Source of the DNA: a virus
IMG/VR virus record: IMGVR_UViG_3300035204_002230
Coordinates: 1 to 31,599 of that record
Reading direction: 5' to 3' (one strand)
DNA: 31,599 bases
The position numbers were made by a program, and so were the translations under genes. Below are positions 1 to 31,599 of the stretch, piece after piece (positions within the stretch are counted from its first letter, which is position 1; the number at the start of each line of letters is the position of its first letter). The notes beneath the pieces were generated by a model that was not told the origin of the DNA, did no database searches, and saw only the letters and a list, made by a program, of their open reading frames with translations.

Positions 1-9
1 ATATTTCGA

Positions 10-37
10 TTCAAAGTCAAAGTCTTTGAATTTTTTT
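10..37 (+). terminator. Rho-independent terminator
   Basis: A 7-bp stem, TTCAAAG paired with CTTTGAA across a 7-base loop, is followed directly by seven T. It would end a plus-strand gene lying before the window. Confidence 0.65.
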
Positions 38-70
38 CGCAATGGAAGATTTGATCCGACTGTCGGGCCC

Positions 71-250
71 CTATCTTAAATCCCTGACAAAATCATAGAA
101 CTCTTGCCGAGTTAAATCTTCTCTATCGAGAAATGCACCAGACATGCGCGCTGTCTTCATAGTACTGTCGTGCTTAACATCCATAAGTAGAACAAGCAAG
201 TTGCATAAATATCTATGTGAGTAAAGATAGTCAGCTAATCTGGGAAGCAT
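71..250 (-). pseudogene. GTP cyclohydrolase I (FolE)-like C-terminal remnant
   Basis: The minus frame is open from an ATG at 250 to a stop at 71-73. Its last 38 residues, from MDVKHDS at 184, read like the extreme C-terminus of GTP cyclohydrolase I: a DVKHDS segment, a MSGAFLD block and a TRQEFYDFV ending, the order in which FolE has its MRGV, G-x-F and R-x-EF elements. The catalytic and zinc-binding part that should precede it is absent; the region upstream is instead the start of the plus-strand SET gene at 217. I infer a truncated folE left by recombination or decay. The residues upstream of 184 do not resemble FolE. A short functional gene of another kind is possible. Confidence 0.45.
205..211 (+). 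promoter_or_regulatory. T4-late-like box ATAAATA
   Basis: ATAAATA lies five bases before the GTG start at 217 and no Shine-Dalgarno sequence fits between. In T4, late transcription starts about six bases after the box, so this mRNA would be leaderless. Confidence 0.6.
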
Positions 251-708
251 ACGATACTATAGAGAACGTTCCCTATGTTGTTCGGGATGCTGGATCAAAG
301 GGCAAGGGGGTATTTGCGACTCGAGAGATTAAAAAAGGTGTAGAGTTTTTAACGACTCCATCTGCGACAACTATATCCGATGAAGATTGGAAAATATTGA
401 AGCAAACCAGATTTCCTGAAGTTTATGGATTTAAGTGGGGCAATGGACATTCTGCATTTTTAGGTGATGAGCTTCCTAATTGGATGACACCGGAAGAGAA
501 AAAATTGGTAGGGCAGACTGTTTTAAGAAATGGATTACATCCATGGAATTTTGTTAATGATGGGGGTAATGATGCTAATGCTTCTGAAAAATTTGAATCT
601 AATGTGTCGATTATGACAGCATTAAGAGATATTCAACCGGATGAAGAGATTACTAAAGGCTATAATGAGAAAATAAATTACGCATCTAGTTGGGAAGAAA
701 TACCATAA
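217..708 (+). CDS. SET-domain-like protein with capsid-targeting-like N-terminus
   Basis: A 163-residue protein. Residues 1-11 carry DSQLIWEAY, the opening shared with genes starting at 5010, 20133 and 21790 in this window. The rest resembles a small SET domain: GSKGKGVFATREIKKG at 27-41, an N-F-V-N-D-GG-NDAN stretch at 111-121 where SET proteins have the NHSxxPN cofactor motif, and RDIQPDEEITKGYN at 137-150 matching the GEExTxDY end. SET domains usually transfer a methyl group from S-adenosylmethionine to lysine. The NHS motif is degenerate, so activity is uncertain. The start is GTG, directly behind a late box and without a ribosome site. A second SET gene follows at 785. If the N-terminal peptide is a prohead-protease signal, cleavage after E10 would leave the SET part inside the capsid. 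Confidence 0.65.
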   Translation: MSKDSQLIWEAYDTIENVPYVVRDAGSKGKGVFATREIKKGVEFLTTPSATTISDEDWKILKQTRFPEVYGFKWGNGHSAFLGDELPNWMTPEEKKLVGQTVLRNGLHPWNFVNDGGNDANASEKFESNVSIMTALRDIQPDEEITKGYNEKINYASSWEEIP

Positions 709-711
709 ATA
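705..711 (+). promoter_or_regulatory. T4-late-like box ATAAATA
   Basis: ATAAATA overlaps the stop of the first SET gene and ends five bases before GTT at 717, the spacing seen before real GTG starts elsewhere. It probably serves the second SET gene. Confidence 0.5.
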
Positions 712-716
712 ACTAT

Positions 717-785
717 GTTGATAGCCAAATTGTCGATAAATTTGGCGACAAAACTCCTGAACAATTACAATCAATGCTAGGGTAA
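717..785 (+). other. 22-codon frame with capsid-targeting-like peptide, no standard start
   Basis: From GTT at 717 the frame reads (V)DSQIVDKFGDK and ends SMLG before TAA at 783-785, which overlaps the ATG of the second SET gene (TAATG). The peptide resembles the DSQLIWEAY openings of neighbouring genes and sits at the usual distance from a late box, but the first codon is GTT instead of GTG. It may be a rare-start leader, or the former N-terminus of the second SET protein cut off by a point mutation and stop. Confidence 0.35.
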
Positions 786-1138
786 TGGTAGAATTCGGTC
801 CCAGTAACATAAACGGTAATGGCCTCATTGCTACGCGGTCTATACCTGCAGGTACCGAAATAGGTATTTCCCATCAAATTGATGAAAATCTTAAAGGTAT
901 AACTGTAGGTGGGTGGAAAATGAATCGCCCTATAGGCAACTACAATCACTCTTATACCCCTAATTGTTATCTTAAAGATTACAATGACTGCAAGACTTTA
1001 GTTGCAGAAAAGGATATTGCGATAGGTGAAGAACTTACTGCAGACTATACCTTAGCGCTCGAGTTCGAACAACCCATGTCGTGGTTTAAAGGTACACCTT
1101 CATTCAGACAATTCTTTAATGAACAAGAAGATGGTTGA
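785..1138 (+). CDS. SET-domain protein (putative lysine methyltransferase)
   Basis: A 117-residue protein that is almost entirely a SET domain: a GNGLIATRSIPAGTEIG block at residues 11-27, NYNHSYTPNC at 52-61 matching the NHSxxPNC cofactor-binding motif, and GEELTADY at 81-88 with the catalytic-type tyrosine. The motifs are cleaner than in the SET gene just upstream. Known SET domains methylate lysines using S-adenosylmethionine; the substrate here is unknown. ATG at 785 overlaps the TAA of a short frame, so translation may be coupled. The protein lacks the capsid-targeting-like peptide unless the upstream frame is fused to it by frameshifting. Confidence 0.7.
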   Translation: MVEFGPSNINGNGLIATRSIPAGTEIGISHQIDENLKGITVGGWKMNRPIGNYNHSYTPNCYLKDYNDCKTLVAEKDIAIGEELTADYTLALEFEQPMSWFKGTPSFRQFFNEQEDG

Positions 1139-1204
1139 AAGAGTCATCACTTAGCCTAAATAATTAAAGATCCGCGGGATAACCCACGGAGTGATACGGC
1201 ACTC

Positions 1205-1558
1205 ATGGGAAAATTTAATGAAAATCGTCGCTTAGCTTTCCTACCCTCAGGAAACCATCTTTACCTACATTTTTTAGTACTTATACATTGGATCATTGTA
1301 ATTGGCAATCTCGGTGCAATGATCGCACTACCTATATTATGCTTAACTGGCGATGTTGCATGGTATATAGTTTTTCCCTTAATGACGTGGCTTTCTGTGT
1401 CGGCATGTACTAGAATTAATTGTCCTTTTACAAACTATGAAAACAAGGTTCGTAAGAGACTAGGTAAACCACCGGTTAGTGGATTTATTAAGCACTATTT
1501 TTATAGTCCTTATATCCTTAAGCCAATGAAAGCTAAAAGAAGGTCAAACAGAAAGTAA
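1205..1558 (+). CDS. DUF2784-like small membrane protein
   Basis: A 117-residue protein with two or three hydrophobic segments (about 22-48 and 53-70), then a CPFTNYENKVRKRLGKP block and GFIKHYFYSPYI. This order (membrane segments, Cys-Pro-x-T-x-x-E-N, basic stretch, HY motif near the end) matches DUF2784, a bacterial membrane family of unknown function. ATG at 1205 is the first good start; GGAG at 1188-1191 is rather distant. The gene ends six bases before the ClpP-like gene, suggesting cotranscription. Confidence 0.6.
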   Translation: MGKFNENRRLAFLPSGNHLYLHFLVLIHWIIVIGNLGAMIALPILCLTGDVAWYIVFPLMTWLSVSACTRINCPFTNYENKVRKRLGKPPVSGFIKHYFYSPYILKPMKAKRRSNRK

Positions 1559-1564
1559 TAAATT

Positions 1565-2341
1565 ATGAGTGAAGAAAAAGAACTTAGAACACAAAAAGAA
1601 ATCAATGTTGACATTGCTCTTAAAGAAGCTGAAGCTCGCAAAATGGAAGCTGATGCTAAAAATATTGAAGCGATGGTTCGGAAAAACGAATTAGAAGCTG
1701 ATAAAGCTGCTATTGAACTCACATTCAAGCAGATGGACTTGGTTGTCAAAGAAGAGAAGCGCGCTAAAGAGAAAGCTGCCGACGAAGAAAACTTCGTGTA
1801 CCGATTCGGTAACTCAGTAACTGACGGATCTGTCAACTCATGTGTAAAGAAGCTTACAGAGTGGAGTCGACTGAACCCTAAGTGTAACATGGAGATTATA
1901 TTCTCATCTCCTGGTGGTGGTATCATTGAGGGCTTTGAGCTGTTTGATCATATACAGCACTTACGCAATCAAGGCCATCACATTACTACTGGTACACTAG
2001 GTATGGCTGCATCGATGGCTGGCATCCTACTACAAGCAGGTGACACACGCTGGATCGGTCAGCAAGCATGGCTTATGATCCATAGAGCAGCCTTTGGCGC
2101 ATATGGTAAAACATTTGAAATTGAAGATGAGGTTAAGTTCGTTAAACGAATTGAAGAGCGTATCTTAGACATCTTTACTAGTAGATCTAATCTCACTCGC
2201 AATAAGATTAAACGTAACTGGGAGAGAAAAGACTGGTGGATCAGCGCAGAAGAGTCTGTCGAACTCAAACTAGTAGATGAAGTAAGAGCAATTTTACCAG
2301 AACATTCTGTAAATAAGAAGAAGAGGAGAAAGAAGAAATGA
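1565..2341 (+). CDS. ClpP-like serine protease with N-terminal coiled coil
   Basis: A 258-residue protein. Residues 1-75 are charged and heptad-like (likely coiled coil), absent from ordinary ClpP. From about 77 the ClpP/crotonase fold appears: SSPGGG at 114-119 (oxyanion strand), GMAASMAGI with nucleophile Ser150, MIHRAA with His173, and ERKDWWIS with Asp223. The spacings (23 and 50 residues) fit the ClpP triad. The C-terminus is a lysine/arginine tail. ClpP peptidases degrade proteins delivered by Clp ATPases; phage ClpP relatives can also act as head-maturation proteases. A ClpC-like ATPase is encoded at 28318-30786, making a partner plausible. The stop overlaps the next small frame (ATGA). 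Confidence 0.85.
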   Translation: MSEEKELRTQKEINVDIALKEAEARKMEADAKNIEAMVRKNELEADKAAIELTFKQMDLVVKEEKRAKEKAADEENFVYRFGNSVTDGSVNSCVKKLTEWSRLNPKCNMEIIFSSPGGGIIEGFELFDHIQHLRNQGHHITTGTLGMAASMAGILLQAGDTRWIGQQAWLMIHRAAFGAYGKTFEIEDEVKFVKRIEERILDIFTSRSNLTRNKIKRNWERKDWWISAEESVELKLVDEVRAILPEHSVNKKKRRKKK

Positions 2342-2409
2342 AATTGCCGTTAACCGCAATATTGGAAGTAGAGTTTGATGAAAAATCGCAAGGAGACAAC
2401 AGTGAATGA
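2338..2409 (+). CDS. Small hypothetical ORF (23 aa)
   Basis: ATG overlaps the TGA of the ClpP-like gene as ATGA, a typical translational-coupling arrangement. The peptide starts MKLPLTAILEVEF and has no recognised family. It overlaps the next gene by 8 bases. Position is the only real support. Confidence 0.35.
   Translation: MKLPLTAILEVEFDEKSQGDNSE
2390..2395 (+). promoter_or_regulatory. Shine-Dalgarno AAGGAG for the GTG at 2402
   Basis: AAGGAG lies six bases before GTG at 2402. It is one of the few clear ribosome sites in the window and supports that small gene. Confidence 0.55.
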
Positions 2410-2512
2410 GTGTTTGAGTGGCGACATTAACTGGAGAGATATCCAGGAGCAGCAAGGGTGGGATGACTTCCTAGCCTGGTGTCATGAGCAAGAAAACACT
2501 GCTCATGAATAA
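2402..2512 (+). CDS. Small hypothetical protein (36 aa)
   Basis: A GTG start preceded by AAGGAG. The peptide contains INWRDIQEQQGWDDFLAWC and is acidic and Trp-rich; no family recognised. It overlaps the preceding ORF by 8 bases and the following gene by 8 bases, consistent with a coupled string of small genes after clpP. Confidence 0.5.
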   Translation: MNECLSGDINWRDIQEQQGWDDFLAWCHEQENTAHE

Positions 2513-2702
2513 TACTAGTAAATTAAAAGCTAGAGAGCAAGCTGAAGCATATCTACGGCAAATTCGATCTATCCCTCACGCTGAAGCTTTACTAGTTATG
2601 GAGAACTTGTTAGCTGAAATTCAAATGCTACGTGAGGTACATTATTCGGACCATGAGCAATGCTGTGGAAAATGTAGTTGCGATAAACCTCTAGATGATT
2701 AA
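2505..2702 (+). CDS. Small hypothetical protein with Cys-rich end (65 aa)
   Basis: I take ATG at 2505, which overlaps the previous stop, over ATG at 2484, seven codons upstream inside the previous gene. The sequence is helical and charged (KLKAREQAEAYLRQIRS), ending with CCGKCSCDKP, a cluster of four cysteines that could bind a metal. Function unknown. Confidence 0.55.
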   Translation: MNNTSKLKAREQAEAYLRQIRSIPHAEALLVMENLLAEIQMLREVHYSDHEQCCGKCSCDKPLDD

Positions 2703-2712
2703 ATATCTAATG

Positions 2713-2720
2713 GTTAAATA
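2713..2720 (+). promoter_or_regulatory. T4-late-like box GTTAAATA
   Basis: The box ends six bases before GTG at 2727. A second, similar ATTAAATA copy lies just upstream, near 2698-2705. Confidence 0.5.
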
Positions 2721-2726
2721 TCTCAC

Positions 2727-3050
2727 GTGAGTAGCATTAGTGAAAATATTTGGCCAACACAGAAAGGACAAACACGTATTATGTGGCAATTTATAGTTAA
2801 ATGGGGTTTATGGATAGTTGGAACGCTGTACATTTTTATTGAAAAGTTTAGAGATTATCCGAATGAAGAGAGGGATAACATTCTGGGTCTAAAGATTGAC
2901 GAGGATTTGCAAACAATGTCACGCTTTGATCTCTGTTCATATATGGATAAAGGTATGCCACGTAAAGGTTTTTGGGATTTAAACAGTACAACTAAAATCC
3001 GGCTAGGAGCTCAAATGATGAGAAATCTAATTCTCAGTAAAAAGAAGTAA
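2727..3050 (+). CDS. Hypothetical protein with one membrane segment (107 aa)
   Basis: A GTG start behind a late box. One hydrophobic segment (about residues 20-39, FIVKWGLWIVGTLYIFI) is followed by a soluble charged part with DLCSYMDKGMPRKGFWDL. No family recognised. It ends two bases before the lipoprotein gene at 3053, so the two are probably cotranscribed. Confidence 0.6.
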   Translation: MSSISENIWPTQKGQTRIMWQFIVKWGLWIVGTLYIFIEKFRDYPNEERDNILGLKIDEDLQTMSRFDLCSYMDKGMPRKGFWDLNSTTKIRLGAQMMRNLILSKKK

Positions 3051-3052
3051 CT

Positions 3053-3631
3053 ATGTACAACTTAAAGCTTTTAATAATAAGTACTGTACTAATCGTTTGT
3101 GGAGGGTGTAGTACGCTATTACCTAGTAAGTCTACTAGCTCACAAGCACAATGGAAATCATATCAAGATATTGAAACCCTCGCTAACCATATACATGCAG
3201 GTCAAACACTGGATGATCTCAAAACTCTCGGCATCGATGTTAAAAATACTCCCAATATGGAATCACTTACTCATTTAGATATTGCCAAACGGTTTGGTCT
3301 AATTGGAAGACGAGATGAATCTCTTGTTATCCCCGCGGGTGTTAAAAAGTTAATGGATGCAGCTGAGAAAGGTAAGGGTTATGAATTAACCGTTGAATCG
3401 ACCCAACATAACCGGCTTGGTAGCTTTTGGGCTGATTTTCTACAATTCAGAAAAAATGTGCACACTACAGGATGGACATTTTCTATGCTCTTAATTGTAG
3501 TAGACGATAAAGTAGAGTATGTTCTTTATAAAGGAAATCCTAACATTGATAAGTTAGAAAAGGAAAAGAACCCTCTCGGGCCCTTTCAAAAGATCAGCGG
3601 TTATATTATAGTTGACCTATTAGCCGATTAA
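3053..3631 (+). CDS. Putative lipoprotein (192 aa)
   Basis: The N-terminus has a short basic region, a hydrophobic stretch (LLIISTVLIV) and CGGCST, which resembles a signal peptidase II site with lipidated Cys19, although the -3 position (Cys) is not canonical. The mature part is soluble, with ETLANHIHAGQTLDDLKTLGID and a late segment likely to be beta-rich (FSMLLIVVDDKVEYVLYKG). No enzyme motif seen. It is probably anchored in the host envelope. The gene overlaps the convergent minus-strand gene by four bases. Confidence 0.6.
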   Translation: MYNLKLLIISTVLIVCGGCSTLLPSKSTSSQAQWKSYQDIETLANHIHAGQTLDDLKTLGIDVKNTPNMESLTHLDIAKRFGLIGRRDESLVIPAGVKKLMDAAEKGKGYELTVESTQHNRLGSFWADFLQFRKNVHTTGWTFSMLLIVVDDKVEYVLYKGNPNIDKLEKEKNPLGPFQKISGYIIVDLLAD

Positions 3632-5010
3632 TTTAACTCTTCTGGGGAGCGTTTAATCTGACCATATAGAGGGTCTTGAGGATCCATTTCTCCATATGGA
3701 TTACCTTCTTGTGGAAACTCATCAGCACCATAATCAGCTGGTGGTCTGTCACCTCGTTCAACGGCTTTATCTTCAGCATGGTCTACCATCTCATCAAAAT
3801 GAGACTCTAAGTGGTCTTCAACAGCTGCTTTTAACTCATCGCGCTCATCTAAATACTCATCGTAATCTAAGCGCTTAGGTAGTTTACCAGCTTTTTGCAT
3901 GTCATGTATAACCATTCCTGCTAAATCATCTAACAAGTCGGGATGTACATCTTTCAAACTGTTTACTTTTGCATGTAGAAGTTCTTGATCAAGCCAATCA
4001 GCACCGGCTTTGATTACATCGTCACTATACCATTCAATAACTTCTTCAGCACTCCAGTCAGGAGATTCACCGAAACTATTTTCATTAACAGCAGCTTTGC
4101 TACTATGATCTTCATTTTGCTCTGCAACACCACCGAATACCTTTTTGAGTGCACTCATTATCTTACTTGGTATACCATTTTTTTTCTTTTTTAGAATACC
4201 AACTTTGACTTTAGGTTTCTTGTCATCTAATAGATCGTCGTTCATCTTAATAGCAACCCCGTGAGCATGGTCACCTGGTACACCACATCCACAATCTTCT
4301 TTTACATTAGCTGATTCATAAGGTACATCGTCTTCAGGGTTAAGATCATCTACATCAACTGGCTCTTCTTCACCATTAATATGACTAAGGTCACTGATAT
4401 GTACAGCAACTCGATCACCTTGTTCTAGTCCATCCTCCATGTCTTCAGACAATTCAATAATACCATGCGTCCCAGCTGGCGACATCTCAATTACTTCACC
4501 TTTACCGCCACCCACGCGTGGGTTAATTTCTACTAAATCTCCTTCTTCAAACGATTCTAACTCTTCTCCTTCATCATCAAGCTCTTGTGGCTCTACCCTG
4601 GCCAATGGCTCTAAATCTTCAGGTCCTTCGTATTGACCATGAGAAAGGTCGTCTTCTTCTCCAATTTTGTAAGCAGCGTTTACTGCAACTTGAGGTCGCT
4701 GCCCGCCTTGTTGCGCTGCTAGTTGAGCCTTGGCTCTTCTCATGGCTTCAGCCTCAATGTTTGCTTGAGCGTTTAGATTCAAATTCGGATTCATAGCTAC
4801 CCGTTTGTTGACCTTCGCATTCCAGCGCTTGACAGCATTCCATACGCCCGTCTTACCTTCGAGGTCTTTTATAGGTTTGTCATAATCGATCACTTCCTTT
4901 TGGCCGCCAAACAATCCTCGGCGATGACCGAATTTTCTTTCTTCAGCCTCATTTACTACTGCTTCTTTGGTGTAAGCTTCCCAGATTAATTGTTCGTCAT
5001 GTGGTTTCAC
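3628..5010 (-). CDS. Acidic protein with capsid-targeting-like N-terminus (460 aa)
   Basis: The frame is open to 5124, but the likely start is GTG at 5010, five bases after a late box, giving M-KPHDEQLIWEAY. That opening matches genes at 217, 20133 and 21790 and contains I-W-E, the T4 prohead-protease pattern (L/I)xE. A basic segment (about 20-60) is followed by an Ala/Gln-rich helix, a very acidic region, an SH3- or KOW-like stretch (GDLVEINPRVGGGKGEVIEM), a CGCGVPGDHAHG cluster and an acidic C-terminus with DEYLDERDELKAAVEDHLES. It may be an internal head or core protein; no direct homologue is recognised. Confidence 0.7.
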   Translation of the reverse strand: MKPHDEQLIWEAYTKEAVVNEAEERKFGHRRGLFGGQKEVIDYDKPIKDLEGKTGVWNAVKRWNAKVNKRVAMNPNLNLNAQANIEAEAMRRAKAQLAAQQGGQRPQVAVNAAYKIGEEDDLSHGQYEGPEDLEPLARVEPQELDDEGEELESFEEGDLVEINPRVGGGKGEVIEMSPAGTHGIIELSEDMEDGLEQGDRVAVHISDLSHINGEEEPVDVDDLNPEDDVPYESANVKEDCGCGVPGDHAHGVAIKMNDDLLDDKKPKVKVGILKKKKNGIPSKIMSALKKVFGGVAEQNEDHSSKAAVNENSFGESPDWSAEEVIEWYSDDVIKAGADWLDQELLHAKVNSLKDVHPDLLDDLAGMVIHDMQKAGKLPKRLDYDEYLDERDELKAAVEDHLESHFDEMVDHAEDKAVERGDRPPADYGADEFPQEGNPYGEMDPQDPLYGQIKRSPEELN

Positions 5011-5015
5011 GTAAG

Positions 5016-5022
5016 TATTTAT
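5016..5022 (-). promoter_or_regulatory. T4-late-like box ATAAATA (minus)
   Basis: On the minus strand ATAAATA is followed by CTTAC and then GTG at 5010, so a leaderless or nearly leaderless mRNA is expected. Confidence 0.6.
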
Positions 5023-5029
5023 TGTCAGA

Positions 5030-5049
5030 TTATACCAAATTTGGTATAA
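5030..5049. repeat. 20-bp perfect palindrome
   Basis: TTATACCAAA is followed directly by its reverse complement TTTGGTATAA. The right arm runs into a plus-strand TATAAATA box, so a dimeric protein bound here would cover that promoter. Operator, origin element or cruciform are possible; which is not known. Confidence 0.6.
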
Positions 5050-5052
5050 ATA
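5045..5052 (+). promoter_or_regulatory. Exact T4-late box TATAAATA (plus)
   Basis: This is the full T4 late consensus. Transcription would start near 5058, just before the structured element at 5063-5138, and run antisense to the RadA-like gene. There is no plus-strand gene here. Confidence 0.4.
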
Positions 5053-5062
5053 ATTAAAAGAG

Positions 5063-5138
5063 CCCGCCAAAAGGTGTTTCATGAAGGCTAAACTAACCTG
5101 TCGTAGGTTCTCTCTACGCACCATAGCCTTTTGGCGGG
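5063..5138 (-). ncRNA. Three-way-junction RNA element or complex terminator
   Basis: A perfect 12-bp closing stem (5063-5074 with 5127-5138) encloses two hairpins: 5102-5106 with 5114-5118 (CGTAG/CTACG, 7-base loop) and 5085-5090 with 5094-5099. The second contains C-A on the plus strand but a G-U wobble on the minus strand, so the minus-strand RNA folds better. It lies 17 bases after the RadA-like stop and is followed by CTCTTTTAATT, so it could simply be an elaborate 3' end or terminator; a small RNA or protein-binding element is also possible. Confidence 0.45.
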
Positions 5139-5155
5139 TATACTCTTATATATTA

Positions 5156-6091
5156 TTAATCGATATGATTATCAACCTTTTTGTAGTACACTGCGGTCTG
5201 ACCGCGACCAACCTTCTTAAGTTTACCACCGATAGTCAACTCACGAAGAATGTAACTGGTACGCTGAGCGTTCTCTTTTAGAACTTCTTGAGCTTGTGCT
5301 AGTTGTAAACTCTTAGATTTAGCAAACTCAGTCATTATCTTCTTCATCTCAGTATCTTTACGTTGTGATTTTGGTGCAACAGAGCTTGTAATCACATCTG
5401 CTGGTTTTGGCTGATACTGCCAGTCATACCCAGCTCCAGTCATCAGCAACGTTGTTTCTGATGTAGGTCCAAATCGGTTCTTAGTCACAATGCATGAGAC
5501 ATATCGGTCTGGCTGACCTTCTACCATGTCCCTATGTAAATGTACTACTGTGTCTACACTATGAGGAATGATTGTACCTCCTTTGTATTGACCAGACTTA
5601 CTGATGTGTAGTACCATCCCAACAGTGCACTGATTCTTCTTAGATGCTTTGCAAAGCTCTTGGACAACATATTTCTCATGTTGCCGGGAACTCTTAATAT
5701 TGCTAGTTACACTAGCAAACGAGTCGACTACTAAAAAATCATAATCTACTGTAACTTTGATGAGCTCATCAATGTTTGTCTCATTTGAGATAAGAACGTT
5801 TTTGACCCCAATCCGCTTGCAGTTACATGCCATCATTTCTACGCATTCCTCTCCGGATGCATATGCGACTTTGTATCCACGTTTCGCGAGAAGCTCGAGC
5901 ACCTGTAGTAGGTATGTTGTCTTACCAGACCCGGGAGACCCTGTGACCGTAAATATTGAGCCCGGCAAAAAGCCGTTACCAAACGATCGATCAATACGAC
6001 CGACTCCGGTCTTCATACGCTTGTAGTAAATGTCTGGGATCTGAATGTCCGAGACGCGAGTAAAACTATTGTTATTGAGATTTAAGTTCAT
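5156..6091 (-). CDS. RadA-like recombination ATPase
   Basis: A 311-residue RecA-fold ATPase: GSPGSGKT (Walker A) at 51-58, YASGEE at 77-82, DFLVVDSF (Walker B) at 118-125, GGTIIPHSVDTVVHL at 171-185 and TKNRFGPT with KNRFG at 204-208. KNRFG and the EHSVD-like block are hallmarks of RadA/Sms, which drives branch migration in recombination. The N-terminal zinc finger and C-terminal Lon-like domain of bacterial RadA are missing; residues 245-305 look like a winged-helix DNA-binding tail. A near-consensus sigma70 promoter (6118-6146) suggests early or middle expression. It is probably the phage recombination or DNA-repair ATPase; a DnaB-type RecA-fold relative is less likely. Confidence 0.75.
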   Translation of the reverse strand: MNLNLNNNSFTRVSDIQIPDIYYKRMKTGVGRIDRSFGNGFLPGSIFTVTGSPGSGKTTYLLQVLELLAKRGYKVAYASGEECVEMMACNCKRIGVKNVLISNETNIDELIKVTVDYDFLVVDSFASVTSNIKSSRQHEKYVVQELCKASKKNQCTVGMVLHISKSGQYKGGTIIPHSVDTVVHLHRDMVEGQPDRYVSCIVTKNRFGPTSETTLLMTGAGYDWQYQPKPADVITSSVAPKSQRKDTEMKKIMTEFAKSKSLQLAQAQEVLKENAQRTSYILRELTIGGKLKKVGRGQTAVYYKKVDNHID

Positions 6092-6117
6092 ATTTATTTT
6101 TCATTTTCACTATGTAC

Positions 6118-6146
6118 ATTATAGCTGATATTCGGAGGAACGTCAA
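6118..6146 (-). promoter_or_regulatory. Sigma70-like promoter for the RadA-like gene
   Basis: On the minus strand TTGACG, 17 bases, TATAAT. The spacer begins TTCCTCCG, a block shared with other promoters here. Confidence 0.75.
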
Positions 6147-6147
6147 G

Positions 6148-6624
6148 CTAAAACACTCGCTCAGCATCAGCCATATCTTTGATGTATATGTTGAAGCCAC
6201 CTTTATCAAATTTTCGTGGCCGTTTCTTTTCAGAATTCTCAACTCTTTCTTGGCCTAGAATTCTAACTTGGTCAACAGACATCATATATATCTCTTTGAT
6301 ATCAGCACTGTCTCTTAGGACGAAATAGAATTTATCTGTTTCCTCAAGCTTGTTCAATTGCTTCCAATGAAATTGCCATGATGAGCCTCCTGACCGGATG
6401 TTAATAGTCTTATATTCTACAGGTGTACCAGTGTGAGTATATGCATCTGGTCCCTGTGTCTTATTGCTCCATCGATGTCCTAATAATGCAGCCGTTAAGA
6501 GCTCTATATGACCACCGTTATAGAAGATGTCCGTTATTCGTTCGTTTTGTATCTCACTTGCTAACTGTTGTACTTCATTTAGCAGTGACTGAAATTTTTG
6601 CAATTTGCGTGTTTTCATTTTCAC
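6148..6624 (-). CDS. PD-(D/E)XK-like endonuclease
   Basis: A 158-residue protein with an N-terminal helix, HIELLTAALLGHRW (Glu41) and GPDAYTHTGTPVEYKTI, where P59-D60, Glu70 and Lys72 form a PD-x(9)-ExK arrangement typical of restriction-type nucleases. WQFHWKQLNK and a FYFVLRD strand follow, as in type II restriction folds. Recombination, repair or host-DNA degradation are possible roles. It lies just upstream of the RadA-like gene and has its own sigma70 promoter with the shared TTCCTC spacer. Starts at ATG 6624 and ATG 6618 are both possible. No specific family can be named from sequence alone. Confidence 0.55.
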   Translation of the reverse strand: MKMKTRKLQKFQSLLNEVQQLASEIQNERITDIFYNGGHIELLTAALLGHRWSNKTQGPDAYTHTGTPVEYKTINIRSGGSSWQFHWKQLNKLEETDKFYFVLRDSADIKEIYMMSVDQVRILGQERVENSEKKRPRKFDKGGFNIYIKDMADAERVF

Positions 6625-6631
6625 TACATAT

Positions 6632-6660
6632 ATTGTAGTATGAATTCAGAGGAACTTCAA
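6632..6660 (-). promoter_or_regulatory. Sigma70-like promoter for the nuclease gene
   Basis: On the minus strand TTGAAG, 17 bases, TACAAT; the spacer begins TTCCTCTG. The -35 directly abuts the T-rich end of the putative ncRNA. Confidence 0.7.
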
Positions 6661-6664
6661 GCAC

Positions 6665-7083
6665 AAAAAAAGCAAGACGTTCAGTCAGCTACATTGAACT
6701 TCGGGTAAAACCAGCTGGCCGCGTTTTTTGCGGTTTTTTGATCAAAGGATCTTACCTATACTTGCTAAAATCGTGAGTCATGAGCGAGCACTGAGCTCGT
6801 GATAATAAGTGTGGAGCTGGCACGCTGCACGACTCACAAAATTAATGGAAAGACTGGACTGCTTTATTACCAGCAACTACTTTCGGGGCATGATAAAGTT
6901 CATTTTCCCTACATACTTCGTACCTTACTTACACTCATAGCCTTGTGTTACCACTTTGCTATATCGGCTCCTAGAGATTGATGGTCTCCTGCCTCTTCGC
7001 TTTCAGTGCGCTATGACTCTTGCAAATCATTATTACGCAACTTCCCGTATTGTCACCGTCGTGACAAATTATGTTAAAGAACT
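6665..7083 (-). ncRNA. Putative structured non-coding RNA, about 420 nt
   Basis: No credible gene lies here on either strand, yet a near-consensus promoter (7090-7118) fires into it and a run of seven T on the minus strand (6665-6671) could end it. The minus strand contains a 10-bp stem with one G-U (6828-6837 with 6773-6782) enclosing a CGAGC/GCTCG hairpin, a 7-bp long-range pair TCATAGC/GCTATGA, a GTCAC/GTGAC hairpin and GTG-GTAA-CAC with a GNRA-type loop. I recognise no known class (not tmRNA, RNase P, 6S or tRNA). The 3' end is uncertain. A plus-strand hairpin with T-run at 6719-6739 is also present. Confidence 0.5.
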
Positions 7084-7089
7084 ATCTAA

Positions 7090-7118
7090 ATTATAGTGCC
7101 TCTTTCGAGGCACGTCAA
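7090..7118 (-). promoter_or_regulatory. Sigma70-like promoter with hairpin spacer
   Basis: On the minus strand TTGACG, 17 bases, TATAAT. Nearly the whole spacer is an inverted repeat (GTGCCTC GAAA GAGGCAC), so it may also be an operator, or an attenuating hairpin for the lipoprotein gene that ends five bases upstream. Confidence 0.7.
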
Positions 7119-7122
7119 CTGT

Positions 7123-7305
7123 TTATTCGTCAGCCCATTCAGCACCGACTTTAACAAGTGGGAGGGTTACTCCAGCACCTGCTTTATCTGCTTTGGCATT
7201 AAACCAAGGTGGGTTTGCGGTTTTACCGACAGTCGCGGTACATTTGCAACCAATACTCAAAAGAGCTAATGTTGCGATCGATATTAACAATATGTTTTTA
7301 ATCAT
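7123..7305 (-). CDS. Small putative lipoprotein (60 aa)
   Basis: I choose ATG at 7305, eight bases after the -10 of a sigma70-like promoter, over the longer open frame to 7380. The product starts MIKNILLISIATLALLSIGCK: a basic start, hydrophobic core and a good lipobox LSIGC with lipidated Cys20, leaving about 40 mature residues (CKCTATVGKTANPPWF). Likely an envelope-anchored phage accessory protein. Similar lipoproteins occur in phage exclusion and lysis, but nothing here identifies the role. Confidence 0.65.
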   Translation of the reverse strand: MIKNILLISIATLALLSIGCKCTATVGKTANPPWFNAKADKAGAGVTLPLVKVGAEWADE

Positions 7306-7313
7306 ACAGAGAT

Positions 7314-7342
7314 ATTTTAATATACATTTAAAGGGAGTGCAA
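7314..7342 (-). promoter_or_regulatory. Sigma70-like promoter for the 7305 lipoprotein
   Basis: On the minus strand TTGCAC, 17 bases, TAAAAT, eight bases before the ATG. The spacer starts TCCCTT, a weaker version of the shared block. Confidence 0.55.
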
Positions 7343-7345
7343 CTA

Positions 7346-7585
7346 CTAAGTTGTACCAACTGTTGGGGCATTCGATGCAACGCGTTGCTGAAATGCCTCA
7401 GCTTCCAGCTTCATTTCCAGCTCTTGCTGCTTCAAAGCTTGCTCTTTAACTAGAGTTGCTTTGCTAAGCAAAAATGCTCTGTCGCTGTCTGAAAGCTCTG
7501 TAGTTTCCTTCCACGGTACACCCAAAACGGTCATTAATTCCCAATTTTCTTCTTGTGTTGTCATAGATTTACTTAATGTCTTCAT
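7346..7585 (-). CDS. Hypothetical charged helical protein (79 aa)
   Basis: ATG overlaps the upstream stop as ATGA. The protein is soluble, with a WELMTVLGVPWKETTEL motif and a long helix (residues 36-66, rich in Lys, Glu, Gln and Leu). No family recognised. It is the last gene of an overlapping string that starts at 8542. Confidence 0.55.
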   Translation of the reverse strand: MKTLSKSMTTQEENWELMTVLGVPWKETTELSDSDRAFLLSKATLVKEQALKQQELEMKLEAEAFQQRVASNAPTVGTT

Positions 7586-7806
7586 TTTTTATCCTGTTCG
7601 TTTCCAATTGCACCGCCGAGAATTGCACCCGCAGCTGCTCCAATACCAGCACCTTCGCCAGCTCTACCAGATTGATTGCCGATGATGCCGCCAACTACTC
7701 CACCAAGAACAGCACCTTGTATAGCACCCTTTTGTGTATTGTTAGATGGTCCAAAGCATCCTGTAAATATAAAGCTTAATACGCCAATATAGATAATTTG
7801 TTTCAT
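7582..7806 (-). CDS. Glycine-zipper lipoprotein (74 aa)
   Basis: Residues 1-17 form a lipoprotein signal with lipobox FTGC. The mature part has alternating Gly/Ala small-residue repeats (GAVLGGVVGGIIG and GIGAAAGAILGGAIG), a double glycine-zipper membrane motif as in SlyB/OmpA-type glycine-zipper proteins. Expected in the outer membrane or periplasm of a Gram-negative host; phages use such proteins in surface modification or exclusion, which is inference here. It has its own sigma70-like promoter inside the upstream gene and overlaps both neighbours by four bases. Confidence 0.75.
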   Translation of the reverse strand: MKQIIYIGVLSFIFTGCFGPSNNTQKGAIQGAVLGGVVGGIIGNQSGRAGEGAGIGAAAGAILGGAIGNEQDKK

Positions 7807-7943
7807 TTGTAATATTGTATTGTCTTACCTGTGGAAGTGCAACTATTTTTCTTTACCTTTTTACATTTCCAATTTATCTGATCGTAGTTACTTCTAAACT
7901 GCTTACTCAGACAACTCCGCGGTTTATCTCCTTTTCCAGCCAT
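7803..7943 (-). CDS. Small conserved phage-type protein (46 aa)
   Basis: Starts MAGKGDKPRSCLSKQF and continues RSNYDQINWKCKK: a short basic protein with a GKGD-x-R start and an NYDxI centre, a pattern I associate with small hypothetical proteins of marine phages. Function unknown. The ATG overlaps the preceding stop (TAATG) and the stop overlaps the next ATG. Confidence 0.6.
   Translation of the reverse strand: MAGKGDKPRSCLSKQFRSNYDQINWKCKKVKKNSCTSTGKTIQYYK
7814..7842 (-). promoter_or_regulatory. Sigma70-like promoter for the glycine-zipper lipoprotein
   Basis: On the minus strand TTGCAC, 17 bases, TACAAT; the spacer begins TTCCAC. It lies within the 3' part of the preceding gene. Confidence 0.6.
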
Positions 7944-8107
7944 TATATAATATCAAATAATTTTAACAGAATTATTATCTGTAATAAAAGAGTACATCCA
8001 CCTAGGCATGTTCTCATGAGTTCCATCAGATGATTATACCTATCGAGTTTAAACTCTGCTTTCTTTACCCAACCAGGCTCATCTTCATATTTTTTATTAT
8101 TCACCAT
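7943..8107 (-). CDS. Small membrane protein (54 aa)
   Basis: Starts MVNNKKYEDEPGWVKKAEF, then ends with a hydrophobic segment (CTLLLQIIILLKLFDII) that could be a C-terminal membrane anchor. It overlaps the upstream stop by a few bases and the downstream ATG by one. Unknown family; support is its place in the overlapping operon and its coherent soluble-then-membrane layout. Confidence 0.55.
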   Translation of the reverse strand: MVNNKKYEDEPGWVKKAEFKLDRYNHLMELMRTCLGGCTLLLQIIILLKLFDII

Positions 8108-8247
8108 CGATCCACCAACCACAATAAAGTTAATAATCCTAATATTATACCAATCTCTAACGTATATTCACCTGCAAACCATAGCCATACAGATAGTCCA
8201 ATCATAGCTATGCCAATAAATAAATCTTTCCAATGTTTTTTATGCAT
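8101..8247 (-). CDS. Small two-helix membrane protein (48 aa)
   Basis: ATG at 8247 overlaps the upstream stop and is preferred to the in-frame start at 8301 inside the previous gene. After MHKKHWKD come two hydrophobic helices (LFIGIAMIGLSVWLWFAG and IGIILGLLTLLWLV) separated by a short turn. Inner-membrane location expected, function unknown. Confidence 0.55.
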   Translation of the reverse strand: MHKKHWKDLFIGIAMIGLSVWLWFAGEYTLEIGIILGLLTLLWLVDRW

Positions 8248-8542
8248 GTTGCAAGTTATTATTGAATCGCTTACAAACTTCTTTAAATCGCTTCTCTGCA
8301 TGTTCTAGAGTTTTGTATGTCCATCCTTGAATTCCCCATAAGCTTGCTCCAGGATAAGTTTCGGCTGGCTCTAATCTAGATCCACCAAGATAATAACCAT
8401 TATGGCTACTAATCTTAACTACTTCATATCGCACATCTCTCCAATCAGGATGAGACTGTTCGAAGATAGCGACGTCGCCCGTCCGTTTGATTTGCTTAAA
8501 GTTCATTCCGTATTTTTTGAAGCTCTTTTCGATTTTCTTCAT
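8240..8542 (-). CDS. Conserved hypothetical phage protein (100 aa)
   Basis: A soluble protein with DVAIFEQSHPDWRDVRYEVV, a HNGYYLGGSRLEPAE stretch and YPGASLWGIQGWTY before a charged helix; the YEVV/HNGY/GGxxLEPAE/GWTY order is familiar from uncharacterised phage and bacterial proteins. No catalytic motif. ATG 8542 is only five bases after a sigma70-like -10, so its mRNA would be leaderless unless an inner start is used. It heads the overlapping operon that runs to 7346. Confidence 0.6.
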   Translation of the reverse strand: MKKIEKSFKKYGMNFKQIKRTGDVAIFEQSHPDWRDVRYEVVKISSHNGYYLGGSRLEPAETYPGASLWGIQGWTYKTLEHAEKRFKEVCKRFNNNLQHA

Positions 8543-8547
8543 ACGTT

Positions 8548-8576
8548 AGTATAAAGGAAAAATGGAGGAAATGCAA
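8548..8576 (-). promoter_or_regulatory. Sigma70-like promoter for the 8542-7346 operon
   Basis: On the minus strand TTGCAT, 17 bases, TATACT. The spacer begins TTCCTCC, the shared block. The -10 is five bases from the ATG. Confidence 0.65.
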
Positions 8577-8580
8577 GCTT

Positions 8581-9195
8581 TTATCCAATTACTACTGCTT
8601 TTATGTATTTGGAACCGAAAGTAGTCGCGCTCCCCTCACCATCTGAATTCCAATCTCTATAACCACCAGCGCCCAATTGCACAACTACGGTATTAGAAGT
8701 TAAAGATGTAACTACGCCACCTACTTCATCCGACCCACCGTCCTGATTATCACCCTCATCAATTCTCTGGGCATTTGTGTCGGAAGCGGAACTGTTAACA
8801 TATACCTGCACAATAACGTCGGTTGTTCCTAGATTATGAGTAATTGTATGAGTTGATCCGTTCGCTACAGTAACACTACCGTGAGAAGTAGCCCAATCTG
8901 CAACGTATTTATTCACAGTTGCTGCAGTTGTTTGCTCAGTACCGTCCGGGAATTTATAACTATCAGCGCTAACCGAACCGACAACAGTTAAGCTTTGTGC
9001 TGGTGTATTATGACCAATGCCAACTTTAGTAGATGAATTGATGAATACAATTCCACCGCTTACCTCTAAGAAAGTGGTTTCCTGATTACCTGCTCTTTTA
9101 CCGCGCCAATAATCACCCTTTAGATACACCATCCCAGCCCCGGTATCTGTATCCGAAGGTGTAGAAGTTACATCTGTAAATATAATTTTACTCAT
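8581..9195 (-). CDS. Tail-fibre-like protein (204 aa)
   Basis: The N-terminal 40 residues (MSKIIFTDVTSTPSD then GAGMVYLKGD) match the starts of the fibre-like genes at 13864, 12570 and 11935, suggesting a shared virion-attachment module. Next comes KVGIGHNTPAQSLTVVGSVS, the VGIGTxxP repeat common in phage fibres, then a beta-rich C-terminal domain (HTITHNLGTTDVIVQVYVN) that may bind the host surface. Its ATG overlaps the previous stop as ATGA. It is the last gene of the fibre operon. Confidence 0.75.
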   Translation of the reverse strand: MSKIIFTDVTSTPSDTDTGAGMVYLKGDYWRGKRAGNQETTFLEVSGGIVFINSSTKVGIGHNTPAQSLTVVGSVSADSYKFPDGTEQTTAATVNKYVADWATSHGSVTVANGSTHTITHNLGTTDVIVQVYVNSSASDTNAQRIDEGDNQDGGSDEVGGVVTSLTSNTVVVQLGAGGYRDWNSDGEGSATTFGSKYIKAVVIG

Positions 9196-9386
9196 TCAAC
9201 GTATTCCCATGCACCTCTAAACGTACGATCAGTAGGTAGCTCTGACTTATCTATTACCTGATGAGGTTTACCAGCTGGAACATCCTTTTCAATAATCTCT
9301 TCTAGCGTCAACCCACAGTTAGCTACAGGGATCAGAACACTTACCCCACCGTCATCATTAGGATATATTACTCTTTTATCTTCCAT
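9192..9386 (-). CDS. Small tail-associated conserved phage protein (64 aa)
   Basis: Starts with RVIYPNDDGGVSVLIP and ends in ELPTDRTFRGAWEYVE. This YPNDxGGVxVxxP / PTDRTFRxAWE pattern is a familiar short phage protein encoded beside tail-fibre genes; its role is unclear. It has one of the few strong ribosome sites of the region (GGAGGT at 9393-9398) and overlaps the upstream stop by one base. Confidence 0.7.
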   Translation of the reverse strand: MEDKRVIYPNDDGGVSVLIPVANCGLTLEEIIEKDVPAGKPHQVIDKSELPTDRTFRGAWEYVE

Positions 9387-9649
9387 TATCTTACCTCCGG
9401 TTTATCACCTAGACAACCAGGCCATTGAGTTTGTAACTCACCTGGTTCGTCAACATGGCTAATGTCTATTAAAGTTACATCTCTCAGCTCTTGCTTCTTA
9501 GCTGCAACTTCTGCTTGCTTATCTTGGTCACCCGACTCAACAGCCCGCATAAATTCTACATCAAGACCCTCAAGTAAAGGTATACGAGCTGCTCGCCATT
9601 GGTCCTGCCAAATCTTTCGCGCTTTGTCCATGTTTACTTGTATACTCAT
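9386..9649 (-). CDS. Tail-associated conserved phage protein (87 aa)
   Basis: ATG at 9649 is chosen over 9673 because a late box ends exactly five bases upstream. The product (MSIQVNMDKARKIWQDQWR, LLEGLDVEFMRAVESGD, KKQELRDVT) resembles short proteins next to fibre genes in many phages, often annotated as tail-fibre assembly or structural proteins. Mostly helical and charged. It is followed without gap by the 64-residue gene. Confidence 0.6.
   Translation of the reverse strand: MSIQVNMDKARKIWQDQWRAARIPLLEGLDVEFMRAVESGDQDKQAEVAAKKQELRDVTLIDISHVDEPGELQTQWPGCLGDKPEVR
9393..9398 (-). promoter_or_regulatory. Strong Shine-Dalgarno GGAGGT
   Basis: Located six bases before ATG 9386 and inside the end of the upstream gene. 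It shows that the host or phage system does use Shine-Dalgarno pairing, in contrast to the leaderless-looking genes. Confidence 0.6.
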
Positions 9650-9654
9650 AAAAT

Positions 9655-9662
9655 TATTTAAT
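9655..9662 (-). promoter_or_regulatory. T4-late-like box ATTAAATA (minus)
   Basis: The box ends five bases before ATG 9649, inside the fibre operon, so the last three genes may also have their own late transcript. Confidence 0.5.
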
Positions 9663-9709
9663 TTAAGTCCCAAATTTAATCTGAGAAGAACACTACTTGT
9701 ACTCTGTTG

Positions 9710-10726
9710 TCATTTTCCCATAAACATCGCATTAACTAGAATAAAATCATAGTAGCCCAATCTAGGTAAGTAAGTGCCGATCTCGCAGCTTGTCTCGGTT
9801 TGGCCTGTACTATAGTTAGTACTGGCTGATGTCAAAACTTTTGCTACTGGTGCGTAACTCGCATGATCATATCCACATCCAAATGTAGTAGCATAAGTCG
9901 AAGTAGACATTGCTGTTGCAAATACTACTCTATACGCACCAGTTCCGATATCTACTAGACTAGAAACATTATAACTATCATTAATTGATACTGTACCAGT
10001 ACCGTTAAAGGTTATCCATGCTTTAGCAATAGGAACCGCACTAAGAGTAATGTTGTTGTTACCATGAATTACAAGTGGTGTGGCTGTAATACCTCTAGCA
10101 TATTCATTCGATACACCAAAATGTAATTGTGAACCGTCTGCATCAGCATATGACCCAATACGGCTTACAGGGCCCGAGGCTGGATTAGTTTTATCATACC
10201 CAAAGTCAATAGTTGTATAATACCCGACCTGATACGTTGAGTCTATATATATTGCACCTTTTTCAGGTGTATCACTTCGTGCACCACTTGGTGCAAATGT
10301 CGCCAATTGGTTAGGAGCAGTAATATGCAGAGGTGATAATGGTGTTGCTGTCCCGATACCGACCTTATCTGAAGTATTAATTGTAACTATTTGACTACCA
10401 TTACTATCCCAACCAGCAGACTTATTGGGATCATCAGGTGCATCTAATACTAAATCACCAGTTGATAGAATTTCCATTGTTGATCCCGATTCAAGCTCGA
10501 TACCACCATATACCTGATACTGGGTGCGACCACTTACAGTTTCAGTCTCAGTGCCTAAGAGTCGATTTTTTGCTGCAAATCCACTACCACCACCACTACC
10601 ACTACCACTACCACCAGTTTGCGCTCCCCACTGCAAAAGACCTGTACCAGAATTATATATAAGAACCTGAGTATTACTAGCACCGGTTGTATCTATACGC
10701 GTTAATGGTATTTTTTGTGTTGCCAT
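9710..10726 (-). CDS. Large tail-fibre-like protein (338 aa)
   Basis: The longest fibre-like protein of the operon. N-terminal module MATQKIPLTRIDTTGASNTQ and a QVLIYNSGTGLLQW stretch, a flexible Gly/Ser linker (about 36-49), a TMEILSTGDLVLDAP beta block, KVGIGTATPLSPLHI (VGIGTxxP repeat, about 119-132), then a long Ser/Thr/Gly-rich beta region ending with a distinct C-terminal domain (about 250-338) that is a candidate receptor-binding tip. The low-complexity linker produces shadow frames on the other strand. The start follows the upstream stop by three bases. Confidence 0.75.
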   Translation of the reverse strand: MATQKIPLTRIDTTGASNTQVLIYNSGTGLLQWGAQTGGSGSGSGGGSGFAAKNRLLGTETETVSGRTQYQVYGGIELESGSTMEILSTGDLVLDAPDDPNKSAGWDSNGSQIVTINTSDKVGIGTATPLSPLHITAPNQLATFAPSGARSDTPEKGAIYIDSTYQVGYYTTIDFGYDKTNPASGPVSRIGSYADADGSQLHFGVSNEYARGITATPLVIHGNNNITLSAVPIAKAWITFNGTGTVSINDSYNVSSLVDIGTGAYRVVFATAMSTSTYATTFGCGYDHASYAPVAKVLTSASTNYSTGQTETSCEIGTYLPRLGYYDFILVNAMFMGK

Positions 10727-10729
10727 GGT

Positions 10730-11068
10730 TTAATATAAGCGTTTCGGGTATTTTTCTTTTACTGCTTGTCTACGAGCCTGAAGCTCATCTAAATCACCGT
10801 CAAGTAATGCATGAACACACTCTTCAATTGAAGGGTATTCCTTTTTACGATATTGACGATATTGGAGCTGTTCTTTAAGAAGTTTAAGCCTTTCAACTTC
10901 ATCAATAACTTCTTGCTCGGTAGGTTTTTCATGTACATCATCTCGCCATTCTAACCCACTGTATACATTGTCGCTGACCGCCCACGCTGCACCAGGTCGT
11001 AACGATTCTAGCGCCATCGATATAGTAATCGAATCGCCGCGTTCAATACGTTGTTGTATTTCATCCAT
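10730..11068 (-). CDS. Tail-fibre chaperone-like protein (112 aa)
   Basis: Contains SLRPGAAWAVSDNVYSGLEW and, at the C-terminus, a RKKEYPSIEECVHALLDGD block followed by ARRQAVKEKYPK. The YPS(I/W)xE...AVKxKYP ending resembles XkdW-like/tail-assembly proteins placed beside fibre genes. A second copy of this end occurs in the gene at 12592-13140. Role as chaperone or tail adaptor is inferred from position and pattern. Confidence 0.55.
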   Translation of the reverse strand: MDEIQQRIERGDSITISMALESLRPGAAWAVSDNVYSGLEWRDDVHEKPTEQEVIDEVERLKLLKEQLQYRQYRKKEYPSIEECVHALLDGDLDELQARRQAVKEKYPKRLY

Positions 11069-11069
11069 A

Positions 11070-11630
11070 TTACGCTCCTATCTCCATTGCTATCCCTACT
11101 ATAGTATGATACTCCATACCTACCTGTACAGTACCTGTTGCAGCTGAAAAATATAATTTATACGATACTTCCGAAGTAGTGTTAGGTGAATGTAAATACT
11201 GACATGCTAAATTTGTACCTTGTCCGTATGCGGAATGATCAGACCAACCAGCAGAAAGAATTGCAGCTGAGGTTCCGGGAACCTCACTATAAAGCCATTG
11301 GCTAAATTGCGCGGAAGCTCCTCTCGCCTTGCCCATAAAAGAGACTAACACTTTACTAGTTGCTAGTGTCGGTGTAATGCTAACTACATATCGAGATGCA
11401 ATACGGTTAGATGTTCCGGTCATAGATATGTCTTGACTACCGTATTCAGATTGAACTACTTGTACTAGTTTACCGGTCCCAGTAAAGTTTGAAAGTGTAT
11501 GAGCAGTAGCACCAGCACCACTAAGAGTACCAGCAGACGTTAATATCATCTGAGTAGTATTATTCGTCTGAAATACTAAATCACCTTCATTATCTTGTGT
11601 TACAATATTATTAACGTTTAAAGTACTCAT
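11070..11630 (-). CDS. Tail-fibre-like protein (186 aa)
   Basis: ATG at 11630 overlaps the upstream stop as ATGA and is preferred to the frame start at 11642. MSTLNVNNIVTQDNEGDLVF followed by TTQMILTSAGTLSG is a known beta-type fibre beginning. The rest is Ser/Thr/Gly-rich with a beta-sandwich-like C-terminus (SEVSYKLYFSAATGTVQVGM). Probably an alternative or accessory fibre. Confidence 0.65.
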   Translation of the reverse strand: MSTLNVNNIVTQDNEGDLVFQTNNTTQMILTSAGTLSGAGATAHTLSNFTGTGKLVQVVQSEYGSQDISMTGTSNRIASRYVVSITPTLATSKVLVSFMGKARGASAQFSQWLYSEVPGTSAAILSAGWSDHSAYGQGTNLACQYLHSPNTTSEVSYKLYFSAATGTVQVGMEYHTIVGIAMEIGA

Positions 11631-11935
11631 ATAATTGTCCAATATGACCCACTACCAATAGTTATAGTGGCACCACTATCAATAGTTAGCGGCCCTGCAC
11701 TAAATGCATTGATATTTGTAGGTATAGTAGTGGTTTCTGAAATTGTTTGTGCATTATATCTAATAATGCCCTGTGTATCTACTGCAGGGTTACCAACTAA
11801 CTTCTCAGAAGAGTTACCTCTCTTCATGTACATACCCTCGTAACCTGATCCATCTGATTTAGAGAATACCTGAGTGGAGCCATTACTGACATCACCCATA
11901 GTGTTTTCTAGATCGTCTACTACTATTCTACTCAT
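11627..11935 (-). CDS. Short tail-fibre-like protein (102 aa)
   Basis: N-terminal module MSRIVVDDLENTMGD...TQVFSKSDGSGYEG shared with its operon neighbours, followed by a short beta stretch ending ATITIGSGSYWTII. The last part resembles collar or trimerisation segments of fibre proteins. Its ATG overlaps the upstream stop. Confidence 0.65.
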   Translation of the reverse strand: MSRIVVDDLENTMGDVSNGSTQVFSKSDGSGYEGMYMKRGNSSEKLVGNPAVDTQGIIRYNAQTISETTTIPTNINAFSAGPLTIDSGATITIGSGSYWTII

Positions 11936-12570
11936 GATGCTTGTATTTCCATTAGTGTTAGCGATGGCCCAGATGCATCTCCCGGTGGACCCAGTGTTGT
12001 TTCTCCAAAGGTGAATGCGTTTATCTTTCCAGCAGCTACATCAGATGCCTGGCAATAGGCCTGAAATGAATACCTATATGTACCTGCACCGCTAGGTGCA
12101 TCTACAACGCTGTGGACACATTCCACGTTCATTTCATTATCAACAAAGGAACTGTACCTTTGGGATTTTACTTGCCAGTCGGCTGGTAAAGTGGCAGTAC
12201 TCAGGGCGCAAACTACGCGATTATGACACCATATTAGAGTTCCAGCTGAATAGGAAGCGCCTGCTATAAAATTTAAATCAGAATTTAACTGAATAAGTAC
12301 AGTGCTGTTTTCTCTAATGGTGAAATCAGTTGAAAGAATAGTTGTATATGATTGGTTTCCTTTAGGTAAAGTAATCGCTGATAATGATCCATTAAGAGCA
12401 GCTCCTACATGTTTAACTTGTATTATACCACCAGCGGCTGGTATCACTTTCTCTGCACTACCATATGTCTGAGTATACAGATTACCATCAGTCTTAGAAT
12501 ACACTTGAGAACTACCACTAGTGACAGAAATCGGTGAGCTTCCCTGATTGTTAAATATTAAACTACTCAT
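11932..12570 (-). CDS. Tail-fibre-like protein (212 aa)
   Basis: N-terminal module MSSLIFNNQGSSPIS, then SSQVYSKTDGNLYTQT, matching the sister genes. The remaining 150 residues are predicted beta (TVLIQLNSDLNFIAGAS, YRYSFQAYCQASDV) and contain four cysteines. It is probably a jelly-roll receptor-binding domain. An ATAAATA copy lies about 20 bases before the ATG, inside the preceding gene, so a leadered late transcript is possible. Confidence 0.65.
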   Translation of the reverse strand: MSSLIFNNQGSSPISVTSGSSQVYSKTDGNLYTQTYGSAEKVIPAAGGIIQVKHVGAALNGSLSAITLPKGNQSYTTILSTDFTIRENSTVLIQLNSDLNFIAGASYSAGTLIWCHNRVVCALSTATLPADWQVKSQRYSSFVDNEMNVECVHSVVDAPSGAGTYRYSFQAYCQASDVAAGKINAFTFGETTLGPPGDASGPSLTLMEIQAS

Positions 12571-12591
12571 TTTCTTATGTTATATAGGTAT

Positions 12592-13140
12592 TTATCCCTC
12601 ATTACTAGAAATAAAGGTTCCCGGTGGTATACTATACTCACCTCCGACGGTTGCGAATGTATCTGATAAGCCAGGCATAGCTCCAAGATAATCACGTATC
12701 TCATCAGTTATCTTAACCGAGCTTTCTATACCTTCTGACCACGATACAATATCAGCAACTATACCGCCAGCAATTATAGCAGCATATTCACTTCCTCGTG
12801 GATATAATACCTCTGGATCATAGAGATCTGGCTTTGGATATTTCTCTTTAACTGCCTGTCTTCGTGCATTAATCTCATCCATTCCACCATCGAGTTGTGC
12901 ATGGTGAATCTCTCCCCATGTAGGATACTCCTTTCTGCGTGAATGCAAAATTTCAGCAAGATTTGATTGATCGTATGCTAGGCGTGCAACTGAGGCTAGC
13001 TCTCGATCCGTAGGTTGAGGTTCACTACGATGCCACTCTACAATGCCAGTATTCGATATAACACAATCTTTAGAATCGTGACCGCTTCCGATTCGAATGT
13101 CTGGAAACAAAAGTTGTAATTTTAAATTTAAATGTTTCAT
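12592..13140 (-). CDS. Fibre-chaperone-like protein with XkdW-like segment (182 aa)
   Basis: After VISNTGIVEWHRSEPQPTDREL comes SRRKEYPTWGEIHHAQLDGG and ARRQAVKEKYPKPDLY, close to the end of the 10730-11068 protein. An extra C-terminal region (about 110-182, Gly/Ser/Pro-rich, ending PPGTFISSNEG) is not seen in the other copy. It may be a fusion of a chaperone-like module with a further structural domain. It lies one base after the fibre gene at 13142. Confidence 0.55.
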   Translation of the reverse strand: MKHLNLKLQLLFPDIRIGSGHDSKDCVISNTGIVEWHRSEPQPTDRELASVARLAYDQSNLAEILHSRRKEYPTWGEIHHAQLDGGMDEINARRQAVKEKYPKPDLYDPEVLYPRGSEYAAIIAGGIVADIVSWSEGIESSVKITDEIRDYLGAMPGLSDTFATVGGEYSIPPGTFISSNEG

Positions 13141-13141
13141 C

Positions 13142-13864
13142 TTAATCTGCGCTTACTAAATGACCTGAAAAGACCGCGGTAACTGCCCTGGCATTAACTC
13201 CTCCGTTATATACCGATGCATATGCTAAACTTCCCGCGCTGAGCCATACTGTACCACTAGCGTTTAGGCGGTGATCTGAATGGCCACCATTATTATTCAT
13301 ACCTACAGCTATTGCGAGATAATGCTCAATTTCAGTAATAGAAGAAACATATATGAGATATGTAGCATGGCTCTTATCAAGCTCTACATCATCATGAAAC
13401 GTATGTGAACTGAAATGATACCACCCATTAACAGGTGCTTTAAATCTTTGATATTCTGTTTGCCAGTGATCAGCAAGCCCGGCAGCGGCGCCAGGTCCAC
13501 CATAAGCTCCATCACCTTCACCATACGGTCCGTTGGAATGTACGGTGCTTAAGTTTTCCATTTTAGTTGTACTACCTCCAGCCATTGCAAAGCTACCATA
13601 ACTTTCTACATGAAAGCCGTGGTGAGCTCCCTTATAGTAGCTAGTAGGTGATGCACTCACAGTACCTGCAACAGTTAAGGTAGTAGCTGGCGCAGTCGTC
13701 CCGATGCCGACTCTACCACCACTAAGAACTATCATTTCCATTTCCTGGTTACTAGCATCTTTAGCATATAATTTACCAGTGTCAGACTTAGTATACACCA
13801 TTGTCGACCCAGCCGGTTGTGATGTCGGTGTATTATCTAATTGGTTAAATATAATTTTACTCAT
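13142..13864 (-). CDS. Tail-fibre-like protein with C1q-like tip (240 aa)
   Basis: The start (MSKIIFNQLDNTPTSQPAGS, then TMVYTKSDTGKLYAKD) is the best copy of the shared attachment module. RVGIGTTAPATTLTVAGTVS follows, then a C-terminal domain with YQRFKAPVNGWYHFSSHTF, resembling C1q/TNF-like jelly rolls that act as trimeric binding heads. It is the first intact gene of the operon; a frameshifted fragment (13874-14067) lies directly upstream. No clear ribosome site. Confidence 0.75.
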   Translation of the reverse strand: MSKIIFNQLDNTPTSQPAGSTMVYTKSDTGKLYAKDASNQEMEMIVLSGGRVGIGTTAPATTLTVAGTVSASPTSYYKGAHHGFHVESYGSFAMAGGSTTKMENLSTVHSNGPYGEGDGAYGGPGAAAGLADHWQTEYQRFKAPVNGWYHFSSHTFHDDVELDKSHATYLIYVSSITEIEHYLAIAVGMNNNGGHSDHRLNASGTVWLSAGSLAYASVYNGGVNARAVTAVFSGHLVSAD

Positions 13865-13873
13865 TTATGGTAT

Positions 13874-14067
13874 TTAACTTTCTAATTCTGTTATTCTATC
13901 TTCTAGGTTTTTTAATGTCTCCACTTCTGCGGTAAGCTCTTGTACAGCTTTAACTAGCATAGGTACAAGAACAGAATAAGAGTTGTATATACCAAGTCAG
14001 TACCGACTACTGTATATGCTGGATCTTTTCCTGAAAGTGAACTTAATATTACTAAACTATATGACAT
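13874..14067 (-). pseudogene. Frameshifted peptidase-S74-like C-terminal fragment
   Basis: The first frame from ATG 14067 reads MSYSLVILSS then GKDPAYTVVGTDLVY and runs into a stop. In another frame the sequence continues YSVLVPMLVKAVQELTAEV and ends ITELES at 13874. Joined as ...DLVYNSYSVLVPMLVKAVQEL, this matches the C-terminal end of phage fibre chaperone (S74) domains. Removing two bases in the GTATATAC run near 13990-13995 restores one frame of about 64 codons. It could be a mutation, an assembly error or programmed slippage. A late box nine bases before the ATG suggests it once headed the operon. Confidence 0.55.
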
Positions 14068-14076
14068 TTTCTAAAT

Positions 14077-14083
14077 TATTTAT
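14077..14083 (-). promoter_or_regulatory. T4-late-like box ATAAATA (minus), fibre operon
   Basis: The box ends nine bases before ATG 14067 and is the best candidate promoter for the fibre operon. Confidence 0.45.
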
Positions 14084-14133
14084 GCTAATAGTGGTAAAAT
14101 GCCCTACCAACATACGATGATTACGCCAGAGCT

Positions 14134-14676
14134 CTAATTAACCGGTTCAAGCATATAAACTACATCAAAGATTGTCTTATCACCCCAAGTATGTGCCTTA
14201 TTACCAGGATAGGCATACCAATGATATGTACTCAATGTCCATGCTTTGTGGGTGAGTACTATATACGTTGCATCAGGGTTATTACCTTTCCATAGCGTAC
14301 TAGGAGATACTTTGGTCAGTTTAACACCATACTTCTGACATGCAGTTTTAATTTCATTAGGCCAGGTAATCTCTGCAGCATCTCGATCGAGTATAATTAA
14401 GAGCTTTCTCTTATTACAGATGAACGGTGGAGCATTTCTTTGAATGTCTTGGCTAATCTCTCTTCTTGTCAGTGGCTTCTTAAACTTAATACCATTTACC
14501 TGACAATATCTTGTTAGAGCTTCTTGTACAGCTTCAGGTCCACAGCTATAATAATGAGCAGTATAAAATCCTAACTTATCTTTTTTTGGGGGGTGAAGAA
14601 TTCCACAGCCGGATCCTATTACAAAAGAAATAATTAATAGAGGTATAAGAAGATACTTCTGTAGCTTAATTATCAC
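14134..14676 (-). CDS. Lipoprotein with C39-like cysteine-peptidase motif (180 aa)
   Basis: A lipoprotein signal (LLIPLLIISFVIGSGC, Cys24) is followed by AHYYSCGPEAVQEAL, in which Cys45 lies in an S-C-G-P-E-A context like the nucleophile helix of C39 peptidases, and later YHWYAYPG with His152, the position expected for the catalytic histidine. Proteins of this sort cut double-glycine leaders or peptides at membranes; whether this one does is unknown. GTG 14676 follows a late box by six bases. It is probably exposed in the periplasm and may affect the host envelope late in infection. Confidence 0.5.
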   Translation of the reverse strand: MIIKLQKYLLIPLLIISFVIGSGCGILHPPKKDKLGFYTAHYYSCGPEAVQEALTRYCQVNGIKFKKPLTRREISQDIQRNAPPFICNKRKLLIILDRDAAEITWPNEIKTACQKYGVKLTKVSPSTLWKGNNPDATYIVLTHKAWTLSTYHWYAYPGNKAHTWGDKTIFDVVYMLEPVN

Positions 14677-14682
14677 ATAGAA

Positions 14683-14689
14683 TATTTAT
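14683..14689 (-). promoter_or_regulatory. T4-late-like box ATAAATA (minus) for the C39-like gene
   Basis: The box ends six bases before GTG 14676. It overlaps the plus-strand box at 14688-14695, forming a divergent late promoter pair. Confidence 0.55.
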
Positions 14690-14695
14690 TAAATA
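14688..14695 (+). promoter_or_regulatory. T4-late-like box ATTAAATA (plus)
   Basis: Eight bases before GTG 14704; it shares two bases with the opposite box. Confidence 0.45.
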
Positions 14696-14703
14696 CTATT
14701 ACA

Positions 14704-15135
14704 GTGAAAGACGAATTTGACCGTATAGCTGGTTTGATCGGATCAAATCTACGTGAGTATGGGTTTGAGTTACAAGCTTATTCCTGGAGTGAATTGGTTT
14801 GGTCATATCAACGCCCGAGTAAACACTTTGCTGTTACTATACAGAGAAAAGGCGCGCGTAACGACCCTACTCACATGACCCCAGCACGAGGCAATTGGGA
14901 TGATTATGAACAATTAGCAGTCATTGCATATGCTGATAAAAAACGTTTAATGAATTGGAATATCGAAAGATCTGAACTGGAGCCAAATGATCCTCATTTT
15001 AGCGAAAGACAGGTGAGATATGTTATAGATGAGATAACAAAACTATTTAAGAAGTATATGTCTGCAGATGAGCGGTCGCACGCTGAATCAACATTGCCAC
15101 CATTTAACTTATTCTACCGTGACACTCTTGGCTAA
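14704..15135 (+). CDS. Hypothetical protein (143 aa)
   Basis: A soluble protein beginning MKDEFDRIAGLIGSNLREYG, with a beta region (SWSELVWSYQRPSKHFAVTIQRKG) and a helical end (RYVIDEITKLFKKYMSADER). No known family recognised. The GTG start is chosen from the late box. It converges on glmS and overlaps its 3' end by 27 bases. Confidence 0.6.
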   Translation: MKDEFDRIAGLIGSNLREYGFELQAYSWSELVWSYQRPSKHFAVTIQRKGARNDPTHMTPARGNWDDYEQLAVIAYADKKRLMNWNIERSELEPNDPHFSERQVRYVIDEITKLFKKYMSADERSHAESTLPPFNLFYRDTLG

Positions 15136-16899
15136 ATGACGTGGTCGGTCAACATTATATTTGTGTTGTTGTGCCATATACATACTAAAGAACTGCAATG
15201 GGATTACAGCTAGTATTGGTTGAAGATAGTCAGGTGCTTTAGGTAGATATATAATATCATCATATGTATCTTCCGGAAAATCTAACCCCTCTTGAGTTAT
15301 AGCAATTATATGACTATCACGAGCCATAATCTCCTTCATAGTAGATACATTCTTCTCGAACAACTCTTTCTGAGATGCGATATATATGCAAGTAGCATGA
15401 TACCCGATCGCTGCTAATGGTCCGTGCTTGAGTTCACCCGCAGGGTATCCGTGACACTCTACATAAGCTAACTCTTTCAGCTTTAATGCACCCTCAATAG
15501 CTATAGGATACATTAGTTGTCGACCTAAGAATGCACAACTCCGCATCATTGACCATTTAGCAGATAGAGTTTTACACTGAGTACATATATCTAATGTCTT
15601 TTCAACTAAAGCGGGGAGCTTTCTAAGCTGAGAGATATATCTCTTTGCTTGTACTTTGCTTAAGTTGTGCTTTCTACCAATATAGATAGACAACATAATC
15701 AGGATTGTTAGCTGTGATGTAAATGCTTTAGTTGATGCAACAGATATCTCAGGACCAGCATGCTGATATATACCCATATTAGTTAACCGCGCAATAGAGC
15801 TAGCAACAACATTAGTAATAGATATAATCATATGGCCTTGAGCTTGAGCCTCTTCAATAGCTGTTAATGTATCTAACGTTTCACCTGACTGGCTGATAGC
15901 TACGATTAATGTACCATCTTCTGTTGGGGTGTTCTTATATTTGTATTCTGACGAATACTCTACACTAGCAGGTATCCCAACAATAGACTCTACTAGATAC
16001 TTTCCTACCAACCCTGCATGATAAGCTGTACCGCATCCTAAGAACAAAACTCGTCTAACTTTCTTTCTCAGCTTAATACCACCAAACAAAATGTTAGTAA
16101 AGTCTTTGCTAAACCTACCACGCATAGCATTTCTAATAGCTACAGGCTGTTCTCGTATCTCTTTCTCTAGATATGTCGCATACCCTTCTTTGTTATTTGC
16201 AGTATATTTATGATCAACGCTAGATATTTTGGGCCTCTCTACAACTTTATCCGATTTATATATGCGAAGATCTTCCGCTGTAACTATTGCTACTTGATCA
16301 TCCTCGAGGTATATTACGCGAGAAATCTCTGGAGGTAGAGCATATGTATCACTAGCAATGTATGTCTCTGTCTCATCTTTGTCTATACCTACTACTAGCG
16401 GAGAACCTCTACGCGCAGCTACGATTGTCTTAGGATCATCACGATGCATAACAGCAATGCCATACGTACCTTCAACCTTCTCTAGTGCTCTTGCGACTGC
16501 TTTGCCTAGATCTAAACTATATTCATCAGCAATTAGATTTGCAATAACTTCGGAGTCTGTGTCTGATTTCAGGTTGTAATCAAATTGATGAGCATTCTCA
16601 ACTACACCATTGTGCACTACTACAATCTTACCATCATTACTAATATGAGGATGTGCATTTTTAACATTTACTATTCCATGGGTGGCCCATCTAGTATGAC
16701 CGATACCAATAGTAGCTTTTGATTTAGATTTGCCTTTGAGATTGTCAGGCGCGCCAACCTTCTTTATTGTCTTGAATTTGTTTCCATCTATGACAGATAT
16801 ACCACATGAATCATAACCTCTATATTCAAGCTTCTTTAAGCCGTCATAAACTTCGTTATACGCCGATTTATTACCTATATACCCGAATATACCACACAT
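15109..16899 (-). CDS. glmS: Glutamine-fructose-6-phosphate aminotransferase
   Basis: A full-length GlmS (596 residues; bacterial enzymes are about 600). The glutaminase domain starts MCGIFGYIG with the N-terminal nucleophile Cys2, then RGYDSCGI, HTRWATHG and SDTDSEVIA. Two sugar-isomerase (SIS) domains follow, with ISQSGETLDTL, STKAFTSQL, KLKELAYVECHGYPAGELKH and the C-terminal DRPRHLAKSVTVE. The enzyme makes glucosamine-6-phosphate from fructose-6-phosphate and glutamine, the first step to UDP-GlcNAc. As a phage gene it would supply amino sugars for glycosylation or envelope chemistry; no glycosyltransferase is visible here. A sigma70-like promoter lies at 16907-16934. Confidence 0.95.
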   Translation of the reverse strand: MCGIFGYIGNKSAYNEVYDGLKKLEYRGYDSCGISVIDGNKFKTIKKVGAPDNLKGKSKSKATIGIGHTRWATHGIVNVKNAHPHISNDGKIVVVHNGVVENAHQFDYNLKSDTDSEVIANLIADEYSLDLGKAVARALEKVEGTYGIAVMHRDDPKTIVAARRGSPLVVGIDKDETETYIASDTYALPPEISRVIYLEDDQVAIVTAEDLRIYKSDKVVERPKISSVDHKYTANNKEGYATYLEKEIREQPVAIRNAMRGRFSKDFTNILFGGIKLRKKVRRVLFLGCGTAYHAGLVGKYLVESIVGIPASVEYSSEYKYKNTPTEDGTLIVAISQSGETLDTLTAIEEAQAQGHMIISITNVVASSIARLTNMGIYQHAGPEISVASTKAFTSQLTILIMLSIYIGRKHNLSKVQAKRYISQLRKLPALVEKTLDICTQCKTLSAKWSMMRSCAFLGRQLMYPIAIEGALKLKELAYVECHGYPAGELKHGPLAAIGYHATCIYIASQKELFEKNVSTMKEIMARDSHIIAITQEGLDFPEDTYDDIIYLPKAPDYLQPILAVIPLQFFSMYMAQQHKYNVDRPRHLAKSVTVE

Positions 16900-16906
16900 T
16901 ACAATT

Positions 16907-16934
16907 ATTATATTGCAGTTTAATAATTATGCAA
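16907..16934 (-). promoter_or_regulatory. Sigma70-like promoter for glmS
   Basis: On the minus strand TTGCAT, 16 bases, TATAAT. It overlaps the end of the upstream gene and lacks the TTCCTC block. Confidence 0.5.
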
Positions 16935-17268
16935 GCAAGTCGGGTAAAAAATCGACTGGTACTTTTCTGAAAATTTTATTATATAGCGTATTGTTGCTCA
17001 TTATTTGATTCCAGTTAAACCCTTCACTTTCAGCCCATTGCCAGTCAGAAATATTTACCAAACATGCAACGGCTGTTGGTATTCCAGAATCATTTATCAT
17101 AGTACCTAAAAGTGCACATTTTCCACTATCCTCATTTGATATAATGAGGCATAATTTTTCTGATTTAGTATTGTTTATAGACGGTATATACCCCAAATCA
17201 AAAGCTTTTGACATTACGTTAGCTAATGCGCCCTTTAGACACGGGGAGTCCGCTAGTCTACTTTTCAT
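16927..17268 (-). CDS. Hypothetical protein, paralogue of 19156-19509 (113 aa)
   Basis: The open frame extends to 17535, but ATG 17268 is exactly five bases after a late box and the upstream part overlaps another gene, so I start there. The protein reads KLCLIISNEDSGKCALLGTM, VNISDWQWAESEGFNW and IFRKVPVDFLPDLL. The order matches the protein at 19156-19509 (MVSRSDNGRYGII..., SYAKTEGFDLPGM, IFKKVSMKEYF), so the two are probably paralogues of an unrecognised family. Confidence 0.6.
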   Translation of the reverse strand: MKSRLADSPCLKGALANVMSKAFDLGYIPSINNTKSEKLCLIISNEDSGKCALLGTMINDSGIPTAVACLVNISDWQWAESEGFNWNQIMSNNTLYNKIFRKVPVDFLPDLLA

Positions 17269-17273
17269 GTAAA

Positions 17274-17281
17274 TATTTAAT
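17274..17281 (-). promoter_or_regulatory. T4-late-like box ATTAAATA (minus)
   Basis: Five bases before ATG 17268. Confidence 0.55.
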
Positions 17282-17349
17282 AGATATTGTAAATGATGAG
17301 TAATATCAAAAAACATAAGAAGAAGGTACATAAACGTTAAGTCTAAATA

Positions 17350-17356
17350 ATAAATA
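17350..17356 (+). promoter_or_regulatory. T4-late-like box ATAAATA (plus)
   Basis: Eight bases before ATG 17365; divergent from the box at 17274. Confidence 0.5.
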
Positions 17357-17364
17357 TATATACG

Positions 17365-17916
17365 ATGACACTTGAAGAGAAAATTCTCAAAACTAGCAGT
17401 ATTAGACAGAAAAACCTTCTTAGGCCAGCTAAGATTGCAGCTGCGAAGCCAGACACTGGCGTAACGATCAATAAACGCGGCGCGTTTTTTCTTATTCAAG
17501 ACTGCGCCGACGTTACCGTAAGATACGCAGCGCATTTAGCTTATAGCTCGTTTAGTAGCCCATTAACTGAACTCAAAAACAAATTCACACAATCTGAAAT
17601 TATTGATTTTGTAGGGAGATCTAAAGAAGAGCCACAAACTAGACAGTTACTTCATATCATTTTAACAGACATTGGCTGTGCGCAATATAAAGTAGCAACA
17701 GATATACCCGTCGCTCCAATAGAAGGAACTACTATACCAACAATTGACCATGATTACACTATTAAAGATGGCGAAGATGTATATGGCGATTATGACTTCG
17801 ACACTGATTCCGACACTAGTAGTGATCCTGTTACTGTAGAAGCAAAAGAAGAAGTTAATGTTGATGACGTTACTGCAGTAATCAACAAACTTATTGAAGT
17901 ATTCAACGCTAAGTAA
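17365..17916 (+). CDS. Hypothetical protein with acidic tail (183 aa)
   Basis: A basic N-terminus (EEKILKTSSIRQKNLLRPAK), a central region with INKRGAFFLIQDCADVTVRY, then a strongly acidic low-complexity stretch (DYDFDTDSDTSSDPVTVEA) and a helical end (VDDVTAVINKLIEVFNAK). It may be a structural or scaffold-type protein; no family recognised. It overlaps the convergent gene at 17909 by 8 bases. Confidence 0.6.
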   Translation: MTLEEKILKTSSIRQKNLLRPAKIAAAKPDTGVTINKRGAFFLIQDCADVTVRYAAHLAYSSFSSPLTELKNKFTQSEIIDFVGRSKEEPQTRQLLHIILTDIGCAQYKVATDIPVAPIEGTTIPTIDHDYTIKDGEDVYGDYDFDTDSDTSSDPVTVEAKEEVNVDDVTAVINKLIEVFNAK

Positions 17917-18076
17917 CTGTTATATAAGGGTGGCCATCTTCTAGTCGGTTAGTACTATCACAAATCTCAATAGTATTAGTAGGGTAAAACTCATCATCGA
18001 TATCTACCATAACAGGCATATCTAATTGATCCTCTTCAAAATCTTGCATATGTCTTAGTAAGTCTCTATATGTCAT
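17909..18076 (-). CDS. Small conserved phage-type protein (55 aa)
   Basis: ATG 18076 is preferred to 18100: the product then starts MTYRDLLRHMQDFEEDQLD, a beginning I associate with short phage proteins that continue with a beta hairpin (PVMVDIDDEFYP) and end near DGHPYITV. A TATATAA box lies nine bases before this ATG. Function unknown. Confidence 0.6.
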   Translation of the reverse strand: MTYRDLLRHMQDFEEDQLDMPVMVDIDDEFYPTNTIEICDSTNRLEDGHPYITVT

Positions 18077-18098
18077 AGAGGTACTTATATACAACCAC

Positions 18099-18123
18099 AA
18101 AAAAAGCTCCCAAATTTGGGAGC
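18099..18123 (-). terminator. Rho-independent terminator
   Basis: On the minus strand the self-complementary stem GCTCCC-AAATTT-GGGAGC is followed by seven T. It lies 18 bases after the end of the gene at 18142-18450. Confidence 0.8.
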
Positions 18124-18141
18124 CAGTGTAAAGAGCTCTCT

Positions 18142-18450
18142 CTAGTTATTAGCTTTTGACTTACCATTACAACGGAGAATAGCTTGTACCGTCTCATCGC
18201 TAATCGGTGTACTTACCTCAGCGTTTAGTTCCTGACGAATTTGTTCAACGGGTTGACCTGCGCGAAGCCGCTTTACAGCTTGCTTAGATGCGTAATATTG
18301 TACAAACTCCTGTACAGGAATTCCTTTTTTCTCAGCCTTAGACTTGAGATAATTCTCATTAGTAGGCCTGGTTGATCCTGTGATAACACAGGTGAGTTTC
18401 GGTGATGCTGATTTGCGTACTTTGGTGGTATTTTCTACTACAGTTTCCAT
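18142..18450 (-). CDS. Hypothetical basic protein (102 aa)
   Basis: Contains KLTCVITGSTRPTNENYLKS and EKKGIPVQEFVQYYASKQAVKRLRAG, then a helical C-terminus. It is lysine-rich and could bind nucleic acid, but no defined motif is present. It is a single-gene unit with a sigma70-like promoter (18511-18539) and its own terminator, suggesting early expression. Confidence 0.65.
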   Translation of the reverse strand: METVVENTTKVRKSASPKLTCVITGSTRPTNENYLKSKAEKKGIPVQEFVQYYASKQAVKRLRAGQPVEQIRQELNAEVSTPISDETVQAILRCNGKSKANN

Positions 18451-18510
18451 ATTAATTTAATTATTTTATATTATGTTATTAGGTGTTCTATTTCCTAATT
18501 GTCTATATTC

Positions 18511-18539
18511 ATTATAGGACCGATCCGGGGGAACATCCA
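18511..18539 (-). promoter_or_regulatory. Sigma70-like promoter for the 18450 gene
   Basis: On the minus strand TGGATG, 17 bases, TATAAT; the spacer starts TTCCCCCG, the shared block. It leaves an untranslated leader of about 50 bases. Confidence 0.6.
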
Positions 18540-18559
18540 GCTAAAAAGTGATTTGTCCA

Positions 18560-18589
18560 TAAAAAAACTCCGGATCCATGGATCCGGAG
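18560..18589 (-). terminator. Rho-independent terminator
   Basis: A perfect 22-base palindrome (CTCCGGATCC/ATGGATCCGGAG) is followed on the minus strand by seven T, 23 bases after the gene at 18613. Confidence 0.8.
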
Positions 18590-18612
18590 GTGGCTTACAA
18601 GTGCACGCCAGA

Positions 18613-18819
18613 TTATGTAACTTGAAGTTTTCCAGATGCGGCCGCTTTCTTCAACTCGGAAGTTAGGGTGCGCTTATTAACTCGGCGAATATTACGCGAA
18701 TACTGGTTAACCTTATCAAGAGCTCTGACCTTTTCTACGGTGTAAGTACCGTTAGATTCACGGGTCATCTCAACATACATTGTCTTAGGACGTGCATTTT
18801 CTGTATATAATGTACTCAT
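18613..18819 (-). CDS. Hypothetical basic protein (68 aa)
   Basis: ATG 18819 is chosen over the TTG at 18828. The product has an N-terminal beta segment (PKTMYVEMTRESNGTYTVEKV) followed by a basic helix (YSRNIRRVNKRTLTSELKKAA), which could contact nucleic acid. A TATAAT lies at 18830-18835 behind a TG repeat, but the -35 is poor. The terminator at 18560-18589 closes this unit. Confidence 0.65.
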   Translation of the reverse strand: MSTLYTENARPKTMYVEMTRESNGTYTVEKVRALDKVNQYSRNIRRVNKRTLTSELKKAAASGKLQVT

Positions 18820-18867
18820 AACTACCAATGATTATACACACACACTTAGAGAAAGCTACTGCTTTTT

Positions 18868-19146
18868 TTATTTTTTATCCGGCCGGCTCTTTTTTTCATC
18901 ACTATCGTCATCATCGCGAGATGACCAATCGATTTCTATATCGTCCGTATGGGTATTATTACCAATATCTTCAAATACAACTTCAGTAGTTGTCATAATC
19001 ATTTCAGCACCATCGACTGTTGTAATATTGTAAAACGCGTTTGATTTATGTTCCGTTTTACCTTTTTGAACAGCAACTAAAATATATTCTATATTTTCCT
19101 CAGCGAGCTTTTCAACCAAATCGATAATGAAGTCGTTACTAGCCAT
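18868..19146 (-). CDS. Hypothetical protein with acidic tail (92 aa)
   Basis: FIIDLVEKLAEENIEYILVAVQ begins a small alpha/beta domain; KSNAFYNITTVDGAEMIMTT follows; the end is a charged tail rich in Asp, Lys and Arg. Its size and first segments recall the neighbour at 19156 (ALLSLSNKYNVELIV), so distant relation is possible. It has a late box six bases before ATG. Confidence 0.55.
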   Translation of the reverse strand: MASNDFIIDLVEKLAEENIEYILVAVQKGKTEHKSNAFYNITTVDGAEMIMTTTEVVFEDIGNNTHTDDIEIDWSSRDDDDSDEKKSRPDKK

Positions 19147-19152
19147 ATAATA

Positions 19153-19159
19153 TATTTAT
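19153..19159 (-). promoter_or_regulatory. T4-late-like box ATAAATA (minus)
   Basis: Six bases before ATG 19146, and overlapping the stop of the upstream gene. Confidence 0.5.
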
Positions 19160-19509
19160 TCGTCGTCTTTTATGAGGTAATCAAAATACTCTTTCATCGA
19201 AACTTTTTTGAATATCTCATTATCAAATCCTGATAACATACCGGGTAGATCGAACCCTTCTGTTTTTGCATAGCTATAAAGCTTTGAATTGAATATGAGA
19301 AACACTATTGGTTCGTCAGGATATTCAACAACGTCAGTACTAATAATACCATACCGACCATTGTCCGATCGACTAACCATACACGACATTCTCATTTTAT
19401 CTTCTTCATCAAACGTACGCTCTACTATTAGTTCTACGTTGTACTTATTTGATAAAGATAGCAATGCATCAAGTACAGTCTCAATTCGCTTATCATAACC
19501 TTCAATCAT
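19156..19509 (-). CDS. Hypothetical protein, paralogue of 16927-17268 (117 aa)
   Basis: A helical start (RIETVLDALLSLSNKYNVEL), a beta core (RMSCMVSRSDNGRYGIIS, EPIVFLIFNSKLYSYA) and the ending KTEGFDLPGMLSG...EIFKKVSMKEYFDYL. The ending and the position of the SxxDxGxxG segment match the 113-residue protein at 16927, so they are probably diverged copies. ATG overlaps the stop of the small membrane gene before it. Confidence 0.6.
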   Translation of the reverse strand: MIEGYDKRIETVLDALLSLSNKYNVELIVERTFDEEDKMRMSCMVSRSDNGRYGIISTDVVEYPDEPIVFLIFNSKLYSYAKTEGFDLPGMLSGFDNEIFKKVSMKEYFDYLIKDDE

Positions 19510-19615
19510 TATTAAATGTGTATACCAAACAACTCCAAACTAATATTGTAATTGACAAGAACATATATAATAAGAAAACAGATACACCTAATCCTACTTC
19601 AAAAGCTTTTAACAT
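19502..19615 (-). CDS. Small single-span membrane protein (37 aa)
   Basis: A frame of 37 codons starting MLKAFEVGLGVSVFLLYMF, followed by LSITILVWSCLVY: one membrane helix. It starts one base after the stop of the gene at 19617 and its TGA overlaps the next ATG, so it fits an operon exactly and is likely translated by coupling. Confidence 0.5.
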   Translation of the reverse strand: MLKAFEVGLGVSVFLLYMFLSITILVWSCLVYTFNND

Positions 19616-19616
19616 T

Positions 19617-19811
19617 CTAAAAATATGTGTTTATTATTGTTGTTATATTGTGAGCTTTTTGATGTACCTTATAGATTGTTGAATACAGTTCCTTGTCGTT
19701 TTTATATTTGTCTTGTTTCAAAAGCTTAAAGGTATCTTCTTTAATACATTGTATCTCAGTTTTTGCAAATATCAAGCAATCTTTTACCTGATTACTGCGT
19801 TCAGACTTCAT
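19617..19811 (-). CDS. Small hypothetical protein (64 aa)
   Basis: A Lys/Glu-rich helical protein (VKDCLIFAKTEIQCIKED, YKVHQKAHNITTIINTYF) with no recognisable domain. A late box exactly five bases before ATG 19811 supports it as the first gene of the unit running to 18868. Confidence 0.55.
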   Translation of the reverse strand: MKSERSNQVKDCLIFAKTEIQCIKEDTFKLLKQDKYKNDKELYSTIYKVHQKAHNITTIINTYF

Positions 19812-19816
19812 ACAAT

Positions 19817-19823
19817 TATTTAT
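19817..19823 (-). promoter_or_regulatory. T4-late-like box ATAAATA (minus)
   Basis: Five bases before ATG 19811. Confidence 0.55.
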
Positions 19824-20080
19824 TATATATCCGTATTATACAAGTCGCTGAATTTGGCATGATGCTTTTGTTGAAGGTTATTTTCATACATGGATCGCTG
19901 TTCTAATTCATCCATCTTATTCAATCTTTGCTCCATCAGTTCATATGTGTCTAAATGTGGATTATTTTCGTAGTATGTCTCCTGATCGAGAACATTTTGT
20001 ATCTCTTCTACAAGCCACGCGGAGGTTTCAATGAGTATAAGTGATTCACGCTTAAATCTTTCAAGCCTTTCTATATCCAT
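19823..20080 (-). CDS. Hypothetical helical protein (85 aa)
   Basis: Almost entirely charged helix (DIERLERFKRESLILIE, YELMEQRLNKMDELEQRS), possibly coiled coil. A degenerate late box (ATAAATT) lies seven bases before ATG 20080. No family recognised. Confidence 0.55.
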   Translation of the reverse strand: MDIERLERFKRESLILIETSAWLVEEIQNVLDQETYYENNPHLDTYELMEQRLNKMDELEQRSMYENNLQQKHHAKFSDLYNTDI

Positions 20081-20114
20081 ATAAGAAATTTATGGTTGTA
20101 AATGTCAAAGATCC

Positions 20115-20122
20115 ATTAAATA
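20115..20122 (+). promoter_or_regulatory. T4-late-like box ATTAAATA (plus)
   Basis: Ten bases before ATG 20133. Confidence 0.45.
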
Positions 20123-20132
20123 ATTACACTAA

Positions 20133-20993
20133 ATGCGCGATAGAGACTCTCAACTTATATTTGAACGATATTGTCACGGTATAATTTCTGAAGAAATTGC
20201 CGACCCTGTAGCTTGGGATAGAGGAGGTATAATAAAATTAAATATTACTGGGCATGACCTTGAATTTAAAATAACCGGCAAAAACAGCGACAAAAATAAC
20301 AACTGGTACTTTAATATAGTACCTATGAAGGACTACAGTTCACTTGGCCCGATAGCAAACATTGGAACCAGTCCTGGTGACGGGGAGAATGCCGCTGCGA
20401 AGGAAATATTATACAATACAAAAACACCCATTAACGTATATAAACAAGTTCTTACAGGTCAAGAATTCCCTAAGAATGCACCAACTGCAACTGTAAAAGT
20501 GGTAGATTATAACTCAGGAATAGCTACTGGTGGTGGTACTGGTGGTGGTACTGGTGGTGGTACTGGTGGTGGTACTGGTGGTGGTACTGGTGGTGGTACT
20601 GGTGGTAGTGCTGGGGGTGCAGTTACTAGTGGATCTCGCGGAAGAGGTAGACATCAAGGACTATGGCACGACGATCCAAAGTATAAATATGGCTTAGGTG
20701 CACAACTTGCAAAAAGAGGAATGTTTGCAAAAAGTGACTGGGGGAATCGATTAGGTACTGGTGTGATCGCGAACAAGGCTGAACAAATGTTCCAAAACTT
20801 GTTAGCTCCTCGAAATAATGAAAAACGTACAGGAGTATCAAGATACGCGACCACGCCACAGGACCGCGCGGCTGCCGCCCGTCGACCAGAACCGGGTAGT
20901 AAAATGCGTCATGGGTGGGAAGGGCCTGAAAGAGAAACTCGCAGAGGTAGAACTAGGTATGCTACATCTGCAGATGTGCGACGTGGGGCTTAA
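20133..20993 (+). CDS. Gly-Thr-repeat protein with capsid-targeting-like N-terminus (286 aa)
   Basis: Starts MRDRDSQLIFERY, the same opening as proteins at 217 and 5010, with I-F-E matching the T4 prohead-protease pattern. Residues about 25-125 are a compact domain (KLNITGHDLEFKITGKNSD). Residues about 132-157 are TGGG repeats from a 12-base tandem repeat. The C-terminal 130 residues are basic (SGSRGRGRHQGLWHDD, RRPEPGSKMRHGW, ERETRRGRTRY), suited to DNA or RNA binding. I infer a DNA-associated internal head protein. It overlaps the convergent gene at 20990 by four bases. Confidence 0.65.
   Translation: MRDRDSQLIFERYCHGIISEEIADPVAWDRGGIIKLNITGHDLEFKITGKNSDKNNNWYFNIVPMKDYSSLGPIANIGTSPGDGENAAAKEILYNTKTPINVYKQVLTGQEFPKNAPTATVKVVDYNSGIATGGGTGGGTGGGTGGGTGGGTGGGTGGSAGGAVTSGSRGRGRHQGLWHDDPKYKYGLGAQLAKRGMFAKSDWGNRLGTGVIANKAEQMFQNLLAPRNNEKRTGVSRYATTPQDRAAAARRPEPGSKMRHGWEGPERETRRGRTRYATSADVRRGA
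20526..20609 (+). repeat. 12-base tandem repeat (six exact copies plus one variant)
   Basis: The unit ACTGGTGGTGGT is repeated without change from 20526 to 20597, followed by a variant copy. It encodes TGGG repeats. The lack of silent differences suggests recent slippage expansion. Confidence 0.9.
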
Positions 20994-21790
20994 TAATCAC
21001 TCATTGAACTAGAACCTAGCCCGTAACCACCAAGTTCTCTCTCCCAATAATCGTCCGCTGCATAGCGAGAATCTTCAACTTCTCCCCCTACATCAACAAC
21101 TTTGTCTTCTGTATCTTCTTCCTCCTCTGGAATAAAGATACCATCACTTTGAAGCAGTTCGTTAGCTAGTGTTTTAGCTTCATCAAGAGACATCTCAGCT
21201 CTTAAGACATTAATAATATCTCTACCGGTTGCAGAAAATCCACCACCAAATTTTTGTAACAGTAAATCATGAGCTTTGTAGGCATCAGAATCAGGAGTAA
21301 CTCCTGACTCGCGATTAATTTCGTATGTATGTCTGTATTGAAGGTCAACCGCGCGCTCAACACTTTTCTCAACTTCTTTCTCAACTTCTTTTTCGTCAAC
21401 ATCATTGATGGTTACTTGTTGAGTTGCACCATCTATAGAAATTATTTTTAACCGCTTTAGGGCATTCGTAACAACACGAGATACATATCCAGCATTAGCT
21501 TTACCAATACCAGCTGAATCTCTAATTGACTGAATAATATCTACTCTAAACTCTTTGAATGTACCGTCATAATGACTATTTTCATGACTAGATAAAAAAG
21601 CTTTAACAGCGTCAACTACGTCATTTATAAGCTCCGGAGTAGGTACTTGATATTTCTTAAGTCTATCAATTTCATCACTATCAAATTGAGCAGCTACATC
21701 ATCTGTATCCCAAGCTTCACCAGGGTCTACAGGAGCTTCATATATTTTTCTATAAGCTTCGAACAATAAATTGCGGTCGAGATCTTTCAC
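20990..21790 (-). CDS. Hypothetical protein with capsid-targeting-like N-terminus (266 aa)
   Basis: Opens MKDLDRNLLFEAYRKIYEAP: L-F-E fits the (L/I)xE cleavage pattern, and MK-x(5)-LLFEA resembles T4 internal-protein signals. The body is helical, with DEIDRLKKYQVPTPELINDVVDAV and GKANAGYVSRVVTNALKRL (helix-turn-helix-like), a coiled stretch (DEKEVEKEVEKSVERAV), and an acidic then Tyr/Gly/Ser-rich end. GTG 21790 follows a late box by five bases. Probably a core or packaged protein; no homologue named. Confidence 0.65.
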   Translation of the reverse strand: MKDLDRNLLFEAYRKIYEAPVDPGEAWDTDDVAAQFDSDEIDRLKKYQVPTPELINDVVDAVKAFLSSHENSHYDGTFKEFRVDIIQSIRDSAGIGKANAGYVSRVVTNALKRLKIISIDGATQQVTINDVDEKEVEKEVEKSVERAVDLQYRHTYEINRESGVTPDSDAYKAHDLLLQKFGGGFSATGRDIINVLRAEMSLDEAKTLANELLQSDGIFIPEEEEDTEDKVVDVGGEVEDSRYAADDYWERELGGYGLGSSSMSDY

Positions 21791-21795
21791 GTAAT

Positions 21796-21802
21796 TATTT
21801 AT
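21796..21802 (-). promoter_or_regulatory. T4-late-like box ATAAATA (minus)
   Basis: Five bases before GTG 21790, divergent from the box at 21812. Confidence 0.6.
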
Positions 21803-21811
21803 GTTTCAAGA

Positions 21812-21818
21812 ATAAATA
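21812..21818 (+). promoter_or_regulatory. T4-late-like box ATAAATA (plus)
   Basis: Seven bases before ATG 21826. Confidence 0.5.
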
Positions 21819-21825
21819 TTAATAT

Positions 21826-22113
21826 ATGTCTAGTAAATTTGACAATCTAATTAACGATACTTTTGCCGAATTAGTGCAAGAAGTAACTGCCGCGCCAGCT
21901 CCAGAAGAAGTTGCTAATAATCCAGATTTGCTACTCCAACAACAAGCTGTCGCACTAAAAGCATCTGGCAGACCGCTTAATCCTAAAGAAAAAGAAGTTG
22001 TAAGAAAGGCAGAAGAGCTGGAAAAATCATCTCCACAAAAATCCGCTCAGATCCTTAAGGATGTAGAGGAAAAAGAGGAAGCCGAGCAAGATATAGAAGC
22101 AGCAACTCCCTAA
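21826..22113 (+). CDS. Acidic Ala/Glu-rich helical protein (95 aa)
   Basis: Begins SSKFDNLINDTFAELVQE and continues with highly charged low-complexity helix (AEELEKSSPQKSAQILKD, EEKEEAEQDIEAATP). Its composition resembles phage scaffold or core peptides. It lies between two genes with capsid-targeting-like starts, fitting a head-core role, but no family is recognised. Confidence 0.55.
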   Translation: MSSKFDNLINDTFAELVQEVTAAPAPEEVANNPDLLLQQQAVALKASGRPLNPKEKEVVRKAEELEKSSPQKSAQILKDVEEKEEAEQDIEAATP

Positions 22114-22140
22114 GGGACCGAAAGAATACGACCTAATACA

Positions 22141-23742
22141 CTATGTTACTCGCTCTATCTCGAGAGTAGCTTGAACATACCCATTACTACGAGCAGATAA
22201 CATAACATTCTTTATATCAGGACCTTGTTCAACTCTAGTAGTTATTTCCACTTTATTTGAAGTGTTATTATCTTTGATGTTAATAACTGGCTCTTCACCA
22301 CCTTCTACAGGATATAGGGCAACAGCTCCTTTTTCGGTAAATTTTTCTGGCTCACTTATACCGGATCCTTGTTTATTAGCTATAACTTTAAAGAATGTCG
22401 GATTAACACCTGCCAAGCTCATGCCAAATCCTATTGCTCCGATAATAACATCATCCAACTTGCCTTTATCAGCGCGATTGAACAAAAAATCAACAAGCTT
22501 AAGAGATGCAAACTTTTTGCGTAGTCTGTCAGAGTCTTCTTCTAATGTTAATGTATCGCTAGGTACATCATACATCATACGAACATCTGTAGCCTTTATA
22601 TTAATTTGATTAGAAATATTATTCCTCAATCTTGCGACTTCAGCTGCTAGCTGTACTTCGTCTAATTCTTGATCAGATATGCTCAAGTTATATGGTTTAT
22701 CTTTTGTACCTTCATTAATGAACTTTTTCAAAAAATCTTTTGCTTTACCGCCTTGAGCGTTTTGAAACTTTAAAGAAATAGATACTAATGCTCGGTCAAT
22801 GTCACCCCAATTAGATATAAACAAATCATTCAACAAATTTAGATTTGACTCCTCTCCTGGATTCATTTGAATCTCGTTCAACGTATCTTGGATCTTTGAT
22901 TGCATCTTTGGATTAATAAGATAGATATCGCCAGGATTCCATTTGTCAGATGGAAACTTAGTTATTAACCTGCCAGCTTTTCTAACATCATGAAAGATAC
23001 TACCTCGAGTTGGTATCCAATTCCTGTATGGAGATTCTATGAGAGTCACCGCTTGTGACAAAGGTTGATTAAGTTCATGCCTGAATTTAGCTATATTACC
23101 ATTACCTTCAATATCTCCTAGAAATTTACTTATCTGTTCAAGCGCTGATTCAGTTTCACCTTCGAATTGCTCATTCACAGCCTCTCTTAACTTGAGACGT
23201 ACAGCTTCAAAATTTTCTTTCGTTACCGGATCGGTATGTTTCAGTGCAAAAAATAGTGACACTAAACCTTCTTTTACCTCCGTACTCGACTGGCCTGCTT
23301 TTTCCTCTTTAAACTGTCCTGTTTTTAGTAAGTGACCTACCGATACTTTTATTGTGTTACCACCATCTGACACATCAATAGTCGGCCATGTACTAGATTT
23401 AGGAGCAACACCGTCAGGCATATTATTGATAAAATCTATAAGTTTATCTTTATTGACAATAAGTGATGAGTTAAATGTATCGATACCATATCTTTTGTGA
23501 TGAGATTTATGTATTTTAATATCGGTGTCGATATCTGATATCAATTCAATAAGACGTTTTCTGTATTTGTTCCAGTTAACAGACCCTGCTCCGAAGTTAG
23601 GAATCTTCATCGCTGTCTCTTCTGTATATAGACTTAAATAAGCTTGGCCCAGAGTATTAAATGATGATTCATGCGGTGTTATATCTTTATGATAAGATGT
23701 ACCAGTTCGGTAAACTTCGGAGAGAGTTTTAAATCGTTTCAT
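22141..23742 (-). CDS. Large hypothetical protein, possibly internal virion (533 aa)
   Basis: Opens MKRFKTLSEVYRTG, in which L-S-E|VY aligns with the LIWE|AY starts of its neighbours. The rest is soluble alpha/beta with no motif I can name: AMKIPNFGAGSVNWNKYRKR early, GHLLKTGQFKEEKAG and RNWIPTRGSIFHDVRKAGR in the middle, and a beta-rich end (VEITTRVEQGPDIKNVML). A late box precedes the ATG by six bases. Together with the genes at 20133-22113 it may be part of the head interior. Confidence 0.6.
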   Translation of the reverse strand: MKRFKTLSEVYRTGTSYHKDITPHESSFNTLGQAYLSLYTEETAMKIPNFGAGSVNWNKYRKRLIELISDIDTDIKIHKSHHKRYGIDTFNSSLIVNKDKLIDFINNMPDGVAPKSSTWPTIDVSDGGNTIKVSVGHLLKTGQFKEEKAGQSSTEVKEGLVSLFFALKHTDPVTKENFEAVRLKLREAVNEQFEGETESALEQISKFLGDIEGNGNIAKFRHELNQPLSQAVTLIESPYRNWIPTRGSIFHDVRKAGRLITKFPSDKWNPGDIYLINPKMQSKIQDTLNEIQMNPGEESNLNLLNDLFISNWGDIDRALVSISLKFQNAQGGKAKDFLKKFINEGTKDKPYNLSISDQELDEVQLAAEVARLRNNISNQINIKATDVRMMYDVPSDTLTLEEDSDRLRKKFASLKLVDFLFNRADKGKLDDVIIGAIGFGMSLAGVNPTFFKVIANKQGSGISEPEKFTEKGAVALYPVEGGEEPVINIKDNNTSNKVEITTRVEQGPDIKNVMLSARSNGYVQATLEIERVT

Positions 23743-23748
23743 TTAGAA

Positions 23749-23755
23749 TATTTAT
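23749..23755 (-). promoter_or_regulatory. T4-late-like box ATAAATA (minus)
   Basis: Six bases before ATG 23742, and overlapping the stop of the preceding gene. Confidence 0.55.
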
Positions 23756-23967
23756 TTCTTCCAACTAACGTATCCGTATATATTTAGACCCATTAAAAAT
23801 ATAGAGAGGCATGCGATTGAATAAGAAGTAATAAGAAGAGCATATACAAACATTGTTGCATTTCCTACAAACCAGAAAGCCCATGAACTAATTTGCTTAT
23901 TTGCATTTAAATAGTAACCTATCAGCAGTAATATTGTTGCTACCCACCCTAATATTTCTATATTCAT
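23752..23967 (-). CDS. Small three-helix membrane protein, PnuC-like end (71 aa)
   Basis: ATG 23967 overlaps the upstream TGA and is preferred to GTG 23982. Three hydrophobic helices (EILGWVATILLLIGYYL, FWFVGNATMFVYALLI, LSIFLMGLNIYGYVSW). The SWxFWxxGN and NIYGYxxW pieces resemble part of PnuC-type transporters, but at 71 residues it cannot be a full PnuC; it may work as an oligomer or be an unrelated membrane protein. Confidence 0.55.
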   Translation of the reverse strand: MNIEILGWVATILLLIGYYLNANKQISSWAFWFVGNATMFVYALLITSYSIACLSIFLMGLNIYGYVSWKK

Positions 23968-24509
23968 AATAATCGCTGACACTCAACTGATGTAAATAAG
24001 GATTTTTCCAAAGCATATCTCTTTGTTAACTCAGTACAATCTATGTTAAGTGATTTTCTCGCTTCCTTAACAGTATAGTCTATATACATACTTAAATCAA
24101 GCATAGATAAATCTGGACACTTCTTCATTGCAGTTGCGGCTTGTAATCCTATGTCAAAAACTTTGTGCTCATCAGGTCCAAATCTATACCCATCTGGATA
24201 TAAAAATCTGGTAGCAAATTTGAATATACCTCTATCAATACAATTTACTTGTCTAGTAGTACCCATCGTAAATCCAATAACAAATGCTTCGTCTTTAGGA
24301 AGTGCACCGCGACTCAATAGAATATGAATGATGTCATGATTATCAAGAGTTACAGCTCCGGGAAGTATCATATAGTCTGGATGCTCAAAAAACCGAATAA
24401 TAAACGGAACATCTTCTTGATACAATTTCCATGACTCCATAGTTTTGAGAGCTTCACGGATAACTATCGAATCATCTTTTAGAGATATATGCCATGTCTC
24501 AGTGTCCAT
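23964..24509 (-). CDS. Conserved phage-type protein next to tmRNA (181 aa)
   Basis: The frame opens at 24632 inside the tmRNA, so the real start is ATG 24509, eight bases after the tmRNA CCA end. Features: FIIRFFEHPDYMILPGAV, LDNHDIIHILLSRGALPKDEAFVIGFTMG and EHKVFDIGLQAATAMKK. The HDxxHxLLxRGxLPxDEAFVIGFTMG block is one I associate with uncharacterised phage proteins; its histidines and Asp could bind a metal. It is probably transcribed together with the tmRNA and freed by 3' processing. Confidence 0.6.
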   Translation of the reverse strand: MDTETWHISLKDDSIVIREALKTMESWKLYQEDVPFIIRFFEHPDYMILPGAVTLDNHDIIHILLSRGALPKDEAFVIGFTMGTTRQVNCIDRGIFKFATRFLYPDGYRFGPDEHKVFDIGLQAATAMKKCPDLSMLDLSMYIDYTVKEARKSLNIDCTELTKRYALEKSLFTSVECQRLL

Positions 24510-24517
24510 AGTAAAAT

Positions 24518-24918
24518 TGGTGGAGCAGGCGGGAGTCGAACCCGCGTCCTTAAAGCAACTTCTAATAACTTCTACACGCTTAGTCACCCTTTCGGATTCG
24601 GTTGTGTGGGATCTAAGGTGACAAACTCCCACACAACCTAGCGTAATACTTCGGATGGACCCTCGCCAGGGTTACCATACTGCAGGTTGTGTTTGCGCCA
24701 TATAACCTACAACCGTTAGCTATACGACGTTCGCCTAATTAGGCGAGCGCAAGCTCTCGAGAACCTTTCGTAGCTTCGAATTTCTCCGCTACCTTCTCAA
24801 AGAGCCCTAATACCTCATTCTTGGCATTTAGTGTTGTTTCCGCTTTTTAACGAGGCCAACGAAACCCTCGGCGTGCAATCAATAGCGATCAACAATAAGT
24901 CGAATCCATTACTGCCCC
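24518..24918 (-). ncRNA. ssrA: Transfer-messenger RNA (tmRNA), one-piece
   Basis: The 5' end GGGGCAG and GGATTCGAC, and the 3' end GGTTCGACTCCCGCC followed by CTGCTCC and encoded ACCA, make the tRNA-like part with a 7-bp acceptor stem. Around 24846-24865 the minus strand has GTTGGCCTCGTTAAAAAGC, as in bacterial tmRNA before the tag. The resume codon is GCC (24823-24825). The tag has 28 codons, beginning AKNEVLG, containing FEKVAEKFEATKG, and ending ELALA before TAA (24739-24741), which sits in the usual stem CGCCTAA/TTAGGCG. Pseudoknot-like repeats follow. tmRNA rescues stalled ribosomes with SmpB and tags the product for Clp-type proteases. A 28-residue tag is long (E. coli has 10). Confidence 0.95.
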
Positions 24919-24923
24919 AATAT

Positions 24924-24930
24924 TATTTAG
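24924..24930 (-). promoter_or_regulatory. T4-late-like box CTAAATA before tmRNA
   Basis: On the minus strand CTAAATA, five bases, then the first G of the tmRNA. The spacing equals that between late boxes and GTG starts elsewhere, consistent with the tmRNA 5' end being near the transcription start, though RNase P normally makes this end. Confidence 0.45.
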
Positions 24931-24958
24931 TATATTATATAAACCTGGCAACGGTGAT

Positions 24959-24986
24959 AAAAAAAAGCGGCCATATGACCGCTTTT
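24959..24986 (-). terminator. Rho-independent terminator
   Basis: On the minus strand AAAAGCGG and CCGCTTTT pair across an 8-base loop, with eight T on the 3' side. It ends the Cys-rich gene at 25012 before the tmRNA. Confidence 0.75.
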
Positions 24987-25011
24987 AGGCTCCACCCTGT
25001 CACCCTGTATG

Positions 25012-25206
25012 TTATTCTAAAGCTCCTGTGCAGCATTTTTCACAACTACAATCACAGTCAGCGTCTCCACACGATCCATCAGCACAACATGTTACATTTT
25101 CACATGAACACTTCGGACACGTAATAAGATCACTCCCGCTATTAAAAAACCAGGAACCACCAATGACTAGCAGAACTACTAATATAACCCAATGTATCTT
25201 CTTCAT
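25012..25206 (-). CDS. Membrane-anchored metallothionein-like Cys-rich peptide (64 aa)
   Basis: A short basic start (MKKIHW) and one membrane or signal helix (VILVVLLVIGGSWFF) are followed by a 32-residue tail with eleven cysteines in C-x-C and CC patterns (CPKCSCENVTCC, CGDADCDCSCEKCC). This density resembles metallothioneins, which bind zinc, copper or cadmium; metal binding is inference. No known metallothionein family fits exactly, and the anchored form is unusual. It has a late box five bases before ATG and a terminator after the stop. Confidence 0.65.
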   Translation of the reverse strand: MKKIHWVILVVLLVIGGSWFFNSGSDLITCPKCSCENVTCCADGSCGDADCDCSCEKCCTGALE

Positions 25207-25210
25207 ATCA

Positions 25211-26149
25211 TTATTTAATCAAAATGCACGGATCGTTTGGCTCATAATAAAGTAAAAATGGAAAGTTCTTTTGAACATCATCACGTTTCTTTCGCCGCTT
25301 TTCTTTGTCCCCGCTACCAAACGAGGCTCCAGCATCTTCTACCGGAAGCTTTGCTAGGGTCTCTTTTGAAGGCATTGGAACTTTTGGATCAAGCGCCCAT
25401 AACAAATTGTTCCTTTCTGCCCAATCAACCATTCTTCGAATGGGTACGATTAAATTAAATGTCTCACCTGCACCTCTAACAATCATACCTATATAGCGAC
25501 CGTCCTTCTTAAGATAAACACCACCACCAGATGATCCCGGGAAAGCTGCAACAGTTGTCTGATCAAATACATGCTTATTAAGTTGAGGAATCAATCGACC
25601 ATGTTGTGAATATATTCCGTCAGTCATTGAATTTGAACCCATTTGACCGAGCAATGAACCTACATGCCATAAATCAGTTCCAAGCTTAGGGAGCTCTTTA
25701 TCTAAATAAAAGCTGACCGAATCTTTAACAAATCCGACTTTACGAACCTTTAGTAATGCCAAATCATGACCATCTTCAGAATTAGAATACTTAACCACCT
25801 CAGCATCAAGCTCTAGCCGACCGACAGCGCGCCCATTTTGCCGAATTACTTTAATAATCTTCGCATCCTTAAACTCGACTACGGTTCTAGGTGCACCATT
25901 AATAATAACTCTGCGCTCCGAACGCAAATTGTCAATTACGTGCGCAGCTGTCCAAACAAAATTAACCAAATCTCCATTTTTATCTTTTCGTGTAAATATG
26001 ACACCTGACCCTTCTCCAGACGACCATTGAGATTCAGAACGAATGGTTACAGAAATATTCTGTAAGTAAGTTGCAGTTGGCTTTTCTTCACCGGCGAATG
26101 ATATTGTCGCGATGAGTAACGACATGATAGTTGCTTTGATTAACTTCAT
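25211..26149 (-). CDS. Secreted trypsin-like serine protease (312 aa)
   Basis: ATG 26149 gives MKLIKATIMSLLIATISFAG, a cleavable signal peptide, so it is exported. The chymotrypsin-fold motifs are intact: WTAAHV with His70, HDLALLKV with Asp129 and FPGSSGGGV with Ser207 (GxSGG). A C-terminal extension (about 245-312) is rich in Lys, Glu and Pro. Periplasmic DegP-like proteases share the fold, but there is no PDZ domain. In a phage this could cleave host envelope proteins or aid release or exclusion; the target is unknown. It ends five bases before the Cys-rich gene. Confidence 0.8.
   Translation of the reverse strand: MKLIKATIMSLLIATISFAGEEKPTATYLQNISVTIRSESQWSSGEGSGVIFTRKDKNGDLVNFVWTAAHVIDNLRSERRVIINGAPRTVVEFKDAKIIKVIRQNGRAVGRLELDAEVVKYSNSEDGHDLALLKVRKVGFVKDSVSFYLDKELPKLGTDLWHVGSLLGQMGSNSMTDGIYSQHGRLIPQLNKHVFDQTTVAAFPGSSGGGVYLKKDGRYIGMIVRGAGETFNLIVPIRRMVDWAERNNLLWALDPKVPMPSKETLAKLPVEDAGASFGSGDKEKRRKKRDDVQKNFPFLLYYEPNDPCILIK
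25212..25219 (-). promoter_or_regulatory. T4-late-like box ATTAAATA (minus)
   Basis: Five bases before ATG 25206 and overlapping the protease stop codon. Confidence 0.5.
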
Positions 26150-26156
26150 ACCCAAC

Positions 26157-26163
26157 TATTTAG
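26157..26163 (-). promoter_or_regulatory. T4-late-like box CTAAATA (minus)
   Basis: Seven bases before ATG 26149 of the trypsin-like gene. Confidence 0.4.
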
Positions 26164-26183
26164 GTTAACAATTGCTATGATCC

Positions 26184-26212
26184 ACAAAAAAAACCGGCTC
26201 GTTAAAGCCGGC
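26184..26212 (-). terminator. Rho-independent terminator
   Basis: On the minus strand CCGGCT, six-base loop, AGCCGG and eight T. It follows the DUF932 gene. Confidence 0.8.
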
Positions 26213-26231
26213 TCTGTTTTAGACTTAATAG

Positions 26232-27245
26232 CTATTCAACCAATTCGGCAACTTTGTCAAACTTCTTAGTAGTCTGAAGTAAGCGCAATCCGCGTTGCAT
26301 CATTTGGTCAGCCGGTCCACCCATTAGGCTAGATACCATCCGGCGCTCAGCTGCTTGCCGACCACCCTTTTCGAGCTTGCCGATGTTGTTGTGGTGATTG
26401 ACATACTCAGTTAGACCGTTGAGTGCATCCCAACGCGTTGCTCCAAGGTTACCTGCACCATTAGCAAACAGATCAACAATCTTTTCGCGACGGTTAGAAA
26501 TTCGTGACGTTGCACGAACTTCAATCTCCTTACCATTCTCGTCCTTCTTACGCTCTGGATCAGGAAGAAGAATTGAAGTGAACCCACGACACTCATCAGA
26601 AGTCATCTTGACCTTATCAAGCTGATTAGCAATCTTCTCGAAAGACTGCAATCCACGTAAAGCAGCATGAAAGCTATCTTTAGCTTGATTGAGACGATTC
26701 TCCCAATTCTTAGTATGAGAGATCCAGTAATCAGACTCATTCGCATTCTGCATAATAGTACGTAACTGGTTATTACAAAAGATCCGTGATGCCATTCCGA
26801 AGTATGCATTACGTTTAGTACCATCGTTAGTACCGAGAGCCATGATGCGATTTTCTACCTTGTCATCTGGCCGCGACTTAAGTGAGAAGTTGTTGGACAG
26901 CTTTGCGCTAATCCAAGCCTTCTTTCCACCATCAATTAAACCTGCGCCCTCATATTGAGCGCCGAACTCCTGGACCATCTCATGGAACGGACGGAACATC
27001 TCGTCCATAGGAATGGAGGTGTAACGTTTCCGCATCACTGCGAAATTCTGAAGCGTATCAGAACGGCGAATAAGAAAATACCCAGGGACTTCATCACCCT
27101 CTGGGGTGTGTGCTGGGACCTTCTCGACATCGAAGTCGAAGCCTGCCATTTTCATAACTTCATCGAAGTCAGATGCTTTGCTAATGTCTACGCCGATCCG
27201 ATCGTCCAGCCTTACTAATTCAGTTTCTCCTGTAAATGTACTCAT
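26232..27245 (-). CDS. DUF932 family phage/plasmid-like protein (337 aa)
   Basis: A DUF932 protein: an N-terminal region with GYFLIRRSDTLQNFAVMRKRYTSIP, a central GLIDGGKKAWISAKL segment, an NRIMALGTNDGTKRNAYF stretch and a CNNQLRTIMQNAN block. These match the family, which is common in phages and plasmids; its role is unknown (a link to DNA metabolism has been suggested). The coding bases look more GC-rich than those of its neighbours. It is a single-gene unit between a sigma70-like promoter (27274-27302) and a strong terminator, implying early or middle expression. Confidence 0.85.
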   Translation of the reverse strand: MSTFTGETELVRLDDRIGVDISKASDFDEVMKMAGFDFDVEKVPAHTPEGDEVPGYFLIRRSDTLQNFAVMRKRYTSIPMDEMFRPFHEMVQEFGAQYEGAGLIDGGKKAWISAKLSNNFSLKSRPDDKVENRIMALGTNDGTKRNAYFGMASRIFCNNQLRTIMQNANESDYWISHTKNWENRLNQAKDSFHAALRGLQSFEKIANQLDKVKMTSDECRGFTSILLPDPERKKDENGKEIEVRATSRISNRREKIVDLFANGAGNLGATRWDALNGLTEYVNHHNNIGKLEKGGRQAAERRMVSSLMGGPADQMMQRGLRLLQTTKKFDKVAELVE

Positions 27246-27273
27246 AATTATTTTTTATTTTCTAACTACATTA

Positions 27274-27302
27274 ATTATAGGTGCAAAACAGAGGAACGGC
27301 AA
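27274..27302 (-). promoter_or_regulatory. Sigma70-like promoter for the DUF932 gene
   Basis: On the minus strand TTGCCG, 17 bases, TATAAT. The spacer begins TTCCTCTG, the shared block. Confidence 0.7.
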
Positions 27303-27320
27303 CTAAAAAGGAATTCTTTT

Positions 27321-27557
27321 TTAATCGTCTGCAGCTGCTGGGGTCTGCGCAGGTTCTTGCTGAACCATATCATTCAATACTTGCAAACTCATGCGTGCAT
27401 GTGCAATGGTATCAACCAATTTAGTCATTTCACCTATAATATCCGAATGATCCCCTACACCGGATGCGTTTTTGAAAAAGCAAATCAAATTTGCTTCACC
27501 TCGTTGGAGTTCAGCCTGATAATGGGCTACTAGTGCATTAAGTAATTTTGTTTCCAT
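27321..27557 (-). CDS. Hypothetical protein (78 aa)
   Basis: Contains LVAHYQAELQRGEANLICFF, GVGDHSDIIGEMTKLVDTIA and an Ala/Pro/Gln tail (EPAQTPAAADD). The GVGDHxD motif flanked by helices is familiar from short phage proteins of unknown role. It begins five bases after the gene at 27563, so the two form one unit. Confidence 0.6.
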   Translation of the reverse strand: METKLLNALVAHYQAELQRGEANLICFFKNASGVGDHSDIIGEMTKLVDTIAHARMSLQVLNDMVQQEPAQTPAAADD

Positions 27558-27562
27558 ATATT

Positions 27563-27757
27563 TTACCTTAAAAATCCTTTTTTAATATCAAATACGGTAC
27601 GGTTACTACTATCAGTTATAGCAGCAATTTCCTCATAACTTGTTGTACTTCTCATATATGCTTCTTTATGAACTGTCATAGGATCAGCGCCTTCAACTTG
27701 TATTACCCGCTTATCCGAACTGTACAGGTCCCGTATTGTAACATCGTAAATATTCAT
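27563..27757 (-). CDS. Small hypothetical protein (64 aa)
   Basis: ATG 27757 is preferred to the longer frame at 27913, which crosses the divergent promoter region. The product reads MNIYDVTIRDLYSSDKRVIQ, EGADPMTVHKEAYMR and ITDSSNRTVFDIKKGF. Small alpha/beta protein, no family recognised. A sigma70-like promoter is placed eight bases upstream. Confidence 0.55.
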   Translation of the reverse strand: MNIYDVTIRDLYSSDKRVIQVEGADPMTVHKEAYMRSTTSYEEIAAITDSSNRTVFDIKKGFLR

Positions 27758-27765
27758 GTGTATAA

Positions 27766-27794
27766 ATATTAACATATACTCCCAATGATTGCAA
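27766..27794 (-). promoter_or_regulatory. Sigma70-like promoter for 27757
   Basis: On the minus strand TTGCAA, 17 bases, TAATAT. It lacks the TTCCTC block. Confidence 0.5.
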
Positions 27795-27809
27795 CTTGAA
27801 AAAACGTTG

Positions 27810-27837
27810 TTGAACAATGACTTGTAGAGTATATAAT
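27810..27837 (+). promoter_or_regulatory. Sigma70-like promoter for 27852
   Basis: TTGAAC, 16 bases, TATAAT on the plus strand; divergent from the promoter at 27766. Confidence 0.6.
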
Positions 27838-27843
27838 ACGTAT

Positions 27844-27848
27844 GGAGG
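27844..27848 (+). promoter_or_regulatory. Shine-Dalgarno GGAGG for 27852
   Basis: GGAGG ends three bases before ATG 27852, an unusually short gap, and lies near the predicted transcription start. Confidence 0.5.
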
Positions 27849-27851
27849 TGT

Positions 27852-28346
27852 ATGCTTGTAATTAATCTAAAACCGAGTGACAGAGCTATAAGATATTGTA
27901 AAAAAGACAACATCGAGTTAACTCGAGTACAAGCGGTTCTAAATTTTATTGCTCAATACATTGATAAACGTAAAAAGATTGAAATAGTCAATATGTCTTT
28001 AGACATAGATTGTCGAAAAGCGGATAGCGAGTATAATTTTCAGAGTAAACATATTCTTATTGCAGGGATCACCGAAAAACATCGAAGAGGTAGTACCAGA
28101 GAAGGTAGACTAAAATATCTTTTCGAACATCTCGTCCATGAATTTAGACATTGTATGCAGGAAGTGATATTTCATCGCGATGCATCAGAAATTACTTATG
28201 ATTCAACAGACGACGCCGAATATGCAGACAACCCATTAGAAATAGATGCAAATTGGTTCGAGCAAAAATTTGCTAAAAAAGCATATCACCTTTACCGGTC
28301 ACTACGGAAAGCTAAAGTTAAGAACGCTGACGTGTTTTACGAATAG
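27852..28346 (+). CDS. HExxH zinc-metallopeptidase-like protein (164 aa)
   Basis: The centre reads LFEHLVHEFRHCMQEV: HEFRH at 96-100 is an HExxH zinc motif with catalytic Glu97. About 30 residues later NPLEIDANWFE offers Glu130 as third metal ligand, as in gluzincin-like families. The flanking regions (VNMSLDIDCRKADSEYN; helical C-terminus) are unassigned. It may cleave a host or phage protein, or be a fold relative without protease function. The only gene on the plus strand in this part, it converges with the ClpC-like gene, overlapping by 29 bases. Confidence 0.65.
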   Translation: MLVINLKPSDRAIRYCKKDNIELTRVQAVLNFIAQYIDKRKKIEIVNMSLDIDCRKADSEYNFQSKHILIAGITEKHRRGSTREGRLKYLFEHLVHEFRHCMQEVIFHRDASEITYDSTDDAEYADNPLEIDANWFEQKFAKKAYHLYRSLRKAKVKNADVFYE

Positions 28347-30786
28347 GCTTCTTCTTAAATTTTATATCAGATCCTGATGCAGTACAGATAATAGTATCCC
28401 CGGATTTATATTTGTCAGTTAATATTATATCTGCAAATTTAGTTTCAAACAATCGCTGCATTGTACGGTTCAGTTCTCGTACTCCATATTTTTCACTATA
28501 ACCTTCTTCTAAAAATAATTTTTTCGCAGCGCTATCCAATGTCACCGTTATATTATAGTGTTCTTTTATCCGACCTACATACTCACGAAAATTTATATCT
28601 ATAATCATCTTAATATCATCTTCTGTCAATTGGTTAAACACAACAATTTCATCAATTCGATTTATAAACTCAGGCTTGAATTCGTTTCTAACAGCTTCTA
28701 AGGCCTTTTCATGGCCTAACTCTTTTTTCTCTTTATCAGTTGGTGTTACGAACCCTAGAGGTGTTGGTGATTCAACTTGTTGGGATCCAGTATTGGTAGT
28801 CATAACAACAACAGTATTTTTAAAGTTTATAACTCTTCCCTGACCATCTGTAACTTTACCTTCATCGAGAATTTGTAACAAAATATGTAGTACTTCTGGA
28901 TGTGCCTTTTCAATTTCATCAAATAGTACTACTGAATATGGAGACCGACGAATACGTTCTGTCAACCCTCCTCCTTTATTATAGCCAATATAACCTGGAG
29001 GGGAGCCTACCAGTTTTGAAATTGCATGGCCTTCCATCAGTTCAGACATATCAATCTGTATAAGCTTTTCTTTACTGTCAAACAATTGACTAGCTAGCAT
29101 TTTAGCCAAATATGTTTTACCTACACCTGTTACTCCTAAAAACAGAAATGAACCTATAGGTCTATCGGGGTTTTGAATGTTAACAGCTGAGCGCTTAAGT
29201 GAATTACTAATACATTTTACAGCACCGGATTGACCAATAACTGACTCACTTAAAACATCGTACAACTTTAATATCTTCTTCTTATAACTAGTTTGTGTTG
29301 TTGCTATCGGTATTTTAGTTATCGATGAAATTATATGCTCTATATCTTTTTCAGTAATTGTAGTAGACTTTTTTTTAGATTCAGTACACGTACTGGCTAA
29401 TTGATCCCTTTCCCCTATACATTCCTTTTCTTTATCGCGATACTTGCAAGCTTCTTCAAATTGCTGACCTTTGATAAGACTCTCTTTTTTTGACTTATGT
29501 TCTCTAATTTTATCTTTCAGGTGTCGGATCTTTTGGACAACTTCATCTACTTGATGAGTTGCAGCGCCAGCTTCATCAATTAAATCGATTGCTTTATCAG
29601 GTAAATTTCTATCTGTCAAATAACGAACTGATAAATCAACAGCTGCTGTTAGACATTCAGGTGTATATTTACAGTGATGGTATTTTTCATAGCTATGCTT
29701 AATACCTTTCAATATTTGTATTGTATCAAGCACAGTAGGCTCATCAACTGTAATTCGCTGAAACCGGCGTTCTAGTGCACTATCATTTTCAATTGATTCT
29801 CTATATTCGTCAGGTGTTGTTGCTCCTATGCATCGCATTTCTCCACGAGCTAGCGCTGGTTTAACAATATTGCTAGCATCCATAGCACCCTCGGCAGATC
29901 CGGCTCCAACTATCATATGAATCTCATCTAAAAATACAATTATATTTTTATTCTTCTTAATTTCACCAAGAACTGCTTTAAGTCTCTCTTCAAATTGACC
30001 TCTATACTTAGTACCTGCAATCATTGCAGGTAAATCTAAAGATACAATATGCTTAGACGATAATATCTTAGGAACTTCACCATTAACAATTTTCTGAGCC
30101 AAACCTTCAACTACAGCTGTTTTACCAACACCTGCTTGACCAACTAATATTGGATTGTTTTTTGTTTTTCTACAAAGTATTTGTATCAATCTCTTAATTT
30201 CAGCATCTCGTCCAATTACCGGGTCAAGCTTTTTACGAGATGCTAATCTCGTCAAATCAACGCTATATTTTTGAATATTTTTTAACGTTAGAATCTCATC
30301 ATCGTCTCGTTCGAATTGCTTGTCTAGAATACTATCTTCTAGATTGCCTCCAACTTCTTTGTTAATGATACGTTTTACTGATTTAAAATTAACACCTAAA
30401 CTTACTAGTATATTGTTTGCAATCCCATCAGGCTCATACAACAATCCTAAAAATATATGCTCAACGTCAATACTAACCCTGTCTAACTTTTTCGAACACT
30501 GATTAGCTAATTCAATAACCTTCTCAACACGAGGAGTAAATGAAATTTCATCAATAGATATTGGATCATCCCCTTCTTGAGATATATTGTCATACACAAT
30601 CATCCTAAGCTGTTCTATGTCAATATTAAGATCTTCCAAAATATCAGTAATAACACTATCACCAATATTAAGTAGCCCTAATAACAAGTGTTCAGTACCT
30701 GCATATCTATTTTTGAGCAGTTGAGCCTCTTTTTTAGCTATTGACAAAGACTGTTTTGCTTTTGGAGTGAGCTTGTATGTGTTCAC
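28318..30786 (-). CDS. ClpC-like AAA+ unfoldase (822 aa)
   Basis: A complete HSP100: two N-terminal Clp repeats (about 1-145; [18 protein letters not shown]), first AAA domain with Walker A GQAGVGKT (216-223) and Walker [10 protein letters not shown] (282-290), a UVR-type segment ([13 protein letters not shown], about 443-455) as in ClpC and in place of the longer ClpB coiled coil, then the second AAA domain with GVTGVGKT (551-558), LFDEIE (621-626) and [15 protein letters not shown]. Residues 677-679 are LGF, in the loop where ClpC/ClpA/ClpX carry the VGF/IGL/IGF that docks on ClpP. So it should thread proteins into a ClpP-type peptidase. GTG 30786 follows a late box by five bases. It ends with a basic tail. 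Confidence 0.9.
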
Positions 30787-30791
30787 GTATA

Positions 30792-30799
30792 TATTTAAT
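30792..30799 (-). promoter_or_regulatory. T4-late-like box ATTAAATA (minus) for the ClpC-like gene
   Basis: The box ends five bases before GTG 30786; no ribosome site lies between. Confidence 0.55.
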
Positions 30800-30835
30800 C
30801 AGTATAACATACGTGGGCAAGATAAGCAACTATTA

Positions 30836-31599
30836 TCATTTATACGGCAAATTGTCCGGCCAGTCATCTAACGGGTCGTGAATGTATCTGGTATTGTCAT
30901 CAGACACTTCTGGTACAAGTATAAACTCTGGGGTAATTGTATTACCATTGATATCTGTCATGGTAAAGCCGGCACCAGCTGGTTCACATACCGTAATACT
31001 CTCACTACTACTGTCAACCATACCGCTCCATTGACTGACAATCTCGTTGCCAACTACAAATACAAATAACTGCTGCTCTCTGATTATATATGCACCAGCA
31101 GTACCAGCTGTATAACGCTCGTGTATAATAGATTGAAGTCCACCGACACTACTATACTCCTCTGTTCTTAGATGTATACCTACCGCTACGTCCGGAGTAA
31201 TTAATGTAGATATTGAAGATTGTAGAATAACATCAAGATCTTCGTACGGTACAATTATATTACCGATAAATCTTGGATTTTGAGCCTCAATAGTTAACAT
31301 AACATTATTTTTACCATCGGGAGTTGTATACAGCTGGGTATCAATAATTTTTAGACTCTTGTAGTCTGTAACATGCGATTTACCTACATTAACGTTGAGC
31401 GTGTAAATATCATGCTCTAAATTTGTTTTGTAACCTGATATTTTAACACTATACGTCGTTACGTAATCGTTAGTTGGATTAAACGTGTGCGATATTGACT
31501 TAGATGACAGTGACCAAATATCAGTAAGATGTTGGATAATTTGTTGATCAGATCCATCACCAAAATCAACAATAAACTTTGTGTAGTGATATGAAGTAT
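30836..31599 (-). CDS. PKD-domain structural protein, 5' end outside window
   Basis: The frame is open to the window edge, giving 253 visible residues; the true start lies beyond 31599. The visible N-terminal part has FIVDFGDGSDQQ and later SISHTFNPTNDYVTTYSVKI, the FGDGS...HTF...Y signature of a PKD (Ig-like) domain. Then comes a beta-rich region (LEHDIYTLNVNVGKSHVTDY) and a C-terminal part ending DDWPDNLPYK. PKD domains occur in phage tail, baseplate and capsid-decoration proteins and bind surfaces. A structural role is inferred; the exact part is not known. Confidence 0.65.
   Translation of the reverse strand, partial: TSYHYTKFIVDFGDGSDQQIIQHLTDIWSLSSKSISHTFNPTNDYVTTYSVKISGYKTNLEHDIYTLNVNVGKSHVTDYKSLKIIDTQLYTTPDGKNNVMLTIEAQNPRFIGNIIVPYEDLDVILQSSISTLITPDVAVGIHLRTEEYSSVGGLQSIIHERYTAGTAGAYIIREQQLFVFVVGNEIVSQWSGMVDSSSESITVCEPAGAGFTMTDINGNTITPEFILVPEVSDDNTRYIHDPLDDWPDNLPYK

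Follow-up and report, generated by a model that had tools for sequence, protein, structure and literature searches.

A shared N-terminal peptide on unrelated phage proteins as a probable capsid-targeting propeptide of an uncultured T4-like lineage

Why do several proteins with unrelated bodies, encoded on one fragment of a viral genome, begin with nearly the same short peptide? We addressed this question in a 31.6-kb stretch of DNA from an IMG/VR virus record (31,599 nucleotides; hereafter the window). An earlier note, made from the sequence alone, had counted five such proteins and a weak sixth, and had likened their N-termini to the capsid-targeting sequence (CTS) of T4 internal proteins. 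We consider it likely that the shared N-terminus serves an uncultured T4-like lineage as a capsid-targeting propeptide, which loads cargo proteins into the head for ejection with the DNA.

Carriers of the peptide in the window

Translation gave the N-termini VSKDSQLIWEAY for the gene starting at 217 (plus strand, GTG start; peptide at 217–252), VKPHDEQLIWEAY at 5010 (minus strand, GTG), MRDRDSQLIFERY at 20133 (plus strand, ATG) and VKDLDRNLLFEAY at 21790 (minus strand, GTG). The peptide, which we call the tag, has the consensus D-x-[QKN]-L-I-[WF]-E-[AS]-Y, and its Glu lies at residue 9–13 (in one case at residue 17). The pattern [DE]xx[LIMF][LIVM][WFY][ED]xY occurred within the first 20 residues of 4 of the 51 window proteins and not once in the other 7,935 residues, and shuffling the first 40 residues of the window proteins produced no such match in 300 rounds. 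The earlier note had named a motif no commoner than chance as one finding that would speak against it; these four N-terminal copies stand above chance. The sharing is real for these four proteins and weaker for a fifth, a 533-amino-acid protein at 22141–23742 (minus strand, ATG) that begins MKRFKTLSE↓VY (arrows here and below mark candidate cleavage positions). Its N-terminus is similar, but it lacks an acidic residue at E-6, counted from the Glu, and is nearer to a second, MK-x-F type than to QLIWE.

Behind the tag, the bodies are unrelated within the window, as the earlier note had stated. The protein at 217–708 carries a complete SET domain behind the tag, at residues 29–149 (Pfam PF00856, E=3e-8). 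Homology searches left the 460-amino-acid protein at 3628–5010 (VKPHDEQLIWEAYTKEAVVNE↓AEER) with an orphan, acidic body. The 286-amino-acid protein at 20133–20993 (MRDRDSQLIFERYCHGIISE↓E) has a Gly-rich repeat and a basic C-terminus, and the 266-amino-acid protein at 20990–21790 (VKDLDRNLLFEAYRKIYE↓APVD) belongs to a family of 13 sequences. We also noted a low-confidence candidate of the second N-terminal type at 21826–22113 (plus strand; MSSKFDNLINDTFAELVQE↓VTAAPAP), absent from the earlier list; it reads VQE↓V and so falls outside the [LI]xE[AGSN] count for the MK-x-F type.

The proposed weak member at 717 was rejected. This short frame (717–785, plus strand; VDSQIVDKFGDKTPEQLQSMLG) opens with GTT, which is not a start codon, holds a motif one residue short, and closes after 22 codons at a TAA that overlaps the ATG of a second SET-domain protein (785–1138, plus strand; PF00856, E=1e-10), untagged as read. 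It may be a decayed, unreadable tag, because a second CATAAATA box upstream of it (704–711, plus strand) is intact.

In four of these genes a T4-type late-promoter box, NATAAATA, stops 5–6 nt short of the start codon: the gene at 217 has CATAAATA at 204–211 (plus strand; 5 nt short of its GTG), that at 5010 has AATAAATA at 5016–5023 (minus strand; 5 nt short of its GTG), that at 21790 has CATAAATA at 21796–21803 (minus strand; 5 nt short of its GTG), and that at 23742 has AATAAATA at 23749–23756 (minus strand; 6 nt short of its ATG). The gene at 20133 has instead a weak box, ATTAAATA (20115–20122, plus strand), ending 10 nt before its ATG, and the divergent gene at 21826 is preceded by a late box, AATAAATA, at 21811–21818 (plus strand). 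From these promoter boxes, the tagged proteins are predicted to be products of late genes.

Recurrence of the tag and selection on the peptide

Scans of IMG/VR yielded 93 non-redundant tagged proteins in uncultured T4-like phages, with mostly unrelated bodies that included SET, GNAT, PcfJ-like and RyR domains as well as orphans. The mature bodies were mostly acidic (median pI 5.2), and a single genome held as many as about 18 genes for candidate cargo. An acidic residue stood at E-6 in 92 of the 93 proteins, and in 50 of 51 on the sets from the first two scan patterns, neither of which required one there. A permuted decoy of equal codon degeneracy matched 8 stretches, compared with at least 120 for the tag; within 15 records the counts were 0 and 28. 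In six genomes the strict motif was 17- to 125-fold enriched at residues 3–14 over protein interiors. In a further count the tag stood among the first 20 residues of 30 proteins, compared with 4 occurrences elsewhere in about 215,000 residues. The MK-x-F type, which resembles T4 N-termini, occurs separately in the same genomes.

The pattern had no match in T4 or cyanophage Syn19, and tblastn with the short peptide returned none. Searches found no cultured-phage homologues of the 23742 and 5010 proteins or of three tagged relatives (L071, L181 and L128), and protein-based searches found no IMG/VR relatives of the 217 and 23742 proteins. Our literature search found neither mention of the tag motif nor virion proteomics for the tag-bearing lineage. 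Of 34 QLIWEAY loci, about twenty were excluded because the match lay inside the proteins of a different, unrelated phage family. Comparison did not support homology between the 23742 protein and a similarly starting 510-amino-acid protein of genome G012, and the ADP-ribosyltransferase look of two tagged proteins in genome G001 (34448 and 3059) found no support in Pfam or, for 34448, in a PDB sequence search.

A late box lies directly upstream of most tagged genes in G001, the usual distance to the start codon being 5 nt, but in G008 and G012 several tagged genes lack a box next to them. A late box was required in two of the three IMG/VR scans, and their sets are therefore unusable for testing the association with late genes. 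The fixed spacing, usually 5 nt, between box and start codon could mean that the N-termini are alike through recent copying of a promoter–start DNA cassette, the peptide itself having no function under selection, and tandem tagged genes in G001 (38291–40668) would fit such copying. However, among 11 tag copies before different bodies in G001, identical residues shared codons at a frequency of 0.50, compared with 0.56 from codon usage; the tag DNA was 74% identical across copies and the next 33 nt 31% identical. Residues were kept while their synonymous codons were randomised, which argues for selection on the peptide rather than recent DNA copying. Moreover, late genes without the tag carry the same box and no peptide. 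We find the cassette explanation barely credible.

A selected peptide could also bind the phage sliding clamp or the transcription apparatus. Bacterial clamp-binding C-termini have the form QLxLF, which QLIFE superficially resembles, and the tag goes with late genes. Yet the tag is N-terminal, the C-termini of DNA polymerases in this lineage (DLFDFFK, LDELFS and DLFSILAENE) are unlike DxQLI[WF]ExY, and none of the family matches of tagged proteins was to replication or transcription. This makes clamp or transcription-apparatus binding very improbable.

A second candidate cleavage site and the head protease

The residues that follow the tag bear on a role in head assembly. A second [LIVMF]xE lay 5–16 residues past the tag Glu in 63% of 87 tagged proteins, the other 37% having no recognisable one. 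The background was 23% within the bodies and 33% after shuffling, and none of 5,000 shuffles reached 63%. The residue after this second site was Ala, Gly or Ser in 53% of cases, compared with 20%, and Asn was also among the usual ones. The earlier note did not describe the second site. In the 21790 family, D5, E11, A12, Y13 and E18 were invariant in all 13 sequences, so that five of the seven invariant columns fall within the first 18 residues; the second-site Glu (E18) was kept although spacer length varied. AlphaFold modelled this protein as a low-confidence N-terminal helix (residues 3–17), a disordered stretch and a folded core. A fold search with the model gave no match at E<=0.001 and only weak winged-helix-like ones, and no consistent PHROG identity emerged for the family.

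These patterns modify the cleavage site that had been proposed. LIWE and LIFE within the tag do conform to (L/I)xE, but the likely site is often the second [LI]xE further on and not the tag Glu. A Tyr at E+2 is conserved and is not needed for cutting at the tag Glu, which suggests that this Glu may be a binding residue.

We also considered that the tag might dock proteins onto some other part of the virion or its assembly apparatus (portal, tail or baseplate) or onto the scaffold only; the tagged proteins would then be structural or assembly factors and not ejected cargo, and the likeness to [LI]xE partly incidental. One tagged family (L116, L140, L151, L163 and the G001 protein at 73397) also has a conserved C-terminus and adjoins gp21 in G001, and the 21790 family is acidic and conserved across many phages, as a core protein might be. 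In contrast, a second [LIV]xE followed by Ala, Asn, Gly or Ser and kept despite variable spacing points to proteolysis by the head protease, and the bodies that matched families were SET, GNAT, PcfJ-like and RyR, with no tail families among them. On this evidence, a docking role is unlikely.

Parts of the machinery that a head-loading propeptide would need are encoded in relatives. A gp21-type protease (PF03420) was present in 12 of 12 tag-bearing contigs of at least 139 kb (weakly in G027), a co-occurrence whose weight depends on how common the protease is among large IMG/VR phages. The major capsid protein gp23 was found in all three tag-bearing contigs tested. The readable gp23 propeptides of relatives end WC[LI]xE↓[AGN] (CLRE↓A, CLKE↓N, CLRE↓G, CLNE↓A and CINE↓A), with the ends placed by analogy with T4 gp23. 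The search for a gp21-like protease that the earlier note had suggested thus succeeded in relatives but not in the 31.6-kb window, a fragment in which none was found. A ClpP-like protein at 1565–2341 matches a 'head maturation protease' PHROG; we did not count it as a prohead protease, because a ClpA homologue in the same window makes an ordinary Clp pair as likely.

Predicted route into the head and comparison with known systems

From these sequence patterns we infer packaging, cleavage, ejection, binding to the core and a role for the cargo in the host. In the capsid-targeting model, the short, probably helical D-x-[Q/K/N]-L-I-[W/F]-E-[A/S]-Y segment would attach to the scaffolding core as the prohead grows, and whatever protein it heads would thereby become part of the head. 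Cleavage after [L/I]-x-E by the gp21-type prohead protease would follow late in assembly, either at the tag Glu (IWE↓A, IFE↓A), or at a second [L/I/V]-x-E↓(A/G/N/S) 5–16 residues downstream, or at both, and the released mature body would stay in the head and be ejected with the DNA. The predicted cargo of the window would comprise the SET-domain protein (217), the acidic 460-amino-acid protein (5010), the Gly-rich basic protein (20133) and the conserved 266-amino-acid protein with a small folded core (21790); the 23742 protein, and perhaps that at 21826, has the other, T4-like MK-x-F N-terminus.

If this is correct, a nine-residue motif picks out those orphan proteins of large phages that are carried in the particle and are the first to act on the host. 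A large effector set, including a putative SET methyltransferase and a GNAT acetyltransferase, would be delivered with the DNA, and unknown injected proteins could be marked directly from metagenomic sequence. The tag could thus guide a search of uncultured phages for injected proteins that counter defences or take over the host, and it may offer a new loading signal for delivering proteins by phage.

Other phages offer partial parallels. In phage P1, as predicted for the tag, an N-terminal capsid-localisation signal sends the anti-restriction protein DarB into the head for delivery; P1 is unrelated, and PMC9024508 does not report a short linear tag common to many unrelated proteins. The phages phiKZ, SPN3US and 201phi2-1 are large, like the tag phages, and have what is predicted for these, ejected protein sets and many head proteins cleaved after Glu; in SPN3US the N-terminal 15-mer of gp53 is identical to that of gp54 (PMC5694885). 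They differ in using gp175/gp245-type proteases, mostly much longer propeptides and [SA]xE sites, whereas the tag phages have T4-type gp21 and gp23.

T4 is the closest comparison, and its packaged proteins include the anti-restriction factor IPI* and the ADP-ribosyltransferase Alt. The analogy with its CTS holds for the N-terminal position, residue-level conservation, predicted late expression, and gp21 and LxE in relatives, but not for the 717 frame, which drops out, or for the 23742 protein, which is of the other type. Like the putative propeptide that holds the tag, the CTS of IPI, IPII, IPIII and Alt (internal-protein N-termini from NC_000866) is a short N-terminal propeptide on unrelated bodies, with several cargo proteins per genome; it has hydrophobic residues followed by [LI]xE, often with Ala next, and is cleaved by a gp21-type protease such as the relatives of the window encode. 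IPI has the same two-part layout as the tagged proteins (MKTFKEF...TITE↓A), with a separate, downstream cleavage site, and the residues of IPIII that serve targeting can in part be separated from those that serve processing (PMC9026906). The T4 signal differs in sequence, MKT[YF]xEF(IAE) compared with DxQLI[WF]ExY, the tag having a conserved Tyr beyond its Glu. T4 internal proteins are basic, whereas tagged bodies are mostly acidic, and the tagged lineage is set apart by the number of its candidate cargo genes, by its SET, GNAT, PcfJ-like and RyR cargo and by a late box that abuts the start. On balance, we favour a modular, two-part head-loading signal (DxQLI[WF]ExY plus a separable [LI]xE), carried by up to about 18 proteins per genome, SET and GNAT enzymes among them, and distinct from that of T4.

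Tagged genes in the window

Translation bore out the shared N-termini that an earlier note had claimed for the genes starting at 217, 5010, 20133 and 21790 of this 31,599-base IMG/VR virus fragment, all of which carry the peptide D-x-[QKN]-L-I-[WF]-E-[AS]-Y (the tag); the gene at 23742, listed with them, encodes a similar peptide that is a looser match. With start codons assigned from the position of the late-promoter box, GTG opens three of the four. The box (CATAAATA or AATAAATA) ends 5 nt upstream of the starts at 217, 5010 and 21790 and 6 nt upstream of that at 23742, and gene 20133 has a weaker box, ATTAAATA, ending 10 nt upstream of its ATG. The expectation that the motif would exceed chance held in the window: the tag pattern occurs in 4 of 51 proteins, always within the first 20 residues, with no match in the remaining 7,935 residues of window proteins and none in shuffled window N-termini.

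The proposed sixth member, at 717, is not a gene start. Its codon is GTT, its motif is one residue too short, and its frame runs for 22 codons to a TAA overlapping the ATG of a second SET ORF at 785. It may be a decayed copy of a tagged start, because its CATAAATA box and the first bases downstream resemble those of 204-235. The predicted SET-domain protein is the product of 217, with a complete SET domain downstream of the tag. The two SET genes (217-708 and 785-1138) are neighbouring and non-identical, and a readable tag is present on the first only.

In about 200 late genes of five tag-bearing contigs (G001, G006, G008, G009 and G012), the gap between the T4-type late box and the start codon is most often exactly 5 nt, whereas it is 14-35 nt in the T4 genes examined. 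The window boxes at 204-211, 5016-5023 and 21796-21803 are among the 5-nt cases, as are those of tail sheath and tube-like genes. Because the predicted transcription start coincides with the start codon at this gap, the spacing suggests that late mRNAs would be leaderless.

Recurrence of the tag and selection on it

Scanned at the DNA level for QLIWEAY, IMG/VR yielded 34 stretches. Around twenty were set apart as an unrelated match internal to one other protein family; in the others the peptide begins 3-8 residues past the start codon, in most with a NATAAATA box immediately 5'. With two broader scans that demanded a late box and a start codon, followed by local ORF calls, the non-redundant tagged proteins numbered at least 93. 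Among the 93 matches listed, the tag Glu falls at residues 9-13 with a single exception, and an acidic residue stands six positions before it in 92; in the sets from the first two scan patterns, which did not demand this residue, it was present in 50 of 51. A permuted decoy of matched codon degeneracy found 8 stretches, compared with at least 120 for the real pattern, and 0 versus 28 in 15 records. In six genomes, chosen (the window excepted) for carrying at least one copy, the strict motif was 17-125 times commoner at residues 3-14 than in protein interiors; G001 alone holds 11-12 copies.

Eleven genes of G001 (236 kb) with differing bodies open with MND-x-x-[LM]-I-[WF]-[ED]-x-Y, and their DNA identity is 74% across the tag and 31% over the next 33 nt. 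The tag might be a recently copied DNA cassette, but codon agreement at its shared residues is no higher than codon usage predicts (0.50 observed, 0.56 predicted), and selection on the amino-acid sequence is therefore favoured over a cassette. These data argue for purifying selection at the amino-acid level, and we regard it as close to certain, judging from sequence, that the tag is a selected N-terminal signal.

Second site and protein bodies

A second [LIVMF]xE whose Glu lies 5-16 residues past the tag Glu occurs in 63% of 87 tagged proteins among the matches listed, compared with 23% in equal body windows and 33% in shuffled segments; neither control equalled this frequency in 5,000 trials. 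Of 55 such sites among the matches listed, 45 open with L or I; A, G or S directly follows the Glu in 53%, where the background is 20%. The family of 21790 (13 sequences, 17-25% identical to the window protein), which shows the second site most clearly, has only seven invariant columns, five of them D5, E11, A12, Y13 and E18. Because the tag located most members, conservation of D5, E11 and Y13 partly reflects how the set was selected; E18, the second-site Glu, lies outside every search pattern used, and the Y13-E18 spacer carries insertions and deletions. An AlphaFold model of 21790, of low confidence at the N-terminus, places a helix over the first 17 residues, then disorder and a folded core at 52-128. 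Two tagged proteins, G012:38744 and L098, have a common body that starts right after IIE/ and VEE/AR (slash, predicted cut), preceded by dissimilar stretches. Asp replaces the tag Glu in two of the tagged proteins, G001:38735 and 75365; each has a second LxE followed by G or A, which fits the expectation if a single usable site suffices.

The bodies are mostly orphans. Tagged G001 proteins include a GNAT (50161), a PcfJ-like protein (81633), an RyR protein (232264) and a weak zinc-peptidase-like match (14270), whose homologue in a 485-kb phage is untagged. A repeated glycine-rich family (AGHIALDVGG...), tagged in G009 and in the relatives L008, L012 and L032, is probably membrane-active. Family searches matched no tagged protein to tail or replication families. 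One tagged protein (G008:81765-83141) has a twin-arginine-like signal (SRRDFFKLLGRGAA) directly after the tag. Another family (L116, L140, L151, L163 and G001:73397-74422, the last adjoining gp21) combines an N-terminal tag or variant with a conserved C-terminal ESYxxFIxxIPF. Separately, several proteins of a run at window 8581-13864 (-) have similar N-termini (MSxIIFxxLxxTP...GSxxVYxKxDG-like); these are probably tail-fibre or host-contact paralogues.

A different N-terminus recurs in untagged late genes of these genomes: [LI]xE[AGSN] lies within residues 5-26 in 23 of 162, compared with 52 of the 838 genes that are not late (p=8e-4) and with a mean of 9.5 matches (maximum 18) in interior windows of the same late proteins. 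Many, VKSFIDFINE/A and MNFDKLVKRLTE/A for instance, read roughly MK-x-F...[LI]xE and closely resemble the capsid-targeting sequence of T4 itself. Window protein 23742 (MKRFKTLSE/V) fits this type, and 21826 (MSSKFDNLINDTFAELVQE/V) may belong to it as a less exact match.

Prohead protease and comparison with T4

A gp21-like protease, absent from the window fragment, was found in larger tag-bearing relatives. T4-type gp21 (PF03420) is present in all 12 tested tag-bearing contigs of at least 139 kb, a count that includes G027 (weak match, tag possibly by chance) and both G014 and G015 (identical matches, probably near-identical contigs); the protease is missing from most of the shorter contigs tested (under 139 kb), as it may be from fragments. 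The capsid protein gp23 was found in G001, G006 and G008; that of G001 is about 32% identical to cyanophage gp23 and adjoins gp21 and a gp22-like gene. Where capsid-protein N-termini of the relatives could be read, the propeptide ends in WC[LI]xE/(A/G/N), at the site that corresponds, by analogy, to the T4 gp23 cut after LTE.

The window is, by gene content, in the same broad group as G006 and G008, because they have in common a RecA/DnaB-like ATPase (41-45%), DUF932, a ClpA homologue and other genes. The one fragment carries both a ClpP-like protease (1565-2341 (+)), which matches a head-maturation-protease PHROG, and a ClpA/ClpB-like ATPase (28318-30786 (-)). It also has a tmRNA gene (24518-24918 (-)) whose tag peptide is long, at 28 residues, and ends in ALA. 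Two kinds of protein characteristic of Planctomycetes/Verrucomicrobia occur in G001 (7124, 54244) and G008 (63416-65385): DUF1501-like Tat proteins and FTLIELLVVIAIIA proteins of the prepilin type. They hint that this phage group may have PVC hosts.

Since the cut-site statistics agree with the late context and with the occurrence of gp21, the best explanation of the tag, and one we consider quite probable, is a predicted capsid-targeting signal removed by protease. The T4 record gives MKTFKEF, a spacer and then TITE/A for internal protein IPI, and MKTYQEFIAE/A for IPII and IPIII. In IPIII, residues 4 and 7 serve targeting and 8 and 10 processing; an Asp placed at 10 stops processing while targeting is kept (PMC9026906). 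The tagged proteins resemble IPI in their two-part layout, a predicted targeting peptide with a separate putative cut site downstream. The tag differs in sequence from the T4 capsid-targeting sequence, but is predicted to work alike.

Follow-up and report, generated by a model that had tools for sequence, protein, structure and literature searches.

Phage-borne tmRNAs have been described before, and so have long bacterial tags that go along with a switched protease. The former are known from the mycobacteriophages Bxz1 and Wildcat and from Bacillus phage G (PMC4131195); huge phages carry tmRNA together with SmpB (PMC7162821), and a survey from 2021 recorded tmRNA in 402 of 18,146 phage genomes (PMC9004378). 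Among the 97,179 unique tmRNA sequences of one database, 10 residues is the commonest tag length (PMC11915505), and a longer tag is encoded by mf-ssrA of the mollicute Mesoplasma florum, where the NYAFA end is read by Lon since ClpXP is missing (PMC9382460). While both phenomena are thus familiar, the literature searched gave us no description of a phage group in which conserved long tags are the norm, most subscription papers lying outside that search.

The DNA analyzed here, referred to as the window, is the whole of a 31.6 kb virus contig (31,599 nucleotides). An earlier note, made from its letters alone, had pointed to a one-piece tmRNA gene with readable tRNA-like ends and an unusually long tag of 28 codons. 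ARAGORN and a full-length match to the Rfam covariance model RF00023 agree on this gene; its coordinates proved exact, and the strand, which the note had not given, is minus. The features of the gene and its immediate surroundings are as follows.

24518-24918, minus strand: one-piece tmRNA gene (ssrA), 401 nt, supported by ARAGORN, RF00023, G3-U70 plus CCA, and synteny in three relative contigs
24739-24825, minus strand: tag reading frame, 28 codons plus stop, AKNEVLGLFEKVAEKFEATKGSRELALA (ARAGORN 94-180; in relatives the frame is kept, with in-frame indels and third-position bias)
24757-24810, minus strand: extra tag middle, roughly LGLFEKVAEKFEATKGSR, between ordinary tag ends, by comparison with the 10-residue modal tag and with relatives (limits approximate)
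24838-24872, minus strand: pseudoknot 1, with a CGAGG/CCTCG stem and a second stem GTTTC-GGAAAC (limits approximate)
24919-24951, minus strand: candidate tmRNA promoter, TAAATA plus sigma-70-like TTGCCA-18-AATAAT (consensus match only)
24963-24986, minus strand: terminator-like hairpin between the upstream gene and the tmRNA

The RF00023 match scored 157 bits (E 3e-62; gathering score, 47 bits) and covered model positions 1-374. The acceptor stem GGGGCAG/CTGCTCC is intact, contains the G3-U70 alanine-identity pair that is present in all 26 members of the group, and is followed by ACCA, the CCA being genomic. Pseudoknot 1, of the H type, has its end 12 nt upstream of the resume codon, GCC, and was equaled in score by 4 of 200 shuffles; it was found in each of the nine members checked, and in the relatives L085 and L087 its second stem is CCGA/TCGG, both sides being altered relative to the window. 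The regions of pseudoknots 2-4 appear as simple stems in the alignment to the Rfam model. As a whole, the window tmRNA folds more stably than its shuffles (z -4.1), and its minimum-energy fold includes a hairpin in the mRNA-like part. From the resume codon the tag frame is open, ends in hydrophobic residues and is then closed by a stop codon; resume codon and frame are placed alike in three relative contigs. These data confirm that positions 24518-24918 are a complete one-piece tmRNA.

In its full-length model match, G3-U70 pair and CCA end, pseudoknot 1, resume codon and hydrophobic tag end, this tmRNA is like the one-piece tmRNAs of bacteria. It differs from them in that SmpB was not found along with it and in its tag of 28 residues, compared to a modal length of 10 (PMC11915505), which also makes the range of 8-15 residues that the note had called typical about right. 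With Bxz1, Wildcat, phage G and the huge phages it shares its residence in a phage; it is set apart from their tmRNAs by belonging to a T4-like group with conserved tags of 26-35 residues. The flanking DNA is that of a virus record rather than of a bacterial chromosome, and a relative of 111.7 kb (G003) encodes a T4-type terminase, DNA polymerase, UvsX, clamp loader, single-strand binding protein and tail sheath; by these genes, the lineage of the window is that of a T4-like myovirus. The marine methylophage Melnitz likewise combines a complete ssrA gene with T4-like genes, but its tmRNA is two-piece and riboswitch-linked (PMC9004378), whereas that of the window is one-piece. The proposal that the one-piece form bears on host identity stands as regards the form and is weak as regards the host, since the form and lineage of a phage tmRNA can differ from those of its host (PMC9004378).

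The clade of the window contains three distinct tag sequences of 26-28 residues: that of the window, GNKMSDLFNVVADKFEAAESEELALA in L085, and GKNKVSELFAKVADMFQATPKQELALA in L087 and L088. All three share LF..VA[DE].F.A...ELALA, and the gaps in their alignment are all in frame. Between the window and L085 tags, changes at the three codon positions number 7, 5 and 18 (pN 0.28, pS 0.75), while pN is 0.24 and pS 0.32 between the window and L087. Selection to keep the tag as a peptide is suggested by these values, though not strongly because there are only three sequences. A pattern for the tag end of this clade matched only the three relatives already known, and the tag core did not occur as a degron in other phage proteins in 3.3 Mb of DNA from the records examined. 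The possible amphipathic helix that the note had seen in the tag middle fared poorly: the maximal hydrophobic moment of the window tag (0.58) was reached by 15% of shuffled tags, so that the helix is weakly supported and, as a statistical feature, does not exceed chance.

Long tags also characterize a wider, sister family. A profile of the trypsin-like protein neighboring the tmRNA gathered 80 viral contigs, to which a DUF932 profile added no further relatives, and RF00023 detected 17 full tmRNAs in 50 records of these contigs. Read from the aligned resume codon, all 17 tags have 30-35 residues, which brings the range for the whole group to 26-35; additional tags were recovered by pattern. Sixteen of the 17, together with those found by pattern, share a single type, AN[DS]N[VI]DM-(E[FML])-APS[VL]AEAD[EA]ILA[KRQ]FG[FWY]-EE..-ALAA, exemplified by ANDNVDMAPSVAEADEILARFGFQEAALAA; the lone exception is DNSFGQTSSFVQKLSAFAASLTGAEVELAA. 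In the middle part of 21 such tags, median pN is 0.12 and median pS 0.48, and codon-position changes amount to 464, 628 and 1828. Since pN lies below pS in 209 of the 210 pairs, the sister-family tag middle is, by this measure, under strong purifying selection at the peptide level. Because the middle is preserved by natural selection in related viruses, the extra section of the tag very probably has some role.

These values bear on the simplest alternative, namely that this is an ordinary tmRNA whose tag is merely longer, with ELALA alone sending products to host ClpXP or ClpAP and the insert taking no part in the choice of protease. Its variable length within the group and the hydrophobic ALA/LAA-type ends retained in most members would suit such a tag, but a functionless spacer should not retain EADEILA[KR]FG[FWY] at a pN that is one quarter of pS, and we consider this explanation unlikely. 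Another possibility is that the insert is kept chiefly for the RNA, its hairpin aiding folding, stability or nuclease escape during infection, and that the peptide is a by-product. The sister-family tag DNA forms a hairpin that is more stable than synonymous samples in 20 of 20 distinct sequences (mean z -1.74), and the fold of the alignment beats all 200 column-wise synonymous permutations, a procedure that ignores relatedness and for this reason makes the hairpin moderate evidence for an added RNA role; the hairpin of the window tmRNA, in its mRNA-like portion, points the same way. RNA-level selection may hence contribute to the sister-family tag. As the main cause it appears quite improbable to us: changes in the sister family fall mostly on third positions and spare the residues, and the window-clade tags show no excess folding over synonymous samples (z +0.73, -1.80 and +0.38).

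The reading that we prefer, and hold with moderate confidence, is that of a phage tmRNA whose ordinary tag ends enclose a conserved, roughly 18-residue insert acting as a second recognition module. The phage tmRNA would be charged with alanine by host AlaRS. With host SmpB as its carrier it would, during infection, enter ribosomes that have stalled on broken mRNA and append its 28-residue tag to the unfinished proteins. The tag would start in the ordinary way (A-K-N-E...), and its hydrophobic ...ELALA end probably still serves as a signal for Clp-type proteases. The insert, at the level of the peptide, would then alter the choice of the unfoldase or adaptor by which the tagged product is read, or the speed with which this happens; degradation is the likely outcome, and the identity of the reader is a guess. 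Like the window tag, that of M. florum mf-ssrA is longer than usual, but it is bacterial and unrelated in sequence (PMC9382460); the reading by Lon pertains to the M. florum tag. Instead of directing degradation, a long tag might shield the products from host proteases, so that ribosomes are freed and the products survive. Some members indeed have atypical C-termini (LVE, PVA, VTA, LAV), yet the degron residues of the ALAA/LAA/ALA type persist in most, and protection of this kind seems highly improbable.

Presumably, the window tmRNA uses host SmpB, because the search for SmpB elsewhere in the genome, which had been proposed as a check, revealed none in the window, in the relatives G001-G004 or in 50 wider relatives, with control genomes positive; its absence is not proof, since the contigs are fragments. 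The adaptors SspB and ClpS were absent from 17 records. Candidate partners and conserved neighbors of the tmRNA in the window are the following.

25211-26155, minus strand: trypsin-like serine protease with a signal-like N-terminus (PF13365, 2.9e-11; weak HtrA/DegP match; A1 alignment)
26232-27245, minus strand: DUF932 protein, a conserved neighbor (PF06067, 6.9e-33; 65-77% identity in relatives)
28318-30786, minus strand: Clp-type AAA+ unfoldase, ClpC/ClpA-like with Clp_N and two AAA domains, a candidate partner (phrog_4871, 7.5e-242)
1565-2341, plus strand: ClpP-fold serine protease with a charged N-terminal region (PF00574, 1.5e-25; phrog_94, 4.6e-46; NF045542, 6.9e-24)

In the clade of the window the ClpC-like unfoldase lies 3.4 kb upstream of the tmRNA. 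Its best NCBIfam matches are ClpB and ClpA, below the equivalog cut-offs, and it carries an LGF tripeptide for docking to ClpP that is kept as LGF or IGF in relatives. The ClpP-fold protein of the window is a doubtful partner for unfoldase and tag because it appears closest to phage head maturation proteases.

Long tag frames, e.g., IDNDLFVSENFFDEAVMVSTRELAVA, occur as well in tmRNAs that ARAGORN missed, i.e., L094-L097, which belong to the jumbo phage records G007-G010, and L104-L107. The four jumbo phage records combine them with a Clp unfoldase as in the window, although their resume codons are uncertain. In G008-G010, ClpP is found 0.1-0.7 kb from the tmRNA, and SmpB is present in three of the four, G008 and G009 among them; ClpC is encoded in some of these records, elsewhere.

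One could envision from such arrangements a dedicated module in which the phage ClpC-like unfoldase recognizes the insert and feeds tagged products to ClpP. The gene order of ClpC-like unfoldase, DUF932 protein, trypsin-like protease and tmRNA is conserved in three relative contigs, which fits this idea, as do the LGF/IGF docking loop and the proximity of ClpP to long tag frames in G008-G010, with SmpB in G008 and G009. Against it, the sister-family phages have long tags and yielded no match to ClpC or another Clp unfoldase (in a first search without and a second with a positive control), so the phage unfoldase cannot be a general reader of the insert; the close relative L086 (G002) has ClpC and lacks the tmRNA at that place; and the ClpP-like protein of the window resembles a head maturation protease. 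As a full account we therefore regard the module as rather unlikely, while the unfoldase is a possible candidate reader in the clade of the window only. Returning to the insert as a second recognition module, we tentatively entertain a broader version: several phage lineages may independently have added such a peptide module and thereby reroute rescued products to another protease or adaptor during infection, the reader possibly being phage-coded in some of them, i.e., the jumbo phages with tmRNA beside ClpP and the window clade with its ClpC-like unfoldase. If true, the rerouting would give the phage its own route of protein disposal.

ARAGORN returned the full tag for 7, a truncated tag for 6 and no call for 5 of 18 loci, these being the 17 sister-family tmRNAs and L093, a more distant contig that bears ClpC and a 34-residue tag; phage tags are under-reported for this reason. 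When the species genomes of 84,980 bacteria and archaea were scanned with a back-translated pattern of the sister tag core, nine matches emerged. None lay within an ARAGORN-called tmRNA, and in those re-read in six frames the core lay within longer open frames. The evidence that this tag type is phage-specific appears good but not complete, because ARAGORN misses some long tags. A search for close isolated relatives in 50,697 phage records gave neither a tmRNA match nor a trypsin-like match. A loose tmRNA DNA pattern gave four stretches, one with an ARAGORN tmRNA of permuted form and short tag and three without. An insert preserved residue by residue throughout a phage group and unseen in the bacterial genomes searched suggests that selection keeps the tag itself and not just ribosome rescue. 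This bears on why phages carry tmRNA and makes that question testable with simple reporters.

The same neighbors flank the place in L086/G002 from which the tmRNA is absent, which indicates that the gene is dispensable; a proline-rich open frame follows the trypsin-like gene there (L086, 11900-13400). TAAATA precedes the tmRNA 5' end by 5 nt in the window and L085 and by 7 nt in L087, and its resemblance to a T4 late promoter suggests expression late in infection.

The trypsin-type protease (25211-26155) shows 48-76% identity in the 80 uncultivated viral contigs. Four otherwise unlike window proteins (217-708, 3628-5124, 20133-20993 and 20990-21790) have in common an N-terminal D.QLI[WF]EAY-like peptide that resembles the capsid-targeting sequence of internal head proteins; the likeness of the tag to these peptides is at chance level once the number of comparisons is allowed for. 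One carrier is a SET-domain protein, and two such proteins adjoin each other on the plus strand (PF00856; 217-708 and 785-1138). The window also encodes a PvuII-type restriction endonuclease-like protein (6148-6624, minus strand; PF09225, 5.2e-08) and a complete phage GlmS, glucosamine-6-phosphate synthase (15109-16899, minus strand), which scores above the NCBIfam equivalog cut-off and is present in L116 as well.

Follow-up and report, generated by a model that had tools for sequence, protein, structure and literature searches.

Three genes on one viral DNA fragment raise the question of whether a phage brings its own route for degrading tagged proteins. The fragment, called the window here, is a linear IMG/VR virus record of 31,599 bases. 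A first-pass annotation had proposed that a ClpC-like unfoldase, a ClpP-like protease and a tmRNA encoded on it act together as one proteolytic machine. We therefore asked whether each part is what it seems, and whether the parts belong together.

The unfoldase gene (28318-30786, minus strand) has a GTG start and an open frame of 822 codons. The product contains two Clp_N stretches (PF02861, E 1.6e-21), Walker A and B motifs in both AAA+ modules, and an M-domain region of 86 residues. For nearly all ClpCs in the alignment this region spanned 82-90 residues, against 147 in the ClpB-like protein L058; the M-domain of the window protein is of the short kind, unlike the long one of ClpB. The top match among solved structures was Staphylococcus aureus ClpC (E 1e-219), with residues 5-810 of the query aligned to residues 5-803. 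The ClpP-docking loop has at its tip an LGF tripeptide (residues 677-679; 28750-28758, minus strand), aligned with the AGF of S. aureus ClpC (residues 671-673; PMC12521514). The AGF loop, known as the P-loop, enters a hydrophobic pocket of ClpP, and mutation of the loop motif abolishes the interaction between ClpC and ClpP (PMC12521514). As [LIVM]GF was kept in nearly all aligned ClpC relatives and was absent from the ClpB-like proteins L058 and L265, the LGF of the window protein is more than a chance match. The open frame, the alignment with S. aureus ClpC and the conservation of the motif bear out the earlier description, and the gene encodes a genuine full-length ClpC-type unfoldase.

The first-pass annotation had also regarded full Hsp100 unfoldases as unusual in phages. 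This view is contradicted by at least 598 relatives in IMG/VR, by the existence of a dedicated PHROG (phrog_4871), and by the high conservation of ClpA across most Rak2-like jumbo phages (PMC6102473; see also PMC7824862). The nearest cellular ClpCs, mostly from Verrucomicrobiota, were 45-47% identical to the window protein. In a tree, the window ClpC grouped with the phage ClpCs L008, L022 and L052 (support 93). It was separate from the ClpC pair of two other phage records, G017 and G019, and also lay outside a clade of 29 phage ClpCs that includes those of huge phages with canonical ClpP. Since the tree sets the window protein apart from both, ClpC has probably been gained more than once in phages of the window lineage.

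The ClpP-like gene (1565-2341, plus strand) encodes a 258-residue serine protease of the PHROG 94 type, which matched the Clp protease family PF00574 with an E-value of 1.5e-25. Its closest relatives were found in 22 IMG/VR records, at 55-67% identity. The catalytic triad described in the first-pass annotation, Ser150-His173-Asp223, is intact in the window protein and invariant in 19 orthologues. Alignment of these orthologues showed that residues 1-76 form a charged coiled coil whose length varies. In an AlphaFold model made with the 19 orthologues, residues 10-75 (1592-1789, plus strand) were predicted as one long helix, in place of the axial hairpin and first helix of ClpP. Overall the model was poor, with a mean pLDDT of 66 and values below 50 in much of the catalytic region. 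A search of the PDB with this model gave only ClpP among the matches listed, with TM scores of at most 0.42; this modelled fold confirms the family of the protein and does not bear on the state of its pocket.

The alignment was more informative about docking. Six pocket positions of S. aureus ClpP (49, 50, 53, 61, 91 and 115), occupied there by L, F, A, Y, I and L, read T, E, R, E, G and G in the window protein. Among the orthologues the position of Phe50 was Glu or Gln, and the residues at positions 53, 61 and 91 were invariant. Positions other than Tyr63 were assigned from what we take to be the ADEP/IGF pocket. Tyr63 is a docking-pocket residue of S. aureus ClpP (PMC8182300). A helix with an SRL(L/M) motif before the ClpP body was absent from the window protein; 13 canonical ClpPs from other huge-phage contigs retain an SRLMMER-type helix and most of the hydrophobic pocket. 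Against the curated ClpP model TIGR00493 the window protein scored 72 bits, far below the cut-off of 308.6, and the superfamily-wide Pfam cut-off was the only ClpP cut-off that it passed. Thus both the ClpC docking pocket and the N-terminal gate do look lost, an argument that draws on sequence, the AlphaFold model being poor. Because the pocket residues are changed, the first helix is absent and the score is far below curated cut-offs, a standard ClpC-ClpP interface appears unlikely, and the protein is probably not the partner of the window ClpC. The two phage proteins could have co-evolved a different interface.

The first-pass annotation had named a head-maturation protease without docking pockets as a finding that would speak against its proposal. 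In this alternative the protein would be unrelated to ClpC, and its best PHROG match, PHROG 94, is labelled 'head maturation protease'. The gene context argues otherwise. In the 211-kb record G017 the ClpP-like gene has the gene for a 654-residue protein on one side and DNA polymerase genes on the other, and its neighbourhood, which includes a DnaB-like helicase, a primase and a nuclease, is not a portal and capsid cassette; ClpC directly follows the polymerase and the terminase is elsewhere. In Mycobacterium phage Thibault, portal and capsid genes flank that of the head protease, gp9; gp140, a homologue with 33% identity to the window protein over 226 residues, is encoded separately, beside a DNA polymerase exonuclease gene. 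The window protein scored 84.7 against the model of ClpP-related head proteases, NF045542, for which the cut-off is 120. The T4-type head protease PF03420 had no match in the 22 records, a result without weight because the positive control was also silent. Searches by phmmer with gp15, gp17-21 and gp23, which serve T4 in head formation and packaging, gave no relatives in G017, in the 158-kb record G004 or in the window. The position of the G017 gene in a replication module and the separation of gp140 from the head genes therefore indicate that the PHROG 94 label is misleading for this subgroup. A head-maturation role is very improbable; the divergence of the pocket, judged from sequence, is the part of that alternative that stands.

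We then considered how often the three genes occur together. Among the 22 records with the closest ClpP-like proteins, a tmRNA was found over the cut-off in 10 and ClpC in four. Two of these four ClpCs were placed in the tree, and neither was orthologous to the window ClpC. All three genes were present in the window and in G017, G018 and G019, and most fragments were without one of them. In G017 the ClpP-like and ClpC genes are on one strand and 4.6 kb apart, flanking the DNA polymerase genes. The 15 closest ClpP-like records, all of them fragments, were without ClpC (15/15), including contigs of 158 kb and 100 kb; the 158-kb contig, G004, has the ClpP-like protein, a trypsin-like protein and a tmRNA.

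A search with the trypsin-like protein encoded next to the window ClpC and tmRNA identified the closest relatives of the window, G073-G077. All five had ClpC orthologues (60-64% identity). The order ClpC, small genes, DUF932, trypsin-like protein, tmRNA is the same in the window and in G073, G074 and G075, of which G073 and G074 are near-identical to each other. These three records end before the position of the ClpP-like gene of the window, so that its absence from them is uninformative. No tmRNA was detected in G076 and G077, which keep ClpC. ClpC and the tmRNA are on one strand in the window block, and as genes with unrelated functions lie in the block too, their linkage may reflect general collinearity only. 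Co-occurrence was thus found in part: all three genes are together in G017-G019 and the ClpC-tmRNA block is conserved in three relatives, but the distribution is patchy.

These results bear on the original proposal, that phage ClpC has the phage ClpP-like barrel as its docking partner and breaks down proteins that carry the tag of the phage tmRNA. In its favour are the presence of all three genes within 31.6 kb, the arrangement in G017 and the recurrence of the set in G018 and G019, and the probable repeated gain of ClpC by phages of the lineage. The pocket and gate of the ClpP-like protein are not preserved, however, its 15 closest relatives come from records without ClpC, and the ClpCs of the window and of G017 and G019 are not orthologous. 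Each proposed part is real and the ClpC-tmRNA block is conserved, but the ClpP-like protein is poorly suited to be the peptidase of ClpC, and we consider the three-part machine unlikely.

Several other products of the region were noted. The trypsin-like protein (25211-26155, minus strand; PF13365, E 3e-11) is an HtrA-type peptidase, apparently exported, with a signal peptide recognized by eye; few proteins of the lineage are as well conserved (53-76%), and it had no match in the annotated phage collection. The DUF932 protein (26232-27245, minus strand) was assigned by domain search and neighbourhood comparison. A 164-residue protein with an HEFRH (HExxH) motif, seen by eye, is encoded convergently with ClpC and overlaps its 3′ end (27852-28346, plus strand). 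It was found at 48-79% identity in five relatives with orthologous ClpC (79% in G073), matched nothing in Pfam or PHROGs, and is a possible metallopeptidase. Elsewhere in the window are a complete glucosamine-6-phosphate synthase, GlmS (15109-16899, minus strand), which is above the NCBIfam cut-offs and also present in G075 (56%), and for which a pattern scan gave no relatives; two small SET-domain proteins (PF00856) encoded side by side (217-708 and 785-1138, plus strand); and a PvuII-like restriction endonuclease fold (6148-6624, minus strand; PF09225, E 5e-8). An N-terminal motif like DSQLIWEAY, reminiscent of T4 capsid-targeting sequences, is common to the products of 217-708, 3628-5124, 20133-20993 and 20990-21790; a scan with a strict pattern of this type gave just a single match in each of the window, G073 and G075.

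The tmRNA gene (24518-24918, minus strand) was confirmed by ARAGORN and by a full-length match to RF00023 (positions 1-374; 157 bits, E 3e-62). It is a one-piece gene with an encoded CCA, and comprises a tRNA-like domain, a body and a tag of 28 residues. The tag reading frame (24739-24825, minus strand) encodes AKNEVLGLFEKVAEKFEATKGSRELALA followed by a stop codon, and this peptide is conserved in G073 and G074 (GKNKVSELFAKVADMFQATPKQELALA) and in G075 (GNKMSDLFNVVADKFEAAESEELALA). Eleven tmRNAs from related phages without a detected ClpC have a different tag of 30-35 residues with a conserved core, DMAPSLAEADEILAKFG; the tag families differ between phages with and without ClpC. In G018-G020 the tags are 38 residues long. 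Across the lineage (the window and the tmRNAs of L114-L123 and L342-L349) tags are 21-38 residues in length, most of them 26-35, which is unusually long. Differences between tags at first, second and third codon positions numbered 240, 263 and 729 in one comparison and 21, 19 and 43 in another, the pairs not being independent and no p-value being attached. As the differences concentrate at third positions, the tag sequences indicate selection as a peptide and not only as RNA. A search of 11 records from the window lineage, which are incomplete contigs, gave no SmpB, and host SmpB would therefore be the simplest partner of the tmRNA.

Conservation of this kind also bears on whether ClpC and the tmRNA were acquired from a host and are carried as passengers with no dedicated role. 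The patchy presence of ClpC and the mostly verrucomicrobial origin of its nearest cellular relatives would fit such a capture. Against it, ClpC is held at 60-64% identity with its motifs intact in five relatives, and the tag peptides are conserved by codon. We regard this reading as improbable.

The first-pass annotation had assigned late-type boxes, and hence late action, to ClpC and the tmRNA. The box TATAAATA occurs three times in the window, against 4.8 occurrences expected. In the 200 nt that precede the ClpC gene the sole near match, TATAAATG, forms the final codons (Tyr-Lys-stop) of the ORF at 30836-31300, and no box with up to one mismatch was found in the 200 nt before the tmRNA. T4-type late promoters were therefore rejected, there being no excess of boxes and the box before ClpC being coding.

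The reading that we prefer, at about even chances, is that the LGF loop lets phage ClpC dock on host ClpP, that the tmRNA adds a phage tag using host SmpB, and that the ClpP-like protein is a non-structural protease that works separately. Docked phage ClpC would redirect the host peptidase during infection, presumably on a compatible host ClpP. The tmRNA, as a copy of the ribosome-rescue RNA, would add the phage's own tag to stalled chains, and either host Clp proteases or phage ClpC docked on host ClpP might then receive the tagged chains. The ClpP-like protein would have a ClpP fold without serving ClpC, and may act near replication. Canonical ClpP was not found in the tested records of the window lineage, which would suit a ClpC that works with no peptidase at all, serving replication or the assembly of virions as a chaperone or disaggregase; assembly or translocase roles have been proposed for ClpA and ClpX of jumbo phages (PMC7824862, PMC6102473). 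Without docking, however, the LGF motif would be expected to decay as it has in the ClpB-like L058 and L265, and it is retained. A peptidase-free role for ClpC is accordingly unlikely.

A complete tag-and-degrade set appears to be present elsewhere among huge phages. Of 50 records chosen for ClpC, 13 had canonical ClpP and 10 had a tmRNA over the cut-off; SmpB was found in 5 of 28 records tested. ClpC, canonical ClpP, tmRNA and SmpB were all present in G024, G025, G030, G048 and G065, the tmRNA of G025 falling just under the gathering score. A gap of 114-119 bp separates the end of canonical ClpP from the tmRNA that follows it in G025, G030 and G048 (L271-L273), and one of 689 bp does so in G034 (L274); in G065 (L276) the SmpB match starts about 45 bp after the tmRNA. 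As the ClpCs of G025, G030 and G048 are closely related, the adjacency of ClpP and tmRNA may be one ancestral event. Nearly all large contigs tested carry a terminase and are therefore taken to be phages; none was found in G070 or in the 55-kb G067. In 16 ClpC-bearing contigs of more than 100 kb, the association of canonical ClpP with tmRNA was not significant (9/3/1/3, Fisher test, p = 0.12). No tmRNA lay within 2.5 kb of canonical ClpP in LR745206, LR756502 or Xanthomonas phage XaC1, and the part of the literature that was covered held no description of ClpP beside a tmRNA.

A tentative extension, which we put forward as a minority view, is that some huge phages bring the full route (ClpC, canonical ClpP with a docking pocket, tmRNA and SmpB), the tmRNA gene having ClpP or SmpB as its immediate neighbour, and that the window lineage has a reduced version, in which ClpC and a long conserved tag, acting as a dedicated degron or adaptor-binding helix, would deliver proteins to host ClpP. 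Phages that bring their own unfoldase and protein tag would choose which proteins are destroyed in the infected cell, and would also decide the recycling of their own stalled proteins. Phages with docking-competent ClpP beside tmRNA and SmpB, set against phages that keep the motor and tag only, offer the contrast for a clean test. The results are also a warning that among the phage ClpP-like proteins labelled as head-maturation proteases there is a non-structural group.

Parallels to the separate parts can be found in known systems. The Omegavirus protein, Thibault gp140, resembles the window ClpP-like protein in its coiled-coil-like N-terminus, ClpP body and lost pocket positions, and its gene adjoins that of a DnaQ-type exonuclease, which is also found near the ClpP-like gene of G017; it differs in its 33% identity and in its third catalytic position, which reads N in the alignment. 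Phage-encoded tmRNAs like that of the window have been reported in 402 of 18,146 phages (PMC9004378), and together with SmpB in huge phages (PMC7162821). Unlike those huge phages, the window lineage had no SmpB that we could find, and its tags are mostly 26-38 residues long and conserved as peptides. Rak2-like jumbo phages (Atu_ph07, PMC6102473; AP-J-162, PMC11242549) also combine Hsp100 unfoldases with Clp family proteases, and AP-J-162 has a tmRNA. They belong to another lineage, in which Atu_ph07 has ClpX and ClpS as well, and their Clp proteins were described without a test of docking, gene linkage or tag. The closest counterpart of the window ClpC is that of the S. aureus MecA/ClpC/ClpP system (PMC12521514). 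The window protein differs from it in being encoded by a phage, in whose lineage no canonical ClpP was found, and shares with it the domain order, the short M-domain, the hydrophobic-G-F loop and an alignment over the full length.
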